Positions 1-52,818 of a stretch of DNA of 52,818 bases are shown here, in pieces. The stretch is from Lachnospiraceae bacterium (lineage in GTDB: Bacteria; Bacillota; Clostridia; Lachnospirales; Lachnospiraceae): NCBI GenBank assembly GCA_024405155.1, contig JAKSPC010000009.1, forward strand, positions 1 through 52,818, in the 5' to 3' direction. The notes under the pieces are model-generated. The model did no database searches, had not been told where the DNA came from, and worked only from the letters and a program-made list of their open reading frames with translations. The position numbers were made by a program, and so were the translations under genes. The number at the start of each line of letters is the position of its first letter. Position 1 is the stretch's first letter.

Positions 1-184
1 GCGCCCTGGAAATAAGGAAATGCAAGCTATAGTACACACCGCACCTGTCATATATGGCGTGGCGGGGCATAGCAAGGAATGGCAAGCTCATCGTGCGGTC
101 ATACCACGCGCAGCGGGGGCGGGGCGGCGCTCCCACATAGCAGCCGCCCGCCGCCGCAAGCGCGTGAGTACAGCAAAAAAACAA

Positions 185-585
185 TGTAAGCCGGATGCGC
201 CGGAAAGTCTCAATATAGCTGCCTTTTTGACCGCTCTTAAGGAGAATTGTCAGCCGTATTGACTGGCTTACCCCTTATCCGGCTGCCTTTTTACGAAGGA
301 CCTATAGGAAAAGGCAGCTGTTTGATGCAGGTTTATACGGATCAGGCTGACTGCCACTAAGGGGTGTAAGCCGGATTCACAGTTTTTCCTCTATACGGCT
401 TACAAAATCCAGAAAAAACGGTCTGGTTGTAAGCCGGGGCGGGTACTTTACCCCCGATCAGGCTTACTCATGACGGAAAAATCACGAAAAATGTAAGCTG
501 TATGGGAGTGTTTTGGCTGTTTCGGCTTACCGGCAGTGAAGGGATGTAAGCCGAAAGCAGTTAAAATCATGATTTAGGCTGTCTC
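185..585. repeat. Array of alternating inverted half-sites, ~63-bp period
   Basis: The stretch 1-728 holds no convincing gene. It contains direct half-sites of the form TGTAAGCCG starting at 185, 365, 428, 492 and 545, alternating with inverted half-sites (GGCTTAC type) starting near 265, 396, 460 and 523. From 365 on, neighbours alternate every 31-32 bp, so like half-sites recur every 63-64 bp. One step is about 10 bp shorter (492 to 545). Each direct/inverted pair could form a hairpin; 365-373 with 396-404 is a perfect 9-bp stem. The function is unknown. The spacing equals about three helical turns between neighbours. A very similar layout with a different core sequence lies at 43563-43902. 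Positions 1-180 show nothing I can support. Confidence 0.7.
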
Positions 586-662
586 ATGACCAAAGCAATA
601 GTTCCATTCCATAAGAAAATGCGATGACTATGCAGCAGTTTGCATTTTAAGCAATTCGTAAT

Positions 663-691
663 TTGATTTCTCACTTTTGCTGTTTTACAAT
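663..691 (+). promoter_or_regulatory. Sigma-A type promoter for the CBP gene at 729
   Basis: TTGATT (663-668) and TACAAT (686-691) are separated by 17 bp. A ribosome binding site (GAGGGGG, 718-724) follows, just before the ATG at 729. Confidence 0.75.
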
Positions 692-728
692 ACATACGAG
701 ATATTGTATACCGGTATGAGGGGGATAC

Positions 729-2060
729 ATGAACAAGAGATCAAAGTACATTTTTGCAGTTGCTGTGCTTCTGGTCGGCATCTTTGCCGGGGAAGTAATG
801 GCAGACAACGCCATTACACTGGGAACCAGAGTCACTGCCATTCCCAGCGTAAGGATCCACATTGATACAACGGAGCTGCAGGCAGGAAATGAATTCGGCG
901 TGGAAGCCGATGCAGTTGTTTCGGTGCCGGAAAACGCGTACTATTCGCTGAACGGTGCTGAATGGATCAATCCTTCTGCCGTCATGAAGATCGGCGATAC
1001 ACCGCGGATGAAAGTGTATCTGAGCGCCTATCCCAAGGAAGTGGATCATGAGCGGTATACCCAGCTCTGGCTGTTTTCCGGCGGATATGGTGCCGGAAAC
1101 GTTTACGTTTCCAAAGGAACCGCAGGAACAGCCGAGATCCGAGATTCCGGATATCTGCTGGTGGTGGAGGTCACGGTGGATCCCATCAAGGGAACCTACA
1201 CGCAGCCTCAGAGCGCCTACTGGGAGGCGACACTGGGAAAAGCAGCCTGGGCCCCTTCGGAAAACGATTCCGGCATTTATGACATCGTGTGTAGCCGCGA
1301 TGACGTGACAGTAAAAAAACTTACCAACTACACCGGAAACACCTACGATTTCTATCCCTACATGACAAAGCCCGGCGGGTATACCTTCACGGTTCGCTGC
1401 GCCGTTCCGGAAGAATACAAAAGCTTGAGCGGTGTGAAGCCTTCTGACTATCTTACCTCGTCCACGCAGGTGGTCCGGGAAGAGCAGGTATCCGATGGCA
1501 GCGGCCAGACGAAGGACGATGAGGACGGCGGCAGTTCCGGGAGGAATCCCGGCAACGGAAACTTCCCCAACGGTACGGGCACCGAAAACGTGGCAGGCTG
1601 GATAACGGATTCCACGGGAAGCTACTTCCGCTATCCCGGCGGTGAATACGTAAAGAATTCATGGCTGAAGCTTTCCGATGGCTGGTATCGCTTCGACGAA
1701 AAGGGGAGGATGATCACCGGCTGGTTCTTAAGCCCGGATTCCTGCAAGTGGTACTATCTGGATCCCAACACCGGCATCATGAAGACCGGCTGGCTTATGT
1801 ACAAGGACCACTGGTACTTCCTGAACACGGCAGACGACGGATTTCTGGGTGCCATGATCACCGGGTGGCAGCGGATCAATGGGGAACTTTATTACTTTAA
1901 CGAATCCGGCATCATGGTCACCGGCTGGTATCAGCTTGGCGGGCAGTGGTATTACTTCTACCCGCAGGGTACCCGTGCCGACGGAAAATACGGCCTCATG
2001 GCCAGAAACGTAAAAGTGGGTGAATTCACCATAGGCCCGGAAGGGTACTGGGTCCATTGA
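729..2060 (+). CDS. Secreted choline/cell-wall-binding repeat protein
   Basis: A 443-residue exported protein. It opens with a signal peptide (basic MNKRSK, hydrophobic stretch, likely cleavage after about residue 26). A globular N-terminal region of unknown fold (about 27-250) follows, then a Gly/Asn/Ser-rich linker (about 255-285). About seven C-terminal aromatic repeats of the W-Y-Y-F / G-x-M-x-T-G-W type (about 288-435) are characteristic of choline-binding or CW_binding_1 modules. These repeats usually anchor proteins to phosphocholine on teichoic or lipoteichoic acids. It has its own promoter and a strong ribosome binding site. The nearby LicC-LicA type enzyme (5313) supports phosphocholine as the ligand, though other wall ligands are possible. 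The N-terminal domain function is not recognised. Confidence 0.85.
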   Translation: MNKRSKYIFAVAVLLVGIFAGEVMADNAITLGTRVTAIPSVRIHIDTTELQAGNEFGVEADAVVSVPENAYYSLNGAEWINPSAVMKIGDTPRMKVYLSAYPKEVDHERYTQLWLFSGGYGAGNVYVSKGTAGTAEIRDSGYLLVVEVTVDPIKGTYTQPQSAYWEATLGKAAWAPSENDSGIYDIVCSRDDVTVKKLTNYTGNTYDFYPYMTKPGGYTFTVRCAVPEEYKSLSGVKPSDYLTSSTQVVREEQVSDGSGQTKDDEDGGSSGRNPGNGNFPNGTGTENVAGWITDSTGSYFRYPGGEYVKNSWLKLSDGWYRFDEKGRMITGWFLSPDSCKWYYLDPNTGIMKTGWLMYKDHWYFLNTADDGFLGAMITGWQRINGELYYFNESGIMVTGWYQLGGQWYYFYPQGTRADGKYGLMARNVKVGEFTIGPEGYWVH

Positions 2061-2121
2061 TCATAGCGCGCAGAAAAGGCGCGGGAACTATATTTGTTCA
2101 ATGTATTTGAAAGGAGAAAAA

Positions 2122-3240
2122 ATGGGACTTATAAAAGCATTGGGAACTGCCGTATCACAGGGATTCGGCGATCAGTGGAAGGAGGTCTTCGAGGCCAAGG
2201 GAATGACCGACAAGACCGTATTTGTAAAGGGACAGCCGGTCCGCACGGACGGCTCCAACGGAAACGGAACGTCTGACATCGTTACCAACGGTTCCGTGAT
2301 CCACGTATATCCCGGCCAGTTCATGATGCTGGTGGACGGCGGCAAGGTGGTGGACTACACTGCGGAAGAGGGCATGTACACCGTACAGAATTCCTCTGCT
2401 CCGTCACTTTTCAACGGTCAGTTCGGTGATACCTTAAAGGACGTGTTCGGCCGTATCCAGTATGGCGGTGCCAATCCCCAGAAGCAGCAGGTATTCTTCA
2501 TCAATCTGCAGGAGATCAAGGGGATCAAGTTCGGCACCCCCAATCCCCTGAACTATTTCGACGCGTTCTACAACGCAGAGCTTTTCGTAAAGAGCTTCGG
2601 CGAGTACTCCGTGAAGGTCACCAACCCGCTTCTGTTCTATGAGCAGGTCATTCCGAAGAGTGCCGCCAAGGTGGATTATGATGACATCAGCGATCAGTAC
2701 AGCTCCGAGTTCCTGCAGGCATTCTCGGCAGCTTTAAACCAGATGTCGGCGGAAGGTGTACGCATTTCTTTCCTGGCTTCCAAGGCAAACGAACTGTCAA
2801 AACACATGCAGACCTGTCTGGATGAGGACTGGAACAGGAGCCGCGGCTTTGAAGTGGATCACGTTGGCGTTTCCAGCATCAGCTACACCGAAGATTCCCA
2901 GAAGCTCATCAACAAGAGAAACGAAGGCGCCATGCTTTCCGATCCGTCGATCCGCGAAGGATACGTACAGGGTGCCATTGCAGAAGGCATCAAGTCGGCA
3001 GGTGCCAACACCGCCGGTGCCGGTACGGCATTCATGGGCGTGGGCATGGGCATGAACGCCATGGGAGCCATGGGCGCTTTCTCACAGACCAACGCACAGC
3101 AGATGCAGGCACAGCAGGCAGGCGCTCAGGCACCGGCAGCAGGAGCAGCAGGCGCGGCTTCCTGGTACTGCCCCAAGTGCGGCACTCCCTGTGACGGAAA
3201 TTTCTGCCCCAAGTGCGGCACCCAGAAGCCTCAGTTCTAA
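2122..3240 (+). CDS. SPFH-domain protein with C-terminal zinc ribbon (YdjI-like)
   Basis: A 373-residue cytoplasmic protein resembling the SPFH/virion-core family, including Bacillus subtilis YdjI. The first two thirds form the SPFH-like fold. A Gly/Ala/Met/Gln-rich stretch (about residues 285-345) leads to a C-terminal double-CxxC zinc ribbon (CPKCGTPCDGNFCPKCG). The start at 2122 is preferred over the upstream in-frame ATG at 2101 because AAGGAG (2111-2116) sits just ahead of it. It is followed at 12 bp by a zinc-ribbon membrane protein and then a TPM protein. This trio matches the YdjG-YdjH-YdjI set of Bacillus in content, where the proteins act at the membrane in envelope-stress scaffolding. 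The same role here is inferred from that similarity. Confidence 0.85.
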   Translation: MGLIKALGTAVSQGFGDQWKEVFEAKGMTDKTVFVKGQPVRTDGSNGNGTSDIVTNGSVIHVYPGQFMMLVDGGKVVDYTAEEGMYTVQNSSAPSLFNGQFGDTLKDVFGRIQYGGANPQKQQVFFINLQEIKGIKFGTPNPLNYFDAFYNAELFVKSFGEYSVKVTNPLLFYEQVIPKSAAKVDYDDISDQYSSEFLQAFSAALNQMSAEGVRISFLASKANELSKHMQTCLDEDWNRSRGFEVDHVGVSSISYTEDSQKLINKRNEGAMLSDPSIREGYVQGAIAEGIKSAGANTAGAGTAFMGVGMGMNAMGAMGAFSQTNAQQMQAQQAGAQAPAAGAAGAASWYCPKCGTPCDGNFCPKCGTQKPQF

Positions 3241-3252
3241 TCGGAGAAAACA

Positions 3253-4332
3253 ATGGCTGTTATCAGTTATAAATGTTCTGCCTGCGGCGGTCCCTTAAAG
3301 TGGGACGCCGCAAAGCAGAAATATTTCTGTGAGTACTGCCGGACAGAGTACGTGGAAAGCGAACTGGAGAAGGCAGAAGCCATGCAGCAGGAAGCAAAGG
3401 AAGTATCGGCGGAAGAAGCGGTCCATCTGGGCCAGAAGCCGGCTTCCGGGGCTGACACCGTCAACGTGTACAATTGTCCCTCCTGCGGCGCACAGATCAT
3501 AACGGAGCCTTCTACCACGGCTTCCTTCTGTTATTATTGTCACAACCCCATCGTCCTTTCCGACAAGATGAAAGGCTCCTTCCATCCGGACGCCGTGATC
3601 CCCTTTGCCATCGATCAGAAAAAAGCAAAAGAGATCTTCACGGACTGGGTGGGAAAGCACCGCTACGTTCCGCAGGACTTCTATTCGGAGGAACAGATCG
3701 AAAAGCTCTCCGGCGTGTATTTTCCCTACTGGGTATACAATGCCGTGCTTCACGGCAGGGCAAAGGGTGTGGGCGAAAAGGACAGCACCTCTGTACGGGG
3801 CAATGAGCAGATCACCGAAACGGAAGTTTACGAGATCAACAAAGACGGCGACATGCCAATTAAGGACATCAGCCGCATCGCTCTGAAAAAAGCCTCCAAG
3901 GTACTGTGCGAAAGCGTAGCTCCCTTTGATCAGGAAAAGGCCCGCCCGTTCTCTTACGGGTATCTTTCCGGGTTCGTGGCGGAAGGCCGGGACGTGGGAA
4001 AGGAAGAACTGGCCGATGAAGTGCATAACGAGATCCGCACCTTTGCGGAAGATTCCCTCCGGGCAGAGTCCCAGGGGGTCTATCACAGGGTCAATCTCTC
4101 CGAGCTTTCCGTAAAGTTAAAGAGCGAGGACTGGAAATACGTGCTCATGCCGGTATGGACCCTTACCTATAAGGGGAACGACGGGAAGACCTACTTCTTC
4201 TCCATAAACGGAGAATCGGGAAAGACCGTGGGCGAACTGCCCGTGGACAAAAAGAGCCTGGTGAAGCTGTTCCTCATGGTGTTCATCCCGGTGCTCATCG
4301 TACTGATCCTTTTGTTCCATTTCTTAGGGTAG
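3253..4332 (+). CDS. Zinc-ribbon membrane protein (YdjG-like)
   Basis: A 359-residue protein with two CxxC zinc-ribbon modules at the N-terminus: CSACGG...CEYC (about residues 8-29) and CPSCG...CYYC (about 75-97). A long soluble domain follows, and a single hydrophobic segment forms the C-terminal membrane anchor (about 335-356). It resembles TFIIB-type zinc-ribbon proteins such as B. subtilis YdjG. It begins 12 bp after the SPFH gene and ends 10 bp before the TPM gene, so the three are very likely co-transcribed. Probably a membrane-anchored scaffold that recruits the SPFH partner; this is inference from the Bacillus analogue. No catalytic motif is visible. Confidence 0.8.
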   Translation: MAVISYKCSACGGPLKWDAAKQKYFCEYCRTEYVESELEKAEAMQQEAKEVSAEEAVHLGQKPASGADTVNVYNCPSCGAQIITEPSTTASFCYYCHNPIVLSDKMKGSFHPDAVIPFAIDQKKAKEIFTDWVGKHRYVPQDFYSEEQIEKLSGVYFPYWVYNAVLHGRAKGVGEKDSTSVRGNEQITETEVYEINKDGDMPIKDISRIALKKASKVLCESVAPFDQEKARPFSYGYLSGFVAEGRDVGKEELADEVHNEIRTFAEDSLRAESQGVYHRVNLSELSVKLKSEDWKYVLMPVWTLTYKGNDGKTYFFSINGESGKTVGELPVDKKSLVKLFLMVFIPVLIVLILLFHFLG

Positions 4333-4342
4333 GAGGGGAGCC

Positions 4343-5308
4343 ATGAAGAAGAAAAACGTATCGGCAGTGATCCTTGCCCTGATCTTAAGCCTTTTCTGCG
4401 CCCTCCCCGCACTGGCGGAAAACGGAGATATTATAACTTTCGACAGCGCCTCCCAGGGTAAGTTTGCGGAAGCGGTAAAAGGCGGCAGACGTCTGTTCGA
4501 CATGCCGGGCTACCTGGATGACGACAAAGCGGCGGATATCGAGGCGCGCCTTAAAAACATCACCGCAAAGTACGGACAGGACGCAGCCGTGGTCATGACC
4601 TACGGACGGCCCTCCGGCATGGACATGGAGACCTACGCAGACAAGCTCTATTTTGCAGGCGGTTTCGGCAGCGGCACGGACCGGTCCGGAAGCCTTCTGG
4701 TCATCGATTATTACAACGGCGAATACCGTGTCTACGCCCAGGGCGAGGCCATGCGGTATTTCACGGACAAGGCCATCAGCGACATCACAAAGACCCGGAA
4801 CGGCGGCATCGAGGCGCCCCTTACCAATTACAAAGATTACGAAGCGCTGGTCACCTACACGCAGAACGTATCCGATCTGTATGCCCAGGGCATTCAGCAG
4901 AACCAGTACAACTATGATCCGGAGACCGGCGAAAAGGACTACGCCTATGCGCAGGAAAAGAAGCCTTTCATCAAGCTGTGGCAGGTGATCGTTTCCCTGA
5001 TCGCAAGTCTGATCATCGGATACCTGCCCATCCGGAACATCAAAAAACAGTACGCCATGGAGGCGGAAAAGAAGGCGGCCCAAAGTCTTTCCGTTGCCTA
5101 TCGCATGGCGGCGGTCTACGCCTTCAGCCAGCTCTCCCAGGACCGGATGCTGGACAGAAAAGTGACCAGACGTATCGTGGCAGCCCCCACGAATAACAAT
5201 GGGCGGAATACGGGCGGCCCCTCCTTCGGCGGCGGGCAGTCCACCATGCACCACTCCTCCGGCGGCGGGTTCCATACCTCCGGCGGCGGAAGTTTCAAGG
5301 GAAGATAG
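4343..5308 (+). CDS. TPM-domain membrane protein (YdjH-like)
   Basis: A 321-residue protein with a signal peptide (MKKKN plus hydrophobic core, cleavage near residue 27). An extracytoplasmic TPM domain (about 45-190) follows, then a transmembrane segment (about 214-234) and a cytoplasmic tail ending in Gly/Ser/His-rich GGG motifs. TPM domains are linked to photosystem repair and envelope-stress proteins; some bind metal or have weak phosphatase activity. A GGAGGGGAG ribosome binding site lies between it and the preceding gene. It is the third member of the YdjI/YdjG/YdjH-like operon. The glycine-rich tail resembles those of other TPM proteins and may be a flexible interaction tail. Confidence 0.8.
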   Translation: MKKKNVSAVILALILSLFCALPALAENGDIITFDSASQGKFAEAVKGGRRLFDMPGYLDDDKAADIEARLKNITAKYGQDAAVVMTYGRPSGMDMETYADKLYFAGGFGSGTDRSGSLLVIDYYNGEYRVYAQGEAMRYFTDKAISDITKTRNGGIEAPLTNYKDYEALVTYTQNVSDLYAQGIQQNQYNYDPETGEKDYAYAQEKKPFIKLWQVIVSLIASLIIGYLPIRNIKKQYAMEAEKKAAQSLSVAYRMAAVYAFSQLSQDRMLDRKVTRRIVAAPTNNNGRNTGGPSFGGGQSTMHHSSGGGFHTSGGGSFKGR

Positions 5309-5312
5309 TCTG

Positions 5313-7139
5313 ATGAACAGAAAAGTGCTGATCTTAAGAAGTATTCTGGAAGATCCCGGAATGACTCAGAGAGAGCTGTGCCGCACCTGCGGTACAGCTC
5401 TCGGTACTGTTAACACCGAATTGCGGCAGCTCCTGGGGGGCGGCCTTGCGGAAAAGACGGAGGCCGGATACCGTGTCACGGAAAAAGGGAAGGAATATTT
5501 AAAGCCCTACCGGGTGGACGCCGCCGTCATCATGGCGGCAGGTTTCGGCAGCCGCTTCGTGCCCCTTACCCTGGAGACGCCCAAGGGACTTCTGCAGGTC
5601 TTCGGGGAGCCCATGATAGAGCGGCAGATCGGCCAGCTTCACGAGGCGGGGATCACGGACATCACCATCATCGTGGGATACATGAAGGAAAAATTCGAGT
5701 ATCTCATTGACAAGTACGGCGTTAAGCTCCGCTGCAATCCGGAGTTTACGGACAAGAACACTCTGGCGAGCCTCTATCATGCCGCCGACGTGCTGGAAGG
5801 GAAAAATGCCTACATCCTGAGTTCCGACAACTGGATGCGGGAGAATCTCTACCATGCCTATGAACCGGATGCCTGGTACGCGGCTGCCCACGCGGCGGGT
5901 CCCACTTCCGAGTGGGTACTGGAAAGCGACGCCAAGGGCCGCATCACCGGCACCTACCCCGGGGGAAAAGACTGTGACTACATGTACGGTCCGGTGTATT
6001 TCACCAGGGAGTTTTCCGAAAATTTCCTGCCCGTGCTCAGAATGTATTATCAGATGCCGGGCACGGAGGATTTCTACTGGGAGCACGTGCTCATGGAACT
6101 GTTTTCCGGTCTGGCGGCAAAAAGGCTTTTGGCCTATTTCGGGAAAACGCCGGAAGTACAGGCGGCACGAAAGCCGGAAATGTATGTGAACCGGCAGCCC
6201 GACGGCGTGATCTATGAGTTCGAGAACCTGGAGGAACTCAGACGGTTCGACAAAAAATATGTGAACGATTCCGGTTCCGAAGCCATGCAGCTGGTGAGCC
6301 GGGTGTTCGGGGTGCCGGAAAGCGAGATCAGAAAGATCCGCTGCTTAAAGGCCGGCATGACCAACAATTCCTGGCTGTTCTCCATCGGCGAGGACTCCTA
6401 TATCTGCCGGATCCCCGGGGAAGGCACGGAAAAGCTCATAGACCGCCGGCAGGAAAAAGCCGTGTATGAAGCGGTGGCGCCGCTTGCGATCACCGAAGAG
6501 CTGATCTATTTCGACGCGGAGACGGGCTACAAGATCTCACGGTTTTATGAAAACTCACGGAACGCAAAAGCAGGCGATGAGGCAGACATGCAGACCTGCA
6601 TGAAGATCTTAAGGCGCATGCATGAATCCGGCGTGAAAGTGGAACATTCCTTTGACATTGCGGAACGCATACGGTATTACGAGGATCTCATCGGCGGGGA
6701 AGTGCCTTTCCGGGATTACGCGGAGGTCTCTGCCATGAAGGAAAAAATCCTTTCCTGGCTCCTTAAGAAAGGCAGAAAGAAAGTGCTGGCACACGTGGAC
6801 TCCGTGGCGGACAATTTCATTTTTCTGCCCGGCGCGGAAACGAATGTGAAGCTCATAGACTGGGAGTATGCCGGCATGGCCGATCCCCTCATCGACGTGG
6901 CCATGTGCGCCATCTACAGTTATTACAGCGAAGAAAAGATGAGAAAGCTTTCGGAGCTGTATTTCGGCAGAACGCCCACAGAGGAGGAACAGCAGATCAT
7001 CTTTGCCTATGCGGCCCTGGGCGGACTTCTGTGGTCACTGTGGGGCGTCTACAAGGAAAAGCTGGGCGTACAGTTTTCGGACTACACCATCCGCATGTAC
7101 CGGTATTTCAAGGAATACTCCGCAAAAGTGCCGGTTTGA
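5313..7139 (+). CDS. Winged-helix / LicC-like cytidylyltransferase / LicA-like choline kinase fusion
   Basis: A 608-residue three-part protein. Residues 1-60 form a winged helix (MTQRELCRTCGTALGTVNTE region). Residues about 64-300 are a nucleotidyltransferase with the signature MAAGFGSRFVPLT followed by TPKGLLQV, as in LicC-type CTP:phosphocholine cytidylyltransferases. Residues about 325-605 are a choline-kinase/APH fold with catalytic HVDSVADNF and metal-binding LIDWEYAG. Together these should convert choline to phosphocholine and then to CDP-choline, the donor for surface phosphocholine. The ATG at 5313 is preferred over the open frame extending back to 5199, which overlaps the TPM gene. 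Its position between two CBP genes fits this role. Ethanolamine or another amino alcohol is an alternative substrate. The N-terminal winged helix may give autoregulation. Confidence 0.85.
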   Translation: MNRKVLILRSILEDPGMTQRELCRTCGTALGTVNTELRQLLGGGLAEKTEAGYRVTEKGKEYLKPYRVDAAVIMAAGFGSRFVPLTLETPKGLLQVFGEPMIERQIGQLHEAGITDITIIVGYMKEKFEYLIDKYGVKLRCNPEFTDKNTLASLYHAADVLEGKNAYILSSDNWMRENLYHAYEPDAWYAAAHAAGPTSEWVLESDAKGRITGTYPGGKDCDYMYGPVYFTREFSENFLPVLRMYYQMPGTEDFYWEHVLMELFSGLAAKRLLAYFGKTPEVQAARKPEMYVNRQPDGVIYEFENLEELRRFDKKYVNDSGSEAMQLVSRVFGVPESEIRKIRCLKAGMTNNSWLFSIGEDSYICRIPGEGTEKLIDRRQEKAVYEAVAPLAITEELIYFDAETGYKISRFYENSRNAKAGDEADMQTCMKILRRMHESGVKVEHSFDIAERIRYYEDLIGGEVPFRDYAEVSAMKEKILSWLLKKGRKKVLAHVDSVADNFIFLPGAETNVKLIDWEYAGMADPLIDVAMCAIYSYYSEEKMRKLSELYFGRTPTEEEQQIIFAYAALGGLLWSLWGVYKEKLGVQFSDYTIRMYRYFKEYSAKVPV

Positions 7140-7245
7140 TCGGATTTTTGAAAGAAATTCGTCATAAAAATAAGAGGGATTTCGGCACGGACTGATGTTA
7201 CAATAGTAGCGTGTAGGACTTTCAGCACAATTGGAGGACACATTC

Positions 7246-8454
7246 ATGAAGAAAAAGATCTCGCTTATCGTTGTTCTGGCACTTCTTATCTCCGGTCTCG
7301 GCGTTATCAGTGCCCAGGCCGACTGGATGAAGACTTCCGACGGCAGATATTATTTCGACAACAACGGCACCAGAGTGACCAAGGACTGGATCCGCGTTAC
7401 CGGTCAGGACGGTAATTATACCTATTATTATATGGGTGAAGACGGATACATGGTGACCGGATGGTACAAGATGGGTGAAGACTGGTACTACTTCAAGACT
7501 TCCGGTGCCATGGCCAAGGGCTGGGTACAGGATGCCGGAGAATGGTATTATCTCAATCCCACCACCGGAAAGATGCAGAAGGGCTGGCTCAACCTGGACG
7601 GCAAGTATTATTATTTAAAGAACAGCGGCGCCATGGCCAAAGGCTGGCGCCAGATCGAAAATTCCTGGTACTATTTCCAGGAGGATGGTTCCTGCGTGAT
7701 CTCCAAGTGGGCACAGGTGAACGGCAAGTGGTACTGCTTCGGCGCCGACGGCAAGATGCAGACCGGCTGGTACAAGCAGGACGGCAGCTATTACTTCCTG
7801 GCAAACTCCGGCGAACTGGCCACCGGCTGGCTGAAAGATTCCTCAAAGAACGCCATTTACTACTGCGATCCTGCCACGGGCATCCTCTGCCAGAACGGCT
7901 GGAAGCAGATAGACGGCGCCTGGTATTACTTTGCAGCAGACGGCAAGATGGCTACCGGCTGGCTCAACCTGAACGGCACCTACTATTATCTGCAGGCAGA
8001 CGGCAAGATGGCGTACAACACCACACTGACCATTGACGGCGTTAACTATACCTTTGCTGCAAACGGCGCCTACACGGGACAGACCAATGCACAGCAGAAC
8101 ACGGGCATGAATACGGTCACACAGGCACCCGGAAGCACGGCGGCGAATCCCGGCACCGTTCCCGTAGACAGCAATGCGCCCGGCGCACAGACCAATACCA
8201 ACCCGAACGCTTCCTTTAATAACGGTCCTTCGGCGGAAGGCCAGATCTCCGGTCCCGGCGGCGGAACCGGCGGAACGGGAACACAGACCGGCAGCAGCAA
8301 TGTGGTATATCAGGGTCCCGGCGGATCCGTGGGCGGAAGCTCCGTGCCGACGTCCACTAACGATCAGAACGTGCCCGGCGCTCCCGGATCAGGTTCACAG
8401 GGCTATAACACCGGCAGCCTGGCACCCAACAGAACGGACGGCCCCGGAGCTTAA
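7246..8454 (+). CDS. Secreted choline-binding repeat protein with Gly/Pro/Thr-rich tail
   Basis: A 402-residue exported protein. It has a signal peptide (MKKKISLIVV..., cleavage near residue 25 at AQA-DW). About eleven 20-residue aromatic repeats (GWxxxxGxWYYFxxxGxM pattern) run to about residue 270. A low-complexity tail rich in G, N, T, P, Q and S (about 280-402) closes the protein. There is no enzymatic domain, so it is probably a structural or adhesive wall protein. The start at 7246 follows a strong GGAGGA (7233-7238); the TTG at 7231 overlaps that site and is rejected. A TACAAT at 7199-7204 could be its -10 element, though no good -35 is visible. A clear terminator follows. Confidence 0.85.
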   Translation: MKKKISLIVVLALLISGLGVISAQADWMKTSDGRYYFDNNGTRVTKDWIRVTGQDGNYTYYYMGEDGYMVTGWYKMGEDWYYFKTSGAMAKGWVQDAGEWYYLNPTTGKMQKGWLNLDGKYYYLKNSGAMAKGWRQIENSWYYFQEDGSCVISKWAQVNGKWYCFGADGKMQTGWYKQDGSYYFLANSGELATGWLKDSSKNAIYYCDPATGILCQNGWKQIDGAWYYFAADGKMATGWLNLNGTYYYLQADGKMAYNTTLTIDGVNYTFAANGAYTGQTNAQQNTGMNTVTQAPGSTAANPGTVPVDSNAPGAQTNTNPNASFNNGPSAEGQISGPGGGTGGTGTQTGSSNVVYQGPGGSVGGSSVPTSTNDQNVPGAPGSGSQGYNTGSLAPNRTDGPGA

Positions 8455-8482
8455 TGCGGTATTAATAGGGAAGACATACAGA

Positions 8483-8514
8483 CCGCCAATCGGATTATCG
8501 GTTGGCGGTTTTTT
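8483..8514 (+). terminator. Rho-independent terminator
   Basis: CCGCCAATCG pairs with CGGTTGGCGG (10 bp, one G-T pair) around an 8-nt loop and is followed by six T. It ends the 7246 CBP transcript. Confidence 0.9.
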
Positions 8515-8543
8515 GCTGCATAAAAGCGCAGCCGTCAAATTAC

Positions 8544-8590
8544 GATTTGACAAATCTAAATTTGACAAATCCAAATTTGGCAGATATAAT
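8544..8590 (+). promoter_or_regulatory. Consensus promoter overlapped by three operator-like repeats
   Basis: TTGACA (8562-8567), 17 bp, TATAAT (8585-8590) is a perfect consensus. The motif ATTTGACAAATC occurs at 8545-8556 inside the dyad GATTTGACAAATC, and again at 8560-8571. A weaker third copy (ATTTGGCAGAT, 8575-8585) follows at the same 15-bp spacing. The repeats cover the -35 element, so a repressor is likely. The winged helix inside the downstream ATPase is one candidate. Confidence 0.75.
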
Positions 8591-8629
8591 GTGATCGTTC
8601 GGATATAAATGATCAAGGAGGGCGCGGGC

Positions 8630-9994
8630 ATGCTGTATTTCAGGGAAAGAGAAAAGAAAAAGCTGCAGGACTTTCTGGCCGGAACAGGGCGGGCAATGGC
8701 AATATACGGCCGCCGCAGGGCGGGAAAAACGGAATTGATACTGGATCACCTGGCAAATAATGCAAACCGTGACGTGGCATACTATCAGTGCGCCAGCTTT
8801 GACTACAGTACCTGCCTCAGGGATCTTACGGCAGTGCTTGAGGCATACCTGCCCGGGGACATGATCATTCGTTCCTTAACATCGTTCAAAGACGTTTTTA
8901 CTTATATCTCATCCCGGCAGACAGGGCTAAGGGCAATAGTGATCGATGAGTTTCCGTTTCTTGCCAAAAAGAATGAAAACGTGCCCGTTGAGTTTCAATG
9001 GATCATAGATCACGGCCTGGACGGCCTGAAACTGATCCTTCTCGGATCCAATCTTTCTTTTATGAAAAAACAGATCGATGACAGCGAATCGCCGCTTTAC
9101 GGGCGGTTTGACGAGATCATAGAGATCCTGCCGTTCCGGTTTAACGAGGTACGCAGCCTTTTTCCGAAGTTTTCGGAAGCAGTTGATGTATACGCGCAGA
9201 CCGGCGGAGTCGCGCAGTATGTTATGATGTACAGATCCTGCGAAACGGTGGAAGCGGCAGCGAGATCTTTGTATTTTGATAAAAACGGCAGATTGTTTCA
9301 GGAAGCCGGAAACCTGCTGATGCAGGGGCTGAGGGACGTGACCGTATATACGCGGATCCTAAGGGCAATAGGCGGAAGAGAAAAGACATCCGGCCAGATC
9401 GCAGCCGCGTGCGCGTTGGATCAGAGGGGCGTGTTTGCCTATCTGAATAAGCTGATCGACCTGGATATTGTTGCGGCATCTGAAAATCCGCTGTCAGCCA
9501 AAAAAAGCGAAAAACGATATAAGATCAAAGATAACCTTTTCCGATTCAGTTACACGTTTATTGAGCCGAATATCTCCATGATAACGGCAATCGGGGAAAG
9601 ATCGGCGGAATATATCCTTGATACTTCTTATAGCGAATACCTCGGTTTTGTATATGAAGAAATTATTAAAGAAAACTGCTTTGATTATGCTGTAAAAGGA
9701 ATCATTCCGTTCATGCCGGAAACGGTTTCAAAGTGGTGGGGAAATATAAAAGACGGAAATGAATGGAAAGAAAGCGAAGTGGATCTCATCGCTTACAATA
9801 ACAATAAGATCGTAGTCGGAGAATGCAAGTACAGGAATAAAGCGGTCGGGATCAAGGAGCTGGACAGCCTGAAGAAAAAAGCTGCATTTATTCCGGTGAA
9901 GAATAGGGAAATATACTATCTGATCGCTTCAAAAAGCGGATTTACCGATGAACTGGCAGAAAGGAAAGATGTAATTCTGATAAAAGAGGCGTGA
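8630..9994 (+). CDS. DUF234-type ATPase with C-terminal PD-(D/E)XK domain (copy A)
   Basis: A 454-residue protein of the archaeal-ATPase/COG1672 type. Walker A is GRRRAGKT (about residue 28) and Walker B is AIVIDEFPFL (about 103-112). A winged-helix segment lies at about 245-290 (SGQIAAACALDQRGVFAYL). The C-terminal PD-(D/E)XK-like core has VDLIAY...VVGECKY (about 385-405) with D, E and K in place. The biochemical role of this family is unsettled; it is widespread in archaea and gut bacteria. The start at 8630 follows AAGGAGG (8615-8621), whereas the ATG at 8609 has no ribosome binding site. A second family member lies at 17259. Both stand before CBP sequence and a DUF3990/HTH pair. Confidence 0.85.
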   Translation: MLYFREREKKKLQDFLAGTGRAMAIYGRRRAGKTELILDHLANNANRDVAYYQCASFDYSTCLRDLTAVLEAYLPGDMIIRSLTSFKDVFTYISSRQTGLRAIVIDEFPFLAKKNENVPVEFQWIIDHGLDGLKLILLGSNLSFMKKQIDDSESPLYGRFDEIIEILPFRFNEVRSLFPKFSEAVDVYAQTGGVAQYVMMYRSCETVEAAARSLYFDKNGRLFQEAGNLLMQGLRDVTVYTRILRAIGGREKTSGQIAAACALDQRGVFAYLNKLIDLDIVAASENPLSAKKSEKRYKIKDNLFRFSYTFIEPNISMITAIGERSAEYILDTSYSEYLGFVYEEIIKENCFDYAVKGIIPFMPETVSKWWGNIKDGNEWKESEVDLIAYNNNKIVVGECKYRNKAVGIKELDSLKKKAAFIPVKNREIYYLIASKSGFTDELAERKDVILIKEA

Positions 9995-10077
9995 AAGCAC
10001 TTTCTTAACGTCGTAAGAATTCCTTAATAATTCGTCAAGTTTAAGTAATAGCATTATTTTACGCATTGATTTATACT

Positions 10078-10109
10078 ACGCGCAGTAACAGGGAAGAGTT
10101 GCTGCGCGT
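10078..10109. repeat. Inverted repeat upstream of CBP gene 1
   Basis: ACGCGCAG (10078-10085) and CTGCGCGT (10102-10109) form a perfect 8-bp dyad with a 16-nt loop. A related smaller dyad (TCTGCG 10209-10214 / CGCAGA 10226-10231) lies in the leader. They could be recombinase or regulator sites. There is no T-run right after the stem. Confidence 0.55.
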
Positions 10110-10160
10110 TTCAATTATTAGGACTTTTTTAAGAAGATTATGAAAATCATAAAAAAGAGG

Positions 10161-10189
10161 TTGAATAATTGAATGGAACGTAGTATTAT
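10161..10189 (+). promoter_or_regulatory. Promoter of CBP gene 1 (candidate expression site)
   Basis: TTGAAT (10161-10166), 17 bp, TATTAT (10184-10189), then a leader of about 65 nt with a small hairpin. AAGGAG (10243-10248) stands 12 nt before the ATG. No equivalent set of signals is seen before CBP genes 2 and 4. Confidence 0.65.
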
Positions 10190-10260
10190 CTACCCGTAAC
10201 ATTATAACTCTGCGTACCTCATATGCGCAGAAAAACTTTTAAAAGGAGAGTGCACTTATT

Positions 10261-11874
10261 ATGAGAAAGTCAACAAAAATTGCTGTAGTACTTGCAGCAG
10301 CAGCTCTTCTGGTAGCAGGTTTTGCTTTCACCACCCTTGCAAAGGGCTGGGTAAAGGAAGCTGAAGGCCTTTACTACTACGAAGATGAGTACGGCATGAA
10401 AGTCTACAACGAGTGGAAGAAGGATACCGATGCCAACGGCAAGGTAAACTACTACTATCTCGGCGATGACGGTTACATGGTAACCAACAGACTTGTTGAA
10501 TCTGACGGTTACTACTGGTGCGGCGCTGACGGTGCCAAGGTTGTAAGCCAGTGGGTAAAGGTTCCCGCAAGCGAAGACGAAGCTAACGATCTGGGCGTTG
10601 ATTACAGATGGTATCACTTCGGATCAACCGGCAAGGCTGATACCGGCAAGAAGACCCTTGACGGCAAGACCTACTTCCTTGATGCAGAAGGCAAGATGCT
10701 GTTCGGTTATGTTGATGGAACTACTTTCCAGATGACCAGCGACGTTGATGATGCTTATTCATCCAACAGCTACAACTATTACTGCGGTTCCAACGAAGAA
10801 GGTTGGGCACTTAAGTCTGACTGGAGAAAAGAGACCTCTGTTTCTAACAAGGGCGCTTATGAAGATGAGACCTCCTGGTGGGCTTTCTATACTTCTTCAG
10901 GTGCAAGGGCAACCGACAAGTCTGAAGGTTACCTTTGGAAGGGTGTTAGATACTACTTCAGCGCAAATGGCAAGATGAATACTGGTTGGGACACCACCTG
11001 CACTGATTCTACCGGCGCAAACGTATCCGTATACTATGGCGGCGCAGACGACGGCAAGAAGGTCAAGAAGGCTTGGGCATACATTAAGCCCGCAGCTGGC
11101 GGAGATGACAAGTTCTGGTACTTCTTCGACAATGCTGGTTATGCAATTCAGGAGTCCGGCGTTGCAAAGATCAACGGAAAATTCTATGCGTTTGGTGAGC
11201 CCGAGGATTACGCTTCCAAGATGCTCTCCGGCGTTGTAAAGGTCACCTTCGTTGTAGGCAAGAGCGACGTTGTTACCGAGGCTACCGGCGCTGTAAAGTA
11301 TGCTGATACCCTTAAGGGAATGACTCGTGATCAGTGGCTTGCAACTGACCTTAATGATGATAAGAAGGTTGGCACCACCGATTACATCTACTACTTCTCC
11401 GGTGATGAGGCTAATGATGGTTCCATGAAGAAGAACACAACCTTCTCACAGGAATTCATTGATGACACCTATACTCTCGCTGTTGGCAACGACGGCAGAC
11501 TTAAGGATGGCTACCTCTCCAAGAAGTACTACAGAAATGGTATTGAACTTACCGCTGCAGAGGATCTGAGATACGAAGTTGTATACGTATACGGTGCAAA
11601 CGGCAAGAAATATGCTCTTCTTGGCACCTCAGGTGCAGAAGTTGGCAAGAAGGCTACCGTTGCTGATGCTGATGGTTCTTACTACTATGTAGACGAAGAC
11701 GGAAAGATCTTCAAGGCTGATTCTTCACTGCTTAGCGCAGCTAAGGCTATCGCTTCCTGGAAGAAGGATAAGGGCGCTACTTCTATCAAGATCGAAGACT
11801 CCTACTGGAAAGTATCTGCAGAGCCCGAATCAAAGGGTTACAGCGCACTTAAACTCACCAGAGTAGCTGAATGA
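10261..11874 (+). CDS. Large choline-binding-repeat surface protein, gene 1
   Basis: A 537-residue exported protein. It has a signal peptide (MRKSTKIAVVLAAAALL..., cleavage near residue 27). Choline-binding-like repeats begin at once (GWVKEAEGLYYYED) and recur through the first 300 residues. The C-terminal half is conserved among all four paralogues (FSGDEANDGS, TFSQEF.DDTYTL, VADADGSYY, SSLLSAAKA). Its first 127 nt are identical to genes 2 and 3, and its first 197 nt are identical to gene 2. The codon choice (AAG, AAC, TAC, GGC, GCT, GTT) is unlike neighbouring island genes and suggests high expression. It is preceded by promoter, leader and ribosome binding site, and followed by a terminator and a DUF3990/HTH pair. 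Probably a major wall protein. Confidence 0.85.
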   Translation: MRKSTKIAVVLAAAALLVAGFAFTTLAKGWVKEAEGLYYYEDEYGMKVYNEWKKDTDANGKVNYYYLGDDGYMVTNRLVESDGYYWCGADGAKVVSQWVKVPASEDEANDLGVDYRWYHFGSTGKADTGKKTLDGKTYFLDAEGKMLFGYVDGTTFQMTSDVDDAYSSNSYNYYCGSNEEGWALKSDWRKETSVSNKGAYEDETSWWAFYTSSGARATDKSEGYLWKGVRYYFSANGKMNTGWDTTCTDSTGANVSVYYGGADDGKKVKKAWAYIKPAAGGDDKFWYFFDNAGYAIQESGVAKINGKFYAFGEPEDYASKMLSGVVKVTFVVGKSDVVTEATGAVKYADTLKGMTRDQWLATDLNDDKKVGTTDYIYYFSGDEANDGSMKKNTTFSQEFIDDTYTLAVGNDGRLKDGYLSKKYYRNGIELTAAEDLRYEVVYVYGANGKKYALLGTSGAEVGKKATVADADGSYYYVDEDGKIFKADSSLLSAAKAIASWKKDKGATSIKIEDSYWKVSAEPESKGYSALKLTRVAE

Positions 11875-11888
11875 TCGATTTCCAATTA

Positions 11889-11921
11889 AAAAGAAGCTCG
11901 GGTTTTCCGGGCTTCTTTTTT
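11889..11921 (+). terminator. Terminator after CBP gene 1
   Basis: AAGAAGC-T-CGGG pairs with CCGGGCTTCTT around a short T-rich loop, followed by a T-run. The same hairpin theme recurs at 14729, 18817, 21987 and 23128. Confidence 0.9.
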
Positions 11922-11967
11922 CGTGCTCATTTTTTCAAATAAGATTGCAGGAAAAGCCCGGATGGTG

Positions 11968-11996
11968 TTGTAAATATACTCCTATAGGAGTATAAT
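11968..11996 (+). promoter_or_regulatory. Promoter with embedded perfect 20-bp palindrome (operator A)
   Basis: TTGTAA (11968-11973), 17 bp, TATAAT (11991-11996). The perfect palindrome TATACTCCTATAGGAGTATA (11975-11994) fills the spacer and runs into the -10. It is a likely autoregulatory operator for the HTH protein at 12676. Confidence 0.85.
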
Positions 11997-12017
11997 CCTT
12001 GTGTAGGAGGATTGCGC

Positions 12018-12695
12018 ATGGCAATACGGATCTATCACGGATCGGAAAACAGAATCGAAAAACCGATCTATGGATACGGAAAGAAATACAATGACTACGG
12101 TGTCGGTTTCTATTGTACCGAATCCATTGACATGGCAAAGGAATGGGCTGTCGGCGCGGAGCGCAGCGGTTATGCCAATGTTTATGACCTTAATATGGAA
12201 GGACTTAGCGAACTGGATCTGAATGACACGGAGTATTGTATGCTGCATTGGCTGTCGGTGCTTCTTCAAAACCGTGAGTTTGAAGTATCCTCAGCACTTG
12301 CTCGCGAGGCTAAAGAATATCTTACATTGCATTTTTCTCCGACTTATCTTTCTGCCGATGTCATCCGCGGATACCGTGCCGACGACAGTTATTTTTCCTT
12401 TGCACAGGATTTTCTCAACGGCACCATTTCCTACCGTCAGCTGTCCGCAGCAATGCGCCTGGGAAAACTCGGACGGCAGATCGTGTTGAAAAGCGAGAAG
12501 GCGTTTTCACAGCTGACATTCGTTGATGCGGAGATCGCGAAAGCGGATGAATGGTTTGCAAAAAAACAGCTGCGTGACAAAACGGCAAGAAATGATTACT
12601 TCAGTTCCCGCATGAACAGGCGTGAACCGGGTGATCTGTATATCACGCATATCTTGGATGAGGAGATGAAAGCTGATGATGAACGCTTACGATAG
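12018..12695 (+). CDS. DUF3990 protein, putative ADP-ribosyltransferase-fold toxin (pair A)
   Basis: A 225-residue protein. It has the N-terminal motif IYHGS, then DYGVGFYCTE and AKEWAV, and a later conserved block (GYRADDSYFSFAQDFL, AMRLGKLGRQIVLKS). These are hallmarks of DUF3990, a family I place with ADP-ribosyltransferase-like folds (H in YHG, Y in GFY). The ATG at 12018 follows AGGAGG (12005-12010) at 7 nt; the in-frame TTG at 12012 is rejected. It overlaps the downstream HTH gene by 20 nt. The order toxin-like then HTH, tight overlap and palindromic operator suggest a toxin-antitoxin pair. No activity is proven by sequence. A second copy is at 18953. Confidence 0.75.
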   Translation: MAIRIYHGSENRIEKPIYGYGKKYNDYGVGFYCTESIDMAKEWAVGAERSGYANVYDLNMEGLSELDLNDTEYCMLHWLSVLLQNREFEVSSALAREAKEYLTLHFSPTYLSADVIRGYRADDSYFSFAQDFLNGTISYRQLSAAMRLGKLGRQIVLKSEKAFSQLTFVDAEIAKADEWFAKKQLRDKTARNDYFSSRMNRREPGDLYITHILDEEMKADDERLR

Positions 12696-13368
12696 AAACT
12701 ATCTGGAAAAAGCAAGGATCTCTCTTGGAAGAATGCTGGACTACGCTGTATATGATCTGAAATATGACCTTGCGGATTATTGGGACATGTTTCTTGCATC
12801 TCCGGTATCAAGGCAGTTTGAACGTGGAGAAGTATCCGTGCTTGCCGGAAAGTCCGGCGTGGAGCTGGCACTTATGGTAGCGGGAAAGGAACAGGAATAT
12901 ACTAAGCCGTTCTTTTCTGAGGGAAAAAGTGAGGAATACTGGACCGGCTGGGCACTGGCATATTATCAGTGGAAGACCTGCCTGTCTTTTGCACAGATCA
13001 CAGAACTGATCCCCATAAAAGAAATACAGGGTATGTACTCTCCATATCACGAGATGGATATCCGGCAGTTCTGTGACAGGGTGTCCGAAATCTATGCAGA
13101 AAGAAAACCGCATACGAATCTGAAACGAAAGCGCCTTGCGGTGGGACTTAGCCAGTCACAGCTTGCAAAGCTCACCGGTATCCCTGTAAGAACGATACAG
13201 CAATATGAGCAGGGGCAAAAAGACATCAACAAGGCAAGAGCAGAATATGTAATTAACTTATCACGCGCGCTATATTGCGACCCGCAGCTTCTGCTGGAAT
13301 ATAACGGGAATGGTTCGCATATGTTATTGACAATGGGTCGGTTAACCGATATAAATACTATAGTATAG
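12676..13368 (+). CDS. HTH (XRE) partner of DUF3990, putative antitoxin/regulator (pair A)
   Basis: A 230-residue protein. The N-terminal domain (about 1-130) carries a motif set shared with the protein at 19611 (LDYAVYD, FERGEVSVLAGKSGVELA, YWTGWALAYYQW, MYSPYHEMDI). The XRE helix-turn-helix lies at about 145-205 (LSQSQLAKLTGIPVRTIQQYEQGQKDINKA). Two ATGs are possible, 12676 and 12679, with GAGGAG (12660-12665) upstream. It probably represses its own operon through the 20-bp palindrome at 11975-11994 and neutralises the DUF3990 protein; both are inferences from gene order. The promoter of the next operon lies inside the end of this gene. Confidence 0.8.
   Translation: MMNAYDRNYLEKARISLGRMLDYAVYDLKYDLADYWDMFLASPVSRQFERGEVSVLAGKSGVELALMVAGKEQEYTKPFFSEGKSEEYWTGWALAYYQWKTCLSFAQITELIPIKEIQGMYSPYHEMDIRQFCDRVSEIYAERKPHTNLKRKRLAVGLSQSQLAKLTGIPVRTIQQYEQGQKDINKARAEYVINLSRALYCDPQLLLEYNGNGSHMLLTMGRLTDINTIV
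13327..13366 (+). promoter_or_regulatory. HipBA-type promoter with two palindromes inside the preceding gene
   Basis: TTGACA (13327-13332), 17 bp, TATAAA (13350-13355). TCGGTTAACCGA (13338-13349) fills the spacer and ATACTATAGTAT (13355-13366) follows the -10. The promoter lies almost wholly within the last codons of the HTH gene that ends at 13368. Confidence 0.75.
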
Positions 13369-13384
13369 CTAGATGGGGTGAGAT

Positions 13385-13837
13385 GTGAATCTTCAGACAA
13401 TGTTATCGAATAAACAAATGACGATGTATCGCTTATCCAAAGTAAGCGGTGTTGCCAAAACAACCGTTATTGATATATGTTCGGGAAAAAGTTCCATTGG
13501 AGGATGCAATGCGGATACCGTGCTGCGGTTATCGCAGGCTCTCGGATGCACAATGGAGGAACTGATGAAAATAGACAATGCAAATTATGATAAAAGCACC
13601 GGAAAACCGAAGGATAATTCTTATCTTGAAAAAGGCTTGCCGGAATATCTGTCACAATCTCTTGCCGCTATGATCGAGGCCTGGAAAATAGAAGACAGCG
13701 GAAAAAAAGATCTTCACTTTGATATACATTGGTGTGATCTGAACGCCGATATCAATTCAGCGGAAAACGGGCAGGAAATATCGAGTGGACAGGCATGGTA
13801 TTTACGTAAAAAATATCTACGAATGGAGGAGGATTGA
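13385..13837 (+). CDS. XRE-family protein, HipB-like antitoxin
   Basis: A 150-residue protein starting at GTG. The N-terminal helix-turn-helix (MTMYRLSKVSGVAKTTVIDICSGKSS, residues about 12-60) has the short-linker form usual in HipB-like partners of compact HipA kinases. The C-terminal half has no recognised fold. GGGGTGAG just upstream of the GTG acts as the ribosome binding site. Its stop codon overlaps the next start (TGATG at 13835-13839), indicating translational coupling with the kinase. It probably represses the promoter at 13327-13355 through the two adjacent palindromes. Confidence 0.8.
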   Translation: MNLQTMLSNKQMTMYRLSKVSGVAKTTVIDICSGKSSIGGCNADTVLRLSQALGCTMEELMKIDNANYDKSTGKPKDNSYLEKGLPEYLSQSLAAMIEAWKIEDSGKKDLHFDIHWCDLNADINSAENGQEISSGQAWYLRKKYLRMEED

Positions 13838-14715
13838 TGGACTTTACGAATTTGCCCAGAAGGAACAAGACCTATACCGGCGCGAATGGAAGCAAAATAT
13901 CCGTTGATCTAAACGGTGAAATATATATGCTCAAGTTTCCTGCCGTACCGTCTCGCAATAAAGAAATGAGTTATACCAACGGTTGTGTGTCTGAGTATCT
14001 GGGTTCTCAAATTTTCAATTTGTGTGGAATACCGGCGCAGGAAACGATGCTGGGAACCTTTACAATAAACGGGAAGGAAAAGATCGTCGTCGCCTGTAAG
14101 GATTTTACGACACCTGAAACCGTGTTGCAGGATTTTGCTTCGCTAAAAAACACAATTATTGACTCGGAGCATAACGGTTACGGAACAGAGCTTCCGGATA
14201 TTCTGACTGCCATTGACGAACAGCAGGCGATAGATCCCTACATACTGAAAGAGCGATTTTGGGATATGTTCATCATCGACGCGCTGATAGGCAACTGGGA
14301 CAGACACAACGGTAACTGGGGATTTCTATATAATACCCGCACCGATGAAATGCAGATCGCACCGGTCTATGATTGCGGAAGTTGTCTTTTCCCGCAGGCA
14401 GATGCGAAAATCATGGAAGTGACGCTGAATGACCAGACTGAAAAAGACCTCCGCATTTTCCAAATACCGACATCCGGTATCAAACAAAACGGTCAAAAAA
14501 TCAATTACTTTGATTTTATATCAGGTCATTCTGATAACGATTGCAGCAAGGCGTTAAAACGCGTTTTACCCGGAATCGATATGAGGAAAATCAATGAACT
14601 GATCGACAATACGCCGTATATCAATGATTTGCAAAAGTCGTTTTACAAGACAATGCTTTCAGAAAGAAAAGAGAAGATATTGGATACATCTTTAAGGCTG
14701 CTGAAAAAAGATTGA
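13837..14715 (+). CDS. HipA-like / CtkA-like Ser/Thr kinase toxin
   Basis: A 292-residue compact HipA-fold kinase without the extra N-terminal subdomain of long HipA proteins. Visible motifs are the ATP-binding lysine in YMLKFP (about residue 30), the catalytic loop IDALIGNWDRHNGNWGF (about 148-164) and the metal-binding APVYDCGSCL (about 177-186). HipA kinases phosphorylate a translation-related target and cause dormancy when free of their antitoxin. The ATG at 13837 follows GGAGGAGG (13825-13832); the TTG three bases earlier is rejected. It occupies the slot that holds CBP gene 2 in the second copy of the island unit. A terminator and a recombinase stub follow. Confidence 0.8.
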   Translation: MDFTNLPRRNKTYTGANGSKISVDLNGEIYMLKFPAVPSRNKEMSYTNGCVSEYLGSQIFNLCGIPAQETMLGTFTINGKEKIVVACKDFTTPETVLQDFASLKNTIIDSEHNGYGTELPDILTAIDEQQAIDPYILKERFWDMFIIDALIGNWDRHNGNWGFLYNTRTDEMQIAPVYDCGSCLFPQADAKIMEVTLNDQTEKDLRIFQIPTSGIKQNGQKINYFDFISGHSDNDCSKALKRVLPGIDMRKINELIDNTPYINDLQKSFYKTMLSERKEKILDTSLRLLKKD

Positions 14716-14728
14716 CATATACCGAAAA

Positions 14729-14757
14729 AGAAGCCCAGTTTCCGGGCTTCTTTTTTT
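14729..14757. terminator. Terminator between HipA-like gene and recombinase stub
   Basis: AAGAAGCCC / GGGCTTCTT stem with a short loop and a long T-run. It belongs to the same hairpin family as the CBP terminators. On the other strand it is less T-rich but symmetric. Confidence 0.9.
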
Positions 14758-14784
14758 GCGCTTGTTTTCAAAGACTGAGCGATC

Positions 14785-14857
14785 TTATTTCAACACGTTC
14801 TCTATCACTTCGGCAGTGATCTTTTGAGAATCAGCGAACATATGCGTATTGATGAGG
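14785..14857 (-). pseudogene. 3' stub of a tyrosine recombinase
   Basis: On the minus strand this reads (I)N-T-H-M-F-A-D-S-Q-K-I-T-A-E-V-I-E-N-V-L-K-stop. It aligns with the C-terminus of the recombinase ending at 22016 (HLFPDALRITAKVIDRVLK-stop). It stands in the same relation to a plus-strand gene and terminator as that recombinase does. The rest of the gene is gone: the homology breaks where group II intron sequence begins. Confident as a remnant; the exact break point is approximate. Confidence 0.75.
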
Positions 14858-14861
14858 ATGA

Positions 14862-15006
14862 GTAAACAAAGACTAATAAACTCCGGCTACTATGATTTAG
14901 CCGTTGCCTATCAGTCAGTGCATGTCAACTATTGAAAGCGCCGTATACCGAACGGTACGTACGGTGCTGTGAGAGGACGGCGGCTAATCACCGCCTCCTA
15001 CTCAAT
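14862..15006 (+). mobile_element. 5'-truncated group II intron (RT C-terminus, domains V-VI)
   Basis: The plus strand first reads a reverse transcriptase C-terminus (RLINSGYYDLAVAYQSVHVNY in two adjoining parts, stop at 14932-14934). Domain V follows at 14937-14968: AGCGCCGTA pairs fully with TACGGTGCT across a CG bulge and a TACC/GGTA upper stem. Domain VI follows at 14969-15006, a GGCGG/CCGCC hairpin ending in CTACTCAAT. All upstream intron sequence is missing. That is the pattern of incomplete target-primed reverse transcription or later deletion. Not functional. Confidence 0.75.
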
Positions 15007-15035
15007 CGCAAAACACTTATGAAACAGTCTCTGAC

Positions 15036-15257
15036 CTATGACCTCTGCTTTTTATATTCCTCATATTGGTTCATGGTGATGCCTATGATCTCACAGGCCT
15101 GCTCTGCACCCATATTAAGGGCGGCCATCAGTCGGTCAACTGCTTCGCCAGCGGCTCCCGCCGCTGCTTTTGCCGCTGCTTTTGCCGCTTTTGCTTCTGC
15201 CTTTGCGACTTCCTCTCTTGCGTATTCTTTTGCAAATTCTTCAACAATAGTACACAT
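15036..15257 (-). CDS. Small Ala/Lys/Glu-rich helical protein, probable C-terminal remnant
   Basis: A 73-residue reading frame starting MCTIVEEFAKEYAREEVAK. It contains an Ala/Lys/Glu helix and ends in EIIGITMNQYEEYKKQRS. It looks like the C-terminal tail of Rpn/PD-(D/E)XK transposase-like proteins, which often end in a charged helix plus a short HTH-like element. The frame stays open upstream, but there it enters the end of the TnpB insertion sequence, so the original 5' part was probably removed by that insertion. A weak GGAG lies 11 nt before the ATG. Expression is doubtful. Confidence 0.45.
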   Translation of the reverse strand: MCTIVEEFAKEYAREEVAKAEAKAAKAAAKAAAGAAGEAVDRLMAALNMGAEQACEIIGITMNQYEEYKKQRS

Positions 15258-15329
15258 GCCGCCTACTTCTCCTTTCCCCGGGACTTTGAACTGCTTCTTT
15301 CTCGCTGAGATCAGCGGAAACCTCGTGAC

Positions 15330-15460
15330 ATACTCCCACCACTTAATGCTTCGCATTTGAAGTGGGGGCTTCTCGCTCGATGACGCCATCGCGTCAAGCA
15401 TAAACGAGCTATCCCCGCGTGTCCCGCGGTTTATGCTGCTTTCACAGGGCAAGCAGCCGG
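15330..15460 (-). ncRNA. Predicted omegaRNA (reRNA) of TnpB
   Basis: The 3' end of tnpB and the structured right end form a continuous minus-strand segment with nested hairpins (GCATAAACCGCGGG / CTCGTTTATGC and the right-end stem). In studied TnpB systems this region yields the guide RNA, whose guide is the sequence just outside the right end (here below about 15325). The limits are inferred. Confidence 0.45.
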
Positions 15461-16578
15461 AGCCCTTCTTCTCTGATATTTATCGCTGCATTCACGTCCC
15501 TGTCATGATGCGTCCCGCAGCAGGGGCATGTCCATTCTCTTTCCTGCAAGGTGAGGTCTTCTTTCTTGTACCCGCACACGCTGCAGAGCTTCGAGGATGC
15601 AAACCACTTGTCTGTCGTGATGAGCTTCTTCCCCTTGCTTTCTGCCTTATACGAAAGGAATGTGCGGAACTGACCGAAGGCGTTGTCGTTTGTTGCCTTT
15701 GCCAGGTGGAGCCCCTGTGCCATCTCTTTGTAATCGATGTCCTCCACACAGATGACATCGTAACTGCCGATAAGGCGCTTTGACTCCTTGTGCTGCCAGT
15801 CTTTTCTCTGATCCTTAAGCTTTTCGTGGACCAGAGCGACTCTTCTTTTCTGCTTCAGGTAATTGCAGGAGCCCTTCTTCATTTTGGAAAGTCTTCTCTG
15901 TTCCCGGGAAAGCTTCTCTTCCGTGTTCCGGTAGAAGTGCGGCATCTCCGCCTTTCTTCCCTCACTGTCCACGTAGAATTCACCGCTGGAATAATCCAGA
16001 CCGAGCGCCCTGATGTTCTGTGCATCCGGCGTGATCGTTTGTGTTGCCGGTCCTTCTGTGTATTCTGTCAGAATGGAAGCGTAGTACTTCCCCGAGGCTT
16101 CTCTGCTTACGGTCACAGACTTGATGGCGTGATCTTCCGCCATCTTTCTGTGAAGCTTTATCCTTACTTCTCCCACCTTCGGCAGCCGGAGCGTTCCGTT
16201 CTTTCTGCTTTCATTACTTTCTGTGATACGGATGTTTCCGTTCACCATGTTGGTGGTGAAACTATGCTTCGGATCCTTTTTACTCTTGAACTTCGGATAT
16301 CCCACCGCTTTGTTCCGAAAGAAGTTCCGGAACGCCGTTTCCAGCTGCAGCTGTGCATTGGAAAGGGCCAGGCTGTCCACTTCTTTAAGCCATTCATAGT
16401 CTGCCTTCAGATGGGCCGGCGTGTTGCGAAGAGACTTTCCGGTCTCCTCGTAGTGCTTTTTCTTTTCCTCAAGGAGTGTGTTATATACAAAACGCGTACA
16501 GCCGAACGCTTTTGCAAACAGATCCTGCTGTTCGGCATTCGGATAGATTCGATATTTGTAGGCGATGTTCTTCTTCAT
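15442..16578 (-). CDS. tnpB: TnpB RNA-guided nuclease / OrfB transposon protein
   Basis: A 378-residue TnpB. It has an N-terminal OrfB helix-turn-helix region (MKKNIAYKYRIYPNAEQQ, about 1-45) and a RuvC-like core with D in LGLDYSSG, E in VICVEDIDY and D in THHDRDVNAA. A four-cysteine zinc ribbon (CSVCGYK...CPCCG) sits before the last Asp. All three catalytic acids appear intact. The start at 16578 begins the canonical TnpB N-terminus; the upstream open frame lies in the IS end. TnpB nicks or cuts DNA next to a transposon-associated motif under omegaRNA guidance and favours retention of the element. The long plus-strand frame over it is a shadow. Confidence 0.9.
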   Translation of the reverse strand: MKKNIAYKYRIYPNAEQQDLFAKAFGCTRFVYNTLLEEKKKHYEETGKSLRNTPAHLKADYEWLKEVDSLALSNAQLQLETAFRNFFRNKAVGYPKFKSKKDPKHSFTTNMVNGNIRITESNESRKNGTLRLPKVGEVRIKLHRKMAEDHAIKSVTVSREASGKYYASILTEYTEGPATQTITPDAQNIRALGLDYSSGEFYVDSEGRKAEMPHFYRNTEEKLSREQRRLSKMKKGSCNYLKQKRRVALVHEKLKDQRKDWQHKESKRLIGSYDVICVEDIDYKEMAQGLHLAKATNDNAFGQFRTFLSYKAESKGKKLITTDKWFASSKLCSVCGYKKEDLTLQEREWTCPCCGTHHDRDVNAAINIREEGLRLLAL

Positions 16579-16965
16579 GATTCCTATTATATCGAAACCC
16601 TGTCCAATAATCCGGACTTTCAAATGGGGCATCCCGGCTTCCCGGGTATTCCGGGAGAAGTTCTGTTTGACAACCGCGGCTTCCCAGGTTTCACTCGGGT
16701 AGAATATCCGCCGGCAATTCATCCCCCACCTGTAGAGGAAGGGGACTTCTTGCCGATCATGTTAAAATCGGTAACCATAAATTCCTTTCCGGATACCGGC
16801 AAGTCACACTTGGATTATAACAAAGAAGCAATTAAATACAAAGTGTATTTTTGCAAAATGATTTTTCTGCGAACAGGCGGGCAGAGTAAATCAACTGTAG
16901 AAGAAAGACATTGAGGGATTTTTCGGAAATCCCATCGCGGCATGTACACCTCACAGAAGAAAACA

Positions 16966-17008
16966 GCTCTCAGGCTACATTCCGCAAAAAAGCCTGTAGC
17001 CTGAGAGC
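16966..17008. repeat. Perfect 14-bp inverted repeat
   Basis: GCTCTCAGGCTACA (16966-16979) and TGTAGCCTGAGAGC (16995-17008) are separated by 15 nt. No T-run follows on the plus strand. The gap 16579-17258 otherwise holds the IS left end, a possible CBP 5' remnant (17088-17128) and the promoter of the next gene. Confidence 0.8.
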
Positions 17009-17087
17009 GAAAATCCCCTTCCAGGGCCAAAAGTTATGTTTCGTATCCTGATAACAATTTTCCCCGCATACGTCTTACATGTTTTTA

Positions 17088-17128
17088 CGTCATGCGCTTG
17101 CAGCAGCAGTTCTTCTGGCAGCAGGAAA
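17088..17128 (+). pseudogene. Possible CBP signal-peptide remnant
   Basis: CTTGCAGCAGCAGTTCTTCT and the bases that follow (GGCAGCAGG) match 29 nt of the CBP gene 1 signal-peptide region with two differences. The match is GCAG-rich, so chance is possible. A CBP 3' remnant lies on the far side of the ATPase gene (18703-18792), which makes a former CBP locus plausible. Confidence 0.4.
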
Positions 17129-17131
17129 GTA

Positions 17132-17159
17132 TTGATTTCAAAAGATTATCGAGTATAAT
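17132..17159 (+). promoter_or_regulatory. Promoter upstream of ATPase copy B
   Basis: TTGATT (17132-17137), 16 bp, TATAAT (17154-17159). The leader contains ATCAGCG and CGCTGAT as an inverted pair (about 17165 and 17203), a possible operator. A second TATAAT at 17238-17243 is close to the start codon. Confidence 0.55.
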
Positions 17160-17258
17160 ATTGTTATCAGCGATTTATAAACAACATTTAACGCATGATC
17201 CGCTGATATCAAAATTAATTATGCGCTAACAGCGGAATATAATCGCTCCGGAGGCTTC

Positions 17259-18680
17259 ATGGAAATTATCGGAAGAAAAGCAGAACAAAACCAGCTTACT
17301 GACTGGCTTAATTCCGGAAAGCCGGAATTCGTCGCTGTTTACGGCAGAAGAAGAATTGGCAAGACCTACCTGATCAAGGAATACTTCAAACAGAGGTTTT
17401 CCTTCTATACCACCGGCGTGGCAAATCTGAAAATGAAAGAACAGCTTCGTCTGTTCGGTGATAATCTGCGCAAATACGGCAGCGAAGAGAGCGGCAACCC
17501 GTGTGATTGGTTTGATGCGTTCAGGCGATTGCAGGAACTCATTGAAAGCGGAAAAACATTTCATGATCCGGTAAGCGGCAGAGTAGTTGTATTTATTGAT
17601 GAGCTCCCGTGGATGGACTCTCCACGTTCGAACTTTAAGGAGGCTCTAGACTATTTCTGGAATAGCTATGCCTCTTCAAAACCGGATATTTTTTTAATTG
17701 TCTGCGGTTCTGCAACTTCGTGGATCATTAAATATCTTCTGAGCAGCCGTGGCGGACTGCATAACCGAGTCACAAGACAGATTGATCTTAAACCGTTTAC
17801 ATTGCAGGAGTGTGAGGAATATTTCCGGAATAACGGAATCGTTATGACCAGACATCAGATGATAGAAAACTATATGGTGTTTGGAGGAATCCCGTATTAC
17901 CTGGATCTGCTGGACCGTCGAATGAGCCTTGCTCAGAATATCGATGTTCTGTGCTTTACGGAAAATGGTCAATTAAGATACGAATTCGAAAGGCTGTACG
18001 CATCCCTGTTTCGAAATTCTGACAGACATATGGAAATAATCAGAGTAATTGCCAAAGCCAAGTCCGGAACCACCCGCGCACAACTGGCTTCCAATCCGAA
18101 AATCGGCGACGGCGAAGCGTTGACGGAAGCTTTGTCTGAACTGTGCCAGTGTGGGTTTATCAGGAAATACAAAGATTTCGGGAAATCTAAAAGAGGTTTT
18201 ATATATCAGGTTATTGACCCATATACTCTGTTTTATCTTGATTTTATTGAAAGTGAAAAAGTGCAGTCCTGGCTTTCACATATCGATTCTCCCGGGTACT
18301 ATTCCTGGGCCGGATATGCATTTGAGCTTGTTTGTCTTCTTCACACGAACGAAATCAAAAAGGCTCTTGGTATCAGCGGGATGGAAACGATGGTATCTGC
18401 ATGGAAAAGCCGGAAGATCGAAGGCGGCGCGCAGATCGACATGCTGATAGACAGAAAAGACGGCGTGATAAATGTTTGTGAAATGAAATTTTCCCAGGCC
18501 GAATACGAGATTTCAGATCAGTATGAAAAAAACATCAGAAACAAACTGGAAGTATTCAGAAAAGAAAGCAAGACGCGGAAAGCGCTTCATACTACAATGA
18601 TTACATCGAACGGACTGCATCATAATGAACATTCACAGATCGTAGTGAAAGAACTGTCAGCAAACGATTTTTTTCAATAA
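17259..18680 (+). CDS. DUF234-type ATPase with C-terminal PD-(D/E)XK domain (copy B)
   Basis: A 473-residue paralogue of the protein at 8630. Walker A is GRRRIGKT (about residues 29-36) and Walker B is VVVFIDELPWMD (about 108-119). A sensor-like segment reads FLIVCGSATSW. A winged-helix region lies near 265-310 (TTRAQLASNPKIGDGEALTEAL). The C-terminal nuclease-like motif is QIDMLIDRKDGVINVCEMKFS (in two parts, about residues 392-412), with D, E and K present. GGAGG (17250-17254) precedes the ATG. It ends only about 22 bp before CBP 3' remnant sequence. The role is unknown: members are seen in defence and mobile contexts, and the nuclease-like domain supports that without proving it. Confidence 0.85.
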   Translation: MEIIGRKAEQNQLTDWLNSGKPEFVAVYGRRRIGKTYLIKEYFKQRFSFYTTGVANLKMKEQLRLFGDNLRKYGSEESGNPCDWFDAFRRLQELIESGKTFHDPVSGRVVVFIDELPWMDSPRSNFKEALDYFWNSYASSKPDIFLIVCGSATSWIIKYLLSSRGGLHNRVTRQIDLKPFTLQECEEYFRNNGIVMTRHQMIENYMVFGGIPYYLDLLDRRMSLAQNIDVLCFTENGQLRYEFERLYASLFRNSDRHMEIIRVIAKAKSGTTRAQLASNPKIGDGEALTEALSELCQCGFIRKYKDFGKSKRGFIYQVIDPYTLFYLDFIESEKVQSWLSHIDSPGYYSWAGYAFELVCLLHTNEIKKALGISGMETMVSAWKSRKIEGGAQIDMLIDRKDGVINVCEMKFSQAEYEISDQYEKNIRNKLEVFRKESKTRKALHTTMITSNGLHHNEHSQIVVKELSANDFFQ

Positions 18681-18702
18681 AGCCTACTGTTCAGATTCAT
18701 CA

Positions 18703-18842
18703 GTATCAGGATCGGAGACTCCAACTGGAGCGTATCTGCAGAGATCAAATCAAAAGGTTACAGGAGCTTAAACTCACCAGAGCAGCTGACTGATCGATTT
18801 CCCATGTTAAAAGAAGACCGGATTTTCCCCGGGCTTTTTTTT
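18703..18842 (+). pseudogene. 3' remnant of a CBP gene plus its terminator
   Basis: The sequence aligns base by base, with scattered changes, to the last ~90 nt of CBP gene 1, its stop region (CTGATCGATTTCC) and its terminator (degenerate hairpin CCGG...CCCGG with T-run, 18817-18842). As in copy A, it is followed by a DUF3990/HTH pair. The rest of this CBP is lost and its place is taken by the ATPase gene. Confidence 0.85.
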
Positions 18843-18896
18843 GTAAAGCCAAACTATTTAAGCGTAAAACGATACGTATCAGCCTTCAGAAAACGA

Positions 18897-18925
18897 TTGC
18901 GGCTATATCACTGCAGTGATATAAT
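18897..18925 (+). promoter_or_regulatory. Promoter with embedded perfect 20-bp palindrome (operator B)
   Basis: TTGCGG (18897-18902), 17 bp, TATAAT (18920-18925). The palindrome TATATCACTGCAGTGATATA (18904-18923) has exactly the same placement relative to the -10 as operator A. The two share the outer TATA ends but differ in the core. Confidence 0.85.
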
Positions 18926-18952
18926 ACAGATGGAAAGGAAATGGAAACAACT

Positions 18953-19645
18953 ATGAAGGATATCATTACAATTTACCACGGTTCTGAACGAATCATTGAA
19001 ACGCCTGTTTTTGGAGAAGGCAGGAAAAATAACGATTTTGGCTCCGGGTTTTATTGTACGGAAAGCCCGGATCTTGCAAAAGAGTGGGCTGTTTCCTCTT
19101 TGCACAGCGGTTTTTCAAATCGATACCTGCTGGATACCTCATATCTCAATACTTTGAATCTTAACGCTCCGGATTACAGTATACTGAACTGGATCGCTGT
19201 ACTGGTCGAGCACCGCCTGTTTTCCATCAAAACACCCCTGGCCAGAAAAGCCAGGCAATACCTTATCGAGCAATTCGCCGTTAACGTGAATGCTTATGAT
19301 CTGATTATCGGATACCGCGCCGATGACTCGTATTTTGATTTCGCCGAATCGTTTCTTAACAACGGTATTTCTGTAGAGCAGCTTGCCAGGGCAATGCATC
19401 TTGGAAAACTTGGTGAACAGATCGTCGTCAAGTCTTCCTATGCGTTTTCCAAACTGCAATTCTCCGGGTTTGAGGTGGCAGAAAACAGCAGGTATTTTGC
19501 TTCCAGAAAAGCAAGAGACGAGGAAGCAAACCGGATGTATCTGGAGATTCTTGAAGAAGATGATGACGGATTGTACATTCGGGATATCCTGAAAGGAGGT
19601 ATCACCAATAATGATCCGCGCATACCGCGAAACATACCTCAATAA
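18953..19645 (+). CDS. DUF3990 protein, putative ADP-ribosyltransferase-fold toxin (pair B)
   Basis: A 230-residue homologue of the protein at 12018, with IYHGS, DFGSGFYCTE, AKEWAV, GYRADDSYFDFAESFL and AMHLGKLGEQIVVKS in the same order. The start at 18953 gives an N-terminus equivalent to pair A. The ATG at 18941 is possible but lies almost on top of the AAGGAA ribosome binding site. It overlaps the HTH gene by 35 nt. A palindromic operator sits in its promoter. By analogy with pair A this is a candidate toxin; target and activity are unknown. The two homologues are clearly diverged, so this is not a recent duplication. Confidence 0.75.
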   Translation: MKDIITIYHGSERIIETPVFGEGRKNNDFGSGFYCTESPDLAKEWAVSSLHSGFSNRYLLDTSYLNTLNLNAPDYSILNWIAVLVEHRLFSIKTPLARKARQYLIEQFAVNVNAYDLIIGYRADDSYFDFAESFLNNGISVEQLARAMHLGKLGEQIVVKSSYAFSKLQFSGFEVAENSRYFASRKARDEEANRMYLEILEEDDDGLYIRDILKGGITNNDPRIPRNIPQ

Positions 19646-20249
19646 AGCGCAGTCCCTTCTGGGCGAGGCATTTGATTATGCTGTCAATTCCTGTCACGTT
19701 CCCGGAGAGGATTTTATCAGTTACTTTGTTTGCGGACCGTTCAGCAAGCGTATGGAAAACGGTGAAGCGGCAGTCCTTTCGGGGATGAGCGGCATCGAGC
19801 TGGCAAGGGCGATCATTACCACTTCCACAGGGAGAGAAATTGATATAACGCCTGAAGAAAATTTTGCCAGGTCGCCGGATTACTGGATCGGATGGGCAGT
19901 GGCTTTTTATCAATGGTGGTCCGGAAGATCGTTTGGCTCTATTTTCAAAGCGCTTGGCTATCGTGACCTTCACCGGATGTATTACACTCTTCATGAGGCA
20001 GATATTTCGAAATTTATAGAGATTGCCGACGCAAAAGTAAAAGAGTATTATCCGGAAACCAACCTGAAATATATACGATCGGCATTCGGGTGCAGTCAGG
20101 CAGAGCTGTCAGAAATGTCGGGGGTCGGCCTGAGATCTATTCAAATGTATGAGCAGCGCAACAAAGACATAAACAAAGCGAGTGCCGGGACGGTGCGCAG
20201 CCTGGCAAAAGCGCTTGGTTGTAAAATGGAGGATCTGTTGGAAAACTGA
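19611..20249 (+). CDS. HTH (XRE) partner of DUF3990, putative antitoxin/regulator (pair B)
   Basis: A 212-residue homologue of the protein at 12676. The conserved N-terminal domain shows FDYAVNSC, GEAAVLSGMSGIELA, YWIGWAVAFYQWWSGRSF and MYYTLHEADISKF. A C-terminal XRE helix-turn-helix follows at about 145-205 (CSQAELSEMSGVGLRSIQMYEQRNKDINKA). GGAGGT lies 11 nt before the ATG. It likely binds operator B. The recognition-helix residues differ from pair A (VGLRSIQMYEQ against IPVRTIQQYEQ), which fits the different operator cores. The next gene, CBP gene 2, starts 60 bp downstream without a ribosome binding site. Confidence 0.8.
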   Translation: MIRAYRETYLNKAQSLLGEAFDYAVNSCHVPGEDFISYFVCGPFSKRMENGEAAVLSGMSGIELARAIITTSTGREIDITPEENFARSPDYWIGWAVAFYQWWSGRSFGSIFKALGYRDLHRMYYTLHEADISKFIEIADAKVKEYYPETNLKYIRSAFGCSQAELSEMSGVGLRSIQMYEQRNKDINKASAGTVRSLAKALGCKMEDLLEN

Positions 20250-20309
20250 CAGGGCATATACCGCTGATAAAACCTTGCAATCAGATTCGCGGTAATTTGT
20301 CGCAGTTTT

Positions 20310-21968
20310 ATGAGAAAGTCAACAAAAATTGCTGTAGTACTTGCAGCAGCAGCTCTTCTGGTAGCAGGTTTTGCTTTCACCACCCTTGCAAAGGGCTGGG
20401 TAAAGGAAGCTGAAGGCCTTTACTACTACGAAGATGAGTACGGCATGAAAGTCTACAACGAGTGGAAGAAGGATACCGATGCCAACGGCAAGGTAAACTA
20501 CTACTACCTCGGCGATGACGGCTACATGGTAACCGATTCAATTGTAGAGTATAACGATGAGAAGTACTGGGTAGGCGCTGACGGTGCAAAGGTTACCGAG
20601 CAGTGGATCAAGGTTCCTGCTGATCAGGAAGACATCGACAACTATGACGTAGACTACAGATGGTACTACTTCCAGAAGTCTAACGGTAAGGCTTACAAGG
20701 GCGTCAAGAAGGATATTGAAGGAAACACCTACTTCTTCAATGCTGAGGGTAAGATGCTGTTCGGCTATGTAAACGGCGATGACTTCACAATGGAAACTGA
20801 TGTTGCCAAGGCTTATGATGGCAATTCTTACAAGTATTTCTGCGGAAGCAACGATGAAGGTAAGGCTCTGAAGTCCGAGTGGAGAAAAGAGACCAGCACC
20901 ACCGACAACGGCGCATATGAGACCGATACCAGCTGGTGGGCATTCTACCAGTCAAACGGTAAGAGAGCAGACAGCACTCTTGCTAATGGTGCTCTTTGGA
21001 AGAGTCAGAGATATTATTTCGATCCTGACGGCAAGATGCTTAAGGGATGGCAGACTGCTACTGTTGACACCGCAGATAAGGAAGACGACGTTGCTTACTA
21101 TTTCGGCGGTGCTGACGATGGTAAGAAGGTTAAGAAAGCTTGGGCATACGTTGTTCCGCAGTCTGGTGATGACAAGGATAACGAGACCAAGAGATGGTTC
21201 TACTTCGACAATACCGGTGCTGCCCTTAAGAAGAACGGTGTTCAGAAGATCAACGGTAAGTTCTACGCTTTCGCAGCTGCAGAGGACAATGCTTCCAAGA
21301 TGCTTGCTGGTACAGTTAAACTCACATTCGCAGTTGCTGCAGATAGTTCTTCAATCGTAACTGATGCAACGGCTGCAGAAAAGATCGATCTTTCCAAGAA
21401 GACTCTTGATGAGTGGCTTGCTGAGGGACCGAATCCGGAGGGACTTGTAGGCGCTAATTATGTTGTTTACTACTTCTCAGGCGATGAAGCTAACGACGGT
21501 TCTCTGAAGAAGAACGTAACCTTCTCACAGGAATTCAAGGATGACACCTATACTCTTGCTGTTGGCAATGATGGTGCTCTGAAGGATGGCTACATGAAGA
21601 AGGAGAAGAAGTACTACAGATATGGTTATCTGCTTGCTGCTTCTGAGGATACGAGATACGAAGTTAAGGACGTATACTTCAATGGCTCCAAGTTTGCACT
21701 TCTTGGTGTTGCTGGTACCGAAGTTACCACTGGTACTGTAGTTGATGCTGATGGTTCTTACTACTATGTAGTAAAGGCTACTGCAACTGAAGCTCAGAAG
21801 ATCTATAAGGCTGAATCTTCACTCCTCAGCGCTGCAAAGGTTATTTCCTCCTTCAAAAAGGACGGCAAGGGCGCAAAGTGCTCTATCGACGGCGTTGATT
21901 ACAAGGTAACTGTTGATGATACTAAGGTTGATTCAATCGGTTACATTATACTTGGTCTTTCACAGTAA
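20310..21968 (+). CDS. Large choline-binding-repeat surface protein, gene 2 (probably silent)
   Basis: A 552-residue paralogue of gene 1 with the same signal peptide, repeats and conserved C-terminal half. Its first 197 nt are identical to gene 1, and 225 nt match with two synonymous changes; beyond that it diverges clearly. The identity begins at the start codon. Upstream it shows TTGTCGCAGTTTT directly before the ATG, with no ribosome binding site and no convincing promoter, so it may be poorly translated or silent. It sits in the slot between a DUF3990/HTH pair and a terminator plus tyrosine recombinase on the other strand. It lies in inverted orientation to gene 3 across that recombinase. 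Confidence 0.8.
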   Translation: MRKSTKIAVVLAAAALLVAGFAFTTLAKGWVKEAEGLYYYEDEYGMKVYNEWKKDTDANGKVNYYYLGDDGYMVTDSIVEYNDEKYWVGADGAKVTEQWIKVPADQEDIDNYDVDYRWYYFQKSNGKAYKGVKKDIEGNTYFFNAEGKMLFGYVNGDDFTMETDVAKAYDGNSYKYFCGSNDEGKALKSEWRKETSTTDNGAYETDTSWWAFYQSNGKRADSTLANGALWKSQRYYFDPDGKMLKGWQTATVDTADKEDDVAYYFGGADDGKKVKKAWAYVVPQSGDDKDNETKRWFYFDNTGAALKKNGVQKINGKFYAFAAAEDNASKMLAGTVKLTFAVAADSSSIVTDATAAEKIDLSKKTLDEWLAEGPNPEGLVGANYVVYYFSGDEANDGSLKKNVTFSQEFKDDTYTLAVGNDGALKDGYMKKEKKYYRYGYLLAASEDTRYEVKDVYFNGSKFALLGVAGTEVTTGTVVDADGSYYYVVKATATEAQKIYKAESSLLSAAKVISSFKKDGKGAKCSIDGVDYKVTVDDTKVDSIGYIILGLSQ

Positions 21969-21986
21969 TTTGTAACGTCAAAGAAA

Positions 21987-22017
21987 AGGAGCCCGGGATT
22001 TTTCCGGGCTTCTTTTT
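21987..22017. terminator. Shared terminator between CBP gene 2 and recombinase 1
   Basis: AAGGAGCCCGGG / CCGGGCTTCTT with a T-rich loop and a T-run on the plus strand. It lies between the two convergent genes, overlapping the stop of the recombinase. Confidence 0.85.
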
Positions 22018-23011
22018 ATTTCAGCACTCTATCTATCACCTTGGCTGTGATACGTAGGGCGTCAGGGAATAGATGTATGTAAAACTGCTCGGTAACAAGA
22101 GCAGATGAATGTCCCAGATGTTCTGAAACCACTTTCATGGGTACACCTTCGTTGATCAGTATGGAGGCGTTAGCATGGCGCAGGTCGTGGATATGCATTC
22201 CGGAAAGTCCGGACTGTTTCATCATCTTCCGGAAAGTGTTATTAAGATAGTCGCCATTCATTTTTCCGCATTTTTTATTCATAAATACTGGGAGAAGATT
22301 GGAAAACTCTATTCTATTGGCTGCACATAATTGCTCGGCATAGCATTTCTGGTCGTTCAGGATTTGAACTGCTTTATCTCCAAGAGCTACTGTACGGACT
22401 GATGTTGCCGATTTGGGCGTGCCGGTATAAGTTTTTCCTGCAGAGCGAAAAACAGTCCGCGAAATTTTCACTTCTCTTTTCTTAAAATCAATATCTTTCC
22501 AGATAAGGCCGACCAGTTCGCCGCGCCGCAGACCTGTCAAAAGCAGGAATTTAACAGCTCTGCCAACTTGCTTGTTTTTTAGGTCGTCACAAAGTTTAAT
22601 GATCTTTCTGCATTCGCGAATATCCAGAAAGGGCCTAGATGTGCAGTCAATTCTGACAGGAGTACTGGAGACTACCGGGTTTTCATTTACGATATGCTTT
22701 TTTACTGCAATAGTAAAGACAGCCGAGAGAACCATGCGGATCTGGTTGACGGTGGATGCCTTCAAAACTCTTCCGGTTTTCGGAGATCCGTTTTCGCGGA
22801 GGGAAGCCAACAGGTTGTCAACTGTCACAGGCGAAATGTCACTCAGTTTAGTATCCCCCAAGTAGGGAATAACAAAATCTGTCAGCAAAAGACGGTAGTT
22901 AAAGATCGTATGGTCTTTCAGTTTCTGCGGTGCTGACACCTCCAGGTACCAGCTGGCCAGTTCGGAAAAAGTATTCTCCTCGGTCAGAATGTTCTGAATC
23001 ACAAGTTCCAT
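22016..23011 (-). CDS. Tyrosine recombinase / integrase 1
   Basis: A 331-residue tyrosine recombinase. It has an N-terminal SAM-like core-binding domain (about 10-110) and a catalytic domain with R in TGLRRGEL, K in the TPKSATS beta-hairpin region, HDLRHANAS (H-x-x-R), LGHSSALVTEQFY (second H and nucleophile Y). The catalytic set is complete. The start at 23011 has AAAAGGAGAA just upstream; the longer frame to 23062 lacks this. It stands between two convergent CBP genes. About half its residues are shared with recombinase 2 at 46145, also beside a CBP. It may invert or exchange CBP sequences, or may be the integrase of a decayed element. Confidence 0.9.
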   Translation of the reverse strand: MELVIQNILTEENTFSELASWYLEVSAPQKLKDHTIFNYRLLLTDFVIPYLGDTKLSDISPVTVDNLLASLRENGSPKTGRVLKASTVNQIRMVLSAVFTIAVKKHIVNENPVVSSTPVRIDCTSRPFLDIRECRKIIKLCDDLKNKQVGRAVKFLLLTGLRRGELVGLIWKDIDFKKREVKISRTVFRSAGKTYTGTPKSATSVRTVALGDKAVQILNDQKCYAEQLCAANRIEFSNLLPVFMNKKCGKMNGDYLNNTFRKMMKQSGLSGMHIHDLRHANASILINEGVPMKVVSEHLGHSSALVTEQFYIHLFPDALRITAKVIDRVLK

Positions 23012-23127
23012 GATGTTTCTCCTTTTATGGTTTAATAATGTCATTATAGAAGGAGATTGCATATCATAGGAAAAGATTCGCTTTTTCCAAATCTGGTTGA
23101 TTCACTGATTAGAAAACAAGCGTAAAA

Positions 23128-23155
23128 AAAGAAGCCCGGAAAATCCGGGCTTCTT
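23128..23155. terminator. Perfect bidirectional terminator after CBP gene 3
   Basis: AAAGAAGCCCGGA / TCCGGGCTTCTTT is a perfect 13-bp stem with a 2-nt (AA) gap and A/T runs on both sides. It ends gene 3 on the minus strand and sits upstream of recombinase 1. Confidence 0.9.
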
Positions 23156-23173
23156 TCTGCTTAAGCGATCAGA

Positions 23174-24781
23174 TTATTTGTGTACTCTACCATTTTCAAG
23201 AGTGATCTTGTAAATGTTGGTAGCACCTACCTGAGTGGTAACTACATCATAATCATAACCTTCAGCGGTAACGGTTGTCTTTCCATTGTAAACAGCGCTT
23301 GCTGCCTGGCCGGGAGCTACAAGTGAAGAATCAGCCTTGTAGATCTTGCTATCCTTAACAGTATAGTAAGAACCGTCAGCGTCTGCTACATAACCCTTGG
23401 TCGTCTCGGTACCAGCTACGGATACGAGCACATACTTGCTTGCCCAATCCTCTGCTGTCTCATCCCAGAACCAAACATCCTTGATCTCATATCTGTAATC
23501 TTCGGAAGCCTTTACAAGAATACCATTCTTGTAGTATCTCTTGGAGATGTAACCGTTGCTCAGCTTGCCTTCCTTATCAACATTAAGGGTATAATCATCG
23601 TCAAGGAAGCTCTGTACAAAGGTAACGTTCTTCTTCAGAGAACCATCATTAGCTTCATCGCCTGAGAAGTAGTAGATGTCAGTATAAATATCTTCCATCC
23701 ACTTCTCTGCAGTGATCTCAGCGGGCTTCTTGGGAAGAGTAGCGGTAGCTTCGATTGCCTCAGGAAGAGTCTTGCCGTCTTCTACGGTAACCTTTACGAG
23801 ACCGGAAAGCATCTTGGAAGCATTGTCAAGCTCTTCTGCGAATGCATAGAAACGACCGTTGATTCTTGCAACGCCGCCCTTTTCAAACTTAAGAGCAAAA
23901 CCGTTGTTCTGGAACCAGAACCATCTCTTGGTGCTGTCATCCTTATCCTTGCCGGACTTCGGAACTGCGTATACCCAGCCCTTCTTAACCATCTTACCAT
24001 CATCAGCGCCACCGAAGTACTCTGACCAGGTTGCAGCGGGATCGGTAGTGTTAGCAGTCTGCCAACCGCTAAGCATCCCTCCGTCGTCGTCGAAATAGTA
24101 TCTTACGCCGCCGATAAGAACACCGTTTACAGCGTTGGAAGCGTCAGCCTTCTCACCAGTGGACTTGTAGTAGGTCCAGAAGGAGCTCTCAACTTCGTAA
24201 GCGTACTTGTTTTCAACGTCGGTCTCTTTCTTCCACTCGGACTTGCGAGCCCAACCTTCATCATTGGTGCCGCAGAAGAACTTGTAAGAAGCGTCGAAAT
24301 CCTTCTTCATCTGGAAGTTGGTGCCATCCACGTAGCCGTACAGCATCTTGCCGTTTGCATCGAAGAAGTAGGTCTTGCCATCAATGGTCTTCTTACCATT
24401 GGTCGGTGCCTTGTATGCACGTCCCTTGGAATCGAAGTAGTACCATCTGTACTCAACTTCAAGTTCTTCCTGGTCCATCTCATCTGCAGGAACCTGTACC
24501 CACTGATTGATAACCTTTGCGCCGTCAGCGCCGCACCAGTAGTAGTTGCCTTCGAAATCAACAAGCTTGTTAGCTACCATGTAGCCATCTTCGCCAAGAT
24601 AGTAGTAATTAGCACCATCTTTCTCCCAGGTCATGTACTCCTTCATTCCGTAAGCATCTTCGTAGTAGTAAAGGCCTTCAGCTTCCTTTACCCAGCCCTT
24701 TGCAAGGGTGGTGAAAGCAAAACCTGCTACCAGAAGAGCTGCTGCTGCAAGTACTACAGCAATTTTTGTTGACTTTCTCAT
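23174..24781 (-). CDS. Large choline-binding-repeat surface protein, gene 3
   Basis: A 535-residue paralogue with the same signal peptide and the same conserved second half (YYFSGDEANDGSLKKNVTF, YTLNVDKEGKLSNGY, SSLVAPGQAASA). The first 127 nt, from the ATG, are identical to genes 1 and 2, then divergence is abrupt (GAAGATG then CTTACGG). The upstream minus-strand sequence has AAGAGGA about 13 nt before the ATG, a weak ribosome binding site inside the palindrome AAGAGG-A-CCTCTT. No clear promoter is seen. It shares a short divergent region with the KAP gene. Recombinase 1 lies downstream on the same strand, the same order as gene 4 and recombinase 2. Confidence 0.85.
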   Translation of the reverse strand: MRKSTKIAVVLAAAALLVAGFAFTTLAKGWVKEAEGLYYYEDAYGMKEYMTWEKDGANYYYLGEDGYMVANKLVDFEGNYYWCGADGAKVINQWVQVPADEMDQEELEVEYRWYYFDSKGRAYKAPTNGKKTIDGKTYFFDANGKMLYGYVDGTNFQMKKDFDASYKFFCGTNDEGWARKSEWKKETDVENKYAYEVESSFWTYYKSTGEKADASNAVNGVLIGGVRYYFDDDGGMLSGWQTANTTDPAATWSEYFGGADDGKMVKKGWVYAVPKSGKDKDDSTKRWFWFQNNGFALKFEKGGVARINGRFYAFAEELDNASKMLSGLVKVTVEDGKTLPEAIEATATLPKKPAEITAEKWMEDIYTDIYYFSGDEANDGSLKKNVTFVQSFLDDDYTLNVDKEGKLSNGYISKRYYKNGILVKASEDYRYEIKDVWFWDETAEDWASKYVLVSVAGTETTKGYVADADGSYYTVKDSKIYKADSSLVAPGQAASAVYNGKTTVTAEGYDYDVVTTQVGATNIYKITLENGRVHK

Positions 24782-24803
24782 AAAAATAAGAGGTCCTCTT
24801 TTG

Positions 24804-24832
24804 TTGCGCGGCTGTGAAGAACCCCTTATAAT
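24804..24832 (+). promoter_or_regulatory. Promoter of the KAP NTPase gene
   Basis: TTGCGC (24804-24809), 17 bp, TATAAT (24827-24832), placed just 23 bp from the divergent start codon of CBP gene 3. Confidence 0.7.
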
Positions 24833-24891
24833 GTCAAAAGAAGAGTAAGATCCGTTTTCGTGCTGCAGAAGAAAAGATGGAGAGGTTTCTG

Positions 24892-26088
24892 ATGAATAAT
24901 GAACAGAGAATGCTTGACGAAGTGAAACGCTACCTCAGCGACGATACCTATGATTATGCGCTGATGATCGACGGTGCCTGGGGTACCGGAAAGACGTACT
25001 TTGTTAAGGAAGTGCTGAACAAAGAGCTGAATGCCATAAAGATCCGCGGGATCAATAATCGGGTGCGGTATTATTCCGCCTGCGGCATGGAGTCTCTGGG
25101 CGAGTTCAAGGAGACCATGATCTACGACCTCTTGGAGCGGAAGGTGGATGAGATCCACGACGTCGTTTCTCAGGATATGAGAGCGGGCAGTGCCGCGGCC
25201 GTGGAAGAGGACGAAGATGCGCCGGAAGTGAAGGGACCCGTGGAGCAGGTGCTGGAGACCAGGAAGAAGCTGGTAAGAGAGATCATTGAGGAACAGCGCG
25301 AGGACCGGAGGAAGAGGGTCGATTCCCTGAAGGCGACCCGTGCTTTCCGGATCGCCGTAGATATCGGGGGAAAGATGGTCACCGGTCTCCTCAAAAGCAA
25401 GGTTCCTTTCCTGGGTGCCGTGGATCCCGGGGATTATCTGGCAGATGTGGAGGAACTGCAGGACTACGTTTTCATCATCGACGACATTGAGCGCTGCTCG
25501 TTTTCCGTGGCCGGTCTTCTGGGGTTCATCAACGAGATGGTGGAGCATGTGCACGCCAAAGTGATCCTTGTGATCAATGAGGAAGCGCTTCTGAAGAAGC
25601 AGAAGGATCCCAGGTTCCTTGGAGAGTATCTGGATTACCTGGGCATCAAGGAAAAGCTGGTGGGCACGGTACTCAAGTATTCCAGCGACGACCCTGCAGT
25701 GCTTGATAAACTGATCCGGGGGGAACTGGAGGAAGGCTCTTTGTTCCGGAACGGAATGCTGGCACGGACCCCGGATTTCGTGGAGAAGATGGAGAGCATG
25801 AAATACCACAATCTGCGCACGTTCCAGTTTTTCCTGTCCAGGTTAAAGAATATCGAAGAGCAGCTTAAGGGCGCAGAGACCGGAGACGAGACCGAAAATG
25901 CCGTCGACGGCATCGGCATCCGTGATGACGTGGTCGAAAACCTGCTGACGGAACTTTTTGACATCTGCCTGAACTTCCGCACCGCCGCTGCGGCCGCCGA
26001 AAAGGAATACCGGTTCAAATCCCTGGAGAATTACGTGAAGCGGGGCATCCTCGACGTGGAGCGCCTTAAGGCGGAGATCCGCGGATAA
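24892..26088 (+). CDS. KAP-family P-loop NTPase
   Basis: A 398-residue protein. Walker A is DGAWGTGKT (about residue 28) and Walker B is VFIIDDIERC (about 197-206), with the ERCS element usual in KAP NTPases. A charged, probably coiled-coil insertion lies at about 85-150. No transmembrane segment is evident, unlike many KAP proteins. The start at 24892 is preferred because GGAGAGG lies six bases upstream; the ATG at 24877 overlaps that site. KAP NTPases occur in phage defence and membrane-associated complexes, but no partner is visible here. Codon use is GC-richer than in the adjacent CBP gene 3. Confidence 0.8.
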   Translation: MNNEQRMLDEVKRYLSDDTYDYALMIDGAWGTGKTYFVKEVLNKELNAIKIRGINNRVRYYSACGMESLGEFKETMIYDLLERKVDEIHDVVSQDMRAGSAAAVEEDEDAPEVKGPVEQVLETRKKLVREIIEEQREDRRKRVDSLKATRAFRIAVDIGGKMVTGLLKSKVPFLGAVDPGDYLADVEELQDYVFIIDDIERCSFSVAGLLGFINEMVEHVHAKVILVINEEALLKKQKDPRFLGEYLDYLGIKEKLVGTVLKYSSDDPAVLDKLIRGELEEGSLFRNGMLARTPDFVEKMESMKYHNLRTFQFFLSRLKNIEEQLKGAETGDETENAVDGIGIRDDVVENLLTELFDICLNFRTAAAAAEKEYRFKSLENYVKRGILDVERLKAEIRG

Positions 26089-26099
26089 ACGGGTTTTCC

Positions 26100-26128
26100 T
26101 TGAATTTTCGGCTCTTTTAGAGTAAAAT
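26100..26128 (+). promoter_or_regulatory. Promoter of the nucleotidyltransferase gene
   Basis: TTGAAT (26100-26105), 17 bp, TAAAAT (26123-26128), followed by GGAGG (26143-26147) and ATG at 26155. Confidence 0.75.
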
Positions 26129-26154
26129 GGCTCTGTATGTACGGAGGTAGATTC

Positions 26155-27075
26155 ATGAAAGAAACAGCTTTGGTAATCATGGCAGCCGGGATCGGTTCCC
26201 GTTTTGGCGGCGGCATCAAGCAGCTGGCAAAGCTGGGTCCCCACGGTGAGATCATTATTGACTATTCCATTCATGATGCGTTAAAGGCAGGCTTCACGAA
26301 GATCATCTTCATCATCCGCAAGGACATCGAAGCGGATTTCAGGGAAGTGATCGGTGACCGCATTGCAAAGATCGCCAACGTTCAGTATGCGTTCCAGGCA
26401 CTGGACGATCTTCCCGCAGGCTTTTCCGTTCCCGAGGAAAGGAAAAAGCCCTGGGGCACGGGTCATGCCATTCTGGCAGCCAGGAACCTGATCGACTGTC
26501 CTTTTGCCGTGATCAATGCCGATGATTTCTACGGTGCGGAAGGATTCCGGAAGGTTCACGATTATCTGGTGAACGACATGGACGAACGCGGAAACGTGAT
26601 GGATCTGTGCATGGCCGGATACATCCTGGGAAATACCCTTTCGGAAAACGGCGCCGTTACCAGAGGCGTATGTGAGGTAAACGACGACAGCAATTTAAAG
26701 TCCGTAAACGAGACTTTCGAGATCCGCAAGGAAAACGGACAGGTGCTGGGGCAGAATGAAAACGGAGAGCCCGTAAAGCTTACGGAAGACGCCATCGTTT
26801 CCATGAACATGTGGGGACTTACCCCCAGGTTCGTAAAGACGCTGGAAGAGAGGTTCCCCGCATTCTTAAGGAACGCACAGGGAAATCTCAAGGCGGAATA
26901 CCTTCTTCCCCAGGTCATCGGTGATCTGGTGCAGGAAGGGAACGCAACGGTAAAGGTGCTCCCCACGAATGACAGATGGTTCGGCGTGACCTACGCCGAA
27001 GACAGGGAGAGCGTGGAGAGATCCCTGCAGGAACTTCACAACAAGGGTGTTTACGGAGATACGCTTTTTGGCTGA
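26155..27075 (+). CDS. Sugar-phosphate/nucleotide transferase family protein
   Basis: A 306-residue nucleotidyltransferase. It has the glycine-rich signature VIMAAGIGSRFGGGIKQL (residues about 8-25), the metal-binding FAVINADDFYG (about 125-135) and KPWGTGHAIL before it. Proteins of this type couple NTP to a sugar phosphate or a small alcohol phosphate. The substrate cannot be told from sequence. A role with the LicC-LicA enzyme in surface decoration is possible but unproven. The start follows GGAGG at 8 nt, and the upstream ATG at 26137 is rejected. It overlaps the start of the DUF5711 gene. Confidence 0.85.
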   Translation: MKETALVIMAAGIGSRFGGGIKQLAKLGPHGEIIIDYSIHDALKAGFTKIIFIIRKDIEADFREVIGDRIAKIANVQYAFQALDDLPAGFSVPEERKKPWGTGHAILAARNLIDCPFAVINADDFYGAEGFRKVHDYLVNDMDERGNVMDLCMAGYILGNTLSENGAVTRGVCEVNDDSNLKSVNETFEIRKENGQVLGQNENGEPVKLTEDAIVSMNMWGLTPRFVKTLEERFPAFLRNAQGNLKAEYLLPQVIGDLVQEGNATVKVLPTNDRWFGVTYAEDRESVERSLQELHNKGVYGDTLFG

Positions 27076-28282
27076 TTCAGGAAGACAACTGCAGAAAGAA
27101 AAACTCAGAGCCGGCATGGTCGGACCCGATACGAAGGTCAAGGAACAGAGGCGTAAAGCGCCTCTGGTACCGATCCTTGTGATCCTCGTACTTCTGGTCA
27201 TTGCCGGACTTTTTTATGTCCGTCACCGCACTTACTGCGCGGTGGAGTCCCGGGTGATCTGGGAGAAAGAACTGGCTGCGGACACACCGCAGACGTTTCT
27301 GGGATATGAGCCGTTTCAGGGCGGATGCATCATGTATTCCCGGGACGGCGCGGAGTTTATTGACGGGAAAGGCGTTTCCGTCTGGCAGCGCAGCTATCAG
27401 ATGAACGATCCCGTATGCAGCACCTGCGGCAGTTATGCCGTGATCGCGGACCGTGGCGGAACGAAACTGTATATCTTTTCCGATACCGGTGTGACGGGGG
27501 AGGTGTCTGCCGTCATGTCCATTGCCAGGGCGGTGGTCAGCGGAAAGGGACTGGTATACGCGGTACTGGATGATTCGGACGCGGATTTCATCGTGGCCTA
27601 CCGCAAGGACGGCACGGCGGTGGATCTTTCGGTGAAGAGCGTGGTGAACGGGGACGGATATCCCTTTGACATCGCGGTATCGCCGGACGGCACCCAGCTG
27701 GTCACGTCCTACGTGAGCGTGGGCGACGGCGCCGTGAAGGAATCCGTAGTCTTCCGCAATTTCGGCGACGTGGGGCAGAACGCGGACTCCCGGCGGGTGG
27801 TAGGCGGATTCATGGAGGAATTCGAAGGTCACGTGGTCACCAGAGTGACGTTCCCCACCAATGAATATGCCCACGCCTTTTATGACGGCGGCGCGGCGTT
27901 CTTTTCCACCAAGGTGCTGACGTCACCGGAGCTTATTACAAAAGTGGAGCCGGAAGGGATCATTCTGAGCATAGCGGAAGATGATTCCCACACCTGCCTC
28001 ATCGTGGAGGAGGAAGACGGAACGAAGAAACTTCTGATCTACGACGCCAGGGGAAGACAGACCGGCAGCGCCGTGATCGAAATGAATTATTCGGGATTTA
28101 CCGTGGGAAGCGAGTGCGTCATCCTCTATAACCAGAGAACGGCGGCGGGATATTCCATGAGCGGAAGAAACGTGTTTACGATAAAGAGCGAGGGGAAGAT
28201 CTCGGCGGTCTGCGCCGCGGACAGGCTCCGCGATATGATCACTGCCGAAGGAGCAAAGCTCCGCAGACTGCGCGCGGAGTAG
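27068..28282 (+). CDS. DUF5711 family membrane-anchored beta-propeller-like protein
   Basis: A 404-residue protein. After a basic N-terminus it has one transmembrane segment (LVPILVILVLLVIAGLFYV, about residues 33-51). A long extracytoplasmic domain with repeated beta-strand blocks follows (DGAEFIDGKG, YAVIADRGG, AVSPDGTQL), suggestive of a WD40/PQQ-like propeller. I assign it to DUF5711, a family common in Lachnospiraceae with unknown role. The likely start is TTG at 27068, behind GGAGA, overlapping the previous stop codon; GTG at 27047 and ATG at 27116 are alternatives. It ends 3 bp from the end of the convergent histidine kinase. Confidence 0.7.
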   Translation: MADSGRQLQKEKLRAGMVGPDTKVKEQRRKAPLVPILVILVLLVIAGLFYVRHRTYCAVESRVIWEKELAADTPQTFLGYEPFQGGCIMYSRDGAEFIDGKGVSVWQRSYQMNDPVCSTCGSYAVIADRGGTKLYIFSDTGVTGEVSAVMSIARAVVSGKGLVYAVLDDSDADFIVAYRKDGTAVDLSVKSVVNGDGYPFDIAVSPDGTQLVTSYVSVGDGAVKESVVFRNFGDVGQNADSRRVVGGFMEEFEGHVVTRVTFPTNEYAHAFYDGGAAFFSTKVLTSPELITKVEPEGIILSIAEDDSHTCLIVEEEDGTKKLLIYDARGRQTGSAVIEMNYSGFTVGSECVILYNQRTAAGYSMSGRNVFTIKSEGKISAVCAADRLRDMITAEGAKLRRLRAE

Positions 28283-28285
28283 GGG

Positions 28286-29680
28286 TCATTCCTCTGCCTG
28301 GGGAAGGGAGAAGGTAAATGCCGTACCCACTTTTTCCGTGGAGACCACGTCGATGTTTTCGCCGTGGGCGGCAATGATCTCTTTGACGATGGCAAGACCG
28401 ATGCCGTTTCCTTTCTTGTCTTTTCCCCGGGAGGTGTCGGATTTATAGAATCGGTCCCAGATCTTTTTTAAGGAGGTCCTGGGAATGCCTTCACCGTGGT
28501 CTTTCACGGTCACGTACACTTTTTTCTGCCGTATCGAAGTGGCGATGGTGATGGCAGAGCCTTCATACGAGAACTTGATCGCGTTATCTATGAGATTATA
28601 GAGGACGCGATTTATTTTTTCTTCATCCGCCAGCACGAACTCCCTCGGCTCCTCGAACAGAAGCTCGAAGCTTAAATCTTTTCTGCGGCAGGTATCCTCA
28701 TAGGAGGCACATACGTTTTTGATATCCGCGTTGATGTCGAAACGCTTGCGGTGCAGCATGCCCTTGGATTCGTTTCCCAGGGTGAGCATTTCCTCCGTCA
28801 GCTTGGTAAGGCGTTCTGTCTCGCCGATGACGCGGCGGATGTATTTTTCGTGAAGCTCGGCGGGAATGGTGCCATCCAGAATGGCTTCCAGGAAACCGCG
28901 GACGGAGGTAAGGGGCGAACGGAAATCGTGAGAGACGTTGGAGATAAAATCTCTCTGGTACTTTTCCAGGCTCTCCTTTTCCTCTGCCATCATGTTGAGG
29001 CTCTGTGCAAGGTAGGTCATTTCGTCCTCGCTCTCCCCCACGGGAATGCGGTAGCTCGCGTTTCCCTGGGCGTACTCGGTGACGCCGTGGTTGATGCGCT
29101 TTAAGGGACGGTAGACCGCAAAGTGGAAAATGAAGAGCACCGAAAGACATAAAAGGAAAACGGCCAGACCGCTTACGTAGATGATGGCCAGGGTGCGGTC
29201 CCGTTCTTCCTGCAGGGCCGAAAGGGGACTGTGCAGGAATACGTAGCCGATGACGGATTTTCCGCCGGTGACGGGGCTCATCACGGAGATCATTTCCTCC
29301 GGAAACAGACCGGAAAACGTGCCGGTCACGTAGTCTTTCATGCCGGAGGGGGCAAAATCCGGGATCAGAGTTTCCGTACACTTGCCGGTGGAATCGTAGG
29401 TGATCCTTCCCGTGGGGGAGACCATCCACAGGTCTTCGCCGGCCACCCGTGAGGAAAGTGCCAGGCTCTCGGAGGAGATGGAGTTGATGGAACGCATGAA
29501 ATCCGGGCCGTTCGTTACGGCGGCGGCGATCACATCCGCCTGTTCGGTCATGGTCCGGGCCCGACGTTTTATCAGCATGTCGCTGACCAGGTTTCCGGAA
29601 ACGAAGGTAAGCACCAGAAACGCTGCCGCAGCGGCGGCAGCAAAGCCAAATATGAACTTTCTGTAAAGAGAACCTTTCAT
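28286..29680 (-). CDS. Membrane sensor histidine kinase without adjacent response regulator
   Basis: A 464-residue sensor kinase. It has two transmembrane segments (about 9-30 and 165-187) around an extracellular sensor domain, then a HAMP segment (about 188-240). The dimerisation/phospho-acceptor motif is NVSHDFRSPLTSVRG. The ATPase domain has an N box (YNLIDNAIKFS), G1 (DHGEGIP) and G2 (GNGIGLAIVKEI). The architecture is that of WalK/PhoR-like kinases. No response regulator is within the window, so it is an orphan or works with a distant partner. The start at 29680 begins a normal N-terminus; ATG at 29707 is possible if the transcript is nearly leaderless. It is divergent from the HtrA-like gene, with overlapping control regions. 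Confidence 0.9.
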   Translation of the reverse strand: MKGSLYRKFIFGFAAAAAAAFLVLTFVSGNLVSDMLIKRRARTMTEQADVIAAAVTNGPDFMRSINSISSESLALSSRVAGEDLWMVSPTGRITYDSTGKCTETLIPDFAPSGMKDYVTGTFSGLFPEEMISVMSPVTGGKSVIGYVFLHSPLSALQEERDRTLAIIYVSGLAVFLLCLSVLFIFHFAVYRPLKRINHGVTEYAQGNASYRIPVGESEDEMTYLAQSLNMMAEEKESLEKYQRDFISNVSHDFRSPLTSVRGFLEAILDGTIPAELHEKYIRRVIGETERLTKLTEEMLTLGNESKGMLHRKRFDINADIKNVCASYEDTCRRKDLSFELLFEEPREFVLADEEKINRVLYNLIDNAIKFSYEGSAITIATSIRQKKVYVTVKDHGEGIPRTSLKKIWDRFYKSDTSRGKDKKGNGIGLAIVKEIIAAHGENIDVVSTEKVGTAFTFSLPQAEE

Positions 29681-29690
29681 AAATGTTTGT

Positions 29691-29719
29691 TTGACACACC
29701 TTTCCATTTACATTATAGT
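29691..29719 (+). promoter_or_regulatory. Promoter giving a probable leaderless transcript
   Basis: TTGACA (29691-29696), 17 bp, TATAGT (29714-29719). The expected start of transcription falls on the ATG at 29726, and no ribosome binding site is present. On the other strand TATAAT (29718 to 29713) is a possible -10 for the histidine kinase. Confidence 0.65.
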
Positions 29720-29725
29720 ATAAAC

Positions 29726-31105
29726 ATGGATGAGAAAAAAGGGAAAAAGTTCATAGAGGAAAAGATCATCGGGCGGAATCTCACCTGGGAAAGAGCGCTC
29801 AAGTATCTGGGCCTTTCTCTTGCCTGCGGTCTGGTATTCGGTCTGGCGGCGGTGGGGATCTTTTATCTGCTGGTAAGACCTGCCATGGCGAAGCAGGAGG
29901 AGACCCCGGCGGTGACTTCGGAGGCGGCATGGGAGACAGAACTTCCCGAAACGGAGCCGGAGCCGGAGACACCCTGGACGGAGCCGGCGATCACGGAGCC
30001 TGAGACCACGGAGACGGAGTCTTCCGAGGAGACAAAGGAGACGGAGACCGAAGAAGAGACCACTGAGGCACAGTCCGAAGGAGCGACGGAAGCGGTCCTG
30101 CCGGAGGAAACTGCAGAGTCTGAGTCCGGGGCGGAAATTTCGGAAGCGCCGGCGGAGCAGGAAGCGGTCGTTGCTGCGGAACCGAAGCAGGATGCCGCAT
30201 CTTTGCGGGAGACCATCCGTCCCTGTCTGGTAAGGGCAGAGGTCGTTGCCAGCGCGGAAACGTGGTTTGACAGCACCGTGGAGACCAGACAGAGCTTTTC
30301 CGGCGTGGTCCTGCAGAAGACGGAAGACGAGATCCTGGTGCTGGTGCCCATGGGCGCCGTGGATGCGGAGCAGAAGCTGGTGATCACCTTTGACGACGGC
30401 ACGTCGCGGAACGGCATTCCCAAAGCATATTCCCGCAGAGACGGACTGGCCGTTCTGGCGGTCCCCATTGCCGGCATGAGCAAGGCAGAACTGGAGAACA
30501 TCCTTCCCGCGGAATATTCCGACGCGGAAATGAAGGAAGGCATGTGGCTCATGGCGGCCGGTGCGCCGCTTGGCATAAACGGCAGCGTGGACGGCGGCAT
30601 CGCAGGTTACGTTTCCGGAACGGAAAATGACGTGGATACCAGTTTCAGTTGTCTGTACTCTTCCCTGCGTGCGGATTACGGCAAGGGAACTTACGTATTT
30701 GATGAAGAAGGGAAACTCCTGGGCATCGCTCTGCCCTCTTCGGGAGGGAAAGTCTGCGAAGGCACCAGGATCGTATGGATCAGAAGCCTGGAGAGGCTTA
30801 TCAACAACATGAAGTCCGGCAGCGATTCTCCCTATCTGGGCATAACCGGCGCGGATTCCGAAGCGCCGGAGGGCATGTACGTCACCGGCGTGGAGGTGGA
30901 CAGCCCGGTCTATGAAGCGGGGCTGAAGCGGGGCGACGTGATCGTCATGGCCGGTATCCGGGAGATCCACAAGGTGGAGGACATCGTGGGCTTCATGAAA
31001 AACCTGCATCCCGGCGAGACGGTGATGCTTGAGGTAAAGCGCGCCGACGGCAGCGGCGGTTTTGCGGACATCGACATCGAGGTCGTGGCCGGTACGAGAA
31101 ACTGA
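29726..31105 (+). CDS. HtrA-like membrane protein with PDZ domain and degenerate protease domain
   Basis: A 459-residue protein. It has a cytoplasmic N-terminus and one transmembrane segment (about 27-50). A long Glu/Thr/Pro-rich linker (about 55-170) is followed by a trypsin-like beta-barrel (about 175-365) and a C-terminal PDZ domain (about 370-455, with VTGVEVDSPVYEAGLKRGDVI in two parts). Where active HtrA proteases have TNxHV it reads VLVPMGAV. Where they have GNSGGP it reads DYGKGTY. So the catalytic His and Ser are absent and proteolysis is unlikely; it may bind or sense misfolded proteins. The start at 29726 has no ribosome binding site. Its stop overlaps the rlmD start. Confidence 0.8.
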   Translation: MDEKKGKKFIEEKIIGRNLTWERALKYLGLSLACGLVFGLAAVGIFYLLVRPAMAKQEETPAVTSEAAWETELPETEPEPETPWTEPAITEPETTETESSEETKETETEEETTEAQSEGATEAVLPEETAESESGAEISEAPAEQEAVVAAEPKQDAASLRETIRPCLVRAEVVASAETWFDSTVETRQSFSGVVLQKTEDEILVLVPMGAVDAEQKLVITFDDGTSRNGIPKAYSRRDGLAVLAVPIAGMSKAELENILPAEYSDAEMKEGMWLMAAGAPLGINGSVDGGIAGYVSGTENDVDTSFSCLYSSLRADYGKGTYVFDEEGKLLGIALPSSGGKVCEGTRIVWIRSLERLINNMKSGSDSPYLGITGADSEAPEGMYVTGVEVDSPVYEAGLKRGDVIVMAGIREIHKVEDIVGFMKNLHPGETVMLEVKRADGSGGFADIDIEVVAGTRN

Positions 31106-32478
31106 TGGAAAAGAACGAAGTATTTACAGCAGAGATCACAGATCTGACAAGTGAGGGTGAAGGCGTCGGGAAGACCGGCGGCTTCACCTGGTTTATTAAG
31201 GGGACGGTTCCGGGCGATACGGTGACGGCCTCTGTCATGAAGGTGAAGAAGACCTACGGCTATGCCCGGGCAGTTGAGGTCATAAAGGCTTCCCCCGACC
31301 GGGTGGACGCAAGATGCCCCATCGCCGGTCCCTGCGGAGGCTGTCAGCTTCAGGGGCTATCTTATGAGGCGCAGCTTCGTTTCAAGGCGGACAAGGTAAA
31401 GGCCGCCGTTACCCGCATCGGAGGTTTTTTCGAAGGGACATTTGAGACAGAACCGATCATAGGCATGGAAGATCCCTGGCGCTACCGCAACAAAGCCCAG
31501 TATCCGGTGAGCCGCGCAAAAGACGGCCGCATCATCGCCGGTTTTTATGCAGGTCACACCCACAGCGTCATCGGGTGTACGGACTGTCTGATCGGCGCGG
31601 AAACGGATGGCGCCATCCTTCATATTGTTACGGAATTTATGGAAAAATACGGGATCGAGCCCTACGATGAAGAGACCCGCCGGGGGCTTATACGCCATGT
31701 GCTGATCCGCACTTCCCGGGCGTTCGGAGAGATCCTGGTGTGCCTGGTGATCAACGGCGACAGCATGAAATGCGCCGACAAGCTGGTGGAAGCGCTTGTG
31801 ACCGCCGTTCCCAAGGTAAGCACCGTCTGCCTTAACGTAAATAAAGAAAATACCAACGTCATTCTGGGAGATACCGTAAAGTGTCTTTTCGGCAGTGGCT
31901 ATATCACGGATACCATCGGCGGCGTCAGCTTCCGCATCAGCCCCCAGAGCTTTTTCCAGGTGAATCCCGTGCAGGTGGAGAAACTTTACGGAAAGGCACT
32001 GGAGTATGCCGGCCTCACCGGCGGCGAGACGGTGTGGGATCTGTACTGCGGCGTAGGTACCATCTCCCTTTTCATGGCCCGTCATGCCGGCAGAGTGTTC
32101 GGCGTGGAAGTGGTGCCCCAGGCCATTGACAACGCAAAAGAAAACGCAGCGCTTAACGGTATCACGAATGCCTTCTTTACCGTGGGAAAAGCCGAAGAGA
32201 TCACGCCTTTGTGGCTGAAAGGTGCCGACGCCGGCCGCCCGGACGTGGTGTGTGTGGATCCGCCCCGGAAGGGCTGCGACGCGGCATGTTTAAATGCCAT
32301 CCTGCAGGCGGCCCCACAAAAAATCGTCTACGTATCCTGCGACCCGGCCTCCCTGGCCAGAGACCTTAAGATCCTCGCCGGCGGCGGCTACACACTCAAA
32401 AAACTCTGTCCCGTGGACATGTTCCCGCATACGGTGCATGTCGAGACGGTTGTTCTGCTACAAAGGAAAGATACTTAG
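31105..32478 (+). CDS. rlmD: 23S rRNA (uracil-C5)-methyltransferase RlmD
   Basis: A 457-residue RumA/RlmD-type enzyme. It has an N-terminal TRAM domain (about 1-60) and an iron-sulfur cluster cysteine set (CPIAGPCGGCQLQ with a later C in IGCTDC). The SAM-binding motif is VWDLYCGVGTISLF and the substrate/catalytic motif is CVDPPRKGCD. The terminal YVSCDPASLARDL and VDMFPHTVHVETV complete the set. It transfers a methyl group from SAM to a uridine in 23S rRNA. The start codon overlaps the stop of the HtrA-like gene (TGATG), so translation is coupled. Firmicutes often carry more than one RlmCD-like protein, so the exact target base is not certain. Confidence 0.9.
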   Translation: MEKNEVFTAEITDLTSEGEGVGKTGGFTWFIKGTVPGDTVTASVMKVKKTYGYARAVEVIKASPDRVDARCPIAGPCGGCQLQGLSYEAQLRFKADKVKAAVTRIGGFFEGTFETEPIIGMEDPWRYRNKAQYPVSRAKDGRIIAGFYAGHTHSVIGCTDCLIGAETDGAILHIVTEFMEKYGIEPYDEETRRGLIRHVLIRTSRAFGEILVCLVINGDSMKCADKLVEALVTAVPKVSTVCLNVNKENTNVILGDTVKCLFGSGYITDTIGGVSFRISPQSFFQVNPVQVEKLYGKALEYAGLTGGETVWDLYCGVGTISLFMARHAGRVFGVEVVPQAIDNAKENAALNGITNAFFTVGKAEEITPLWLKGADAGRPDVVCVDPPRKGCDAACLNAILQAAPQKIVYVSCDPASLARDLKILAGGGYTLKKLCPVDMFPHTVHVETVVLLQRKDT

Positions 32479-32624
32479 AAATCCTTGAATTTACGCACTA
32501 TTCGCGTGTTTTGAGTTTTGATGAGACCGATACCGGCCGCAGAAAAAACATAGAAAAAGGATTCACAGTAGTCGTTGCTATTGCTGCTGTCGTATCCGGA
32601 GATACAATAAACAACGAACTTTAG

Positions 32625-32655
32625 GGATATTCGCCTTTCGGCGGGTATCCTTTTT
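32625..32655 (+). terminator. Rho-independent terminator
   Basis: GGATA-TTCGCC / GGCGGG-TATCC around TTTC, followed by five T. It lies between rlmD and the truncated gene at 32677. Confidence 0.8.
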
Positions 32656-32676
32656 GTATTGTTCAAAGGAAAAACG

Positions 32677-32916
32677 ATGAGCGAAAAGATCGAAAAAGAC
32701 ACTTTAAAAGTGAATTATGGGCCGATTTTCAGCAAAGGTTATGGTCGACTGTTTTACTATCTGTTCTTTAATCCAATGCTGGATCATACTGCGCGGGCAG
32801 TTTTAGTATATATCAGTGCGTTATTGCCATCGTCTAACGATTTATTAGCATGGCCAGGTGTCCAAAAAATCAAGGAAGTAACTGGAGCGGGGATTCATCA
32901 GGTTCAGGAACCTTAA
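32677..32916 (+). pseudogene. Truncated HTH replication-initiator-like protein
   Basis: A 79-residue reading frame with a good ribosome binding site (AAAGGAAAA). It contains a helix-turn-helix-like stretch (LDHTARAVLVYISALLPS...WPGVQKIKEVTG) as at the N-terminus of plasmid or phage replication and helix-turn-helix proteins that begin with a MarR-like fold. The frame ends soon after entering sequence that belongs to an IS1595-type remnant. This is the stump of a larger gene. The family call is tentative. Confidence 0.45.
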
Positions 32917-33136
32917 CACCGTAAACGGATTTCATTCCTCGATAAAGAAATCCTATGATTTCTATCGCGGTGTGGCAACAAAGTATCTGAACCGGTATAA
33001 TGCACTTTTCTCTGTACGGTACAAGAACAGACAAAACTGGATGGAGGTTCTCGTGAACAGTCTCCATGAGATTGGTCCGGTTTCTAGGTACCACACCATA
33101 AAGGATACGATGACGTCCGGCTTGCTGTGCATCTGA
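32911..33136 (+). pseudogene. C-terminal remnant of an IS1595-type transposase
   Basis: Read from 32911 the plus strand encodes LNTVNGFHSSIKK...YRGVATKYLNRYNALFS and ends MTSGLLCI-stop. This is the conserved end of IS1595/ISXO2-like transposases (N-x-x-H-S-x-[IL]-K, FRGVSTKYL). There is no start and no upstream catalytic part. A dyad (GGTTCCGGGG / CCCCAGAACC, 33138-33164) follows and may be the IS end or a terminator. Confidence 0.65.
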
Positions 33137-33179
33137 GGTTCCGGGGCTTATCACCCCAGAACCTGACTAACACCAAAAA

Positions 33180-33911
33180 TTATAACGGAATGACTCTGTT
33201 AGGTGCGGCCATATCAATCCGGAAGGGCGTCACAAGCCTGTTGCGTACCATTGAACAAAACTCTATTTCAGAACAGATCGGCTGTTCCGTCATAATACCG
33301 CCCAGGGCATTGATATTTCCTGCGCGATGGTTATCGCTGCCTGCCGAGATCAGCAATTCATAAGATTTTGCGTATTCTGCGGCCATATGATTCTCCAGAG
33401 GAGTCTTGGTCGCATTGAATATCTCAACAGCATGAACGCTTCTAGGGTACAGACGAATGTGATCAATATAGCTTGCTTCCAGAAATGGATGGGCGTGCAC
33501 AATAGTTGCTCCGTCTTCGGACATCAGTGCAAGACGCTCTTTCAACTCCAAAGTCATCAGTTCCGGATGGCTTTGATACCAATCGGGGGATAATCCGTAA
33601 ATAAGAAAATCTGTCCCGCCGGGATTTCCCGTGTTTTCAAATCGCTGGCTCATCTCCACACCGAAAAAGACCTTAAGCCCGATGGTGTTTCCGTATTCTA
33701 ACGCTTTATAATAATCGGAACAGTAAAATGTCAGCTGATCTTGGTAAGGCGTATCAGCGCTGATATTGATATTTGCCCCAATGAAATGATTTGTGATAAA
33801 TATACCGTCGTAGTTCATGCTCTTGTAAAAATCAACGGTCTCCCTGACACTTGCTTTTCCGCAAGCACTTACAGGATATGTATGTAAATGTGTCTCATAT
33901 AGATATCCCAT
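33180..33911 (-). CDS. PHP-family metal-dependent phosphoesterase-like protein
   Basis: A 243-residue PHP domain protein with the metal ligands in THLHTYPVSACGKAS (residues about 6-20), FITNHF, VEMSQRF, VHAHPF and SAGSDNH. The family hydrolyses phosphoesters (for example histidinol phosphate or nucleoside phosphates); the substrate here is unknown. The start at 33911 follows GGAGGA closely; the longer frame to 34001 is rejected. It is divergent from a solute-binding protein gene and shares with it an AT-rich control region with RpiR-type half-sites. It therefore probably belongs to the same regulon. Confidence 0.85.
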   Translation of the reverse strand: MGYLYETHLHTYPVSACGKASVRETVDFYKSMNYDGIFITNHFIGANINISADTPYQDQLTFYCSDYYKALEYGNTIGLKVFFGVEMSQRFENTGNPGGTDFLIYGLSPDWYQSHPELMTLELKERLALMSEDGATIVHAHPFLEASYIDHIRLYPRSVHAVEIFNATKTPLENHMAAEYAKSYELLISAGSDNHRAGNINALGGIMTEQPICSEIEFCSMVRNRLVTPFRIDMAAPNRVIPL

Positions 33912-34035
33912 TGCGACTCCTCCGATGTTTCTTATGTTCATTTTATCAAATATGTACAGTTTAGTCGTTATTATCCGATAAATCAAAAGGTATTTTATCA
34001 AATAAATTGGTTTTCACCAATTATTCTTAATTTGG

Positions 34036-34086
34036 TGTAATATTACAATTCTATAGATTGTAATTTCTATCCAACTATGTTATATA
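34036..34086 (+). promoter_or_regulatory. Promoter with TGTAAT half-sites (candidate RpiR operator)
   Basis: TTGTAA (34058-34063), 17 bp, TATATA (34081-34086). The perfect palindrome TGTAATATTACA (34036-34047) and the dyad ATTACAAT (34042-34049) / ATTGTAAT (34057-34064) share the half-site TGTAAT, three copies in all, and cover the -35. An RpiR-type regulator encoded at 36723 is the likely binder. Confidence 0.65.
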
Positions 34087-34132
34087 GGACTCAGCAGCAA
34101 TTACGCTGCAGAAAGGAGAAAATACGAGCAAT

Positions 34133-35587
34133 ATGAAAAAAGTGTTAGCAATATTACTGACCTCGATCATGGTTTGTTCTTTGGCAGCCTGTTCGAATCA
34201 TACGGTGCCCGCCGAGACGACGGCAGCTCAGGCCGAGACCGCGGCACAGACAACAACGGCTGCACCGGTAACAGAAGCAGTGACCGAGGCGCCTGCCACG
34301 GAAGCACCTGCTGAAAAAGAAATTATTGAAGTTGACTGGTATTGTTCAACCGGCGGATATCTTTCAATTCTTCAGGAACAGATCGACCAGTGGAATGAAG
34401 GTGATGGAAAAGAAAAAGGTGTTCGCATCAATCTGATCTCCAATATCGATCATTTCTCAGAAGATCTGAATGCCCTGATGGAAGCTGGTACGCATTTCCC
34501 TCTGATCAATGGAGGTGACAACGCGGCATGGTACCAGAAGGGATGGATCCAGAATCTCCGTGAAGTTGATAATCCTGAAATCCAGGCACTTCTTGACAGC
34601 TATAAGGATGTTTCCGTTTCCGGTATTACACATTACGGTGATGCCGTAGTAACGGTTCCGAGAACCGTTGAGCCGGTCAAATTTGCGGTTAACCTTGATC
34701 TGTTTGAAAAGAATAATCTGGAATTACCCAAGACATGGGATGATGTTGTTCATTGTGCTCAGGTCATTACTGAGAACGGTGGCGGAAAAGAATTCGGTTT
34801 CGGATGGACAACATGGGGTACCGCCTGGAGAAGACTTGTATTTAAGGAGTCCATGAGTTCTACCGGAAAAGGCTGGTGGGATCCCAATACGGCCACTTAT
34901 GATTTCAGTATTTTCCGACCTGCTATCGAAGCAATCTGCACGATGTATCAGAACGGATGGACGATGGGTGCAGATGATCTGGCAATCGACCCGATTCGTG
35001 CACAGTTCGCAGAAGGAAATGTCGGCATGTTCCCGGCACCGTCCTATGACTATTCCGTTTATACGGCGCAGTTCCCTGCAAAGTGCAATTGGACCGTTAT
35101 CGAGCCTCCTACATTTGAAGAGGGCGAGGCTCCTTACAAAGGTGTTTATGTAATTAAAGCCGGCGTGAGCATTGATGCAGTTGCCTATGCAGAGGCAGAT
35201 GAGGCTACTAAAAAAGCAATTGAGGAGGCCTGGCTGTTCCTTGATGGTGACGAACTGTATCGTACGCTGTATCAAAGAGGTGCTATTATTTCTCCGAAAG
35301 CATCTGTATTTGAAGGTGCTGAGATCGATCCTTCCGTAGGACCGCAGTGGGCACTCTTCTCAGACCTCAGCAACTATGCTCCGGTACCGGTTTATCCGGA
35401 TGGCGTTCTCCCGCTGGAGGGAGACAAGTTCCCGACTGTTTTCGCAAGTGTAATGCATGGTGATATTGCGCTGGATGATGCCTTTGAGGATCTGAATACC
35501 CGCTATAACGCGGCATATCAGGAACTGAAAGCAGATGATGATATTGATATGAGTGTTTACGAATACGAGTATAAATTAGATAGATGA
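34133..35587 (+). CDS. Extracellular solute-binding lipoprotein (ABC importer type)
   Basis: A 484-residue lipoprotein. It has signal peptide MKKVLAILLTSIMVCSLAAC with a lipobox (SLAAC) and a Thr/Ala/Glu-rich spacer (about 24-62). The rest is a family-1-type solute-binding fold (YYSTGGYLS-like start, NLDLFEKNNLELPKTWDD, GWTTWGTAW). Such proteins usually deliver sugars or related solutes to a permease pair. None is encoded within the window, so transport partners must be elsewhere or absent. It is followed at 44 bp by an ornithine-cyclodeaminase-family gene, which hints at an amino-acid or opine-like substrate. That is inference only. Confidence 0.85.
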   Translation: MKKVLAILLTSIMVCSLAACSNHTVPAETTAAQAETAAQTTTAAPVTEAVTEAPATEAPAEKEIIEVDWYCSTGGYLSILQEQIDQWNEGDGKEKGVRINLISNIDHFSEDLNALMEAGTHFPLINGGDNAAWYQKGWIQNLREVDNPEIQALLDSYKDVSVSGITHYGDAVVTVPRTVEPVKFAVNLDLFEKNNLELPKTWDDVVHCAQVITENGGGKEFGFGWTTWGTAWRRLVFKESMSSTGKGWWDPNTATYDFSIFRPAIEAICTMYQNGWTMGADDLAIDPIRAQFAEGNVGMFPAPSYDYSVYTAQFPAKCNWTVIEPPTFEEGEAPYKGVYVIKAGVSIDAVAYAEADEATKKAIEEAWLFLDGDELYRTLYQRGAIISPKASVFEGAEIDPSVGPQWALFSDLSNYAPVPVYPDGVLPLEGDKFPTVFASVMHGDIALDDAFEDLNTRYNAAYQELKADDDIDMSVYEYEYKLDR

Positions 35588-35631
35588 AGCCAAGGTCTGG
35601 CGGATTTTGACAGATATAAGAGGAAGTGAAA

Positions 35632-36648
35632 ATGGATGATGTCAGATTGGATCTATTATATCTTAATCGAGAAGATGTAATTGCACTTAGCGGTGATGAT
35701 ATGGAGCTTGCCATGAAGGACATGGAAAACCTGCTGGTCCTTCGCGAGGAAGGTGATGTTCGCGTTCCGGACAAAACTTCCATGAATTTCGGAAGAACCA
35801 TTGAAGAGGAGAAGGTTCTTGGCAGAATTAATGCCATGCCCGGATATGTAGGCGGTTCTTATCAGATGGCCGGAATTAAGTGGGTTGGAAGTAATCCGGC
35901 AAACCTGGATCGGGGATTGCCGCGAGCTTCTGCAATTACAATCCTGAATGATCCGGAGACCAAGTTTCCTCTTGCAGTCATGGACGGAACCGTAATCAGC
36001 AATACCAGAACCGGAGCCGTGGGCGGCGTTGCCGTTAAGTTTTTAGCAAAAAAAGGCTCCAGGACACTGTTTATCTTTGGAGCCGGCCTCATTGCTGAAT
36101 ATATGTTGGAAGCAGCCAAAGTCGGTTGCCCTACTTTGGAAAGGATCCTGGTTACAGACCCTGTTGAAGAGCGGATGAAAGACTTTGCCGAACGCATGAC
36201 AAAGCGTCTGGGAATCCTGGTGCAGCCTGCGGAAAAGAAGGAAAGCGTCGGCTGCGATATCGTAGTTACCGCTACCGGTGCAGCAAGTCCCGTCATTGAC
36301 TTTGATGATCTCGGGAAGGGTGCGCTGTATATAAACTTTGGTGGTTTTGAATGTACATATGACTGCGTGTCAAAAGCAGATCTCCGGTTTGTCGATAACT
36401 GGCAGGCAGTCGTTCACAGAAATACCAGTGCTATTGCAAAAATGGCAAATGAAGGGCTTCTGAATGATGAAGACCTGAATGGAGAACTTGGAGCTGTTAT
36501 CTCCGGACATTGTCAGGGAAGAACATCCGATGATCAGACAATTTATTTCAACTGTGTCGGAATGGGAATCGAGGATGTTGCGATAGCCACGAGAGTTTAC
36601 AGAAAAGCACTTTCCGAAAACAAGGGGACGTTCCTCAGATATTGGTAA
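35632..36648 (+). CDS. Ornithine cyclodeaminase / mu-crystallin family dehydrogenase
   Basis: A 338-residue NAD(P)-binding protein. An N-terminal substrate domain carries the conserved KWVGSNPANLDRGLPRASA-like stretch and DGTVISNTRTGAVGGVA. A Rossmann domain starts at FIFGAGLIAEYMLEAA (about 145-160). Members are cyclodeaminases, ketimine reductases, alanine dehydrogenases or opine-type dehydrogenases; which applies here is not decidable. The start at 35632 follows GAGGAAG by 7 nt. It is co-directional with the solute-binding protein and closed by a strong terminator. Confidence 0.85.
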   Translation: MDDVRLDLLYLNREDVIALSGDDMELAMKDMENLLVLREEGDVRVPDKTSMNFGRTIEEEKVLGRINAMPGYVGGSYQMAGIKWVGSNPANLDRGLPRASAITILNDPETKFPLAVMDGTVISNTRTGAVGGVAVKFLAKKGSRTLFIFGAGLIAEYMLEAAKVGCPTLERILVTDPVEERMKDFAERMTKRLGILVQPAEKKESVGCDIVVTATGAASPVIDFDDLGKGALYINFGGFECTYDCVSKADLRFVDNWQAVVHRNTSAIAKMANEGLLNDEDLNGELGAVISGHCQGRTSDDQTIYFNCVGMGIEDVAIATRVYRKALSENKGTFLRYW

Positions 36649-36660
36649 AATCATTTATTT

Positions 36661-36695
36661 AAAGGGCATGCACAACCAAAGTGCATGCCCTTTTT
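36661..36695. terminator. Strong bidirectional terminator
   Basis: AAAGGGCATGCAC / GTGCATGCCCTTT (13 bp) around AACCAAA, T-run on the plus side and A-run before. It separates the convergent OCD and rpiR-like genes. Confidence 0.92.
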
Positions 36696-36722
36696 CAATG
36701 TTCCGATTCAACACAGACTTCT

Positions 36723-37586
36723 TCAAATTCTTTTTTCATATACACCGTAGGGATTAAATTGTGTAAATGCAAGCTTCCTGGACTCCTTATTATAATCATC
36801 GCGCTTTCTGGGATATAAACGGAAAAGCTGTGCGGTGATTGCTTCGTTTACCGCTTCGGCAATCGGCGAGTTCGATGTTGATTCCGAGAAATAAGTCTGA
36901 TTGCTGCATCGAATGACAATATCTGCCATGGATAGCCTAGGACACGGACCATTATCTGTGATCAGAATGATCGGAACTTCACGTTCTTTTAAGACGGAAC
37001 AGATCTCCGTAAGTGCAGTCGTGTAGTTTGAAAAATCATAGACAAGGGCAACATCGTCTTTGCCGGCCCAGAAGAGGTGATCAATATAATCACCCAGATC
37101 AGGGAAAATGGCTTCTGCGAGATATCCCTTGTACATCAGTCGAACCTCCATTTCACGTGCTACAGCTGCCCAGGTCCAGAACCCAACGGTATATATCTTT
37201 GAAGCGTCAGAAAGCATTTTTACGGCAGCCTCTATGCTTCGGATGTTTTCCGAATCAGTCAGCGTCTTGGTGATATTTGTGCAGAGTTGCCCTGCGATTT
37301 CTCGCAAAAGCGGTGCATCGGCCCCGGCGGTATCTGTGGCCTCCGCAAGAATATTGGTCTTCTGTTCTTCTTTCAGAGCTTTCTTAAAACCATTATAACC
37401 GAAATAACCCATATCATTGCAGTAATTGATAATAGTCGTATCGCTTACACCAATTTTATCTGCCAGTTCAGAAAGGGTATCCAGATAGGCTGTGGAATAG
37501 TTATTCAGGAAATAACTTGCCACTTTTTTCTTTGAAGGTGTCAGTTGTGCATAGTTTTCTCTGATAATATCTACGACTCGGTTCAT
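36723..37586 (-). CDS. RpiR-family transcriptional regulator
   Basis: A 287-residue regulator with an N-terminal HTH_6 domain (TPSKKKVASYFLNNY, TLSELADKIGVSDTTIINYCNDMGY in parts; about 15-75). A C-terminal SIS sugar-isomerase-like sensor domain (about 105-250; YTVGFWTWA, ALVYDFSNYT, VPIILITDN) follows. RpiR proteins bind phosphosugar or related effectors and control catabolic genes. The adjacent solute-binding, OCD and PHP genes are the likely targets, through the TGTAAT sites at 34036-34064. Confidence 0.88.
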   Translation of the reverse strand: MNRVVDIIRENYAQLTPSKKKVASYFLNNYSTAYLDTLSELADKIGVSDTTIINYCNDMGYFGYNGFKKALKEEQKTNILAEATDTAGADAPLLREIAGQLCTNITKTLTDSENIRSIEAAVKMLSDASKIYTVGFWTWAAVAREMEVRLMYKGYLAEAIFPDLGDYIDHLFWAGKDDVALVYDFSNYTTALTEICSVLKEREVPIILITDNGPCPRLSMADIVIRCSNQTYFSESTSNSPIAEAVNEAITAQLFRLYPRKRDDYNKESRKLAFTQFNPYGVYEKRI

Positions 37587-37636
37587 ATGACTCTTTTTAG
37601 CCCTTTTGCAGTATTTTAAGGTATTATAGTCTCTTT

Positions 37637-38005
37637 TTGCTGAAAACTCAAACAGGCATTGACGAAATCATCAATATTTTTCGTTCCCGAAGATCCCTTC
37701 GAGACTTCAAAATCCACGGGCTTCTGTATGTTTCTGATCAGCGCCGGGACGGATTGTGTTTCATCATCGTAGAAAATAATGGTGTTAGTCGTTACTTTGA
37801 AATCGACAAAAAGCTTTATATGATTGAATCAATGGATAGCGATTCAGGACATTATATATACAATAGCGTGTTTAATGAAGAGGACATTTTGATTGTAGCG
37901 CATCAGCCGAGGCCACAACTTATCAAAATACCGGCGGCTAAATCACCAGCAATGAAATTCTCAAAGAAAACATATAGAGGTCCAAGAGAGCAGAGACTGC
38001 ATTGA
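37637..38005 (+). CDS. Hypothetical protein, possibly a remnant
   Basis: A 122-residue frame starting at TTG with no ribosome binding site. The composition looks protein-like (DGLCFIIVENN, YFEIDKKLYMIESMDS, YIYNSVFNEEDILIVAHQPRPQLIKIP). No family is recognised. It may be the 3' part of a decayed gene, since the surrounding 38006-38680 is also gene-poor. Weakly supported. Confidence 0.35.
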   Translation: MLKTQTGIDEIINIFRSRRSLRDFKIHGLLYVSDQRRDGLCFIIVENNGVSRYFEIDKKLYMIESMDSDSGHYIYNSVFNEEDILIVAHQPRPQLIKIPAAKSPAMKFSKKTYRGPREQRLH

Positions 38006-38680
38006 CGTTAATGAGTTAGTATCAGCTGATAGGTGCAGACAATAAAATCTCTTTTGATATACCATGTAGACCAAACGATAAAAACAATTATTGTCTTCTC
38101 TTTCCAGAGGCCAAACAAAGATCGGGGCCATGCAAAGCAGTGTAATGCATACTGTGAAAATGCACAAAATGGCTCTTTTTTTAAGGCGAAAAAACGGGTC
38201 TAAATCGGCATAATGCGAATGGACAGGAAAACGTGCCAAAGAGTAAAATACAGACATGAGCTACGAAGAAGAGTAGCCGTTAAAGGTGTATGTATTCAAG
38301 AAAAATTAAATCCTGTTGCATTCTGTGCAATCTTCTATGCACGGAAAATCCCGCTCTTTATTTCTGAGAATTAAACCGTCTGCTTCAGCAAAATAAATAT
38401 CAGTCGGCGGGTATGATGAGGAAGATAAACCGGATCCATACAGGATTACTTTCATATTCAAGAATGGATTTGGTCAGGAAATCAATGTGAAATAAGCTTC
38501 AAACAATTTGGTTAATAACAAAAAAGGAGATAATTCGTCATCCGAAGTGTGCTCACAAGGGATAGTCGATACTTTATTCCGGTCGGTATATTAAGTACGA
38601 TTCATTTTTCAAAAAATGCATCTTGATAAATACCGGTTTATCACTGAGGCGCTGAAACATTATAGAACGGAGAGATGTCT
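38006..38680. other. Gene-poor spacer, probably decayed sequence
   Basis: About 670 bp without a convincing gene. AT-rich, with several isolated ribosome-binding-site-like motifs (AAAAAAGGAGATAA near 38525) not followed by a sustained frame. I see no clear repeats, hairpins or RNA gene here. The last bases hold the ribosome binding site of the RhuM gene. Confidence 0.5.
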
Positions 38681-39727
38681 ATGTCAGAAAAGAAAAATGA
38701 AATAGCGGTGCGTTCAAGCGCCGCAGAATATCTTACTTTCATAACCGCATCGGGCGAAAGCGGTGTCGAAGCGGTTTATGCGGATGAAAATGTGTGGCTC
38801 TCTCAGAAGATGATGGCGCTTCTTTATGATGTTGAAACAAACACTGTCAATTACCATTTAAAGAAAGCCTATTCGGATAAGGAACTGGATGAAGAGTCAA
38901 CTATTCGAAATTTTCGAATACTTCGGAAGGAAGGAACACGAAATGTCGAGCGAGATGTTTTGCACTATAACCTGAAAGCGATTATTGCAGTCGGTTACAA
39001 AGTGGATTCCGAAAAAGCTGTTCAATTCCGGAAATGGGCAACGGATATTATTGAGGAATACACCGTCAAAGGCTTTTCTATGGACGATGAGCGGCTAAAG
39101 CGCGGCGGAACCGTTCTTACACAGCAGTATTTTGATGAATTGCTGGAGAGAGTCCGCGAGATTCGTCTGTCTGAAAGAAGATTCTACCAGAAGATAACGG
39201 ATATATACGCTACTGCCCTGGACTATGATGCAGGCAGCAAAACGACGAAGCAGTTTTTTGCGAATGTACAGAATAAACTGCATTTCGCTATTACCGGAAA
39301 TACCGCTGCTGAAATAGTATATAACCGGGCGGATTCCGGCAAGCCTCACATGGGTCTTACAAGCTGGGAAGGCTCGCCCGAAGGGAAAGTTCACAAATAT
39401 GATGTAACGATCGCAAAAAACTATCTTTCAGAAGAAGAACTGAACAATTTATCAAGACTGGTTTCCGGATATCTGGATCTTGCAGAGAGCAGAGCGGAAC
39501 GCCATATCCCCATGACGATGAAAGACTGGGCGGAGCGTTTGAACGGTCTGCTCAAGTTAATGGATTATGGAGTTCTGAAAGATAACGGTAAGGTTTCTGC
39601 TGAACTTGCAAAACAAAAGGCTGAAACGGAATTTGAAAAATACAGAATTATTCAGGATCAGCTTTATACTTCTGATTTTGATAAATACCTGATTGAGCTG
39701 GAATCAGAACTGAAATCAGATAAATAA
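38681..39727 (+). CDS. RhuM-family protein
   Basis: A 348-residue RhuM-like protein. The N-terminal part has the typical VWLSQKMMALLYDVETNTVNYHLKKAY-type helix-turn-helix region (in parts; about 40-75), then VLHYNLKAIIAVGYKV and FRKWAT. The C-terminal half is Fic/DOC-partner-like and charged. RhuM was first named in Salmonella pathogenicity island 3; its activity is unknown. Members are common in mobile regions next to restriction or Fic systems, neither of which is adjacent here. ATG 38681 lies 8 nt after GGAG and is preferred over ATG 38675, which is too close. Confidence 0.85.
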   Translation: MSEKKNEIAVRSSAAEYLTFITASGESGVEAVYADENVWLSQKMMALLYDVETNTVNYHLKKAYSDKELDEESTIRNFRILRKEGTRNVERDVLHYNLKAIIAVGYKVDSEKAVQFRKWATDIIEEYTVKGFSMDDERLKRGGTVLTQQYFDELLERVREIRLSERRFYQKITDIYATALDYDAGSKTTKQFFANVQNKLHFAITGNTAAEIVYNRADSGKPHMGLTSWEGSPEGKVHKYDVTIAKNYLSEEELNNLSRLVSGYLDLAESRAERHIPMTMKDWAERLNGLLKLMDYGVLKDNGKVSAELAKQKAETEFEKYRIIQDQLYTSDFDKYLIELESELKSDK

Positions 39728-39730
39728 CAG

Positions 39731-39807
39731 CATCCGTAGACATATTCAACGTGTTCGCGCATGTGGAGACGGTGGCATTGATGTCAAAAACGTCCCTCCG
39801 TGCTTAG
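39731..39807 (+). pseudogene. C-terminal fragment of a second RlmD/RumA-type methyltransferase
   Basis: Directly after the RhuM stop the frame reads ASVDIFNVFAHVETVALMSK...LRA-stop. This matches the conserved end of RlmD proteins (compare VDMFPHTVHVETVVLLQRK at the end of the gene at 31105). No other part of the enzyme is present. This suggests that RhuM inserted into, or replaced most of, a methyltransferase gene. Confidence 0.65.
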
Positions 39808-39869
39808 TTGCTAAGGAACCCGTCCCCTTGACAACTACGCCCCTTTGACGATGCAAAGGAGTTAATAAT

Positions 39870-41006
39870 ATGAATCTGTTTTATAAACTTTTCAAACAGG
39901 ACCCGAATACAAGAGAGGGGATCATTGTAACGACATCAGGAATGGGAATTCTGGTGAATCTGCTGATTGCCGTGACCAAGATCGTTGTCGGTCTGATTTC
40001 CTCTTCTATTGCGATTATATCAGAAGGTGCCAATAACGCCGGAGATGCATTAAGCTCAGTTATGGCATTAATAGGGGCAAAGCTGGCAAAGAAACATCCG
40101 GACGAAAAGCATCCGTTCGGATACGGCAGAATAGAGTATCTCTGCGGACTGGTTATCGCTGTTGTGATACTGGTCACCGGAATTGAACTGCTGATCGGTT
40201 CGGCGAAACGTATATTCCATCCGGAAACGCTGCATATTTCCTATATCGCACTTGTTCTGGTGGCATTATCTGCGGCAGTTAAATTTTTTCTTGGAAATTA
40301 TACCGTCAGGATGGGCAGGAAGGTCGGATCCACAGCACTGGAAGCGGTGGGTACTGACTGCAAAACCGATTGCTTTGCTTCCATCATAACTATCGTGTCA
40401 GCATTGATCTTCCTTGTATTCAAATGGAATGTGGATGCTTATGCCGGTGTCATCACCTCTTTGCTGCTTATCAAGGCAGGGGTGGAAGCACTGCGGGAAA
40501 CGCTCAGTGAGATCCTCGGACGTCCCGGAGATAAGGAACTGGCCGCAAAGCTTTATAAAGAGATCCGCAGTACAGACGGAATTCTGGCGGCAGTGGATAT
40601 GATGCTGCATAACTACGGGCCGGAAGCCTGGTCAGGTTCGGTCAATGTGGAAATCGATCACAAGAAAACTGTGGGTGAGATCTATCAGTTCCTGCATGAA
40701 CTTCAACTCAGAATAATGCATGAATATCATGTGACCATGGTATTTGGTGTGTATGCTGTTGATTATGACGGTGAATACATGAAAGAACTGAGAAAAACGA
40801 TTGCCGGATTTATCAGAAAGCAGGAACATGTGAAGAGTTTTCATGCAGTATATATTGATCAGAGATCCGATAAGATATATTGCGATTTTATCGTTGATTA
40901 TGAGCTGAAGGACTGGGAAGAACTTAAGAAAGAGTTCGAGCAGTATATGGCAGAGAAATATACCGGTAAGGAAGTTGTCCTTACGATCGAAACGGAATAT
41001 GTCTGA
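39870..41006 (+). CDS. Cation diffusion facilitator (CDF) family transporter
   Basis: A 378-residue membrane transporter. Transmembrane segments lie at about 24-46, 83-105, 118-135 and 160-205, with metal-site residues in SEGANNAGDALSS and VGTDCKTDCFAS. The cytoplasmic domain (about 215-378) is extended relative to short CDF proteins. The first metal-binding motif has Asn in place of a His/Asp, as in some Mn/Fe-type members. It exports a divalent metal in exchange for protons. GGAG precedes the ATG at a good distance. Downstream genes follow on the same strand. Confidence 0.9.
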   Translation: MNLFYKLFKQDPNTREGIIVTTSGMGILVNLLIAVTKIVVGLISSSIAIISEGANNAGDALSSVMALIGAKLAKKHPDEKHPFGYGRIEYLCGLVIAVVILVTGIELLIGSAKRIFHPETLHISYIALVLVALSAAVKFFLGNYTVRMGRKVGSTALEAVGTDCKTDCFASIITIVSALIFLVFKWNVDAYAGVITSLLLIKAGVEALRETLSEILGRPGDKELAAKLYKEIRSTDGILAAVDMMLHNYGPEAWSGSVNVEIDHKKTVGEIYQFLHELQLRIMHEYHVTMVFGVYAVDYDGEYMKELRKTIAGFIRKQEHVKSFHAVYIDQRSDKIYCDFIVDYELKDWEELKKEFEQYMAEKYTGKEVVLTIETEYV

Positions 41007-41048
41007 GAGAGCGGCTATGAACATAACAAAGAAAAGGAGAGGCAGAAA

Positions 41049-41798
41049 ATGGACGAGAGATTGAAAACATTTGAGAAATACGTTGCTGAAGGCATGACAA
41101 CTGACAACATGATCAGATCGCTTGAGCTCATAGGGGCTCCGGTTTATGACGCGGAGACTCTTGAAAACATGAAGATATACAGCGATTATCTTCCCATGAT
41201 GAAAGAAGACCCCTATACGCAGGAACAGAGATATCTGCATATCCTGTGGGAGACCATCGATGTGGTCCCGCTGGGGATCAGCTGCAGATTTTCGATCCCC
41301 TTCCGAAGAATGATAGCAGAAAAGCTCTTTAAGAAATGCGGGACCGGATTTATCGCCTCTCCGCATTGCACATTCAACTTCGGCCACAGAATAGAAGTCG
41401 GAGACTATGTTGCCTGGAATACAGGCTGTTTCATTGACAGCAAAGGAACAGTTTCCTTTGGAGACAATGTAATGCTGGCAGAGAAAGTGACGATCTTTTC
41501 GCATGGTCATAATGAAGAAAATCACATGGAAAGAGCGTATAAGCCGGTAAGGATAGAAAAGAATGCCACGCTGTTCTGCGGCTCGACCGTACTGTGCGGG
41601 ATCACGATCGGTGAAGGCGCCGAAATCGGTGTAGGAGCAGTAGTGACGAAAGACGTTCCGGCCAATTCGGTTGCTGTCGGAAGTCCGGCAAGAGTGATCA
41701 GAGAAGTGAGACGTGACCCCGATGTTGACCCCAACCATTTCTTCTTTAACAAAAGAGCTTTCCAGCAGGACCTGGAACAGTATAGAAGAAATAAGTGA
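41049..41798 (+). CDS. Hexapeptide-repeat (maltose/galactoside type) O-acetyltransferase
   Basis: A 249-residue left-handed beta-helix acyltransferase. It has an N-terminal helical region and hexapeptide repeats from about residue 100 (FIASPHCTFNFGHRIEVGDYVAWNTGCFID in parts). The catalytic loop is TIFSHGHNEE with the His in SHGHN, and it closes with GAVVTKDVPANSVAVGSPARVI. It transfers acetyl from acetyl-CoA to a sugar or similar hydroxyl. AAGGAGAGG precedes the start. The N-terminus is longer than in classical maltose acetyltransferases. Confidence 0.85.
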   Translation: MDERLKTFEKYVAEGMTTDNMIRSLELIGAPVYDAETLENMKIYSDYLPMMKEDPYTQEQRYLHILWETIDVVPLGISCRFSIPFRRMIAEKLFKKCGTGFIASPHCTFNFGHRIEVGDYVAWNTGCFIDSKGTVSFGDNVMLAEKVTIFSHGHNEENHMERAYKPVRIEKNATLFCGSTVLCGITIGEGAEIGVGAVVTKDVPANSVAVGSPARVIREVRRDPDVDPNHFFFNKRAFQQDLEQYRRNK

Positions 41799-41835
41799 AC
41801 CGCAATAGGAGTAGAATGATAGGTGAGGAGACCAC

Positions 41836-41937
41836 ATGAAAATCGTGATCATTGATAAGGCCAAAGAACTTTTTGGAAAGTATTTCAAGAAGCTGCAGGA
41901 AACGTTGGATAAGAAAAGAAAACAGCGCAACGGCTGA
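41836..41937 (+). CDS. Small basic protein of 33 residues
   Basis: A short frame, MKIVIIDKAKELFGKYFKKL followed by QETLDKKRKQRNG. It has a good ribosome binding site (GAGGAG, 41825-41830) 5 nt before the ATG. It encodes an amphipathic, Lys-rich helix. It lies between two co-directional genes. Translation is plausible from the signals. The function is unknown; a membrane-surface peptide or regulator are options. Confidence 0.5.
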   Translation: MKIVIIDKAKELFGKYFKKLQETLDKKRKQRNG

Positions 41938-41957
41938 TGCGGGGAACCTGATTGGAT

Positions 41958-42593
41958 ATGACAACAAGAGAAGAAGTGCTGAAATATGGTCTGTCTTTCC
42001 CGGATACATATCAGGATGCCCCGTTTCATGATCCGAACTGGCAGCTTGTAAGATATGCGAAAAACAGGAAGGCCTTCCTGTGGACTTACGAGAAGGACGG
42101 CAATCTCTGGATCAATCTGAAAGTGAATCCCGAGTGGAGAAACTTCTGGAGAGATGCTTATGCGTCTGTTATTCCGGGATACCATCAGAACAAGGAGCAC
42201 TGGAATACGGTGGTCCTGGATGGAACGATCCCGGCAGGTGATATTCAGCGGATGATTGCCGAAAGTTACGATATGATTTCCGATTCTCCGACAAAGCGGA
42301 TCTATGAGGCTGTGAAGAAGATCCCCAGAGGATATGTGGCTGCTTATGGAACGGTGGCGGCCATGGCCGGAGACAGGAACATGGCAAGGGCCGTCGGAAA
42401 CGCGCTTCATAAGAATCCGGATCCGGATAACATTCCCTGCTACAGGGTGGTGAATGCAAAGGGCGAACTGTCCGGTGAGTTTGCTTTCGGCGGTGCCGGC
42501 GCCCAGCAGAAGCTTCTTGAAGCGGACGGAATAGAAGTGCTTAACGGCCGTGTCGATCTGGACAGGTACGGCTGGAAAGGATCATTTCATTAA
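41958..42593 (+). CDS. MmcQ/YjbR - methylguanine-DNA methyltransferase fusion
   Basis: A 211-residue fusion. Residues 1-105 are an MmcQ/YjbR-like domain (FPDTYQDAPFHDPNWQLVRY region). Residues about 115-205 are an Ada/Ogt-type alkyltransferase domain with VAAYGTVAAMAG, NPDPDNIPCYRVVN and FAFGGAGAQQ. The acceptor Cys of the usual PCHR motif is present, but the His is Tyr (PCYR). This could lower or alter dealkylation of O6-alkylguanine. The ATG at 41958 is chosen; a TTG six bases earlier has better spacing to GGGGAA and is an alternative. Confidence 0.82.
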   Translation: MTTREEVLKYGLSFPDTYQDAPFHDPNWQLVRYAKNRKAFLWTYEKDGNLWINLKVNPEWRNFWRDAYASVIPGYHQNKEHWNTVVLDGTIPAGDIQRMIAESYDMISDSPTKRIYEAVKKIPRGYVAAYGTVAAMAGDRNMARAVGNALHKNPDPDNIPCYRVVNAKGELSGEFAFGGAGAQQKLLEADGIEVLNGRVDLDRYGWKGSFH

Positions 42594-42699
42594 GATCCAG
42601 CTTCCTGTGAAGCATAGGCTCCGCAGGTTTATTGGATAAATATTATTTTTGGAGAGTGCTTTTTGATCAAGTACAGAACACTGGAGATTGTGGCATAAC

Positions 42700-42734
42700 C
42701 GGGAGGTTTGCTGACGATCGAAACAAACCTCCCG
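42700..42734. repeat. Perfect 11-bp inverted repeat
   Basis: CGGGAGGTTTG (42700-42710) and CAAACCTCCCG (42724-42734) flank a 13-nt loop. No T-run follows. It may be an attenuator, a weak terminator or an operator before the acetyltransferase gene. Confidence 0.75.
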
Positions 42735-42775
42735 CAGTAATGCAGCCAAGTTGACGGTTTTCAGGAGGTAAAACA

Positions 42776-43411
42776 ATGAATAAGAACAACGTAAAGTTTC
42801 GTTTAGAAAATAAAGAAGATCACAGAGAAGTTGAGAACCTTGTAAGGGAAAGCTTCTGGAATGTTTACAGACCCGGATGTCTGGAACATTACGTGCTGCA
42901 TAAGCTCAGGGCAGATAAGGATTTTGTGCCGGAGCTTGATTTCGTGATGGAAAAAGACGGAAAGATCATCGGCCAGAATGTCTTTGTCAGGGCGGTCATC
43001 AAGGCGGATGACGGCAGAGAGATCCCCATTATGACAATGGGGCCGATCTGTATCAGCCCGGAGTATAAGAGACAGGGGTACGGAAAGCTGCTTCTGGATC
43101 ATTCGCTCGCTCAGGCGGCAAGGATGGGATGCGGAGCGGTCTGCTTTGAAGGGAACATTCTGTTCTACGGAAAAAGCGGATTCACGTATGCAAGTGAGTA
43201 CGGCATCCGGTATCACGGTCTTCCGGAAGGCGAAGACGCCTCCTTCTTTCTTTGCAAAGAACTGATCCCCGGTTATCTGGACGGGATCCGCGGAGAATAT
43301 GCCACGCCAAAAGGATACTTTGCCTGTGAGGAAGATCCGGAAGGCTTTGCATCTTACGAAGCCACATTTCCCCCGAAGGAGAAACTGAAACTTCCGGGCC
43401 AGCTTTTCTAA
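42776..43411 (+). CDS. GNAT-family N-acetyltransferase
   Basis: A 211-residue GNAT protein. The acetyl-CoA-binding motif A is ISPEYKRQGYGKLLLDH (about 97-113), preceded by beta-strand MTMGPICI. Motif B reads FYGKSGFTYASEYGIRYHG. The C-terminal tail of about 45 residues is not part of the core fold. AGGAGG precedes the ATG. The substrate is unknown. Confidence 0.85.
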   Translation: MNKNNVKFRLENKEDHREVENLVRESFWNVYRPGCLEHYVLHKLRADKDFVPELDFVMEKDGKIIGQNVFVRAVIKADDGREIPIMTMGPICISPEYKRQGYGKLLLDHSLAQAARMGCGAVCFEGNILFYGKSGFTYASEYGIRYHGLPEGEDASFFLCKELIPGYLDGIRGEYATPKGYFACEEDPEGFASYEATFPPKEKLKLPGQLF

Positions 43412-43562
43412 ACAAACACTAAGACCCGTTGACAGGCGGCAGAGAACTTTCTCTGCCGCCTATACGGCGGTCGTGATCAATGAAATGAAAAATGGGTGTC
43501 TTGGTAAGGCTGCAGTAAACCCATAAATGAGGAATGGGGAAAACAAAGGCGGGAGGGCTATA

Positions 43563-43902
43563 CAGACTGATAAAGAAAAACTCTGATTTGGTCCGTCGGA
43601 TAATTGAAGCCCCGAGAAAAACAGACAGACTATTATCCAATAATACCGATTCAGTCCGTCGAAAATCAGGCGGACAAGGGAAAACAGACAGACCATTATG
43701 AGAAAACATTGATTTAGTCTGATGATAAAGAAAAGTTGCTGCAGACCGAATGGGAATTTTGTCGAATTAGTCCGCTCAAAAAGAAGAAAAGCCTGAAACG
43801 GATGCGGACTAAAACCTTTGTTTAAGGAAATCGGTCCGCCCAAAAAGAAGAAAGACCTGAAACGGATGCGGACTAAACCTCTGTTTAAAGAAACCAGTCC
43901 GC
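43563..43902. repeat. Second array of alternating inverted half-sites, ~63-bp period
   Basis: The gap 43412-43926 contains no convincing gene. Two interleaved half-site series are present: CAGACT/CGGACT type starting at 43563, 43626, 43689, 43742, 43805 and 43869, and (A/G)GTCCG type starting at 43590, 43653, 43716, 43769, 43833 and 43896. Steps within each series are 63, 63, 53, 63-64 and 63-64 bp, so exactly one unit is 10 bp short in both series. The last two units (43769-43902) are the best conserved. The layout mirrors the array at 185-585 but with a different core. The function is unknown. Confidence 0.75.
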
Positions 43903-43926
43903 TGAACAATCAATCGGAACGTAAAC

Positions 43927-44466
43927 ATGATTAAAACCATACGCTACGGATCGAACACAATAAGAGCTGCGGCCGCCAATATCATCACGGTAAGCCGGAT
44001 GCTGTTTTCGCTTCTGCTGCTTTTGCTTCCGACTCGTTCTTTCCTTTTTGCGGCAGCTTATCTGCTTTGCGGCGTGACCGATGTACTGGATGGCTTTGTC
44101 GCACGCAAGCTGCACACGGAAAGCGAAAAGGGAGCGATGCTGGACAGCGCGGCGGATCTTTTCTTTGCAGTCGTATATGTGGTGAGGATCCTGCCGCTTC
44201 TGAACGTTCCTCGATGGGCGCTGATCTGGGCTGCGATCATTGCGGTGATAAAAGTCGCTGGGATCCTGATCGCAAGCAGGAAAGCACATAAACTCACGAT
44301 CGAGCATTCCTTCGGCAATAAACTCACGGGGCTTCTGCTTTTCCTTCTGCCGCTGTCAGTCTGTGCCGCGGACGTGAAATATGGAGCGGCAATCGTGTGC
44401 ATCACCGCGACGGCAGCGGTAATCAGAGAAATAATAAATGTAAAGAGGTACAAATCATGGCTGTGA
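43927..44466 (+). CDS. CDP-alcohol phosphatidyltransferase family protein
   Basis: A 179-residue integral membrane enzyme with the full family signature D-G-x2-A-R-x8-G-x3-D-x3-D (DGFVARKLHTESEKGAMLDS then AAD; about residues 54-76). Five to six transmembrane segments surround it. It would transfer a phosphatidyl or other phospho-alcohol group from a CDP-linked donor. It is shorter and more divergent than PgsA. Given CDP-choline production in this window, choline phospholipid or polymer synthesis is conceivable, but glycerol-phosphate or inositol acceptors are as likely. It overlaps the next gene by 10 nt. Confidence 0.85.
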   Translation: MIKTIRYGSNTIRAAAANIITVSRMLFSLLLLLLPTRSFLFAAAYLLCGVTDVLDGFVARKLHTESEKGAMLDSAADLFFAVVYVVRILPLLNVPRWALIWAAIIAVIKVAGILIASRKAHKLTIEHSFGNKLTGLLLFLLPLSVCAADVKYGAAIVCITATAAVIREIINVKRYKSWL

Positions 44467-44987
44467 ATAAAAAAGATTATGCCGAAACCGCAGTCGGGGC
44501 TTGTTTGACATGGAAAGACACGGCTTCGGAACAAAGGATCGTCAGGCTTCGTGAACGGCCGGATCTGAAAGAGAAAGCGGCAGAGTGGTTCTCATTCAAA
44601 TGGAATGTGCCGAAGTCTGCTTATGTGGAAAGCATCGAGGAATCGTTTTCCGCTGTTGTGCCCTCCTGGTATCTCTGCCTTTCCGGTGACAGGATCATTG
44701 CCGGCATGGGAGTGATAGAAAACGACTTTCACAACAGACCTGACCTGACGCCGAATGTCTGCGCGGTATTTACAGAACCGGAATACAGAAATGGGGGGAT
44801 CTGCGGCAAACTGCTTCAGTTTGTCTGCGAAGATATGAGAGAGTCCGGGATCGATACGCTTTATCTTCTGACGGATCATACGGGTTTTTACGAGCGTTAT
44901 GGATGGAAATACCTTTGCCCGGTACAGGGGGACGGGGAAGAAGAGATGTCACGGATGTACGTGCATACTGCAGAGGCGGCCAATTAA
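44457..44987 (+). CDS. GNAT-family N-acetyltransferase
   Basis: A 176-residue GNAT protein with motif A in VFTEPEYRNGGICGKLLQFV (about 100-119) and the C-terminal strand-helix pair LYLLTDHTGFYERYGW. AAAGAGGT lies 7 nt before the ATG at 44457; the upstream open frame to 44397 overlaps the preceding gene and is rejected. Co-transcribed with the phosphatidyltransferase. The substrate is unknown. Confidence 0.85.
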   Translation: MAVNKKDYAETAVGACLTWKDTASEQRIVRLRERPDLKEKAAEWFSFKWNVPKSAYVESIEESFSAVVPSWYLCLSGDRIIAGMGVIENDFHNRPDLTPNVCAVFTEPEYRNGGICGKLLQFVCEDMRESGIDTLYLLTDHTGFYERYGWKYLCPVQGDGEEEMSRMYVHTAEAAN

Positions 44988-44991
44988 GAAA

Positions 44992-45026
44992 GTGCCCGCC
45001 GGAAGCCCGTGGGCTGTACCGGGCAC
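44992..45026. terminator. Compound hairpin between convergent genes
   Basis: GTGCCCG (44992-44998) pairs with CGGGCAC (45020-45026) and encloses AGCCC/GGGCT. A T-run is lacking, so termination efficiency is uncertain. It lies between the convergent acetyltransferase and azlD. Confidence 0.5.
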
Positions 45027-45061
45027 AATTGAGCCGGACAACCCATTTGCTTCTGATTTGT

Positions 45062-45388
45062 TCAGATAAAGACCGACTGGACCAGAAACATGTACAGAAC
45101 CGTTCCTCCGGCGATGCTTAACAGAGTGTTCTTTTTCCACTTGCGCAATACAACGATGAAGGCGATGGCGATGAGTTCCGGCAGGCAGTGGAGCCGGGAA
45201 AAAACGGCATCCTTAAGGCAATATACCACCAGCATACCGATGACGGCGCAGGGCAGGACGGAAGCCAGGTAGGAAATGAATTTCGGCGGTGTTTTCCCCT
45301 CCGGAAAGACGAGAAAAGCGGAGAACCTTGTGATCTGGGTTCCCAGAGCAACAACGGCGATCGTAAGAACTTTCTGCAAGGTGGTCAT
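45062..45388 (-). CDS. azlD: Branched-chain amino acid exporter subunit AzlD
   Basis: A 108-residue membrane protein with about four transmembrane segments and the AzlD-type start ([15 protein letters not shown]) and [15 protein letters not shown]. It forms a two-subunit exporter with AzlC. It overlaps the end of azlC by 4 nt (ATGA), showing coupled translation. Confidence 0.88.
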
Positions 45389-46071
45389 TGTGCTGCCTCC
45401 TTTTTGCTTTTAAGAAATATGAAGCAGGCCACGATCAGCGCCATGGCCGGAAGCAGGAACTGTCCGCTTCCGAAGATCATGAGGCATACGAAAGAGGCGC
45501 CGACGCCGATGAGCGCGGGCCGGTGCTCCGAAGACTCCTCCCACTGGTTAAGGAACATCACCACGAAAAGGGCGGTCATGACGAACTCGATGCCAGTGGT
45601 GTTAAAGTGGATCACGTAGCCAAGCAGAGCCCCCAGGGCGGAACCGGTGACCCAGTAGATCTGGTTTAGAAGCGTGACGAAAAACATGAACCAGCCTCTG
45701 TCCACGTCTGCCGGCGGGGTGACCGCGCAGTTGATGGAGAAGGTCTCGTCACACATGCCGAAGATCAGATACAGTTTTTTCCATCCGGTGTTCTTGTATT
45801 TCTCCAGCAGGGAAATGCCGTAGAACAGGTGCCGGGCGTTGACCATCAGGGTAAGAAAAAAAGCGGCCGGAAGGTTGAATGCGGAAAGCAGCAGATCCAC
45901 CGTGACGAACTGCATGGATCCCGCATAAATGAACAGGCTCATGCACACGGGGTACCAGAAGGAAAAGCCCTTGCTTTTCATCAGAAACCCGTAAGACATC
46001 CCCAGAAAGAGAAAGCCCACGGCGATCGGTATGGTGTATGGAAAAGCAGCCTTGAAAGCTTTTGTTTTCAT
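45385..46071 (-). CDS. azlC: Branched-chain amino acid exporter subunit AzlC
   Basis: A 228-residue membrane protein of the AzlC/YgaZ family. Motifs are [26 protein letters not shown] and [12 protein letters not shown], with five to six transmembrane segments. It exports branched-chain amino acids or analogues together with AzlD. An AAAGGAG ribosome binding site lies upstream. No Lrp-type regulator is adjacent. Confidence 0.9.
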
Positions 46072-46144
46072 CGGATTTCGCTCCTTTATCTGCTGCTATG
46101 ATAACCACATCGGAATACGAAATCAATGACAAAATGTGTTGAAA

Positions 46145-47149
46145 TCACCTGTGAGCCAGCAGTGCTTCATCTATGACGGAGGCGGTGATGCGCCGGGAGC
46201 CGGCAAAGAGATGTGTGTAGAAATCCTCCGTGACTTTGGACGAAGTATGTCCAAGGTGTTCGGAAACGATCTTCATAGGGACACCTTCATTGATCAGGAT
46301 GGATGCATTGGCATGTCTCAAGTCATGAATATGCAGTCCCGGCATGCCGGCGCTCTTCATCATTTCCCGGAAACAGTTGTTTAAATAATCGCCGCTCATA
46401 AAGCCGCCTTTCCGTCCCGTAAAAACAGAGCGCGTGGCGATCCAGTCTCTGCCGGCCGCTTTCCGTAATTGCTCCACTTCTTGTTTCTGCTCTTTGAGTA
46501 TCAGAAGTGACATGGAATTCAGGGGGACGACCCGGTGAGAGGATGGCGTCTTGGGACTGTCCAGAACGTTTTCTTTTCCGATCCGGTACAGCGTGCGCCG
46601 CACCGTCAGTTCTGCCTTATCAAAATCGATATCGTCCCAGTAGAGACCGATCAGTTCTCCCCTCCTGAGGCCTGTGAACAGAAGGAGTTTGATGGCTCTT
46701 CCCACCTGTTCGTTGGAAAGCCTGTCACACATGCGGATCACCTGCCTGCAGTTGTCCAGATCCAGAAATAGGCGCTCCTTTGGTTCCATCCGGATCTTTG
46801 TGGCATCAGTCACGGGATTCTTTATCAGGATGCCTTTTCGCACGGCAGTCGTGAAAACGGCGGAAAGTGCCATGCGGATCTGGCGGATCGTGGCAGAAGA
46901 AAGACGGCGGCCTTTCGTGAGAGCCCCTTCGGTGATCAGAGCTGCAAAAAGATTGTCCAGCCGGATGACAGATATGTCACAGAGCCGCATTTCCCCGATG
47001 TAGGGGAGCACATAGATCTGCAGAAGATTCCGGTTGTTGTAAATGGTATGTTCTTTTAATGTCTGCGGCGCTACAACGGTATAGTACCACCGGACCAGCT
47101 CCGAGAGTGTGTTTTCGGCGGTAATATCCTCTGTCAGTTTAAAACGCAT
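46145..47149 (-). CDS. Tyrosine recombinase / integrase 2
   Basis: A 334-residue homologue of recombinase 1 (22016). The N-terminal core-binding domain includes LKEHTIYNNRNLLQIYVLPYIGEMRLCDIS (in parts). The catalytic residues are complete: R in TGLRRGEL, K in SPKTPSSHR, HDLRHANAS, LGHTSSKVTEDFY. The start at 47149 has GGAGGAGGAAG just before it; the longer frame to 47179 is rejected. It lies 92 bp downstream of CBP gene 4 on the same strand, with a terminator between, the same order as gene 3 and recombinase 1. Its target site is unknown. Confidence 0.9.
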   Translation of the reverse strand: MRFKLTEDITAENTLSELVRWYYTVVAPQTLKEHTIYNNRNLLQIYVLPYIGEMRLCDISVIRLDNLFAALITEGALTKGRRLSSATIRQIRMALSAVFTTAVRKGILIKNPVTDATKIRMEPKERLFLDLDNCRQVIRMCDRLSNEQVGRAIKLLLFTGLRRGELIGLYWDDIDFDKAELTVRRTLYRIGKENVLDSPKTPSSHRVVPLNSMSLLILKEQKQEVEQLRKAAGRDWIATRSVFTGRKGGFMSGDYLNNCFREMMKSAGMPGLHIHDLRHANASILINEGVPMKIVSEHLGHTSSKVTEDFYTHLFAGSRRITASVIDEALLAHR

Positions 47150-47198
47150 AATTCTTCCTCCTCCACTAACAGATACCACGAAGAATTGAAATTAAGCT

Positions 47199-47227
47199 GA
47201 AAAAAGGGAGCCCGCTGCCGGACTCCC
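47199..47227 (-). terminator. Terminator of CBP gene 4
   Basis: On the minus strand GGGAG-T-CC / GG-G-CTCCC with a short loop is followed by six T. It lies between gene 4 and recombinase 2. Confidence 0.8.
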
Positions 47228-47241
47228 TGAAAAACGGGAAA

Positions 47242-48867
47242 TTACTGTTTCACCAGTTTGATGATGTAAATGCTGTCATCGATCGCGCTCTTTACAGTCT
47301 CGATCTTATAAGTCACGGAATCGTAAGTGACAGTTGTCTTTCCGTTGTTAACGGCACTTGCTGCCTGTGCGGGAGCAACCAGGGAGGAATCCGCGATGTA
47401 GATCACGCCTTCTTTTACCACATAGTAGCTGCCGTCGGAATCTGCAACGTATCCCTTTGTCACTTCTGTACCGGCTACGGAAAGAAGTGCATAATTCTTG
47501 CTGTTGTATCCGTAGGTCTTAACGATCTCATATCTGAGTTCATCGGAGGCTTTAAGAAGGTAACCGTTTCTGTAATATCTCTTTGCAGAGGAGTTGTAAC
47601 CGTCGGTAAGCTTTCCTGTCTTGTCTACATTCAGTGTGTAGGTGTCATCCAGGAATTCCTGTGAGAAGGTAACGCTCTTCTTTAAGGAACCATCGTTTGC
47701 CTCATCGCCGGAGAAGTAGTAAATGCTGGAATATTTTCTGCTTTCATCGGCAAGCCAGTCAGCAAGCTTGACAGCAGAAGTGGAAACCTTCACTGCATCG
47801 GTAGCATCAAGAATGCTGTCCGCTTTTTCATCAAAGGTAAGAGCTACCATACCGGAAAGCATCTTGGAGGCGTTGTCATCATCCTCGGGTGCCTTGAATG
47901 CATAGAACTTTCCATTGATCTTGTATACGCCGGCCTTGTAAATGGCGGCACCGGTATTGTCAAACCAGAACCATCTCTTGGTACCGTCGATATAGTCAGC
48001 GCCGGCAGTGGATTCGGGCGTTGTGTATACCCAGCCCTTCTTTACCAGTTTACCGTCATCGGAACCGCCGAAATACTGTGCGACGGGAATCGTGGCTTCG
48101 CCGTCGGAAATGCTTGCGGTATTCCAGCCGGTCTTCATGAAACCTTCTGAGGTAAAGTAGTATCTTACGCCGCCGGCAAGGTAGCCGTTCTCATTGGCAA
48201 CAGCTCTGATGCCGGAAGACTGGTACCAGGTCCAGTACGTATCGCTGTCATCATAAGCGGTGGAGCTTCCATCCAGAGTCTCCTTGACCCATTCGGACTT
48301 TCTGACATAACCGTCTTCATTGGAACCGCAGTAATAGGTGTATGAGGAGCCTGCGGTAAGAGCCACACTGTTATCAGCGGTCATCTGATGCGCGGCAGCA
48401 TCCACGTAGCCGAACAGCATCTTGCCGTTTTCATCGAAGAAATAGTATTTGCCGTCGATCTGCTTCTTGGAGGAGTTTCCTTTCGCTGCTTTTCCGTTGG
48501 AATCAAACCAGTACCATCTGAAATCCACGCCGAGTTCTTCCTGATCCACCTCGTCTGCCGGGACCCGGACCCACTGACTGGTGACCTTGGCGCCGTCAGC
48601 ACCGCACCAGTAATAGTTGCCGTCAGTCTCCACGAGAGTGTTGGTCACCATGTAGCCGTCTTCGCCAAGATAGTAGTAGTTAACGGTGCCATCAGCATTC
48701 GTGTCTTTTTCCCATGTCATGTACTCCCTGTTGCCATAGGAATCCTCGTAGTAATAAAGGCCTTCCGCTTCCTTTACCCAGCCCTTTGCAAGGGTGGTGA
48801 ATGCGAATCCGGCTACGAGGAGTGCTGCTGCTGTGAGGATCACAGCAAGTTTTGTGTTCTTTCTCAT
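47242..48867 (-). CDS. Large choline-binding-repeat surface protein, gene 4
   Basis: A 541-residue paralogue of genes 1-3: signal peptide MRKNTKLAVILTAAALL, repeats from GWVKEAEGLYYYED, and the conserved C-terminal half (FSGDEANDGSLKKSVTFSQEF, YVADSDGSYYVV, SSLVAPAQAASAV). At DNA level its 5' end is clearly diverged from the identical block of genes 1-3, though a stretch around the signal cleavage site is conserved. It is GC-richer, closer to the flanking genome. The start is placed at 48867 by homology; ATG 48885 adds five residues. No ribosome binding site is seen before either. Possibly the ancestral or a silent copy. Confidence 0.85.
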   Translation of the reverse strand: MRKNTKLAVILTAAALLVAGFAFTTLAKGWVKEAEGLYYYEDSYGNREYMTWEKDTNADGTVNYYYLGEDGYMVTNTLVETDGNYYWCGADGAKVTSQWVRVPADEVDQEELGVDFRWYWFDSNGKAAKGNSSKKQIDGKYYFFDENGKMLFGYVDAAAHQMTADNSVALTAGSSYTYYCGSNEDGYVRKSEWVKETLDGSSTAYDDSDTYWTWYQSSGIRAVANENGYLAGGVRYYFTSEGFMKTGWNTASISDGEATIPVAQYFGGSDDGKLVKKGWVYTTPESTAGADYIDGTKRWFWFDNTGAAIYKAGVYKINGKFYAFKAPEDDDNASKMLSGMVALTFDEKADSILDATDAVKVSTSAVKLADWLADESRKYSSIYYFSGDEANDGSLKKSVTFSQEFLDDTYTLNVDKTGKLTDGYNSSAKRYYRNGYLLKASDELRYEIVKTYGYNSKNYALLSVAGTEVTKGYVADSDGSYYVVKEGVIYIADSSLVAPAQAASAVNNGKTTVTYDSVTYKIETVKSAIDDSIYIIKLVKQ

Positions 48868-48949
48868 AAATAGTAAATACTTCATGGATGTTTTGTGGCG
48901 GATCTGTGTTCATTCTGTGTTTTCCGGCAGGATTAAGCTTATTTTCAGC

Positions 48950-48992
48950 CTCCTGTATTATGATGTGGTCATCATAATACAGGAGACTTTTT
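48950..48992. promoter_or_regulatory. Perfect 16-bp hairpin covering the ribosome binding site of the SLH gene
   Basis: CTCCTGTATTATGATG (48950-48965) and CATCATAATACAGGAG (48970-48985) are perfectly complementary with a TGGT loop, followed by ACTTTTT. AGGAG at the 3' edge of the stem is the only ribosome binding site for the ATG at 48996. If transcribed whole, the site would be buried. The stem also contains TATTAT, a possible -10, in which case the dyad would act as a DNA operator. Confidence 0.8.
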
Positions 48993-48995
48993 GGT

Positions 48996-50060
48996 ATGAA
49001 GAAAAAACTATCTGTGATCCTGATCGCTGTCGCGCTGTGTCTGCTGATGTCATTTACGGCTCTGGCGGGCGCGAACTTTGACCTTCGGAAGAAGACCGTG
49101 GGACTTGCCGGCATCATGAATACCGGCGTCAACATGAATACGTTCGTGACCAGAGGAGAGTTTGCCAGGATGTTGGTGCTGGCATCGTCAAGCAGCGATA
49201 TTCTTTCCGCAGGCTGTACGGGAAACGTTTACGCGGACGTCCCGGCGACCGGCGAATATGCGTCCGCCATTAAGATCTGTGCGGAAAACAACTGGATGCG
49301 GGGAAATCTGGGCGGCGGCTTCAGCCCCGATCAGACGGTCACGTTGAATGACGCCGAACGGGCCATGCTCACGCTCTTAGGATATACCGATAAAGATTTT
49401 GAGGGCGACGTGGTGAACCGCCGGGCGGCAAAAGCCGATTCCCTCGCCCTTACCGAAAACGTGGCCCGAACACTTACGGAGGGGCTTACGTATGCAGACT
49501 GCATCAACATGTTTTACAATCTCATGCGCTGCAGTACCACCCAGGGGAAAGCTTACGTCACGGTGCTGGGGGGAAGCCTTACCGCCGACGGCGAGGTCAA
49601 CGCTCTGGGCATGACGGATAATGCTCTCAAAGGGCCGAAATATTTTACAAATGCCGGCTCTCTGGCAGACTGGCTTCCGTTCGAAAAATCTGCAGCCAGC
49701 GTATACATTGACGGAGAGGCATCAAGCTGGGCATCGCTTCAGAGCCTGATAAGCTCCGGCGCAGTCGTTTACTATTCCGCAAAAGCAAAGACCATCTGGG
49801 CATATTCCGTTGACGGCGGAATAAAGGAGACGGGAAAGGGAGCCATGCGGGGAACGATCACCAATATCCTGTATCAGTCATCCGGCACGCTTACGCCCTC
49901 CGGCGTGGAGATCGACGGCGTGGAATTCTCCCTGGATTCCTCGGATATGCAGTTCGCCTTCTCCATCTACGGAAGCGCCAGAGTCGGCGAAAAGATCACG
50001 GTGCTCTATACTGCCCGCGGTTCGTCAAAGCCTGTCGTGCTGGATTACATCTATGAATAA
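48996..50060 (+). CDS. Secreted S-layer-homology (SLH) domain protein
   Basis: A 354-residue exported protein. The signal peptide is MKKKLSVILIAVALCLLMSF (cleavage near residue 25). The N-terminal half has SLH-like modules (VTRGEFARMLVLAS, YADVPATGEYASAIKICAENNWMRG in parts, GFSPDQTVTLNDAERAMLTLLGY). The C-terminal half (about 220-354) is unassigned. SLH modules bind pyruvylated wall polymers. It is 35 bp from the adaptor protein gene and probably heads that operon. It is divergent from CBP gene 4. The 16-bp dyad at its ribosome binding site suggests tight control. Confidence 0.85.
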   Translation: MKKKLSVILIAVALCLLMSFTALAGANFDLRKKTVGLAGIMNTGVNMNTFVTRGEFARMLVLASSSSDILSAGCTGNVYADVPATGEYASAIKICAENNWMRGNLGGGFSPDQTVTLNDAERAMLTLLGYTDKDFEGDVVNRRAAKADSLALTENVARTLTEGLTYADCINMFYNLMRCSTTQGKAYVTVLGGSLTADGEVNALGMTDNALKGPKYFTNAGSLADWLPFEKSAASVYIDGEASSWASLQSLISSGAVVYYSAKAKTIWAYSVDGGIKETGKGAMRGTITNILYQSSGTLTPSGVEIDGVEFSLDSSDMQFAFSIYGSARVGEKITVLYTARGSSKPVVLDYIYE

Positions 50061-50095
50061 CCGTGGATGCAGCGTGTTGAATAAGTGAGGAAGAA

Positions 50096-51934
50096 ATGAG
50101 TAAATCGGAAGAAATCAAAGGATCCATGGAACCGGAAAATGAAGAGGCTTCTGTAAAAACCGGAGAGCACGGTTCCCGGAAGAGAAAAAAGAATAAAAAA
50201 GCGATCATTACGGCAATCGCGCTCATTGCCATCGCAGTGATCGCCGTCATCATGTGGCTGATCCTCCGAAAGAAAACGGCAGGGACAATCGCAGCCGCTG
50301 TAAAAACCACCACGGTGACAAAGGGGGATCTCACCTCCGAGATCTCCTCTTCGGGAACGATCACGGCGAAAAACAGCTACAGCATTACCTCCCTGGCCAC
50401 GGGAAAGATCGTGGAGGCGGATTTTGAAGAGGGCGACGTGGTGAAAAAAGGGCAGGTGCTTTACCGCATTGATGCCACTTCTGCCGAAACGGAGCTGAAA
50501 AACGCGAAAAACTCCTACGAGCGGGCCCGGGCAAACTATGAGGATGCCGTAAAGGAACTGGAAGAAGCGACCGTGCTTTATGAAGGCGGGGTGTACCGCG
50601 CCACCAGAGAGGGATACGTAAAAAAACTGTATATCGCATCGGGAGACAGAGTATCCGGCAATACCCAGCTTGCCGATATCTACAGCGAAAGCAGCATGAA
50701 GATCAAAGTGCCGTTCCTTTCTTCGGATGCCGCACAGATCGGAGCCGGAAACGATGCCGTGCTGACACTTTCCGATACGCTTGAACAGGTGGCCGGCCGG
50801 GTGGAGACGGTCAGCAGCATGACCGAGACCATTGAGGGCGGCAGGCTCGTGCGGCAGGTCACCATCCGCGTCGCCAATCCCGGAGGACTGACTGCCGGTC
50901 TTACCGCATCGGCTTCCGTGGGAGATCTGGTCTCTGCAGAGTCGGGCACTTTCGAGGCGGCCGTGGATACCCGGATGAATGCGGAACTTACGACACAGAC
51001 GGAAGTCGCCGAAGTGCTGGTTCACGAAGGAGACTACGTAAGCGTTGGCACGCCGGTGTTCCGTATGACGGATGCGTCCTACGATAAAGTGATACGAAGC
51101 TATTCGGACGCAGTGGACCAAGCCAGTGAAAAACTGGATTCTGCCGAAAGCAAATATGACCAGGCAGAGGAAAGTGCCGGCAATTATACCATCACGGCGC
51201 CGGTGGCGGGAAAGATCATCCGGAAGAATTACAAGGAAGGAGATAAGATCACCAGCTCCGGCGGTATGGCTTCCACGCTTTGCGAGATGTACGACATGAG
51301 CGAATATGTGTTTGAAATGTCCGTGGACGAACTGGATGTCCTGAACGTAAAGGAGGGACTTGCGGTCCGTATCGAAGCGGATGCTTTTTCCGGGCAGACC
51401 TTTACCGGAAAGGTGACGAACGTGAGTCTGGTGAGTTCGTCCCAGAACGGCGTTTCCACCTATCCCGTCACGGTGACACTGGATGATACCTGGTCGCTCC
51501 TTCCCGGCATGAACGTGGACGGATATATCATACTGGGAGAATCGAAGGATACGCTGATCGTATCCGCAGACGCCCTCATGCGTGGGAATCAGGTGTATGT
51601 GAAGGACGATACCGTAACGGAAAAGGTTGGCGTGGTGCCCGCAGGTTTCCGTGCCGCAGAGGTGGAGACCGGTCTTTCCAACGAAGACTACGTGGAGATA
51701 AAGAGCGGCGTGAGTGAAGGGGACGTGGTGTACCTTCCCGATACCTCCAGCGCCGTCACCTTCCAGATGCCCGGCTTTGGCGGCATGGAGGGAGGCATGG
51801 GCGGCGCAATGCCCGGAGCTGCCGGCGGCGCAGGAGGTGCCGGATCAGGCGGTGGGACCCGTCCCGGCGGATTTTCCGGCGGAAACGGCGGCAGTAACCG
51901 TGGCGGCGGAAACGGCGGAGGCATGTCACGATGA
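50096..51934 (+). CDS. HlyD/MacA-like membrane-fusion (adaptor) protein
   Basis: A 612-residue adaptor. It has a charged cytoplasmic N-terminus (1-36), one transmembrane segment (about 37-57), a barrel-sandwich/lipoyl half (GKIVEADFEEGDVVKKGQVLY in two parts) and a coiled-coil region (about 135-165). A second lipoyl-like and coiled-coil unit (about 300-365; APVAGKIIRKNYKEGD) and beta-barrel domains follow. A Gly/Met/Ser/Arg-rich tail (about 560-612) closes it. The duplicated lipoyl/coiled-coil arrangement is longer than in typical MacA. It is coupled by a 4-nt overlap to the ABC ATPase. Together with the following permease it forms a MacAB-like exporter. Confidence 0.88.
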   Translation: MSKSEEIKGSMEPENEEASVKTGEHGSRKRKKNKKAIITAIALIAIAVIAVIMWLILRKKTAGTIAAAVKTTTVTKGDLTSEISSSGTITAKNSYSITSLATGKIVEADFEEGDVVKKGQVLYRIDATSAETELKNAKNSYERARANYEDAVKELEEATVLYEGGVYRATREGYVKKLYIASGDRVSGNTQLADIYSESSMKIKVPFLSSDAAQIGAGNDAVLTLSDTLEQVAGRVETVSSMTETIEGGRLVRQVTIRVANPGGLTAGLTASASVGDLVSAESGTFEAAVDTRMNAELTTQTEVAEVLVHEGDYVSVGTPVFRMTDASYDKVIRSYSDAVDQASEKLDSAESKYDQAEESAGNYTITAPVAGKIIRKNYKEGDKITSSGGMASTLCEMYDMSEYVFEMSVDELDVLNVKEGLAVRIEADAFSGQTFTGKVTNVSLVSSSQNGVSTYPVTVTLDDTWSLLPGMNVDGYIILGESKDTLIVSADALMRGNQVYVKDDTVTEKVGVVPAGFRAAEVETGLSNEDYVEIKSGVSEGDVVYLPDTSSAVTFQMPGFGGMEGGMGGAMPGAAGGAGGAGSGGGTRPGGFSGGNGGSNRGGGNGGGMSR

Positions 51935-52656
51935 CGGAAAAGAAATGCAGGTATGAACATCTCATAGAGATGCGTGACATCTGCCGTTACTACGAGTCCG
52001 GCGACGAAACGGTGAAGGCAAATGACCATATCGATCTCATCATTGACGACGGGGAATTCGTCGCCATCGTCGGAAAATCGGGCTCGGGAAAGTCCACGCT
52101 CATGAACATCATCGGCGCGCTGGACGTTCCCACCTCCGGTGCGTATCTGCTGGGCGGAGAGGACGTAGGCGTTATGAATGAGAACCGTCTGGCAGACATC
52201 CGGAACCGGATGATCGGTTTTGTTTTTCAGCAGTATAATCTGCTTCCGAAAATGACTATCCTGGAGAACGTGGCACTTCCGCTTCTGTATGCCGGGCTGA
52301 AAAGGCAGCAGAGGACAGAGAGAGCCATGGAGGCGCTTTCCCGGGTGGAACTTTCGGATAAGGCGGCAAATTATCCGAATCAGCTTTCCGGCGGGCAGCA
52401 GCAGAGAGCCTCCATCGCAAGGGCGATCGCCGGCAGGCCGCAGATCCTTCTGGCGGACGAACCCACCGGTGCCCTTGATTCCCGGACCGGTGTGCGGATC
52501 CTGGAGTTTTTCAAAACACTGAACGAAGAAGGAAACACGGTCATCATGATCACTCATGACAGCTCCATCGCCCTGAAGGCCAGAAGGGTGGTCAGGATCG
52601 CGGACGGATGTATCGATTTTGACGGAAAGGCGGAGGACTATGCTCGAATTATTTAG
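51931..52656 (+). CDS. ABC exporter ATPase subunit (MacB/LolD type)
   Basis: A 241-residue ABC ATPase. Walker A is GKSGSGKS, the Q-loop is FVFQQYNLLP, the signature is LSGGQQQR, Walker B is ILLADEP, and the H-loop is MITHD. The sequence is of the MacB/LolD/FtsE class that pairs with MacB-like permeases. It overlaps the adaptor gene by 4 nt and the permease gene by 17 nt, so all three are one operon. Confidence 0.93.
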   Translation: MTEKKCRYEHLIEMRDICRYYESGDETVKANDHIDLIIDDGEFVAIVGKSGSGKSTLMNIIGALDVPTSGAYLLGGEDVGVMNENRLADIRNRMIGFVFQQYNLLPKMTILENVALPLLYAGLKRQQRTERAMEALSRVELSDKAANYPNQLSGGQQQRASIARAIAGRPQILLADEPTGALDSRTGVRILEFFKTLNEEGNTVIMITHDSSIALKARRVVRIADGCIDFDGKAEDYARII

Positions 52657-52818
52657 CCTCGCCCTGAAAAGCATATGGAGCAATAAACTGCGCTCCTTCC
52701 TCACCATGCTGGGCATTATCATCGGTGTGGCGTCGGTCATCATTCTGGTGAGTCTGGTGAACGGCTACATGAGCTATATGACGGACAGCTTCAACAACAT
52801 GGGGACCAATCAGATCAA
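52640..52818 (+). CDS. MacB-like ABC permease, 5' part only
   Basis: The start of a permease running off the window end. MLELFSLALKSIWSNKLRSF is followed by a transmembrane segment (LTMLGIIIGVASVIILVSL), the standard N-terminus of MacB/FtsX-type permeases. GGAGG lies 5 nt before the ATG. It completes the adaptor-ATPase-permease exporter; the substrate is unknown. Confidence 0.88.
   Translation, partial: MLELFSLALKSIWSNKLRSFLTMLGIIIGVASVIILVSLVNGYMSYMTDSFNNMGTNQI

Follow-up and report, generated by a model that had tools for sequence, protein, structure and literature searches.

The window analyzed here (i.e., the whole stretch of 52,818 nucleotides of Lachnospiraceae DNA) carries four paralogous wall-protein genes (c1 to c4) and two tyrosine recombinase genes (r1 and r2), which are listed with their associated signals in Table 1. 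The first-pass annotation had described four choline-binding protein genes encoding 535 to 552 residues with a common architecture; the reading frames, all four intact, and a full-length alignment across c1 to c4 agree with that description. For c4, the homologous ATG at 48867 was used as the start (the mechanical ORF begins at 48885). Pfam comparison of c2, the one copy compared, yielded a match to PF19127 (Choline_bind_3; 44.4 bits versus a cut-off of 27), a score just under the cut-off for PF19085 (Choline_bind_2; 26.9 versus 27), and no matched enzyme domain. Choline-binding-type repeat units were matched in both Pfam and PDB. By sequence, c1 to c4 are thus choline-binding-repeat-type wall proteins, with choline binding as a predicted property. 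The only Rfam match at gathering scores was a group II intron domain.

Table 1. Genes and sequence features of the wall-protein locus (positions in the window)
Feature	Position	Strand	Description
c1, choline-binding-repeat-type wall protein	10261..11874	+	ORF, 537 aa; presumed expressed copy
c2, paralogue without leader	20310..21968	+	ORF, 552 aa; presumed silent (0 promoter-like pairs, no SD match)
c3, leaderless paralogue	23174..24781	-	ORF, 535 aa; presumed silent (0 promoter-like pairs; SD-like AAAGAGG present)
c4, more diverged leaderless paralogue	47242..48867	-	541 aa from homologous ATG; possible weak own promoter
Small choline-binding-repeat protein 5' of c1	7231..8454	+	Similar gene also upstream of family gene in several relatives
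c1 5' block	10259..10457	+	Shared exactly with c2 over 2 nt upstream and 197 nt counted from ATG; first 127 nt also identical to c3
c2 5' block	20308..20506	+	Exact identity with c1
c3 5' block	24655..24783	-	Orientation opposite to c1 and c2 blocks; 2 nt upstream plus 127 nt counted from ATG
r1, tyrosine recombinase	22016..23062	-	Directly downstream of c3, between convergent c2 and c3; PF00589
r2, tyrosine recombinase	46145..47179	-	Immediately 3' of c4; 53% identity with r1; PF00589
Promoter-like pair of c1, TTGAAT-17-TATTAT	10161..10189	+	9/12 to consensus; position conserved in relatives; consensus match only
c1 conserved 5' leader and Shine-Dalgarno (AAAAGGAGAGTGCACTTATT)	10241..10260	+	Family leader

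The genes share an abruptly bounded 5' block. Counted downstream from the A of the ATG, the exact runs extend over 197 nt in c1/c2 (2 nt upstream), 127 nt in c1/c3 (2 nt upstream), 127 nt in c2/c3 (4 nt upstream), and 9 nt in c1/c4 (2 nt upstream). This mapping of identity blocks across the four genes reproduces the 127 nt previously noted in three genes and the 197 nt in the first two. The upstream sequences, said to be unrelated, match at 2 to 11 of 25 positions in the five pairs compared, and the boundary of homology among c1, c2, and c3 falls abruptly at the ATG. Identity therefore begins at a start region common to the presumed active copy and the others. In the first 126 nt, c4 differs from c1 by 19 mismatches, including 12 synonymous codon changes, so the perfect identity of c1 to c3 is a likeness at the DNA level and not the product of protein constraint alone. 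A palindrome search near the common start found no convincing or conserved core, which counts against an exchange of bodies.

The family's conserved leader, with its promoter-like pair, is found in c1 only and is absent from c2 to c4. In roughly 200 nt scanned ahead of each gene, there were two pairs at c1 (0.8 expected), none at c2 or c3, and one weak pair at c4 (49000-48971; 0.4 expected), the last of which argues against a silent c4. Compared with AAGGAGG, the closest heptamer lying up to 25 nt from the start agrees at 6/7 positions in c1, 3 in c2, 6 in c3 (AAAGAGG), and 4 in c4. SD-like sequences are present in c3 and in the leaderless copies of two other genomes described below (G014 and L120); they too speak against switching. 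A co-oriented gene lies 60 nt before c2, with which c2 could be co-transcribed, a further point against this reading.

Both recombinases match PF00589 and a SAM-like N-terminal domain in Pfam and are integrases of the PF14659 type. The catalytic motif of tyrosine recombinases, R...HxxR...H...Y, is kept in both in the alignment. The first-pass annotation was thus right to call them intact, to place one directly downstream of the third gene and one directly downstream of the fourth on the same strand, and to have the second gene converge on the first recombinase. Among 25 genomes of the genus, r1 has four matches at an E value below 1e-40 (r1 and r2 themselves, G014, and G021), each no more than 2.4 kb from a family gene; within the genus, this recombinase family is associated with wall-protein genes. 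At E 1e-40, related integrases turned up in 87 of 392 genomes from the order, and distantly related recombinases were found at seven viral contig loci; both observations count against a role dedicated to switching, as does the integrase-like character of r1 and r2.

The break at the start codon seen in the window recurs in two other genomes. In G014, a member of the same genus, one of two copies has a c1-like leader (with TTGATA-17-TATCAT, by inspection, at the place matching the c1 pair) and the other has none; their identity starts at TTATG, and a homologue of r2 (52%) adjoins the leaderless copy. RUG11135 (L120) likewise has a leader copy and a leaderless copy, identical from 6 nt before the ATG, with a tyrosine recombinase between them; the exact identity is broken again after 13 nt, a point against body exchange. 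In the congener G012, the second copy lacks a start and a signal peptide, its sequence setting in abruptly at what is codon 66 of the first, and a recombinase adjoins this headless copy. Several draft contigs of the genus end inside family genes.

A search of genome contigs with the c2 protein alone found no relative; a search with an alignment (A1) did. Many Lachnospiraceae relatives have a conserved site between the -35 and -10 elements of a family gene, and 2 to 5 copies per genome were seen in these relatives. Among the 19 genomes with at least two site-bearing copies (50 copies), 18 have the TTG of the -35 in one copy only, a number reached in none of 300,000 label shuffles. The site pattern of many relatives, as distinct from the G005/G006 form, had no match with up to two mismatches in the window's own genome. 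One extra exact match (G049:C40) was taken as chance, since it adjoins an unrelated gene. On viral contigs, 68 family loci were found, none of them matching over the full length (at most 216 of 529 residues were spanned).

Comparison of relatives revealed different bodies behind matching flanks. The -35 copies of Hungatella hathewayi and Hungatella effluvii have flanks that are 86.5% identical over 297 nt and bodies that are 48% identical; the H. hathewayi -35 body is 93% identical to an H. effluvii copy without a -35, and the H. effluvii -35 body is 76% identical to an H. hathewayi copy without one. Lacrimispora-type -35 loci, in pairs chosen for flanks of 94 to 99%, have bodies of only 53 to 64% identity in 9 of 10 pairs, and 60 to 65% in two further such pairs. 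The same expression flank thus precedes different bodies, with counterparts elsewhere, in the Hungatella pair and the Lacrimispora-type loci. Other comparisons count against switching: L122 to L125 have flanks of 94 to 95% and bodies of 98 to 99% (i.e., no exchange), and at their common flank G045 and G427 have one and the same body (95%). Moreover, in 8 of the 18 one-promoter genomes the core of the promoter copy recurs in no further copy (for two of the eight, G043 and G050, whole genomes were searched), which conflicts with a strict overlap-identity rule. Recombinases lie near family genes above expectation in six of the nine genomes counted, and the other three have no tyrosine recombinase within 5 kb of these genes. 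In the DNA examined, a tyrosine recombinase is present at 18 of 76 relative loci and absent from 58. The three genomes and the 58 loci weigh against the switching model.

The first-pass annotation had proposed that bodies are exchanged behind one expressed start with the involvement of recombinases. This proposal is partly supported: the relatives back its core, through the single -35 copy in 18 of 19 genomes, the Hungatella bodies, and the association with recombinases, although no crossover site was found in the window. With a probability of roughly 0.7, we consider c1 to be an expression site and c2 to c4 to be alternative bodies moved by site-specific recombination, for which r1 and/or r2 are the likeliest enzymes. 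Recombination would exchange the sequence downstream of the start region, and in the window's lineage the crossover would fall on the start codon or immediately inside it. An inversion that pairs c1 with the oppositely oriented c3 or c4 block would place another body behind the c1 promoter, ribosome site, and signal peptide; excision or exchange between the direct c1 and c2 blocks would likewise bring another body behind the c1 promoter. With c2 to c4 presumably silent and r1/r2 as the probable catalysts, cells of one clone would display different cell-wall proteins. The switch may be reversible within clones, and its benefit may be escape from phages, antibodies, or other surface-directed attack.

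Gene conversion, or homologous recombination between diverged duplicates, could instead even out the 5' ends, with the recombinases as bystanders. An identity of 127 to 197 nt is longer than the core that a tyrosine recombinase needs, further similar patches are common to c1 and c2 downstream of the block, and the two G014 copies are near-identical for about 450 nt, all as this process would have it. It would not readily account for an upstream boundary that is nearly constant across three genomes (a pair of them congeneric), lying 2 to 6 nt ahead of the ATG, for the excess of recombinases near family genes in six of nine genomes, or for the DNA 3' of the gene in the Lacrimispora-type loci, which mostly has no in-register match either, bar short or shifted pieces. 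We regard this explanation as unlikely. The notion that four ordinary paralogues are each expressed from their own promoter, with a conserved signal-peptide start, is highly improbable: the four intact ORFs, the SD-like sequence in c3, and the weak pair at c4 suit it, whereas the lack of a leader in c2 to c4 and of promoter-like pairs upstream of c2 and c3, the identity of c1 to c3 where c4 has its synonymous changes, and the one-promoter pattern in relatives do not.

Less probable than gene conversion is a mobile-element origin, in which the recombinases would serve as integrases and the elements would attach at the 5' end of the wall-protein gene. With every insertion a new 3' body would arrive and the 5' block would be duplicated, giving variation over evolutionary time and no reversible switching. 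The c1 and c2 blocks are indeed direct repeats 10 kb apart around accessory genes (HTH, HipA-like, and candidate defence genes), r1 and r2 are of an integrase type whose relatives are common in the order and present on viral contigs, the L120 recombinase has a Tn916 N-domain, and the eight relatives without a partner of matching core would also fit. However, the blocks of c3 and c4 run opposite to that of c1, no PF00589 match lies between the c1 and c2 blocks, and headless and leaderless copies adjoin recombinases in other genomes. An invertible promoter (i.e., a promoter between short inverted repeats) was rejected on two counts: in the pairs inspected, the repeat does not include the -35, and entire genes lie between the repeats.

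Switching behind one expressed start is a known principle. The sap S-layer system of Campylobacter fetus has a single promoter and several silent homologues whose 5' region is conserved, and inversion changes the expressed body, as in the reading of c1 to c4 favored here. That inversion is RecA linked and uses long conserved 5' regions; we know of no tyrosine recombinase beside each sap copy. In switches of the CwpV kind in Clostridioides difficile, a small promoter segment flips ON/OFF, whereas here the -35 is fixed and whole bodies would move. Site-specific inversion governs the cell-wall protein in those switches, and RecV inverts some of the sites (PMC5903667); the words "choline" and "lachno" do not occur in that paper. 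In Lactobacillus acidophilus, inversion of a chromosomal segment interchanges slpA and slpB (Boot et al. 1996, cited in PMC6015585), an arrangement that resembles ours in combining an expression site, a silent copy without a promoter, and their interchange. It differs in protein family; in addition, many Lachnospiraceae relatives have the site between the -35 and -10, with the other copies keeping a -10, and have 2 to 5 copies with recombinases beside some, while the window breaks at the start codon. Judged by title and the start of the abstract, in a literature covering few subscription papers and no bioRxiv preprints, no account of the present system was found. What appears new is the split-promoter site, the protein family, and the breadth.

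Somewhat less firmly than for the window itself, we favor a Lachnospiraceae-wide system of surface variation with its recombination site inside the 17-base promoter spacer. One -35, fixed in place and preceded by A-rich DNA, would select among several bodies, each with a -10 of its own, and the exchange would be the work of dedicated Xer-like recombinases, often paired. The window's lineage would differ in having this gene family served by another family of recombinases and the breakpoint shifted to the start codon. If so, Hungatella, Enterocloster, and Lacrimispora (i.e., cultured gut bacteria), together with many uncultured Lachnospiraceae, would switch wall-protein identity within clones, with implications for strain typing, sensitivity to phages, and recognition by the immune system. 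A promoter divided by a recombination site would be a compact selector of one among several bodies, testable in cultured type strains.

The window (bases 1 to 52818 of contig C46, in a 2.03-Mb genome of 46 contigs) carries four genes of one wall-protein family, c1 to c4, and two tyrosine recombinases, r1 and r2. The family proteins are 57 to 66% identical (c1 versus c2, and each of these versus c3 and c4). From the ATG onward, c1, c2, and c3 share 127 identical nt (197 nt between c1 and c2), and the identity also covers 2 nt or more ahead of the ATG; the DNA upstream of this shared start is unrelated among the three. The first 126 nt of c4 differ from those of c1 by 19 mismatches, with 12 synonymous codon changes, and thus the perfect identity among c1 to c3 is not explained by protein constraint alone. 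A palindrome search near the shared start recognized no crossover site.

Features of the window
Feature	Position	Strand	Description
c1	10261-11874	+	ORF, wall-protein family
c2	20310-21968	+	ORF, wall-protein family
c3	23174-24781	-	ORF, wall-protein family
c4	47242-48867	-	ORF, wall-protein family
r1	after c3		tyrosine recombinase, 53% identical to r2
r2	after c4		tyrosine recombinase
Intron domain	14936-15006	+	group II (Rfam, 48 bits), between c1 and c2
Repeat pair	43765-43892		64-nt units side by side, 81% identity
Hairpin	48950-48985		16 pairs, upstream of c4; terminator-like score on + strand
Anti-phage candidates	8609-26088; 38675-39727		PADLOC matches

Among c1 to c4, the conserved leader AAAAGGAGAGTGCACTTATT is present in c1 alone, where TTGAAT-17-TATTAT lies at the family position; the leader suggests high expression. 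Promoter scans detected no promoter-like pair upstream of c2 or c3; c4 is preceded by a single weak pair. This pair and an SD-like sequence at c3 count against the proposed switching.

For the wider family, the best 80 of 272 matches from named genomes (i.e., 76 loci) were taken, and the matches listed included Hungatella, Enterocloster-type clostridia, Lacrimispora, and Lachnoanaerobaculum. Most of these loci show strong conservation of the leader, and in many relatives the -35/-10 spacer is filled by a site such as ATAATTTCCC-TTATAG-GAAGTATAAT. A loose rule for this promoter site was fitted by 73 of 94 parsed copies and failed by 21. Seventeen genomes carry at least two site-bearing copies (45 copies), and in 16 of them exactly one copy has the TTG of the -35; in the exception (D16-56), neither of the two copies seen, on a short contig, has it. 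A pattern search across the E. citroniae genus (17 genomes) added the multicopy genomes G427 (TTG in 1 of 2 copies) and G433 (1 of 3), giving 18 of 19 genomes with a single TTG copy, a count that 300,000 shuffles never reached (maximum, 16). TTG was found in 20 of 26 further copies seen singly and in both of two genomes seen once each. In copies lacking the -35, resemblance to the promoter copy begins no earlier than inside, or immediately after, the -35 hexamer. When 12 genomes were searched with the promoter-site pattern, 23 of the 24 matches at 0 to 1 mismatches lay at family genes by coordinates; the remaining one, in G049, lay away from them. Counting against exchange, no other copy was seen with the core (i.e., the central bases of the site) of the promoter copy in 8 of the 18 one-promoter genomes, including G043 and G050, whose whole genomes were searched; were identical cores a requirement, exchange in these genomes would depend on incoming DNA. 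Copies in one E. citroniae genome (L066) have the cores ATATAC, TTATCC, and TTACTA, which could represent separate exchange groups.

Comparisons among Hungatella and Lacrimispora-type loci suggest that bodies have moved behind conserved flanks. For the -35 copies of H. hathewayi (L063:20431) and H. effluvii (L070:10001), identity is 86.5% in the upstream DNA (over 297 nt) and 48% in the bodies. The body of this hathewayi copy is 93% identical to an effluvii copy without a -35 (L107:2464); for the effluvii body the corresponding figure is 76%, against a hathewayi copy that likewise lacks the -35 (L063:10001). Among five Lacrimispora-type -35 loci selected for 94 to 99% flank identity, bodies are 53 to 64% identical in 9 of the 10 pairs and 96% in one, and for most of the DNA beyond the gene there is no in-register match, with short or shifted exceptions. 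Similarly, flanks versus bodies are 96% versus 65% identical in L093/L111 and 94% versus 60 to 61% in L097/L110. In contrast, at a second, recombinase-linked locus (L122 to L125), flanks (94 to 95%), bodies (98 to 99%), and downstream DNA (94 to 97%) are all similar in each of the six pairs. In the clostridioforme group, G045 and G427 have the same body (95%; flank, 86%), and the others differ in body. An 825-aa ORF (G000:C1:114746-116170; L033:6706-9180) has a family body at its C terminus and a different, longer N-terminal part. The 4.5-kb contig L128 has identical flanks at both ends in opposite orientations, representing either an assembly artifact or a real inverted pair.

Matches to c2 (E value of 0.001 or better) were found in 22 of 41 genomes, including its own, some through short repeat stretches only; all 22 are among the 25 genomes of the window's genus. 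Several family loci of this genus have a similar leader and a small choline-binding gene upstream. G014 has two copies with common sequence from TTATG onward, one with a c1-like leader and the other without a leader and adjoining a recombinase 52% identical to r2. The second copy in G012 (L068) begins abruptly at codon 66, without a start or signal peptide, and adjoins a recombinase. In L120 (RUG11135), outside this genus, two copies match from 6 nt before the ATG and diverge again after 13 nt, which counts against exchange. Contig ends interrupt a family gene in several relatives, as expected of an assembly fork and equally of any repeat.

In the 25 genomes of the genus, r1 matches (E value of <1e-40) occur at four places (r1 itself, r2, and one each in G014 and G021), all no more than 2.4 kb from a family gene. 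Among the 76 relative loci, 18 have a tyrosine recombinase and 58 have none in the DNA fetched; in 14 of the 18 the enzyme belongs to a single family (about 285 aa) whose members are often paired. The two such proteins of L062 are nearest XerA/XerC-type models, far below the cutoffs. In nine of 12 genomes searched, family genes have at least 17 Phage_integrase matches within 5 kb, versus 1.1 expected from the full tally of matches (pairs are not independent), with at least one in 6 of the 9; G041, G044, and G047 have none within this distance among the matches listed. The window, G014, G021, L120, and L068 instead have longer integrase-like proteins, whose relatives occur, whatever their neighborhoods, in 87 of 392 genomes of the order (E value of 1e-40) and on 7 viral contigs.

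The principle of the proposed body switching is that of slpA/slpB switching (PMC6015585), and cwpV is a known case of a clostridial wall-protein gene subject to site-specific inversion (PMC5903667). Our literature search, of limited coverage and judged by titles and abstract starts, found no published description of the Lachnospiraceae system. The proposed system differs from both in placing its site within the promoter spacer, next to a single fixed -35, in the relatives; in its protein family; in how many bodies it has; in its breadth across Lachnospiraceae; and in the start-codon variant of the window.

The family proteins begin with a signal peptide (by inspection), and their repeats resemble those of choline- and glucan-binding type, by matches in PDB and, below the cutoff, in NCBIfam; Pfam detected no enzyme domain in c2. 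Several genes between and around the window copies match candidate anti-phage models (PDC-S27 twice, PDC-M42A, a weak M42B, PDC-S49, PDC-M03A on a HipA-like protein, and PDC-S05 on a RhuM protein), giving a setting like that of a defense island. These neighbors are consistent with, without demonstrating, a role of the family in escaping surface-directed attack.
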